A program made the position numbers and the translations under genes. From positions 1 to 20,540 of IMG/VR virus record IMGVR_UViG_3300020463_000178: 20,540 bases of DNA, one strand, 5' to 3'. Below the pieces are notes generated by a model, which made no database searches, was not told the origin of the DNA, and worked only from the letters and a program-made list of their open reading frames with translations. Each line of letters begins with the position of its first letter. Position 1 is the first letter of the stretch. The stretch is from a virus. Shown here piece after piece: positions 1 to 20,540 of this stretch.

Positions 1-1511
1 CTTAGGTTTCCATCAGCAAAATCTTTGGCTACATCTAATGTAGTGTATTTTGGATTATCTGCGTTGCTGTCGTTATGATATTTCACAGAGAAATCTAGCA
101 TCTCTTTAGTGGTTCTAAAGTTAACACCGGATCTAATCTTTTCTATAATATCCAGGTTAGTAAAGTATTGACTATCCGGACTACTATCTAAGTTAAATAT
201 TCGTGTGTTGATAGTTGTTAGCTGATTTACAATGGTATCTTTGTTATCACTATCTGCTTTAAGTAATGACATAACTTTACCAAAAGCAAATTGATTTTCA
301 TCTATTTCTATGTTTCTTAATTTTACAGCCTGGTCATCTCTATCAATAATGAACTTGTCATTATCAATAATAAATCCCCTCATTTTCTCCAGGGCATTTA
401 GCATTTGAGTTTCATCCATAGTAATTAATGCGTTCATTACTTTCTTTGGTAGTGTGTTTAATATCTTCCGGTCAGCCTCAGTACTAGCTGAATATTCCCC
501 ATTCTTCTTATCTTTAAGTTTAATAAGTACAGCCACAGCCTTCTGTGTATTGCTGTATAGATCATCCGGTTTTTTATTTGTAAGTAATGCTGAATTGAGA
601 ACAGTTAAACTTGCGTTAAATATGTTATCATTAAACTCTTTACGCAGACCTTCTATGTTAGATACATCTACCTCGTTCTCTATTGCTAGGTTTAGAAACT
701 CCTTAAATACAAAATCATAATATGATTTAGATCTAAAATGTTTAGCTGCTAATTCTCCTTTAGATTTTATCTCCGGTGGTATTTTAGGATCTTGTAGTAC
801 ATCTCCACCACCTTCATACATAATATTTTTATCTAGATTGTTAAAAAATATTTCCTTAGATGCTGCAAATAAAAGTTTCTTTTTCTTTTTCGCAGCAGCG
901 ATCTCAGTATCCATAAAGGAATTGAGCTGCGTGTATCCAAACAATCCAAGATCTGCGTTAAGTGATTTACCTAATCTTACATCACTATCTGAAATAGCAT
1001 CTGTTAGACCTTCTACGATAGCCTCTACCTGTGGTTTTACTTCTGCATATTTTTTATTATCAAGCTCTGCCTGTTGTAGTAAAGCCAGGATCTTCTTTTT
1101 ACCAAAGACCTTCATAGTGTCTAATGATTGTGCTAGATAATATTCATTAGCTGTAGTGCCAAAGATACTATAACTATCTCCTGGTCCACTTACTTGTTTC
1201 TTTTCTCGTTCTGCTAATGATTGTTGTTCATCTGTCCTATCTTCTTCTTTGATAGCCTTGGCATCATCAATCTGTTTATTCCAATTGTAGATTGTTTCTA
1301 GCTGTTCCATATCCGGAGCTTGTTCTACTCCATATACTTTAGCTCTTTCTTTTGCCACTCCCTGTAGGCTCTCAAAAACAAACTTGTTCATTGAGGCTAG
1401 ATCTGATGCGATCTGCTGTTGATAATTGACTAGACTTTTCTCAGCAGCAAAACTAGGTGTAGGTATTTCTAACCTGGTAAGCCTTCGTCTATATCTTGGG
1501 AGCTCTGCCAT
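1..1511 (-). CDS. Large internal virion protein, N-terminal part (cut by left edge)
   Basis: An open frame starts at ATG 1511-1509 and stays open for 503 codons to base 3, so the C-terminus lies outside the window. The N-terminus (MAELPRYRRRLTRLEIP) and the long, charged, helix-rich body without signal peptide or membrane segment resemble the large internal virion (ejection) proteins of marine podoviruses, positional equivalents of T7 gp15/gp16. It follows the 240-aa core-protein gene by 6 bp and lies downstream of tail tube B, which is the T7 order. A weak AAGG lies 10-13 bases before the start, so expression probably depends partly on coupling. The function comes from position and general character, not from a recognised catalytic motif. 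A tail fibre is less likely because the sequence is not repetitive or beta-rich. Confidence 0.72.
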   Translation of the reverse strand, partial: MAELPRYRRRLTRLEIPTPSFAAEKSLVNYQQQIASDLASMNKFVFESLQGVAKERAKVYGVEQAPDMEQLETIYNWNKQIDDAKAIKEEDRTDEQQSLAEREKKQVSGPGDSYSIFGTTANEYYLAQSLDTMKVFGKKKILALLQQAELDNKKYAEVKPQVEAIVEGLTDAISDSDVRLGKSLNADLGLFGYTQLNSFMDTEIAAAKKKKKLLFAASKEIFFNNLDKNIMYEGGGDVLQDPKIPPEIKSKGELAAKHFRSKSYYDFVFKEFLNLAIENEVDVSNIEGLRKEFNDNIFNASLTVLNSALLTNKKPDDLYSNTQKAVAVLIKLKDKKNGEYSASTEADRKILNTLPKKVMNALITMDETQMLNALEKMRGFIIDNDKFIIDRDDQAVKLRNIEIDENQFAFGKVMSLLKADSDNKDTIVNQLTTINTRIFNLDSSPDSQYFTNLDIIEKIRSGVNFRTTKEMLDFSVKYHNDSNADNPKYTTLDVAKDFADGNL

Positions 1512-1517
1512 AAAGTC

Positions 1518-2240
1518 TTATACCTTTTTAAATTCTATGTTGAGTTTGTCATAAAACACTTTCATTAGATCTTCAGACTTATCTACTGCATCCGGAAATC
1601 TTCTATCTACCTCTTGAGCTATAACTCCCTGGTAACGATCCGGATCTCCTTTGTAATTAAACTCATAGATGTTTAATCCTGTTTCCGGATCTATTTTTAT
1701 AAACTCTATATTTTCTTTAGCTGCGATATCACTTGTTTTGCTCATTGTAGGAAATGCATTAGGAAATGCCTTTGGTCCATATGTCATACCGGCACCAGCT
1801 ACCTTAGTAAGAACACCGGCAGCAGCTTTCTTGTTAGCTGCCTTTTCTGTATTCTCTGCTGCTACATTATAACTAGCCTGTTCGTACTTACCCATTTGTA
1901 ATGCGATAGTTGAGTTATCCCTGGCTATAGTAAAATCATTAACACCTTCTCTAAGGTTATATCCCATAAGAATATCTCCGGTATCTCCGGTAGATAATGG
2001 ATCAAAGTTTCCGGCCCCACCTTTTGCATTGATCACAGCCATATTCATATTAATTTGTTTAAGGACCTGGATACCTTCTTCTTTAAAATTCAATGCATCC
2101 TTTCTGCCTTTTACAACAGCAGCCTGTCCTTGAGCTCTGTATAGATCTGCCTCTACCTTTCCGGCATCCTTAGTTGCCTGGTATTCTAAAAATGTTCCAC
2201 CAATTGCTGCACCAATTAATGCTATCTCTACTCCACTCAT
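1518..2240 (-). CDS. Internal core protein (T7 gp14-like) with C-terminal S74 chaperone domain
   Basis: 240 aa. Residues 1-25 form an Ala/Gly-rich hydrophobic segment (IALIGAAIGG) and residues 26-165 are helical and Ala/Lys-rich, as in small ejected core proteins of T7-like phages. Residues about 168-220 look like a Peptidase_S74 intramolecular chaperone: SD at 170-171, KENI at 175-178, a YEFNY strand and GVIAQEV at 205-211. In endosialidase chaperones a Ser-Lys pair five residues apart cuts between Ser and Asp; Ser170 and Lys175 have that spacing. Cleavage would leave a 170-aa product, near the size of T7 gp14 (196 aa). A strong GGAGG precedes the ATG. It lies 8 bp after tail tube B. It could instead be a fibre-type protein, since S74 domains usually sit on fibres and spikes, but position and N-terminus favour a core protein. 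Confidence 0.75.
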   Translation of the reverse strand: MSGVEIALIGAAIGGTFLEYQATKDAGKVEADLYRAQGQAAVVKGRKDALNFKEEGIQVLKQINMNMAVINAKGGAGNFDPLSTGDTGDILMGYNLREGVNDFTIARDNSTIALQMGKYEQASYNVAAENTEKAANKKAAAGVLTKVAGAGMTYGPKAFPNAFPTMSKTSDIAAKENIEFIKIDPETGLNIYEFNYKGDPDRYQGVIAQEVDRRFPDAVDKSEDLMKVFYDKLNIEFKKV

Positions 2241-2248
2241 ATTACCTC

Positions 2249-4312
2249 CTATTGACCCACAGACACTTTGTAATCCAAACTAAGTACAGTTAGGAATACA
2301 GGTTGGTCCTGGCTAATTGTTATCTTTGCCTCTCGTTCAAAACCAAGAAAGCCTGGTGTTTTCTTTACTCCGGTAAAAGCAGTAACTCCTCCTATTCCGG
2401 ATACCGGTAGTGTCTTTAGAGGGATCTGCCTACCATTAATAGTAATGTTCTGCGTTTTATATAAAACAGGAGATACCTCTAAAATTCTTTTCTTTTGTCC
2501 TTGGATCGTTCCGGAAGGCAACCTGGTTTCTACAGGATTGGTTGTAACATTTATGCTGAATGGTAGACCGGCCTCAATATAACCTGTTGGTACATCTCCT
2601 ACTGTAATGTTGCCACCGGATACTGATACCTGGGGATCTATAATATCATCTCTAATTACATCTACTGTTTTGCCATTTATATGTGAGTATCCGGAATATG
2701 TCGTACCGGAAAACCCCGATATAATTTGGGCCCCACTATCTGTTGTAAAGTCGTCATCAAATACCTCTACAAAATATTTGGTAGCTCCACCTATTGTTCT
2801 TTTAACAACAACAAATATATCATCTAGATCTACTGAAACATCAGTAAATATACCATCAGTAACAAGTAATGATGGTGCTACAATGTTTTGTCCTTTGTTT
2901 AACATATAGGCAGCTATACCACCTACAGAGTTCGTAGAGGCAGCTCTATAACCGGAGCTGTCTGTTCCATTAAGGACCATAAGTAAATCGCCCTCAGTAG
3001 TATCTGTGGCCCTTCTAAGAGCTAATCTCTGTGGATCTACAATTAGATGCGATGCCAGGAGGGATATGTTGTTTGCCACATAAGATAATTCAACATCAGA
3101 GAACAGCAGCTCTCTAATACTTTTACCTTGTCGCTGAATAAATAATGTTCCACCTTCAGCAGCCTGGGGCCTAATATTTTCTTTAGCTCCTCTTTTGGTT
3201 GCTGATTTAATAACAATGTTACTAGGTGTAATAGGATCTAGATCTCCTTGGGGAACAAAGAACTCTGAGCCTGTGGTAAACACCTGGAGATCTCTACCGG
3301 ATCTGAGAGCTGTGATAGAGTTAACTTGGTCAGTAGCCAAGGTAACCTTTAATGCATCATCGTCTAATCCTTCTGATGCTTTGAAATTAAAAAAATCATT
3401 TACCTTAGATCCAAAGAGAGTTGATGGAAGGGATGCAGCTCCACCAAAATATAATCTACCTTCGTGAAACGTAGCTGTCTTAGGCCAACCTCTACTATCA
3501 CTCCAGGTATCTTCGTATCCTCTTTCAATAATATATGTATTACTTGCTACAGCACTTGTATCAAAAAATGGAACCTCAGTTATTCCTTTTACTTCTGTGC
3601 CGGATATAAACTGAGTTATTCTTAATCTACCAAATCCATCATCAACCTCAATAAACTGATCTATATCTGCACTTGTAAAGATACTAGATCCGGCTGTGAT
3701 TGTTACTGTACCATCTACTTTATCCGGTGTAATTGTTGTAGCCGGTCTAGTTGTTACAATAGTAAATGCGTGTTTTGGTATTGTTAAAGATCCGGCAAGA
3801 GATGTAGCTGACCAATCTTGATCTGTTGCACCACGCACCAAACTAAATGGCCTAAAATTTTCGTGTGTACAAATAACTGTATCTGCACTTTGTGTATAAT
3901 ATAATTTGTTAATATTAAAATCTGTTACGTTGTATAAAGTACCTACACCATAATCTAGATAATCATCTCCGGTTCCATTTATATTTGTTAGTAGTTGTTG
4001 GTTTTTATAAAACCTAAATCTAATCTTAGCATTAGGCATATTTGTTATAGTAGCTGATGCAACTACCATAAAGTTAGATGATGTACTAAATTCAAATGGG
4101 ATCAGCATATGTCCATTTTGTGGATTGTCTGATGTAATATCCTGGATAAACTTTAGTCCTGGTCTACGACTAAAACCACCTTGAGGTTCAAAGATAACAT
4201 TAGTAGCCTCTGATACACTTGAGTAGTATTGCTGTAGATCTATCCTTCCTCTTAATAAAGGATCTATTTCTCCAACAGTAAATGATGCCTGGTATTGCTG
4301 TACTCTACTCAT
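2249..4312 (-). CDS. Tail tubular protein B / tail nozzle (T7 gp12-like)
   Basis: 687 aa, close to podoviral nozzle proteins (T7 gp12 is 794 aa). The N-terminus has the family pattern: FTVGEIDPLLRGR (about residues 11-23), a YY and N-V-I-F segment, then GGFSRRPGLKFI (about 45-56). The rest is beta-rich with many short Gly/Thr/Asp turns and no signal peptide. Six copies of this protein normally form the distal part of the short tail, below the adaptor ring. Its ATG overlaps the stop of the upstream tail tube A gene in an ATGA junction (4309-4312), so the two should be made together. The next gene follows after 8 bp. Identification rests on the N-terminal motif, length and position. Confidence 0.9.
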   Translation of the reverse strand: MSRVQQYQASFTVGEIDPLLRGRIDLQQYYSSVSEATNVIFEPQGGFSRRPGLKFIQDITSDNPQNGHMLIPFEFSTSSNFMVVASATITNMPNAKIRFRFYKNQQLLTNINGTGDDYLDYGVGTLYNVTDFNINKLYYTQSADTVICTHENFRPFSLVRGATDQDWSATSLAGSLTIPKHAFTIVTTRPATTITPDKVDGTVTITAGSSIFTSADIDQFIEVDDGFGRLRITQFISGTEVKGITEVPFFDTSAVASNTYIIERGYEDTWSDSRGWPKTATFHEGRLYFGGAASLPSTLFGSKVNDFFNFKASEGLDDDALKVTLATDQVNSITALRSGRDLQVFTTGSEFFVPQGDLDPITPSNIVIKSATKRGAKENIRPQAAEGGTLFIQRQGKSIRELLFSDVELSYVANNISLLASHLIVDPQRLALRRATDTTEGDLLMVLNGTDSSGYRAASTNSVGGIAAYMLNKGQNIVAPSLLVTDGIFTDVSVDLDDIFVVVKRTIGGATKYFVEVFDDDFTTDSGAQIISGFSGTTYSGYSHINGKTVDVIRDDIIDPQVSVSGGNITVGDVPTGYIEAGLPFSINVTTNPVETRLPSGTIQGQKKRILEVSPVLYKTQNITINGRQIPLKTLPVSGIGGVTAFTGVKKTPGFLGFEREAKITISQDQPVFLTVLSLDYKVSVGQ

Positions 4313-4938
4313 CTCACATCAGTAAGCAGATAATCCCCAATAACACCAGGTGTCTGCCCCCCACTATCAATTGCACAAGCCTGTCTAAAAAATCCACCAC
4401 GCAGATTTTCTGTTGCTGTTCCTAACGCAACTGTTCTCCAATACTCAGCTTTAGTTGTTTGATCTGTAATTGCCTCTGCCATATGCCAGGCTAATTGATA
4501 TGCTAATAAGGTAACAAAGTAAGTAGGCATAGATCCTTCACTTACTATCTTTTGATAATCTATATGTATTTCTGTAGATCCTGTCATTAAGACAGCTCCA
4601 CCTTGAGAGCTCTGATTTATTTCCCAATTTTGTAGTAGAGCTCCTCCTGGAGTAGCTGTAGATCTAACAGCCTCCGGTACACCGGTTACCATATCGTTAG
4701 GTAACAAGTATTGATAGGTCCACTCAGAATTTGGTGTAACTGTATCTCTAGCTAATTGTTGTTTAGCTATGGTAAAACTCCAACGATACATACCTAATGT
4801 AGATAGCTTTACCTCTTTGTAGAGCTGTTTAGATATTGATGCCTGTGGAGTACCATCAGCAAAAGAGGTTATTGTTTCTGCACCCAGGAACAAAAGAGCT
4901 TTGTTAGTTATGCTTACATCTGTATCTCCGGCTGCCAT
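4309..4938 (-). CDS. Tail tubular protein A / adaptor (T7 gp11-like)
   Basis: 209 aa, typical for podoviral gatekeeper/adaptor proteins (T7 gp11 is 196 aa). The first 70 residues show the family pattern: ITNKALLFLGAETITSF, then a helix with LYKEVK and MYRWSFTIAKQQLAR. The middle has the usual YQYLLPNDMV segment, and a helical C-terminal part (YFVTLLAYQLAWHMAEAIT) probably packs against the portal. Twelve copies normally sit between the portal ring and the nozzle. The start is ATG with AAAGGA about 6 bases upstream. It lies 74 bp after the preceding small capsid gene, a gap that holds a strong hairpin, and overlaps tail tube B by 4 bp. Confidence 0.9.
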   Translation of the reverse strand: MAAGDTDVSITNKALLFLGAETITSFADGTPQASISKQLYKEVKLSTLGMYRWSFTIAKQQLARDTVTPNSEWTYQYLLPNDMVTGVPEAVRSTATPGGALLQNWEINQSSQGGAVLMTGSTEIHIDYQKIVSEGSMPTYFVTLLAYQLAWHMAEAITDQTTKAEYWRTVALGTATENLRGGFFRQACAIDSGGQTPGVIGDYLLTDVR

Positions 4939-4962
4939 ACAATTCCTTTCTTTTAAATCTTA

Positions 4963-4995
4963 GATGGCGAGGAGAGAAACAAAACCCTCGCCATC
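4963..4995 (-). terminator. 10-bp perfect stem-loop between capsid and tail genes
   Basis: Arms GATGGCGAGG (4963-4972) and CCTCGCCATC (4986-4995) are perfect complements with seven G-C pairs and a 13-base A-rich loop. It lies just after the stop of the 93-aa gene and just before the Shine-Dalgarno of tail tube A. Neither strand has a clear U-run right after the stem, so it is not a textbook intrinsic terminator. It could attenuate transcription into the tail genes, act as a processing site, or stabilise the abundant capsid mRNA at its 3' end. Confidence 0.5.
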
Positions 4996-5012
4996 CAAGT
5001 TGTTATCATAGC

Positions 5013-5294
5013 TTAGTCAGTATCTGTCTGAGCTATTGTTGTTCCATCACTAAGGTCAACTACGTTACTAGCATTACTCACAACTGTGTGAATTGATGCA
5101 GTAAGTGTTCCACCTGTAGATGCGTTTACGAATATGATATCGCCCACAGAAACATCCTGTGCAACATCATTCATATAGCCGGAGGCTCGTACTGTTGCCT
5201 GGCTATCTGTCGTAGTATAGGAGAACATCTGAGGAGCTGTGCCCTTCTTTGATTGTCCACCTATTGGATTCCATTGTTTACGATCAAAAGCCAT
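5013..5294 (-). CDS. Small capsid-associated protein (possible decoration protein)
   Basis: 93 aa. A 25-residue basic, polar N-terminus (MAFDRKQWNPIGGQS) leads to a compact beta-rich domain (about residues 35-90) with GDIIFV, alternating Val/Ser/Thr and a Gly-Gly turn; the end is acidic. It starts two bases after the major capsid protein stop and has a GGAGG Shine-Dalgarno, so it should be made at a high level with the capsid protein. Small beta proteins in this position often decorate or cement the head. No specific family is recognised, so the role is inferred from position and size. The only GANTC site found in the window (GATTC at 5267-5271) lies in its WNP codons. Confidence 0.6.
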   Translation of the reverse strand: MAFDRKQWNPIGGQSKKGTAPQMFSYTTTDSQATVRASGYMNDVAQDVSVGDIIFVNASTGGTLTASIHTVVSNASNVVDLSDGTTIAQTDTD

Positions 5295-5296
5295 AA

Positions 5297-6157
5297 TTAA
5301 GCCTCCCTACAAATTACATCTACAAGACCATCAGTATCAATAACTACTGATCCCATAGAAAGTTTACTCGTTACGAGGAACGATGTCTTTTCTGCAATGT
5401 AATTTACCTCCGTTGAAGGAGCTATTCCTACTGCCACACCAAGAGCTGATTGGTGGAAAGCAAAGCAAGTACGATCACTAGATCCACTTAGAGCCAAGCC
5501 TCCTTCATCCCTATCGCCCAGGATATGAAAGGTAAATCCCATCATAGTATTTACTGTTCCTTGTACTAAAGCCTGGATAGTCTGAAAATCAGAACTAATT
5601 GCTCTCTCATCTGAGAGTAGTCCGGCCAAAGTATTTGCGTGAATAATCATATGACGATTTTGCGATGGCACGTTTTTCTTGTCCAACTGCTTTTTCGCCT
5701 CAATGATTTTTCCTACGTTCAAGTTTGATGCTGCTGCTGTTCCGGATGTAACAACTGTATTAGCTACACTTGATCCGGCAGTAGCTGTAGACAATGCATC
5801 TAACATAATCTGATCTTGTCTACGGCCTATTGCGTTACCAACAACTGCTGCTAACTCTCGCCTCTCATCAAAGTTGATTTTTTGTTGCAAAAAGATATCT
5901 GAATATTCTGCTGCCACATAATCTGTGAGGCTACAGGATACAGAACTAAATGCAGTATTTAGTGGAACTACATCAGTAGCCGGTGTTCTCACACTAGCTT
6001 GTCCTTTTCCCACCTTGGGAAAGTTTACTGTAGATCCAACTACACCGGTTCTTGTTCTCGCTGCTCCTTGCAAAACTGCACTAGACTGATATGCCTGGTG
6101 TACTTCTGCATCAAACAGTTGAACAAATGCCGGAGATAGATTTGCTTGAGTGGTCAT
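5297..6157 (-). CDS. Major capsid protein (HK97-fold type)
   Basis: 286 aa, shorter than T7 gp10A (345 aa) but normal for small marine podoviruses. The protein has the order expected of an HK97-fold capsid: an N-terminal helix (PAFVQLFDAEVHQAYQ), the VNFPKVGKGQA strand near residue 45, a long central helix (LAAVVGNAIGRRQDQIMLDALS, the E-loop/spine region), an A-domain segment with MIIHANTLAGLL, and a C-terminal beta part with VITS/VVIDTDG. It has no cysteine-rich or membrane segments. The ATG is preceded by AGGAGG at an ideal distance, among the strongest ribosome sites in the window. It lies after a 319-bp gap following the scaffold gene and is followed after two bases by the small capsid-associated gene. 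Confidence 0.88.
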   Translation of the reverse strand: MTTQANLSPAFVQLFDAEVHQAYQSSAVLQGAARTRTGVVGSTVNFPKVGKGQASVRTPATDVVPLNTAFSSVSCSLTDYVAAEYSDIFLQQKINFDERRELAAVVGNAIGRRQDQIMLDALSTATAGSSVANTVVTSGTAAASNLNVGKIIEAKKQLDKKNVPSQNRHMIIHANTLAGLLSDERAISSDFQTIQALVQGTVNTMMGFTFHILGDRDEGGLALSGSSDRTCFAFHQSALGVAVGIAPSTEVNYIAEKTSFLVTSKLSMGSVVIDTDGLVDVICREA

Positions 6158-6476
6158 ACTAACCTCCTATTACTCAATTGTTTTATAAGCGAGGTTAGTT
6201 GTCCTGGTATCCAGGGCTGCCTCTACATAATCCTATATGCATTGACAGATTTGATCTGTAACAGAATGGCAGTTTATAAGCCTGTTATCATTCAATGTAA
6301 TAAATATCATACAATCTGTGCCTTGTATACTAAAAAAATACAATATGTGGTATTGTAACATTTTGTAACAATATGAGATTGGTGGGCCATTTTACATCCG
6401 GCCCTAGATGGATACTAAACAGGTAATGCTACAGGTCCTTTGTAAAGGCTCTCTGTGTGTGAATTATGCCTAGCGA
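6158..6476. promoter_or_regulatory. 319-bp gap between scaffold and capsid genes
   Basis: I see no credible gene here. Besides the AGGAGG of the capsid gene, the gap holds a 6-3-6 palindrome (ACAGAT, ttg, ATCTGT) at 6245-6259, an A+T-rich inverted repeat with an adjoining T-run (listed separately), a further ACAATA half-site at 6368-6373, a short GGGCC/GGCCC stem at 6384-6404 and a tight CCTTT/AAAGG stem near 6436-6447. T7-like phages place a strong late promoter before the capsid gene, so a capsid promoter is expected here. I could not find a convincing sigma-70 -35/-10 pair on the minus strand. Confidence 0.45.
6332..6357 (-). terminator. A+T-rich inverted repeat followed by a T-run
   Basis: On the minus strand the sequence reads TACAATA, a 5-base loop, TATTGTA, then seven T residues: 7-bp arms at 6339-6345 and 6351-6357, T-run at 6338-6332. 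The geometry fits an intrinsic terminator downstream of the scaffold gene. The stem has only one G-C pair, so it would be weak. A further ACAATA at 6368-6373 makes an operator an alternative. Confidence 0.35.
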
Positions 6477-7298
6477 TCAAGACTTGTTATATCTTTTAAC
6501 ATACTCCTGTTCAACCCCCCTGGTATAGTTTGCATCTACACCATAACGAGGATCTGCCATAGATCTAGACATTTTCTCTTTAAATTCTGTTTCACTTTCC
6601 ATACCTTCCGGAGCTGCTGCTGTTGGTATTGGGGCCATATCTCCTTGCATTGTTCTTAACTTAACAAGGATCCTCTGAGCCTCCGGAGTACCTCCCATAA
6701 TATCTAGCTCTTCTCTTTCACTATCTGAAAGTATACCTTTACGAACTAGACCATCTGCCCATTGAATATTAGATCTAATAATATTATCAGCATCCGGTCC
6801 AAGATCTGCTTTCATATCAGCTACTACTTCATCCTGGTTTTCTACATTAGATTGAGTAATGTCCATAACCTTAGATGCTAGATCATCAAATGCACCCTGG
6901 GAGATCTGATGATCCTTTGCCCAGGATAAAAATGTCTGAGCAATAGGCTCTTCTAGATTTACCCCTTTTTCTTCAAGGATGAGTGTTTCGTACTCGCCAT
7001 CTTCCGGTGCTTTGTGTTTACCTTGGGAGATGAGTTTCCTCTGATGATTATAGCTCTCAGCGAATTTTTCCAGGTCCGGACCATCTTTATCCCAAAAGTT
7101 TTGAGGGAACCAATCCGGTCTATCAAACTCTTCATCATCCTCTGTATTGCTATCTTCATCTTCTGCAAGATGTGGGATGCTTTTCTCTTCATTTTCCTCA
7201 ACATTACTTACTCCTTTGTTATCTGTCAGAGGAGATGTAATACTAGGATCTTCAGTTACTGTTTCCTCTACAGTAGCATTATTATTTACTTGGTTCAT
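6477..7298 (-). CDS. Head scaffolding protein (T7 gp9-like)
   Basis: 273 aa. Residues 1-60 are very acidic and disordered, then comes the scaffold signature DRPDWFPQNFWDKDGPDLEKFAES (about residues 59-82), found between portal and capsid genes in many podoviruses. The remainder is helical and charged, and the C-terminus is basic (YVKRYNKS), as expected for the part that touches the capsid shell. It would direct procapsid assembly inside the head and leave before packaging is complete. ATG with AAGGAG upstream; the first 17 bases overlap the end of the Bbp19-like gene. A 319-bp gap separates it from the capsid gene, which probably allows separate dosage. Confidence 0.85.
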   Translation of the reverse strand: MNQVNNNATVEETVTEDPSITSPLTDNKGVSNVEENEEKSIPHLAEDEDSNTEDDEEFDRPDWFPQNFWDKDGPDLEKFAESYNHQRKLISQGKHKAPEDGEYETLILEEKGVNLEEPIAQTFLSWAKDHQISQGAFDDLASKVMDITQSNVENQDEVVADMKADLGPDADNIIRSNIQWADGLVRKGILSDSEREELDIMGGTPEAQRILVKLRTMQGDMAPIPTAAAPEGMESETEFKEKMSRSMADPRYGVDANYTRGVEQEYVKRYNKS

Positions 7299-7587
7299 TT
7301 GCTCTCCTTATACGTTGCTCTATTTCACGAACTATTGAGTTTTGGCCTTCTCTAGAATAACCTATGGATGCCTCTGCACCTGGTATCCAGGATGGTTGTT
7401 CTATAGTAACCTTTCTCAAATACTCTAATACCTTTTTACCATCTTTTGTATCAAATGTCTTTTTAAAAGAAATATCTAATCCTAGCTCTTGATCTCTGTT
7501 AGATACTCTTAATGTTTCTACATTTGAATTAACTCCATCCCATCCAGGAGAGTTAATATCTCTAATCTTATCTGCCTGGTTCCTCAT
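7282..7587 (-). CDS. Bbp19-like head protein
   Basis: 101 aa. The region from about residue 43 (FDTKDGKKVLEYLRK) to 92 (SREGQNSIVREIEQRI) follows the Bbp19-type pattern: a short segment ending in G.KVL..L, a variable middle, then an EGQ.S.V..I helix. Proteins of this family are found between portal and scaffold genes in podoviruses; their exact role is not known to me. The gene is coupled on both sides, with an ATGA overlap with the portal gene and a 17-bp overlap with the scaffold gene. The family assignment is from memory of the pattern, so moderate confidence for the name and high confidence that the gene is real. Confidence 0.7.
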   Translation of the reverse strand: MRNQADKIRDINSPGWDGVNSNVETLRVSNRDQELGLDISFKKTFDTKDGKKVLEYLRKVTIEQPSWIPGAEASIGYSREGQNSIVREIEQRIRRANEPSK

Positions 7588-9161
7588 CCTTGTACCTCGC
7601 CTTCTTCAACCGGTGGAGCTCCTCCTTCTTGTTGGTTCATCTGAGCTCCTTGCATTTGCCCCATAGCCTGGGCCTGTTGCTGCATCTGTTCCATTAAGGC
7701 TTGTTTCTCTTCCGGTGTGTTTCTTAACCTAGCATCTATTCCCATCTGATCCAGGATATAATCAGCAATAGCATCTGTCTTTAGAGCCATCATTCCACTA
7801 GCTCCTAATCCTTGTGCTATTTGCATATACTGAAATAATGGTTGTAGTTTGCCCATATTACTTGCCATAGCTAATTCAGATACAGGCTGAATAGTAACCT
7901 GTAGTCCATCAATCTTTAATGGGAGCTCTATCATTCCCATTTCATCCATTAGCTGTAGTGTTCTTCTAACAATTGGAAACATTGTTTCATTGATCAATCT
8001 TCCAAAAGCAGATCCCAGGTTCTGAGATAGATCAGACATCCTGGCCTGGATCTCTAATGCTGTTCTTGGATTTCCTGTTTCCGGTGGTAGTCCTTCATCT
8101 AACAATGCTTTTTTAACAGACATTCTTAATGTGTTTGCATTTATCTCTGATAGCTGTGGATCTCCGGATCTAGGTAATGGTGCAAGACTAGGACCTCTAC
8201 CACCTCCGTTACTTGACACACCTATGATAGCACCAGGCTGTATCTTAATTGTCTGAGGATTTAGAACACCATCATCTACTGCTGTAAACACACCACCAAT
8301 ACTTAGTGATGCATTTTTAAGAGTGAGCTCCATAACTTTATTTAAAGATTTGATATCCGGTAAAGCATACAGGCAAGGACCTCTTCCATAAACTTCTCCG
8401 GCTACTGTCATATACCTGGACACTACAAAAGGCATTGACTTTAATTTTCTATCAACGATCTTAAAATCTAACTCCATAGTTTGTAAGCAGTAATAAACTT
8501 GATTATCTTTTTTGTATGATACCTCTAGCAGCTCTACATTTGATTGTGGTTTTTCTTTATACTTATCTGCTAATTCTTTTGGAATTTTAGCATCCGGATA
8601 TTCTTGCTGTATTACCTCAAAAGGTCTTTTAAATTTTCTGTATACATAACCAACACCACCATCCGGTCCTTCATCAAAAGATATTTGATAAAGTGGTATT
8701 GATGTATATTTGATTGGAACATCTCCTGTTCCTGGTTGGATCAGCATACAGGCTGTGCCTACTGCTAGATCTAAAAGAAACTCTCCCAGGGCAAGATCAA
8801 ATCCGGATTGCCTCATTACAGAAAACATTTTATCTGCGTAGAGATCTAAAACTTGCTGTGCCTGGATCTTGTTGTCCGGTGGCACATCTTCCCCTGGCAT
8901 CAACCTACACCAATTTTGTTGGGGAGGAAAAAGGGCAGATTGAATTTTATTAGCAAATCTTGATGTAGAGTGCATAGCTGTACTATCAAACACTCTTTTC
9001 ATTTTATCTTGGCCTGGTGTACTATCCATCTCATAGTAACCATCATAAAGATTTCTCATAGGTAGGCAGAACTCATATGCCTCTTCGTATATGGTTCTCC
9101 ATTGCTCTTTTCTAGCTTGAGCTATTTTATATCTTTTTTTTATTTCTTTTGGATTTAACAC
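7584..9161 (-). CDS. Portal / head-to-tail connector (T7 gp8-like)
   Basis: 525 aa, the size of T7 gp8 (536 aa). The N-terminus carries the family helix pattern (KKRYKIAQARKEQWRTIYEEAYEFCLP), then RVFDSTAMHSTSRFANKIQSALFPP near residues 57-81. The C-terminal 60 residues are Gln/Met/Glu-rich and probably line the channel or crown. Twelve copies would form the vertex through which DNA enters and leaves. The start is GTG at 9161, whose G is shared with the TAG of the upstream 52-aa gene (TAGTG), with GGGAAG just upstream, so translation is probably coupled. It ends in an ATGA overlap with the Bbp19-like gene. Confidence 0.92.
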   Translation of the reverse strand: MLNPKEIKKRYKIAQARKEQWRTIYEEAYEFCLPMRNLYDGYYEMDSTPGQDKMKRVFDSTAMHSTSRFANKIQSALFPPQQNWCRLMPGEDVPPDNKIQAQQVLDLYADKMFSVMRQSGFDLALGEFLLDLAVGTACMLIQPGTGDVPIKYTSIPLYQISFDEGPDGGVGYVYRKFKRPFEVIQQEYPDAKIPKELADKYKEKPQSNVELLEVSYKKDNQVYYCLQTMELDFKIVDRKLKSMPFVVSRYMTVAGEVYGRGPCLYALPDIKSLNKVMELTLKNASLSIGGVFTAVDDGVLNPQTIKIQPGAIIGVSSNGGGRGPSLAPLPRSGDPQLSEINANTLRMSVKKALLDEGLPPETGNPRTALEIQARMSDLSQNLGSAFGRLINETMFPIVRRTLQLMDEMGMIELPLKIDGLQVTIQPVSELAMASNMGKLQPLFQYMQIAQGLGASGMMALKTDAIADYILDQMGIDARLRNTPEEKQALMEQMQQQAQAMGQMQGAQMNQQEGGAPPVEEGEVQG

Positions 9162-9319
9162 TACTTCCCTACTTTCTTCATTGCATTAGTATGAGCACGA
9201 GAAAACGACAATCCTCTTTTCATCAACATTCTCATTTCCCTCATATGTTTGGGAGTATGATGTTTCTTATGTTTGTTAAGTGTACTCTCTTGTCTTTTTG
9301 TTAATTCCTTTTTACTCAT
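9161..9319 (-). CDS. Conserved tiny basic protein upstream of portal
   Basis: 52 aa, starting at ATG 9319-9317 and ending at TAG 9163-9161. The sequence is very basic with a His cluster (HKKHHTPKHMREM), followed by MKRGLSFSRAH and a C-terminal KKVGK. I recall similar Lys/His-rich proteins with an H-H-T-x-K-H-M core followed by a G-x-(S/T)-F-x-x-A-H motif in marine phages, with no function known to me. The TAGTG overlap couples it to the portal gene. The 2-bp gap to the DUF6321-like gene keeps it in the packed operon. With this charge it might bind DNA or act in head assembly, but that is a guess. Confidence 0.75.
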   Translation of the reverse strand: MSKKELTKRQESTLNKHKKHHTPKHMREMRMLMKRGLSFSRAHTNAMKKVGK

Positions 9320-9321
9320 AA

Positions 9322-9609
9322 CTATGCCTTATGCCTATTTGCAAAATTCCTGGCAGCCTCTTTAGATCCAAATCCCCAGGCCTTTAGTGATAATGCTAAC
9401 CTGGTGGGCCTACCTTTTTCATCCTTCATAGGGCCATCCATTCCACCAAAACGAGCTGCAAAACTAACCTTACGTTTAAAATCCTTACTATCTTTTGGTG
9501 GAGTTTTTTTAACAGGAGGTTTTAAATTAGATCCTTCTGTTTTATTAAAATGCTTTCTTCCGGCTGCATTTAATCCACCACTAGGATTTTGATGTTTCTT
9601 AGCCACCAT
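9322..9609 (-). CDS. DUF6321-like protein
   Basis: 95 aa, basic. It shows GGLNAAGRKHFNK (about residues 11-23), NLKPPV, KRKVSFAARFGGM (about 45-57), a Gly/Pro/Lys linker, then RLALSLKAWGF. This order (GGLNA-GR, LK-PV, R-SF-AR--GM, a short helix with L.AW) is how I remember the DUF6321 family of marine and environmental phages, here with an added basic tail. Function unknown. It overlaps the 43-aa Lys-rich gene by 11 bp and is followed after 2 bp by the 52-aa gene. The location between TerL and portal suggests a head or packaging accessory role. Confidence 0.75.
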   Translation of the reverse strand: MVAKKHQNPSGGLNAAGRKHFNKTEGSNLKPPVKKTPPKDSKDFKRKVSFAARFGGMDGPMKDEKGRPTRLALSLKAWGFGSKEAARNFANRHKA

Positions 9610-9730
9610 AGGACTTAGCCTTGCTCTGATTTTTTTTGGTTCCGTATTTCTTCCCCATCTTTTTTTTCAGAGCTTTCTTTTTGCTGTTGTTGTCCTTCAT
9701 CCCTTTCATCGTTTTTGATCCGTACATCAT
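9599..9730 (-). CDS. Tiny Lys-rich protein (43 aa)
   Basis: The frame from ATG 9730-9728 to TAA 9601-9599 encodes 43 residues starting MMYGSKTMKGMKDN, with about one third Lys and a KKYGTKK segment. GGAGGG lies directly upstream; the second ATG (9727) would have the better spacing. It overlaps the DUF6321-like gene by 11 bp. Short Lys/Gly/Met/Tyr-rich proteins are common between TerL and portal genes in marine phages as I remember them. A competing 50-aa frame covers the same DNA at 9615-9767; this one is preferred for its composition and its overlap with the next start. No function can be given. Confidence 0.5.
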   Translation of the reverse strand: MMYGSKTMKGMKDNNSKKKALKKKMGKKYGTKKNQSKAKSYGG

Positions 9731-9767
9731 CCCTCCATTTTGGATTGCGTAACCATTGCCTGGTCAT
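9615..9767 (-). CDS. Competing 50-aa frame overlapping the Lys-rich gene
   Basis: ATG 9767-9765 to TAA 9617-9615 encodes MTRQWLRNPKWRDD followed by a highly charged Gln/Glu/Lys tail. AAGGA lies 8 bases before the ATG, and the start is 5 bp after the upstream stop, which is the position expected for an operon gene. It covers most of the 43-aa frame in another phase. The low-complexity tail may simply be the A-rich DNA read in a different frame. One or both frames could be translated; sequence alone does not settle it. Confidence 0.3.
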   Translation of the reverse strand: MTRQWLRNPKWRDDVRIKNDERDEGQQQQKESSEKKDGEEIRNQKKSEQG

Positions 9768-9772
9768 TATTA

Positions 9773-10036
9773 TTATCCTTGATCTCTAGGATTTCTATCT
9801 GCACCAAGAGTTTTCTGTGTGGCTGAATTTTGATTACTCTGCCCCATAGTTTCAAACCTTGCTGCTGTCATTAACAATCTCTTGCCACCACCTCTACGAG
9901 CTTTACGTCTAGCAGAGATCTGCCTTCTTTCGTTTCTTTCTCGTTCTTCAGCAGCTTTTTCTCGTCTGCTTAAACTCTCATCCACTACCGGTGGTGGTGG
10001 TGGTGGAGGAGAAGGTCTACTAAAAATTCCACCCAT
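9773..10036 (-). CDS. Polyproline / Arg-rich small head-region protein
   Basis: 87 aa. MGGIFSRP is followed by a run of eight Pro after a Ser (residues 9-17 region), then an Arg/Glu-rich predicted helix (about 25-50) and an RRGGGKRLLMTAARF segment. Small phage proteins that begin MGG-(I/L)-FS, have a polyproline stretch and then a charged helix with R-R-G-G-x-R-x-L-L occur next to packaging and head genes in many podoviruses; their role is not known to me. The start lies directly after the stop of the GNAT-like gene. The polyproline tract might need EF-P for smooth translation. The Pro codons appear on the plus strand as a short GGT repeat near 9989-10007. Confidence 0.7.
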   Translation of the reverse strand: MGGIFSRPSPPPPPPPVVDESLSRREKAAEERERNERRQISARRKARRGGGKRLLMTAARFETMGQSNQNSATQKTLGADRNPRDQG

Positions 10037-10543
10037 CTATTTCTCCTTATCATAATATTTTGCAAACATTATATAATCATCTCCAAGGATACCATATTTG
10101 CGTAAAATACCCTCTTCTATGAATTTACACGATTTCGCCCATTTCACAGCACGAATATTTCTAGAACAAACTGTGAACTGTAGCCTGTTTAATTGCATTA
10201 TGTTCGCAACATATTCAAAAAACTGTAGTGATACTTTGTGAAATACCATAGCTTTTCTATTAATGTGTTTACTTGGGATTAAAAAAAATTCTGCATTACC
10301 TTTCCATAACTGATAAAATCCAAAGATTGCATAGATCGTACCTTCTGATAATCCTGTGTATGCTAACCCTCGTTGAGTATAGCCGGATAAGTAATGTCCA
10401 TAATCCGGAAAATGTTTTTTATATTCCTCATCAAAAGGATTTAGATCTAGCATATGATAATGCACAGGATCAAAAGTAACTATCTTGTCCGGCTCTTTTA
10501 AGAATGGACAATAATCTTTTTTAAAATTATCAAGAGAAAACAT
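10037..10543 (-). CDS. GNAT-fold protein (T7 gp13-like)
   Basis: 168 aa from ATG 10543. A TTG at 10546 has slightly better spacing to an AAAGG, so a 169-aa form is possible. The segment GTIYAIFGFYQLWKGNAEFFLIP is a typical GNAT beta-4 region, and the end (NIRAVKWAKSCKFIEEGILRKYGILGDDYIMFAK) is the classic GNAT closing pattern: N-x-x-A-x-x-W-A-x-x-x-x-F-x-x-E-G. Phage_T7_Gp13-type proteins are GNAT-like and help virion assembly in T7; whether this one acetylates anything is unknown. It overlaps the end of TerL by 14 bp. Confidence 0.72.
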   Translation of the reverse strand: MFSLDNFKKDYCPFLKEPDKIVTFDPVHYHMLDLNPFDEEYKKHFPDYGHYLSGYTQRGLAYTGLSEGTIYAIFGFYQLWKGNAEFFLIPSKHINRKAMVFHKVSLQFFEYVANIMQLNRLQFTVCSRNIRAVKWAKSCKFIEEGILRKYGILGDDYIMFAKYYDKEK

Positions 10544-12071
10544 CAAAATCTAAAACCTTTGCATTTGTTTGTGAGTTAAAATTACCGGCCCTTCTTACCA
10601 TCTGTGTATGTTCTCCACCTCCCAGGAGAGCATAACCAAATGCATCTCCAATATGAGAATGGTTATTTTTTACCGGACTATCTTTGTAGACCTCTGTTCC
10701 GGATCCTTTCATCACTCGTTGAAAATGATAACCACCATTAAGAGCTTTGATTAATTGTTTGCAGCTCTTGTTAACTAGCAAACCTGGTTTACCATTGATT
10801 AGCCTAGTCATAGGAATAGCACCGGCCTCTCTCCTGGTTTTAAATTCATTAGTGATTGTTGGCCTTGCCAGGATCCCATTTGCATTTAAATGTTGGAAGG
10901 CAGTTGTTTCGTAGATCTGATCTCTTTGGTTACCGGCCGGATCTCCCCATACGTTAAACTTATAACCAGGGAAGTACATCTCCATCTCTGATTTAAGCAT
11001 TGATACAAATCTATTTAGGCCAATATCAAAAGTTACTAATTCGTGTAGTATGTGCCATCTGCCATTTTTAACCTTCTGACAAAACACAGCAGCCGGAGTT
11101 AATCCAAAATCCAGGCCTACTTGTACAGGATACTTTGGATCCGGTTCTAATTCTGCGATCATACTCTGTGGTTCAAATTCGTGCCAAACTGATTTACCTT
11201 CTCTAACGAATGTATAATCTGCCTGGGCATAACACTTGATCCAATCTAACTGCTTACCGGCTGTGAGCTGTTCGTAATATCCATCCGGTAAGTTCTTGAG
11301 GTTTTCTGCTTTTGGATTTGTTTTCCACCACCTACCGGCAGCAAAGTAATATCCCTGGGCCTCCGGCATATCCTGGGGCACTTGCGAATGTGGGATCTCT
11401 AATATGCCAGGTGGTTGTCTAAAAAATTTCCAGGAGAATTTTCCTTTTGGTTTTTCTTTCTCTGCATACCTGTAGTACCAATGATCATCATCCATACTAT
11501 TCGTATCAAGTATTATCCCATACTGACTAGGCCCTCCATCACTCTGCGTAGGATATCTCCCTACCCTGTGTGATAATCCCTCTATAATTTGAACAGGGAG
11601 CTCCCTGGCCTCATTGATCCAGGCTCCGGTTAATTCTAATGAGAGCAACTTCCTTGTATCTTTAGGATCATCTAGAGCCAGGAAGATAACCTCCATATCT
11701 ACACCGGCAGCTCCTTCTCTTGCCGGTAACTTGATGTGGTGTGTGATAGGAGGAGAATATTTCACATTACCCCAATAGTGTTCCGGCAAGAGTTCCAACC
11801 AGGTTTTTAATGTAGTCGTTCTCAACATAGGATGAGTGTTTCTAACAATTGCAAACCTGGAATATTTTATGCCATCTCTTGGACTAGGTTTCTGTGCCAG
11901 GGCCATTCTAAAAATTTCTGCACAACACCCATAACTCTTTCCGGATCCAACCGGACCCATAACTCCTCTTATGAAGGCCTTATCATTTAAGAAAGAGGCC
12001 ATTGTTGGGGAGTTACTAAAATCAAACTTTAGAGTGGAAGGAGTGTTTAAAATTTTTTTTTCCTGGTCCAT
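10530..12071 (-). CDS. Terminase large subunit (packaging ATPase and nuclease)
   Basis: 513 aa, normal length. The ATPase domain has a Walker A motif GPVGSGKS (residues 39-46), an adenine-side VIRNTHPMLRTTTLKTW region (about 75-91) and a Walker B-like strand ending LTGAWINEA with Glu154 as likely catalytic residue. The RNase H-fold nuclease has its three expected acidic residues: Asp321 (GLDFG), Asp377 (WGDPAG) and Asp476 (HIGDAFGY). It pumps DNA through the portal and cuts concatemers. A GGAG lies upstream of the ATG, which follows the stop of the 50-aa membrane protein by 3 bp. The fold is clear, but I cannot tell cos from pac packaging. Confidence 0.95.
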   Translation of the reverse strand: MDQEKKILNTPSTLKFDFSNSPTMASFLNDKAFIRGVMGPVGSGKSYGCCAEIFRMALAQKPSPRDGIKYSRFAIVRNTHPMLRTTTLKTWLELLPEHYWGNVKYSPPITHHIKLPAREGAAGVDMEVIFLALDDPKDTRKLLSLELTGAWINEARELPVQIIEGLSHRVGRYPTQSDGGPSQYGIILDTNSMDDDHWYYRYAEKEKPKGKFSWKFFRQPPGILEIPHSQVPQDMPEAQGYYFAAGRWWKTNPKAENLKNLPDGYYEQLTAGKQLDWIKCYAQADYTFVREGKSVWHEFEPQSMIAELEPDPKYPVQVGLDFGLTPAAVFCQKVKNGRWHILHELVTFDIGLNRFVSMLKSEMEMYFPGYKFNVWGDPAGNQRDQIYETTAFQHLNANGILARPTITNEFKTRREAGAIPMTRLINGKPGLLVNKSCKQLIKALNGGYHFQRVMKGSGTEVYKDSPVKNNHSHIGDAFGYALLGGGEHTQMVRRAGNFNSQTNAKVLDFDVFS

Positions 12072-12074
12072 TGC

Positions 12075-12227
12075 CTATACTCCAAAAAAATGAGCCGGAT
12101 ATCTTAGATACTCTAACCATTCAACTATCAAGATACCGGCCAATAAGATTACTATTACTGTGTGGTACAAATTCCATAAGACCTCGTACCTATTTTCCTT
12201 TATGGATTTAATTAACCTTCTCTTCAT
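12075..12227 (-). CDS. Small one-TM protein between TerS and TerL
   Basis: 50 aa, ATG 12227-12225 to TAG 12077-12075. A basic N-terminus (MKRRLIKSIKENR) leads to one hydrophobic helix (about residues 22-37, VIVILLAGILIVEW) and a short tail. By the positive-inside rule the N-terminus should face the cytoplasm. The start overlaps the upstream stop in an ATGA junction, which strongly supports a real gene. In T7 the lysis genes 17.5 (holin) and 18.5 (spanin) flank terS, so a lysis role is possible, but the tail is too short for a spanin and a 3TM holin is present elsewhere. Function unknown. Confidence 0.72.
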   Translation of the reverse strand: MKRRLIKSIKENRYEVLWNLYHTVIVILLAGILIVEWLEYLRYPAHFFGV

Positions 12228-12475
12228 AACAAACTCTTCTGTCTAGGATCTACAGGATCCCACGCAAAATAATAGAGCTCGTTAGTAGAGCCGGTAAACT
12301 TATCCGGAATATTGGCTATCCTTACAGGCTTATCTAATCTACTATTAGCGACAATCATATGCCGGTCCTGGTAGACGATTTTAAGGTCTTTATTTTTTTC
12401 TTTTGCCTTTGCTATGTACTTTCCCTGGATTGGGGCCAGGTTGTTCCATAGTGTCTTTATTTTCTTCTGTATCAT
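12224..12475 (-). CDS. Small unknown protein in terminase operon
   Basis: 82 aa from ATG 12475, chosen because AAGGAAAG lies just upstream; a longer frame from 12535 would deepen the overlap with TerS. The N-terminal third is basic and helical (MIQKKIKTLWNNL, YIAKAKEKNKDLK), the middle has alternating hydrophobic strands (LKIVYQDRHMIVAN) and the end carries YYFAWDPVDPR. It overlaps the Lys-rich end of TerS by 86 bp and the small membrane gene by 4 bp. No family recognised. The position suggests a packaging or lysis accessory, without direct evidence. Confidence 0.6.
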   Translation of the reverse strand: MIQKKIKTLWNNLAPIQGKYIAKAKEKNKDLKIVYQDRHMIVANSRLDKPVRIANIPDKFTGSTNELYYFAWDPVDPRQKSLL

Positions 12476-12875
12476 TTGCTTTCCTTTCTTCCGGCATAAC
12501 CATTTCAATAGAAACAACAGCCGGTTTTTCTCCATCCTTCTCCTGGTCCAACAATCCGGAAGATTTAGCCAGGAGCTGCATAATCCTAACTTTATCTACC
12601 ATATCAATTTCAATTATATCGCCATTCTTAGTAGGAGTGATTTTTACCTTCTTAATGGAGTTTAGAGCACCCTCAGAGATGTCTTTAACATCCTTGAGGT
12701 GTGTCGTACCATTTTCCCAGGTAACGATGTCTGTGATCTTCGCAGAGGCAATTTGGAGCATAACCCTCGCCAGGTCATCCCTATTGTCATAGATAATCTG
12801 AGATCCTCTTAATCTTTTCTGAAGATCTCCTATCCCTCCAAATCTACCTACAGGTGGTACTACTCTATTTCCCAT
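12390..12875 (-). CDS. Terminase small subunit
   Basis: 161 aa. Residues about 33-112 have the pattern of the oligomerisation part of Terminase_2-type small subunits: LARVMLQIASAKITDIV, a short turn, ISEGALNSIKKVKITPTKNGDIIEIDMVDKVRIMQLLAKSSGLL, that is, a helix, a beta hairpin and a DK-x-x-x-x-x-LL-A-K-x-x-GLL helix. The C-terminus is disordered, acidic then Lys-rich. No clear helix-turn-helix is seen in the N-terminal 30 residues. Small subunits form rings that recognise the phage DNA and hand it to TerL, which lies two short genes downstream. The Shine-Dalgarno is poor; coupling to the gene 12 bp upstream is likely. Confidence 0.75.
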   Translation of the reverse strand: MGNRVVPPVGRFGGIGDLQKRLRGSQIIYDNRDDLARVMLQIASAKITDIVTWENGTTHLKDVKDISEGALNSIKKVKITPTKNGDIIEIDMVDKVRIMQLLAKSSGLLDQEKDGEKPAVVSIEMVMPEERKANDTEENKDTMEQPGPNPGKVHSKGKRKK

Positions 12876-12887
12876 AATACCAACTTA

Positions 12888-13091
12888 CTACAAAGGATCG
12901 TTGTTGTCTTTTGGTTTTTTAGGAAACAAGGTTAGCCATACCTCGCCTTTGTTATCCGGCAATGGCAGTACCTCTAACTTGATCCTGGTCTTTTTACCTT
13001 CTTCTACAAAGGCAACCCCACAATTCAACCACTTTGGTTTCTCTTGGCCTTCAATGTCCTTGGCCTGGGATACGTCATATACTTTTTTCAT
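12888..13091 (-). CDS. Small unknown protein (67 aa)
   Basis: 67 aa. After a short charged start, the core KWLNCGVAFVEEGKKTRIKLEVLPLPDNKGEVWLTLFP reads as three or four beta strands: W-x-x-x-G-V-A, a charged turn, I-K-L-x-x-L-P, then G-x-x-x-L-x-L-F-P. I recall this pattern from small phage and bacterial proteins of unknown function but cannot name the family. The start overlaps the upstream gene by 4 bp (ATGA) with GGAG upstream. It sits at the change from replication genes to packaging genes. Real gene, function unknown. Confidence 0.7.
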   Translation of the reverse strand: MKKVYDVSQAKDIEGQEKPKWLNCGVAFVEEGKKTRIKLEVLPLPDNKGEVWLTLFPKKPKDNNDPL

Positions 13092-13279
13092 TTCTTACTC
13101 CTTAGTTTTCGTTTTGATGAATATGGGAAAAAATTTTTGTGCTTTACCCACAATATACACAGAGAGCAAAAAGGGGGATCGCAACCTTGTCTAAATAAAT
13201 AATTTCTCTGTGTGTGGCCTACAGATACAAATCCCATAGGTTCCTTTGCGTTTTGTATAAATGATCTTCTCTCTTCCAT
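13088..13279 (-). CDS. Small Cys-containing unknown protein (63 aa)
   Basis: 63 aa. The start is joined to the upstream initiator gene by TAATG at 13281-13277, and the end overlaps the next gene by ATGA, so the frame fits the operon perfectly. The middle has CDPPFCSLC (three Cys), followed by several aromatic residues and a basic tail (SSKRKLRSKK). Three cysteines plus nearby His could bind a metal, but no classical zinc-ribbon spacing is present. No family recognised. Confidence 0.55.
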   Translation of the reverse strand: MEERRSFIQNAKEPMGFVSVGHTQRNYLFRQGCDPPFCSLCILWVKHKNFFPYSSKRKLRSKK

Positions 13280-14214
13280 TATTTTAATCTCATCCTTGCT
13301 GCCATATGGCTAATGATCTGCTGTGCATCCTTTGGTTTCTCCTTATTCTTCTTCCTGGATACAAAGTACTGCAATGATTTAATAGGCTCTGCCTGTTGGT
13401 TCCTCTTCCATTGCAACATCTTCTTAGCATCAACCAGGAAAGTATCCTTGGTATATCCAAGTTGTAATAGATCCTTGGCTATTGCTATCTGCCTCATATC
13501 ATATTGCCATTCAGATCCCCATAGCTCGTAGATCATTTGCTTGTATGAATTACATATACTTCTACATTCATTTTCATCTATAGATATATTATTAGTTATA
13601 TCACTAGAGTTATTCACTAGCTGTGCCTTGTATTCCTTTTTAAGGTCCACCTTGTTAATACTCTCATTACTAGCTGTAGCTTGTACAATCTCCACCTTGT
13701 TATCCTCTGATTTATCCACAGGATCCCTGGCCTTCTGCCTCTTAGATTTATATGTATCTTGGTGTAGCATTGCCATTGTATTCTCTGCTATCTCACTCTC
13801 TAGTTTGGGATCTCTATCCTTTGCCGGTTGTTTAACAATGGCATCCTGGTAGCTCATCCTTGGATCATATATAACTCTCCACAGAGCTCCCTTCCTTCCA
13901 TACTTTCTTCTGATATCTGCATTGCGTAGTTTCTCCAGGTAACCATAATCTTTTAACCTGGTCATATGCTGAGAGATAGCTTGTTGGCTGCTGCCTAGTA
14001 TCCTGGATATGGTAGCCTGGTTAACAAAGAATACTCCGGTCCAAGAGTTTGCGTGGGCACAGCAAATAGCGAAACATCTAAACGTCATAGGATACTGATT
14101 AAATCTTTCATCTCCATATGCTCTAGCCGGTAAAACCATATGGCCTCCTGGACATTGGTATTTGCCTACCGGTGGATCTCTTACAGGATCCGGAGTTAAA
14201 TTACTTTTTTCCAT
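13279..14214 (-). CDS. Winged-helix replication initiator-like protein
   Basis: 311 aa. The N-terminal part has a Cys/His-containing leader, then a winged helix at about residues 45-120: a first helix through FAICCAHANS, TGVFFVNQATISRILGSSQQAISQHMTRLKDYGYLEKL (HTH), and a wing ending GALWRVIYDP. A polar, low-complexity linker follows (about 130-215), then a helical C-terminal domain (about 220-311) ending in basic residues. This two-domain layout is that of lambda-O/DnaD-like initiators, where one end binds the origin and the other contacts helicase-loading proteins. The DNA of its linker is A+T-rich and next to a perfect DnaA box. It overlaps the DnaA-IV gene by 14 bp and has no good ribosome site, so translation is coupled. 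A plain transcription factor remains possible. Confidence 0.68.
   Translation of the reverse strand: MEKSNLTPDPVRDPPVGKYQCPGGHMVLPARAYGDERFNQYPMTFRCFAICCAHANSWTGVFFVNQATISRILGSSQQAISQHMTRLKDYGYLEKLRNADIRRKYGRKGALWRVIYDPRMSYQDAIVKQPAKDRDPKLESEIAENTMAMLHQDTYKSKRQKARDPVDKSEDNKVEIVQATASNESINKVDLKKEYKAQLVNNSSDITNNISIDENECRSICNSYKQMIYELWGSEWQYDMRQIAIAKDLLQLGYTKDTFLVDAKKMLQWKRNQQAEPIKSLQYFVSRKKNKEKPKDAQQIISHMAARMRLK
13712..13720 (+). promoter_or_regulatory. Perfect DnaA box TTATCCACA
   Basis: The nine bases match the strongest bacterial DnaA box exactly. It lies inside the winged-helix gene, about 90 bp from an A+T-rich stretch (13541-13621). The adjacent operon genes include one with a DnaA-type DNA-binding domain, so the box may be a target of that protein or of host DnaA. 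I saw only one near match elsewhere (TTATCCACC near 17158). Confidence 0.5.
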
Positions 14215-14668
14215 TAAGATAGTCTACTATTCTACCAACAAGATCTCTGAGCTCCGGATCTGTTTTAATCTTCTCATTAATTTTATTGTTACCATAAATA
14301 ATTGTAGTGTGATCCCTGGATAGGATGTGCCCTATCTTTGGATATGAATAACCTGTGAGCTGCACAGATAAGAAACAAACAATATGCCTGGCCTCTACCC
14401 AGGTAGGTTCCCTACGTTCAGATAAGATTTGATCCGGTGTTATTCCTGTAAACTGTCCGGTGGTAACAACGATATCTCTGATCTTAAATCCTTGCTTGAG
14501 ATCACTAAGATTTTCAATGCCGGATGCAGAGCTGCCACTAGCTTTATCTTCAGCCTGTAGGTTTCTGTTTTGAACCCCTTTACTTCCACCAGGACATAAC
14601 ATCCTTTCTGATTTAGTGGTCCTTCCTGGCTTAGATCCAGGTAACGAAAGTCTGCGTTGTAATAACAT
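14201..14668 (-). CDS. DnaA domain IV protein without ATPase domain
   Basis: 155 aa. Residues about 62-152 match the DnaA C-terminal DNA-binding domain: IRDIVVTTGQFTGITPDQILSERR, then WVEARHIVCFLSVQLTGYSYPKIGHIL and the signature SRDHTTIIYGNNKI (residues 117-130), which in DnaA contacts the box. No Walker motifs or AAA+ region occur. The first 60 residues are Ser/Gly/Lys-rich and look disordered. I keep the start at 14668 because GGGAGG lies five bases upstream. This makes the N-terminal half overlap the nuclease gene out of frame for 229 bp; a later ATG at 14602 would shorten the overlap to 163 bp. It probably competes with or recruits host DnaA at DnaA boxes. Confidence 0.82.
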   Translation of the reverse strand: MLLQRRLSLPGSKPGRTTKSERMLCPGGSKGVQNRNLQAEDKASGSSASGIENLSDLKQGFKIRDIVVTTGQFTGITPDQILSERREPTWVEARHIVCFLSVQLTGYSYPKIGHILSRDHTTIIYGNNKINEKIKTDPELRDLVGRIVDYLNGKK

Positions 14669-14838
14669 ATGTGCCTCCCATTAATTTCGCATTTAATTTT
14701 TGGATGAAACTCTAGCTGTGATATCTCGCCTTGTTCCAACCTTGGTTTTAGATGTGTCCAATAATAGGCAGCCTCAGATTTGCTATCAAAGATAACTCCA
14801 TCTAACTTTACTTTCTTGTTGTTGTATTTACTTTTCAT
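14440..14838 (-). CDS. PD-(D/E)XK nuclease, DUF1064-like
   Basis: 132 aa. The start NNKKVKLDGVIFDSKSEAAYY has the conserved early Glu (Glu22). A short helix and GEISQLEFHPKI follow, then the active-site core NADFRYLD (Asp63) and VLVEVKG (Glu85 and Lys87), ending in KTETYRLKIKLV. This is the layout of DUF1064 phage nucleases, which resemble Holliday-junction or restriction-type nucleases. It may resolve recombination intermediates or replication forks. The ATG overlaps the RHH gene by 11 bp with GAGG upstream. Its 3' half is read in a second frame by the DnaA-IV gene. Confidence 0.82.
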   Translation of the reverse strand: MKSKYNNKKVKLDGVIFDSKSEAAYYWTHLKPRLEQGEISQLEFHPKIKCEINGRHICYYNADFRYLDLSQEGPLNQKGCYVLVEVKGFKTETYRLKIKLVAALHPALKILVISSKDLRSEISLLPPDSLQE

Positions 14839-15049
14839 TCATCCTCACAGATCTAATAGCCTGGTCCAGGTTTGTTGTTGCCGGTGGATCCAATGCCTTC
14901 TTGTATCCATCAACAAAATTTTCCAACAGCTCCTGGATCATACTTGCCTGGGATCTGCGTTTACTTTTACAGATCTTGTTGAACTCATCCCTCAATGGGA
15001 TAGGTATCCTCACAAAAAGTGATACCAATTCTTCCTGGTTTTCTGCCAC
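14828..15049 (-). CDS. Ribbon-helix-helix (Arc/CopG-like) regulator
   Basis: 73 aa from a GTG at 15049, with AGGAG at the right distance. Residues 8-14 (VSLFVRI) form the DNA-contacting strand, 18-28 the first helix and 34-48 the second helix (SQASMIQELLENFVDGY), as in dimeric RHH repressors. The 25-residue tail is charged. It is the first gene of the long minus-strand operon and is separated from a divergent plus-strand operon by 115 bp holding repeats and a promoter-like pair. It most likely represses one or both directions, a simple early/late or lytic/quiescent switch. The fold is clear; the operator is inferred. Confidence 0.8.
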   Translation of the reverse strand: MAENQEELVSLFVRIPIPLRDEFNKICKSKRRSQASMIQELLENFVDGYKKALDPPATTNLDQAIRSVRMNEK

Positions 15050-15164
15050 TTTTATATCTCCTGTTAAATTTATATCATTTAGCTATTGTAAATATATCAT
15101 TAGGATATATATTAGATAGTGAAAATGTTACGAACATAATACAAACAACTTACAGGAGGTTCAT
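15050..15164. promoter_or_regulatory. Divergent control region with repeats
   Basis: A 115-bp, strongly A+T-rich region between the RHH gene and the plus-strand operon. TATATCATT occurs twice as a direct repeat (15071-15079 and 15093-15101), 22 bp or about two helix turns apart, with a further TATATC at 15053-15058. A perfect inverted repeat, ATATATC, 5 bases, GATATAT (15092-15110), overlaps the spacer and the start of the -10 of the plus-strand promoter candidate. These fit binding by a dimeric RHH repressor. A good AGGAGG for the plus-strand gene lies at 15154-15159. A minus-strand promoter must also be here but I could not fix its position. Confidence 0.6.
15086..15113 (+). promoter_or_regulatory. 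Sigma-70-like promoter for the plus-strand operon
   Basis: TTGTAA (15086-15091), 16-bp spacer, TATATT (15108-15113). The -35 matches the consensus at four positions and the -10 at five. The spacer holds the inverted repeat described for this region. The same two hexamers recur before the recombinase gene. Confidence 0.45.
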
Positions 15165-15614
15165 ATGTATATATTTTCAACAGACCACAGAGTAAACGAG
15201 GTTAGATGTGCTGACCATAATAAGACCGGCAGAAATTGGAGAGTTAAATTGGTATTCAAAGGCGATAAGTATGGCCTGGATAACTGCCTTACTCACGATG
15301 AGGATGAGCCAATGGTAGAGTTCTATGATCTACATTATCCGGAAACATTTGGAACAGATGGTAATTTTGTTTCCAGGTATAACCTTGGCACTATCTTGTT
15401 TGAAGGCTGTGCTCTTTCCAGGTCAGAGCTGATGAACGCAGATGAGAGAGATCCGGAGTATGGTATTGATCTGCAAGGCGATGTTGATGGATGGAAGATG
15501 TCTGCTGATTGTCTTAATGAGGTATTGGAACAGATCAAAATCTTCTACATTAAAAATCAGTTAGCTCCTTCATATTCCCCAAAAGAATTTTTTAGTTTTG
15601 CCAATGCTAACTAA
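15165..15614 (+). CDS. Unknown protein, first gene of the plus-strand operon
   Basis: 149 aa, ATG with AGGAGG five bases upstream, among the strongest ribosome sites in the window. The protein is acidic and rich in aromatic residues. Recognisable pieces are STDHRVNEVRC, a KYGLDN turn, PMVEFYDLHYP, and GNFVSRYNLGTIL near residues 66-78. A weakly amphipathic helix follows (ADCLNEVLEQIKIFYIKN). I recall similar small phage proteins with a V-S-R-Y-x-L segment but no named family. As the first gene behind the divergent switch it is probably expressed early, perhaps as a takeover factor. This is inference from position only. Confidence 0.75.
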   Translation: MYIFSTDHRVNEVRCADHNKTGRNWRVKLVFKGDKYGLDNCLTHDEDEPMVEFYDLHYPETFGTDGNFVSRYNLGTILFEGCALSRSELMNADERDPEYGIDLQGDVDGWKMSADCLNEVLEQIKIFYIKNQLAPSYSPKEFFSFANAN

Positions 15615-15621
15615 TAACATC

Positions 15622-15650
15622 TTGTAATATGAACATAATAAGATTATATT
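15622..15650 (+). promoter_or_regulatory. Second TTGTAA/TATATT promoter candidate
   Basis: TTGTAA (15622-15627), 17-bp spacer, TATATT (15645-15650), 23 bases before the recombinase ATG. GAACATAATA inside the spacer (15631-15640) also occurs at 15132-15141 between the first promoter and its gene. The repeated pair suggests that both transcripts answer to the same factor. Confidence 0.45.
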
Positions 15651-15672
15651 AAATACAAAGGAGAAACATAAT

Positions 15673-16362
15673 ATGAAAAAAGCTAATGCAGTAATCAGAG
15701 TAAGTACTGATAAACAGGATAGCAACAATCAAAAGTTTGCTATCACAAGAGCTCATCCGGATACTGAGTTTACTTGGTTTGTTGAGGATGATGTATCCGG
15801 TGGATTGTCCTGGGATAAAAGACCTGTACTCCTGGATGCAATAAGATCTTCCAGGAAAAATAAAATACCATTGGTAGTTTATTCTTTATCCAGGTTAGGA
15901 AGAACATCTGAGATCGCTACCTTTTGGGAACAGAACGTAGCCAATAAAAAGATCCAGGTATCTGTAGTAGATATGCCACAGCTAGATGACAAGATGGTAG
16001 GTGGTATTGCCTGGATAAATTCTATGGAGAGAAAGGTTATCTCTGAAAGAACTAAGGTAGCTATGTCTAGGATCAAAGAAGAGATAGCTCTTAATGGATC
16101 ATACAAGACCAAGGAAGGCAATGTAATTACTAGCCTTGGTGGAACATCCAATAAGAAGGCAAGTGCTGTAGGCAATGCTCAGATCCAGGCCAACGCAGAT
16201 AAGTTTGCATCCAATGTATTACCTTTGATCCAATCATTGAAGGACCAGGGATTATCTTTGAAGGCAATAGCTGAAGAGTTAAATGAAAGACAGATTAAAA
16301 CTAGAAGAGATACTGAGTGGTATGCCTCTTCTGTTTCCAACATATTAAGGAGGGCAGCATAA
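15673..16362 (+). CDS. Small serine recombinase (resolvase/invertase family)
   Basis: 229 aa. The N-terminal catalytic domain has AVIRVSTDKQDSNNQ with the nucleophile Ser11 and Arg9, the SRLGR motif with Arg74 and Arg77, and a long helix containing SERTK (124-128). The usual Asp before the first Arg of the LDRLGR motif is Ser here. The C-terminus is a helix-turn-helix (GLSLKAIAEELNER, then ASSVSNILRR). The size is that of resolvases and invertases, not of large serine integrases (over 400 aa). It may resolve dimers or multimers, invert a segment or integrate DNA; I found no crossover sites. AAGGAG lies nine bases before the ATG. It opens a run of four coupled genes. Confidence 0.9.
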   Translation: MKKANAVIRVSTDKQDSNNQKFAITRAHPDTEFTWFVEDDVSGGLSWDKRPVLLDAIRSSRKNKIPLVVYSLSRLGRTSEIATFWEQNVANKKIQVSVVDMPQLDDKMVGGIAWINSMERKVISERTKVAMSRIKEEIALNGSYKTKEGNVITSLGGTSNKKASAVGNAQIQANADKFASNVLPLIQSLKDQGLSLKAIAEELNERQIKTRRDTEWYASSVSNILRRAA

Positions 16363-16517
16363 TGAGATGGACTATAAAAGATATCCTGGTAGGGATAGTT
16401 GAGATGGTTGCGATGGTAGGATTGTTCGCAGCCATTTATTTATTTGCAGTAATGATGTGTGCAATTAGTGATAAGTGTGCAGCATATTATGGAATGATAC
16501 CAGGAGGATCAATATGA
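16362..16517 (+). CDS. Small one-TM protein between recombinase and exonuclease
   Basis: 51 aa, starting at ATG 16362-16364, which shares one base with the recombinase stop (TAATG); AGGAGG lies upstream. A frame starting earlier (16317) would overlap the recombinase and is less likely. After a short amphipathic start, residues 7-36 form a long hydrophobic segment (GIVEMVAMVGLFAAIYLFAV), then a Cys-containing polar tail (MMCAISDKCAAYY). It ends in an ATGA overlap with the exonuclease. The role is unknown; an early membrane protein could affect superinfection or the host membrane, but nothing in the sequence shows this. Confidence 0.65.
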   Translation: MRWTIKDILVGIVEMVAMVGLFAAIYLFAVMMCAISDKCAAYYGMIPGGSI

Positions 16518-17494
16518 TAACGAGTAAGTTTACAAAGCTAGGAATGGATCTATCATCATCAGAGATAGCTGATATTGTCCTGGGAGAAACTGCCTTTAGC
16601 AGTTGTCATAAAGTTTATGACCAACATTTAATGGCAGTAAAAGATGTAGAGGTTATGTCTGAGAGAAGAACCACACCGGCTATGATCAGAGGTTTATTCC
16701 TGGAAGGATCTGTAGCTGATTGGTTTTATTATCTGCTATGCCAGGAGGTAAAGGATCTTGATATTACTATTGAGATGTTAGATCCCCAGGATGCATCCAG
16801 GCCACAGGATTATAATCCGGACCTGGCTAAGTATGGACTAGGTGCTAGTGTAGATAGGATCCTGGTATGTAGTGACGATGTTACAGTAGTTGTAGCCGGA
16901 TTTACTTTCCATCTAAAAAAGGGAAAAAATATCCTGGAGATTAAGACAGACTACTACCACACCGGCAAGTGTAAACCGGAGTGGCAGATCCAGGTACAGC
17001 ATCAGATGATCTGCACCGGTACTCAATGTGGGATCATTGTATGTAAGGATCAGACCGGTAAGTTAAACATCTATCAATCCAACATCAATGAGAAGATGTG
17101 TAAGTTGATAATGAAAAAGGCAGAGGACTTTTGGAGGAGGATAGATGATGAGGATCCTTATCCACCTATCATTAAACAGGAGGACCAGGGCCTCAGATCT
17201 AAAGCCTTGGATGAAACTATACTCAAGAAAACTAATCAAGATGTAGTGCAGCTCACAGAGGACTACCTGGTAGCCTCAGTTGAGGAGAGGAAGTGGAAGA
17301 AAACTAAGGACAAGTTAAAGGAAGATCTATCTGATGTTCTTGATAGCCTGGACCTAGACGTTCTTACAATACCAGGACAATTCCAAATAAAATCTCATTA
17401 CTCTGAGGTGGAAAAATATACTATTGAAAAGAAACCTACCGGAGTTATGAGAGAACAACATTCATTTACAGTAAAGGAGATAAAGGATGAATAA
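16514..17494 (+). CDS. YqaJ-like 5'-3' exonuclease (Red-type recombination)
   Basis: 326 aa from ATG 16514, chosen because AGGAGG lies seven bases upstream and the ATG overlaps the preceding stop (ATGA); a longer frame from 16475 would run into the small membrane gene. The lambda-exonuclease fold is shown by FLEG with Glu64, GASVDRIL with Asp114, LEIKT with Glu142 and Lys144, and the PEWQIQVQHQM helix that follows in YqaJ nucleases. The C-terminal 120 residues are charged and helical. It should resect double-stranded ends for the RecT-like protein encoded next, with which it overlaps by 8 bp. Confidence is high for the PD-(D/E)XK fold and good for the pairing. Confidence 0.88.
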   Translation: MITSKFTKLGMDLSSSEIADIVLGETAFSSCHKVYDQHLMAVKDVEVMSERRTTPAMIRGLFLEGSVADWFYYLLCQEVKDLDITIEMLDPQDASRPQDYNPDLAKYGLGASVDRILVCSDDVTVVVAGFTFHLKKGKNILEIKTDYYHTGKCKPEWQIQVQHQMICTGTQCGIIVCKDQTGKLNIYQSNINEKMCKLIMKKAEDFWRRIDDEDPYPPIIKQEDQGLRSKALDETILKKTNQDVVQLTEDYLVASVEERKWKKTKDKLKEDLSDVLDSLDLDVLTIPGQFQIKSHYSEVEKYTIEKKPTGVMREQHSFTVKEIKDE

Positions 17495-18437
17495 AATTAT
17501 TACAACGTCAGCAGAAGGACTAGCTATGTATATGAACTTGGCAGAGAAACTATCCAAGGCAGAGCTTGTTCCTAATCAGTACAGAGGTAAACCTAATAAC
17601 ATATTGGTAGCTATCCAATGGGGAATGGAGCTAGGCCTTACACCTATGAGAGCTCTACAATCTATCGCTATAATAAATGGTAAGGCATCTATCTATGGAG
17701 ATGAATTGCTAGGCCTGGTTAAATCTCATCCGGCCTTCAGAGGATGTGAAGAAAAGGTAAAGGATGATGTAGCTACCTGTACTATCAAGAGAGATGTAGC
17801 CGGAGAGATGGAGGTTACTGAGAGAACCTTTAGTAAGGATGATGCAATTAAATCTAAACTGTGGGGCAAGGCCGGACCCTGGCAGCAGTATCCGGATCGT
17901 ATGTTACAGATGAGAGCTAGAGGCTTTGCAATTCGTGATGCATTTCCGGATGCCATCAAGGGGATAATCACTTATGAGGAGTTAAGAGATTACCCCCAAG
18001 AGGCACAGGGAGGAAATATTAAAGTAGCTGTAACACCTAGTGATGCAGAGGATCTAGATGCATTGGCCAACAAACTTGAGGCTCCTGTTCTTGAGGATCA
18101 ATCCTCAGAGAAACTCACACAGGAATTATTCATACCAGGAAAGGAAAGCAAAACCTTTGATAATGAACACACCTGGTGTGATGAGTTTGCTCAAATCTTG
18201 ATAAGTGTAACACAGGTATCTCATTGGACCTATGAAACAAAGAAGGAAAAAGTAGACACATTCGTAAAAGCAAACAGCAATGTTCTTGCAAACGTACAGG
18301 ATCAAGATCTTAAAAAAGAAATAACAGAGAAGATCCATAAGTTTTATGAATACATAGAACAAGAGGAGCACCACGCACAGGAAAGCCTCAATGCTATGGC
18401 TGATGAAATGGATAGTAGAGGAGAGCCGGATGAATAG
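17487..18437 (+). CDS. recT: RecT-family single-strand annealing protein
   Basis: 316 aa. Residues about 38-78 (ILVAIQWGMELGLTPMRALQSI, then INGKASIYGDELLGLV) and about 130-168 (WQQYPDRMLQMRARGFAIRDAFPD, then GIITYEEL) are the hallmark blocks of RecT proteins. The C-terminal third is acidic and linker-like, possibly an SSB- or host-contact tail. It would anneal complementary strands behind the exonuclease encoded directly upstream. The ATG has AAGGA close upstream and the gene overlaps both neighbours by 8 bp. No frameshift or truncation seen. Confidence 0.9.
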   Translation: MNKIITTSAEGLAMYMNLAEKLSKAELVPNQYRGKPNNILVAIQWGMELGLTPMRALQSIAIINGKASIYGDELLGLVKSHPAFRGCEEKVKDDVATCTIKRDVAGEMEVTERTFSKDDAIKSKLWGKAGPWQQYPDRMLQMRARGFAIRDAFPDAIKGIITYEELRDYPQEAQGGNIKVAVTPSDAEDLDALANKLEAPVLEDQSSEKLTQELFIPGKESKTFDNEHTWCDEFAQILISVTQVSHWTYETKKEKVDTFVKANSNVLANVQDQDLKKEITEKIHKFYEYIEQEEHHAQESLNAMADEMDSRGEPDE

Positions 18438-18669
18438 ACAAGGCCTTACACCACAGCAGCACCAGGTATATCAGTACATCAGATCTTACTACACAGAGTA
18501 TGGTTACTTTCCTACACAGCGAGAGATAGCCATAGGTAAGTTAGATGGAGAACAGGTTATACCTCACAGAAAATCTCCGGCTAGTATACATAGAATAGTA
18601 AACACCCTGGTGGAGAAAGGATGGTTATATAAAACACCAGGCAATGCTAGAGCACTAGAGTTTGTTTAG
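18430..18669 (+). CDS. LexA-type winged-helix protein (no protease domain)
   Basis: 79 aa from ATG 18430 with GAGGAG seven bases upstream; an earlier ATG at 18391 would lie deep in recT. The sequence LTPQQHQVYQYIRSYYTEYGYFPTQREIA, then SIHRIVNTLVEKGWL and a closing RALEF follow the LexA DNA-binding domain, including the G-Y-x-P-T-x-R-E-I motif. The LexA catalytic domain is absent, so it cannot self-cleave. It could control the recombination operon or mimic a host SOS operator binder. Its stop interlocks with the stop of the convergent amidase gene (18666-18669). Confidence 0.8.
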   Translation: MNRQGLTPQQHQVYQYIRSYYTEYGYFPTQREIAIGKLDGEQVIPHRKSPASIHRIVNTLVEKGWLYKTPGNARALEFV

Positions 18670-19091
18670 ACCGGAGCTACTATTGGTTCATTGTATTCTG
18701 ATCTTGCATCAAAGGATGGACAATCCTTATCTGCAAAATCTCTATGACCATAGACCATAATGTTAGGATACTCTTCTTTGATATCCTCAATGAGATCTTC
18801 CAGGGCAATGCGTTGTGCATCTGTCCTGGTATCTTTTGATTTCATATCTTTATCTACACCACCTATGTAACAGATACCTATGTTGTGGTTCTCTCCAATT
18901 GTGTGAGCTCCACTTGTACCAACAGCTCTACCTTTATGGATAGATCCATCTAGCTCTATTACAAAATGATATCCAATATCTCTCCATCCATTATCCTCAA
19001 CGTGCCACCTTTTGATCTCAGATGTTTTAACATCCCTACCTTCCGGTGTAGCTGAACAATGAACAATGATCTTATCAATAGACCTAGCCAT
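18666..19091 (-). CDS. N-acetylmuramoyl-L-alanine amidase (T7 lysozyme-like endolysin)
   Basis: 141 aa, near T7 lysozyme (151 aa). The Amidase_2 zinc site is complete: His11 (IIVHCSAT), His116 (YGHRDF) and Cys124, with Tyr41 (GYHF) and Lys122 at the T7 catalytic spacing. It should cut the bond between muramic acid and the peptide stem and release progeny. There is no signal peptide or SAR helix, so a holin is needed to let it out. The ribosome site is weak, so it may rely on coupling to the upstream gene 1 bp away. T7 lysozyme also inhibits T7 RNA polymerase; no such polymerase is in the window, so that role is not assumed. Confidence 0.93.
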   Translation of the reverse strand: MARSIDKIIVHCSATPEGRDVKTSEIKRWHVEDNGWRDIGYHFVIELDGSIHKGRAVGTSGAHTIGENHNIGICYIGGVDKDMKSKDTRTDAQRIALEDLIEDIKEEYPNIMVYGHRDFADKDCPSFDARSEYNEPIVAPV

Positions 19092-19092
19092 A

Positions 19093-19488
19093 TTAATTAC
19101 TCGTTACTGACTTACTCTTCTCTTTCTTTTGTCCGGATAGATCCTGTTGTCCTGGTGTAGTATCCGGTGCAGATCCTACTGCTGACATCAATGGTCTATC
19201 ACTAGCCGGTTGTGTTCCTTTGTCCGGCTTGTATCTAACAATACCTCTTGAGGATTTACCTACCCTATTCTTTTTAACAATAACTTTACTGATTGATTTA
19301 CCAACGATGGATCCAATAACGTCAGCCTCCAGGCCTTTACCTGTTCCGGCCTTGGCTAGATCTTTTGAGATCTGCCTAGCTAACTCTTCTCCTGTTGTAC
19401 CTTTAGGTATTGATGTACCTTTCTTCTTTGGAGGTGCAGAACTCTTCGCCTCCGTTTGTTGTCCTATAGACTTTATTTCTTCAGCCAT
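19093..19488 (-). CDS. Low-complexity basic unknown protein (131 aa)
   Basis: 131 aa. The N-terminal 45 residues are Lys/Pro/Ser/Thr-rich, the middle (about 50-92) could fold (LEADVIGSIVGKSISKVIVKKNRVGK), and the C-terminal 40 residues are Gly/Gln/Ser/Lys-rich and disordered. A Shine-Dalgarno AAGGATAA is present. It lies between the DUF5824-like gene (3 bp) and the amidase gene (1 bp). No family recognised. A lysis role is suggested only by neighbours. Confidence 0.62.
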   Translation of the reverse strand: MAEEIKSIGQQTEAKSSAPPKKKGTSIPKGTTGEELARQISKDLAKAGTGKGLEADVIGSIVGKSISKVIVKKNRVGKSSRGIVRYKPDKGTQPASDRPLMSAVGSAPDTTPGQQDLSGQKKEKSKSVTSN

Positions 19489-19491
19489 AAC

Positions 19492-19704
19492 TTATCCTTT
19501 CTTTTTTGTTCTAACTAAATCTGCATCAGCCTTTCTAACTGTTGCCTTACCTTTTGCGTGAGCTTTTAATCTTGCCACTCCCCAACTGTAAGCTGATTGT
19601 CCAGGCCTGGACCCACTACTATAGAAGGCCCCCATACCACGTTTCATTATCTTGTCTGCTTTCTCTTTACCAAACATCTTTCTATATTTTTCCGGAGCTG
19701 CCAT
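19492..19704 (-). CDS. DUF5824-like small protein
   Basis: 70 aa. The core GMGAFYSSGSRPGQSAYSWGVARL (about residues 23-46) follows the pattern G-x-G-A-x-x-S-S-G-S-R-P-G-Q-x-x-x-S-W-G-x-A-R that I associate with DUF5824 proteins of marine and environmental phages, and an Ala-Asp-x-Asp-Leu tail follows. Highly basic (Lys/Arg). No catalytic residues are evident. It is joined to the upstream gene by TAATG at 19706-19702 and lies 3 bp before the next gene. Family by memory; the function is unknown to me. Confidence 0.72.
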   Translation of the reverse strand: MAAPEKYRKMFGKEKADKIMKRGMGAFYSSGSRPGQSAYSWGVARLKAHAKGKATVRKADADLVRTKKKG

Positions 19705-20006
19705 TATGCTTTGTCCTTTGCTCTAGCCTTTGAGATCCTATCCATCTCCTCCGGTGTTAGTGTTCCATCCTTATACTGTTGAGCTGTAGATACTAGCTCA
19801 GACATTCTTAGTCTTTTATTCTTAGATCCGGATACATATTTCTTTGGAACCTTTGTACCTTTTACTTTAGCTACAGGTTTAAATCTTTTACTGCCTGTGT
19901 TTTTCTTTTTCTTCATCATATCTCTAACCTCATCAGCTCCTCGCTGTGTAGGTTTGAGAACGAAACCAATAAGTTTGGAAAATTTTTTATCATTCTTTTC
20001 TGCCAT
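19704..20006 (-). CDS. Basic unknown protein with VPKKYVSG segment
   Basis: 100 aa, strongly basic. The order is a short hydrophobic start, KPTQRGADEVRDMMKKKK, a Lys-rich linker, then GTKVPKKYVSGSKNKRLRMSELVSTAQQYKDGTLTPEEM. The combination V-P-K-K-Y-x-S-G plus R-x-x-E-x-x-x-x-x-x-x-Y-x-x-G is one I recall from small marine phage proteins of unknown function. TAATG junctions on both sides tie it to its neighbours. Placing three such proteins between holin and endolysin is unusual for a lysis cassette. Possibly nucleic-acid-binding because of its charge; not demonstrated. Confidence 0.65.
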   Translation of the reverse strand: MAEKNDKKFSKLIGFVLKPTQRGADEVRDMMKKKKNTGSKRFKPVAKVKGTKVPKKYVSGSKNKRLRMSELVSTAQQYKDGTLTPEEMDRISKARAKDKA

Positions 20007-20182
20007 TACTTATTTATCCTATCTATAAAATTATATATCCTTCCAATCTGCTTATCTATATTTAACAATTCATTCTGCATCATACTAACTAATGTTTGTA
20101 ACTCTACTAGTGTTACTAATACCCAGGTTGATATGCCCATAAGAACTGCACCAACAAAAGGTATTAACAAATTTTGTTTCAT
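20006..20182 (-). CDS. Small membrane protein next to the holin
   Basis: 58 aa, ATG 20182-20180 to TAA 20008-20006. One hydrophobic helix spans residues about 5-27 (LLIPFVGAVLMGISTWVLVTL), followed by an amphipathic helix (LVSMMQNELLNIDKQIGRIYNFI) that could form a coiled coil. It is joined by TAATG to the holin gene upstream and again by TAATG to the gene downstream, strong evidence that it is real. It might be an antiholin, a second holin or a spanin-like part, but no lipobox is present. Confidence 0.75.
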   Translation of the reverse strand: MKQNLLIPFVGAVLMGISTWVLVTLVELQTLVSMMQNELLNIDKQIGRIYNFIDRINK

Positions 20183-20540
20183 TACTTTTTCATATTCTCC
20201 CTGGCTACACCTTTACTCTTCTCCCAGGATCTCATTCCGGACAATCCTAATAATGCCATTGTTAAACTGATTAATCCCTCAGTATTAATATCCGGCATAG
20301 GATAATCTGATCCTGTAATAAGAAGGATCCAATGTAACAATGGTTGTAGGAAGAAGGACCACCCTAGACCTAGAGCACAGATCCACATTATGGAGGGCCT
20401 AGCTCCGGCCACAAATAAGGAAGGATGTTTGGATTGTTCTAGGTTTACCTGGATCTGTCCGTTGTCCAGGGCAATCATTTCTTTTTTTAATTCGTGATTT
20501 AGTTTTCGCTTGAGATCTTTATCCTCAACAAATTTGTCCA
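20182..20540 (-). CDS. 3TM holin (GTA-holin-like), 5' end beyond right edge
   Basis: At least 119 codons. An internal ATG at 20478 would give 98 aa, but the frame stays open upstream to base 20540 with a charged helix (DKDLKRKLNHELKKE), which fits the usual N-terminal helix of this family. So the gene most likely begins outside the window. The core has LFVAGARPSIMWICALGLGWSFFLQPLL, a second hydrophobic stretch, then LISLTMALLGLSGMRSWEKSKG. The FVAG-x-RP motif, hydrophobic segments and final (R)-x-x-E-K are the pattern of GTA_holin_3TM proteins. It would open the inner membrane for the amidase encoded further along the same strand. Confidence 0.78.
   Translation of the reverse strand, partial: DKFVEDKDLKRKLNHELKKEMIALDNGQIQVNLEQSKHPSLFVAGARPSIMWICALGLGWSFFLQPLLHWILLITGSDYPMPDINTEGLISLTMALLGLSGMRSWEKSKGVARENMKK

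Follow-up and report, generated by a model that had tools for sequence, protein, structure and literature searches.

The window, by which we mean the whole stretch of 20540 bases analysed here, raises the question of what removed certain short words from its sequence. The original prediction held that CATG, TCGA, GCGC and CGCG are missing, and exact counts over all 20540 bases were 0 for each of them, so that CATG and TCGA fall well below even a handful of sites. GCG was followed solely by A or T, as had also been claimed, because GCGG is likewise 0. The chance figures put forward match base composition (71, 71, 29 and 29 for the four words in that order). The first-order Markov expectations (86.3, 30.9, 11.3 and 4.6) and the means of 300 synonymous-codon shuffles (36.9, 31.5, 9.5 and 2.8) are lower for TCGA, GCGC and CGCG. 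These shuffles covered 29 coding regions (18795 nt), kept the protein and the codon use, and did not reproduce the zeros. CATG contains no CpG and still has the shuffle mean given above, so CpG depletion does not explain its loss, as had been argued. CATG and TCGA are therefore far under chance, and GCGC is clearly under it. CGCG alone is uninformative in the window because its shuffle mean is just 2.8; it occurs 0 times in a 31.7-kb relative (G001), 0 times in a 32.6-kb genome of a sister lineage (G002), and 26 times in phage MEP301. Codon choice follows the rule that had been described. Where the next codon begins with G, all 11 histidines use CAC, whereas 53 of the 78 other histidines use CAT; CACGAT (15294..15299) and CACGCA (18372..18377) lie where they had been placed, and none of the 158 ATG codons is preceded by a codon ending in C.

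Most of the missing words had been overlooked, and the effect is larger than originally described. The near-absent words and the sites that remain are as follows.

1..20540, both strands: near-absent tetramers (7 of 19 words), CATG, TCGA, GCGC, CGCG, CCGC, CCGA and CCCG
1..20540, both strands: near-absent 5-mers (12 of 19 words), ACTGG, CACTG, CCAGA, CCAGC, CCTGA, CCTGC, GAAGC, GAATC, GACTC, GAGAC, GGGAC and GGTGA
1795..1799, plus strand: the sole CCAGC, from the word count
2715..2719, plus strand: the sole CCGA (at 2716) and the sole CCCG, overlapping in CCCCGATA, with CCCG read off the context of CCGA
5267..5271, no strand assigned: the sole GANTC site, GATTC, from the word count

The 19 words together occur 4 times in the whole window, and the same 4 sites lie in coding sequence, where the shuffles gave a mean of 555.6 (range 513-614). 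Besides the four palindromes, CCGC, CCTGC, CCTGA, CCAGA, ACTGG, GGTGA, GAGAC, CACTG, GAAGC, GGGAC and GACTC have a count of zero, and CCGA, CCCG, CCAGC and GAATC occur once each. Among the 14 asymmetric words, 11 are absent from both strands and 3 have one site on one strand and none on the other. The avoidance is not strictly all-or-none, since CCGT occurs 7 times and several further words are merely reduced. These results establish that the words are actively avoided in the window.

Judged by its sequence, the window comes from a marine podovirus, kin of the Methylophilales phage MEP301 (MW452941; PMC8024684), and probably makes up a large share of the genome, about two thirds. Its terminase, portal, capsid and tail genes are homologous to those of MEP301 and, by eye, stand in the same order. 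The long open reading frames are unbroken.

2249..4312, minus strand: tail protein (PHROG 376, E 5.8e-110), 46% identical to the MEP301 protein at the place of tail tubular protein B
4309..4938, minus strand: tail protein (PHROG 394, E 7.3e-27), 47% identical to the MEP301 protein at the place of tail tubular protein A
5297..6157, minus strand: major head protein (PHROG 3437, E 1.6e-46)
7584..9161, minus strand: head-tail adaptor or portal protein, 525 aa (PHROG 332, E 4.3e-82)
10530..12071, minus strand: terminase large subunit (TerL), 513 aa (PHROG 2, E 1.7e-20), 58.4% identical to that of MEP301 over the full length
12072..12389, minus strand: stretch 5' of terL; the window record gave no match to PF00145
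12390..12875, minus strand: terminase small subunit (PF03592, E 2.7e-6)
15673..16362, plus strand: small serine recombinase (PF00239, partial PF07508)
16511..17494, plus strand: YqaJ/RecE-like exonuclease (PF09588; the longer frame starting at 16475 matches PHROG 434)
17487..18437, plus strand: RecT-like single-strand annealing protein (PHROG 561, E 2.3e-42)
18666..19091, minus strand: amidase endolysin (PHROG 822, E 8.9e-58)

Despite this likeness, the first 20 kb of MEP301 contain zero forbidden words at the threshold used for the reference phages. Sites of the 19 words number 1147 in MEP301 (34774 bp) versus 3 in G001 (31675 bp), a close relative of the window that obeys the rule with only these 3 exceptions. 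The same kind of word avoidance is thus absent from MEP301.

Very probably, selection by the many restriction endonucleases that the lineage met over time has stripped the window of their recognition sites. The missing words would be sites cut by Type II-like enzymes, often of the Type IIS kind, in bacteria that the lineage needed as hosts, and the survivors would be the genomes free of those words. Certain words may share one enzyme, and GAATC and GACTC may be cut by one, as GANTC. Three observations point to restriction enzymes: the absence from both strands, which double-strand cutters require, the match of many words to a list of recognition sites, and the differing sets in related phages. 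Forbidden 5-mers were found on a site list for 45 of 64 words, compared with 197 of 3828 testable non-forbidden 5-mers; the list (Type IIS, Type III and split-palindrome sites) is not REBASE, some of its entries were added once the words had been seen, and the nine phage records compared were picked for having forbidden words and are not independent. Five of the 12 forbidden 5-mers of G001 (CCAGA, CCAGC, CCTGA, CCTGC and GAAGC) are missing from that list. Per 20 kb, 15 words are forbidden in the window versus 0-8 in thirteen reference phages. The hosts of Helicobacter phages carry many restriction systems. These phages have just 0 and 2 forbidden words, which counts against the restriction reading. 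The original prediction had ascribed the avoidance to several host restriction systems. Avoidance and the involvement of enzymes are supported; "several" is probably too few for 19 words, and the assignment of the enzymes to hosts is unsupported.

The sister lineage, with a TerL identity of 86%, shares many zeros with the lineage of the window and has swapped others. CCAGA occurs 0 times and CCWGG 218 times in one lineage, versus 121 and 3 times in the sister. The letter after CCAG is G in 147 of 148 cases in the window and in all 218 in G001, and A in 121 of 125 in G002. It is possible, if unlikely, that a CCAG or CCG core is cut everywhere unless a host methyltransferase protects it (as CCWGG and CCGG), and that the setting of the sister protects CCAGA. 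Such a scheme would account for the letter after CCAG and would require fewer enzymes. However, CCTGT is tolerated, with 65 sites in the window, and CCAGT and CCAGC are near-missing in both lineages (0 and 1 in the window, 1 and 0 in G002), so separate enzymes explain the CCAG pattern equally. Losses of CCWGG also exceed gains (see below).

G002 encodes a 345-aa Dcm-type cytosine-5 methyltransferase directly 5' of terL and tolerates CCGA, CCGT, CCCG, CCAGA, GAGAC and ACGCC. Phages of the SPbeta group carry multispecific cytosine methyltransferases. The enzyme of G002 resembles these in being phage-borne and Dcm-type, and could protect words rather than remove them; the window, G001 and L003 differ in having no PF00145 match. 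PF05869 matched 0 of 9 phage records, the window included. PF01555 matched 0 of 8 and 0 of 31, and PF02086 0 of 31; G001 was among these records and the window record lay outside the sets. Carriage of a cytosine methyltransferase was not significantly associated with fewer forbidden words over 31 records (p = 0.23; 7 records with and 24 without, one 10-kb piece per record). A host was sought through terL. The first scan of genome contigs gave no match, and the second gave 61 loci, mostly on MAG contigs, the best of them (69%) in a MAG and none above 43% outside MAG-labelled records. Eight MAG bins with relatives had 0-3 PF00145 and 0-3 PF01555 matches each; bin membership proves no host. The methyltransferase counts in the eight bins, for two families, are far short of the number needed. 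Neither the terL scans nor these counts found a host with a matching restriction enzyme.

It is very improbable that the phage itself makes nucleases specific to these words, with which it degrades host DNA, and lacks the words so as not to cut its own genome. The words vary by lineage, as the gene content of phages may, but restriction-type nuclease families were unseen among the window proteins scanned, 20 with PHROGs and 10 with Pfam (part of the open frames). Pfam found none in 8 proteins of G001 (part of the open frames in half L156) and 2 of G002 either, several of the scanned proteins being without any match. The scans instead matched the YqaJ exonuclease, the serine recombinase and a RusA/DUF1064-type resolvase; the last also had a match to the I-TevI DNA-binding domain below threshold (E 0.0013). 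A genome of about 32 kb would also be small for encoding so many specificities.

Mutation bias, CpG depletion or codon preference is scarcely credible: CpG words are generally low, as the Markov expectations for GCGC and CGCG show, but the CpG-free words CATG, CCTGA, CCAGA, ACTGG, GAAGC, GGTGA and CACTG are all 0 where codon-preserving shuffles predict 24-48 each, and CCGG, which bears a CpG, is over-represented. An assembly or library artefact, such as a restriction digest ahead of sequencing, is just as hard to credit, since the records are metagenome contigs but the reading frames are intact, contigs from five samples (L002, L003, L004/L082, L005 and L083) lack a near-identical set, and related phages of one sample (3300020430, by contig name) contain CATG 0 (L003), 20 (L015) and 37 (L029) times. 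Absent-word sets differed among related phages in a survey of loci of at least 15 kb, each trimmed to 15 kb, whose rows are not independent because some records contributed more than one locus; the close-relative comparison omitted loci below 3500 bp.

CCWGG, CCGG and GATC are over-represented in the window. These excess words and the methyltransferase of the sister both lie beyond the original account. Gains and losses were counted in four phages over the genes common to all four (9231 columns). CCGG (0 gains, 7 losses), CCAG (5 and 14) and GATC (7 and 19) had the three lowest ratios of gain to loss, in that order, among the 76 tetramers that have 50 or more sites, and CCAGG (1 and 11) had the lowest among the 51 pentamers that have 30 or more. 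The two-sided p values, uncorrected and from small counts, were 0.016, 0.064, 0.029 and 0.006, respectively; regression alone tends to make abundant words lose more than they gain. The excess of CCGG needs no separate selection, as codon use and forbidden neighbours suffice (117.5 expected, 126 seen), and present-day selection for CCWGG is disfavoured by its losses. Very-short-patch repair, which would deplete CTWGG as CCWGG rises, is also less likely as the cause of the CCWGG excess, because CTWGG stays close to expectation in the window (CTAGG 27 seen versus 29.6 expected, CTTGG 39 versus 42.1), although CTTGG is in G001 (51 versus 70.2, z -3.5; CTAGG 36 versus 38.8). In G008, the values were 30 versus 34.0 for CTAGG and 58 versus 63.1 for CTTGG. 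Less certainly, CCWGG, CCGG and GATC may be the landing places of earlier escape mutations, now drifting away, and such scars would be expected to be lost more often than gained. We tentatively suggest, at somewhat less than even confidence, that the genome is a layered record in which absent words reflect the enzymes of recent hosts and decaying excess words reflect earlier escapes.

Loss of single sites is a textbook phage counter-defence. It has been reported that dsDNA phages remove recognition words and thereby escape Type II enzymes, with exclusion in 3.9% of the phage-site cases studied (Rusinov et al. 2018, PMC6286503). In the window, by comparison, nineteen words, for the most part asymmetric, are nearly gone jointly. 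The marine Pelagibacter phages HTVC019P, HTVC011P and Hodr also lack words (8, 7 and 6 in 20 kb), but fewer than the window and in other sets. A literature search outside most subscription journals found no account of such avoidance in marine phages. Restriction-site avoidance is already known; so many words missing together is unusual.

These results indicate that avoidance can go well beyond what the thirteen reference phages show, and that it can turn over among near relatives, part of the set being swapped at 86% TerL identity. If the restriction reading is true, the absent words are a culture-free read-out of marine restriction, and traces of earlier selection may be preserved in the excess words. 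If the genome is indeed a layered record, related phages would carry readable successive layers of the restriction repertoires of their hosts, and these layers could reveal hitherto unknown enzymes in uncultured marine bacteria.

The original prediction was that CATG, TCGA, GCGC and CGCG are absent from the window, and exact counts were indeed 0 for each. The numbers expected from base composition, a first-order Markov model and codon shuffling (300 synonymous, protein-preserving shuffles of 18795 coding nt) were 71, 86.3 and 36.9 for CATG; 71, 30.9 and 31.5 for TCGA; 29, 11.3 and 9.5 for GCGC; and 29, 4.6 and 2.8 for CGCG, respectively. Against the codon-shuffle control, the proposed avoidance was certain for CATG and TCGA and clear for GCGC, but CGCG was uninformative in the window, where 2.8 sites are expected. 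Histidine codons before G were CAC in 11 of 11 cases, as had been claimed, and none of the 158 ATG codons was preceded by C.

The full set of missing words was larger. In strand-symmetric counts, CCGC, CCTGC, CCTGA, CCAGA, ACTGG, GGTGA, GAGAC, CACTG, GAAGC, GGGAC and GACTC were also at 0, and CCGA, CCCG, CCAGC and GAATC occurred once each. These 19 words together had 4 sites in coding sequence, compared with 513-614 (mean 555.6) in the synonymous shuffles, a deficit of roughly one site for every 34 bases. Since the whole window also held 4, there were none in its 1849 non-coding bases. CCGT (7 sites) and AGTC (31 versus 82.5 expected from codon shuffling) were merely lowered. In 15-kb simulations, second-order Markov models gave zero forbidden words (words far below expectation at a set threshold) in five of five runs, and third-order models, which carry over the absence of the missing 4-mers, gave 3-5, compared with 15 in the real sequence. 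The number of words is not the number of enzymes: GAATC and GACTC may be a single site, GANTC, and CCGC, CCGA and CCCG may be related to one another.

The window carries a podovirus gene set (terminase, head-tail adaptor, major head protein, tail proteins, RecT, YqaJ-type exonuclease and amidase). Its nearest named phage in the searched collection was the Methylophilales phage MEP301 (58.4% in the terminase large subunit, TerL), and megablast against the phage collection gave no match. Close relatives in IMG/VR had TerL identities of 97-100%, and records of relatives extend to 31-35 kb, so the window covers, at a guess, about two thirds of a genome. The features observed were as follows.

Window record: virus contig, 20540 bases.
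14201-14668: frame that encodes a DnaA C-terminal helix-turn-helix domain (PF08299, E 1.2e-16) and overlaps a DUF1064/RusA-like gene read in another frame; its product may be a phage replication protein.
15673-16362: short serine recombinase in which just the initial part of the Recombinase domain is present; the close relative G001 has a similar gene, and the MEP301 annotation includes a recombinase gene.
L156:6906-8918 (tail region of G001): protein with RCC1-like repeats.

In G001 (31675 bp), CATG, TCGA, GCGC, CGCG, CCGC and CCGA were each at 0, and the 19 words had 3 sites in all. Further close relatives held CATG twice (L005, 11.7 kb), CCAGA once (L003), and CCGA and GGTGA once each (L083). 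The sister genome G002 (32619 bp; TerL 86%; 70.5% of nucleotides identical across 14682 aligned positions of L084) was likewise at 0 for CATG, TCGA, GCGC, CGCG and CACTG. Other words differed between G002 and G001: CCGA (116 versus 0), CCCG (88 versus 1), CCGT (71 versus 19), CCAGA (121 versus 0), GAGAC (39 versus 0) and ACGCC (28 versus 0), whereas CCWGG occurred just 3 times in G002 versus 218 in G001. GCTGA was an additional missing word of the sister lineage (0 in L158/L159 of G002 versus 44.6 expected under a constrained null, which preserves protein and codon use while excluding the forbidden words). More distant members had word sets of their own, or none. In a tally that tests 6-mers as well, the relative G008 lacked 21 words in 32.5 kb, G001 lacked 18 and G002 lacked 15. 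GATC was among the 21 in G008 (L166/L167), where CCWGG was in excess.

The sister lineage carries a methyltransferase gene, which record L007 shares at the same position.

L240:1486-2520 (frame G002:20899-21966), directly 5' of terL in G002: Dcm-type cytosine-5 methyltransferase, 345 aa.

Over its first half, the best-scoring solved relatives were M.HhaI and then M.HaeIII. A tblastn search with this protein picked up sequences 24-41% identical to it in other relatives, several at other locations, and no PF00145 match was found in the window, G001 or L003. Words missing from the window lineage are tolerated by the genome that carries the methyltransferase, which fits protection by methylation; a host change would do the same. 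Among 31 records, the 7 with and the 24 without a PF00145 gene did not differ significantly in forbidden-word number (p = 0.23). A DNA methylase has been reported for the OM43-clade phage Melnitz (PMC9004378).

Other words were in excess in the window coding sequence compared with codon shuffling: CCWGG (137 versus 32.3), CCGG (126 versus 38.6) and GATC (159 versus 104). The constrained null accounted for CCGG (117.5 expected) but not for CCWGG (63.4) or GATC (111.5). CCWGG was also in excess in G001, G008 and the relative G005, and GATC in G001, G002 and G005; MEP301 showed neither excess. On the terminal branches of an alignment of the window, L003, L005 and L082 of G001 (9231 columns), CCGG had 0 gains and 7 losses, CCAG 5 and 14, and GATC 7 and 19; these gain/loss ratios were the bottom three of the 76 tetramers that had 50 or more sites. 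CCAGG, with 1 gain and 11 losses, ranked lowest of the 51 pentamers that had 30 or more. These low ratios suggest that the excess accumulated in the past and now seems to be decaying, although the counts are small and uncorrected. The sister had CCAGA where the window had CCGGA at 19 of 55 aligned sites, and transition-type escape mutations of this kind could have given rise to the excess words. Very-short-patch repair retains a small chance of being the source of the CCWGG excess.

Restriction is the likely reason for the avoidance. The words were missing from both strands of the window. Forbidden 5-mers matched Type IIS/III and split-palindrome sites in 45 of 64 cases, compared with 197 of 3828 testable non-forbidden 5-mers, in nine non-independent phage records picked for having forbidden words and with a site list partly prompted by the words seen. 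For these reasons the nominal p-value of the comparison is not to be read literally. Contigs from one and the same sample include some with the words present, which argues against a digest artefact. In two scans of reference genomes for the host, the only finds were remote relatives or MAG contigs whose membership is uncertain.

At the threshold also used for G008, G001 and G002, the window had 15 forbidden words in 20 kb, whereas the Pelagibacter phages HTVC019P (L234), HTVC011P (L235) and Hodr (L154) had 8, 7 and 6. These three lack words although the host named in their records is strain HTCC1062. The numbers were 3 for HMO-2011 and SIO1; 2 for T7, lambda, HTVC010P and Helicobacter phage 1961P; and 0 for KHP30, BcepC6B, Pmp11 and MEP301. 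Restriction-site avoidance is already known (PMC6286503), and the window falls within it. The window stands out from known avoidance in how many words are affected, in how large a share of them is asymmetric, in the swap between sisters and in the apparently decaying excess.
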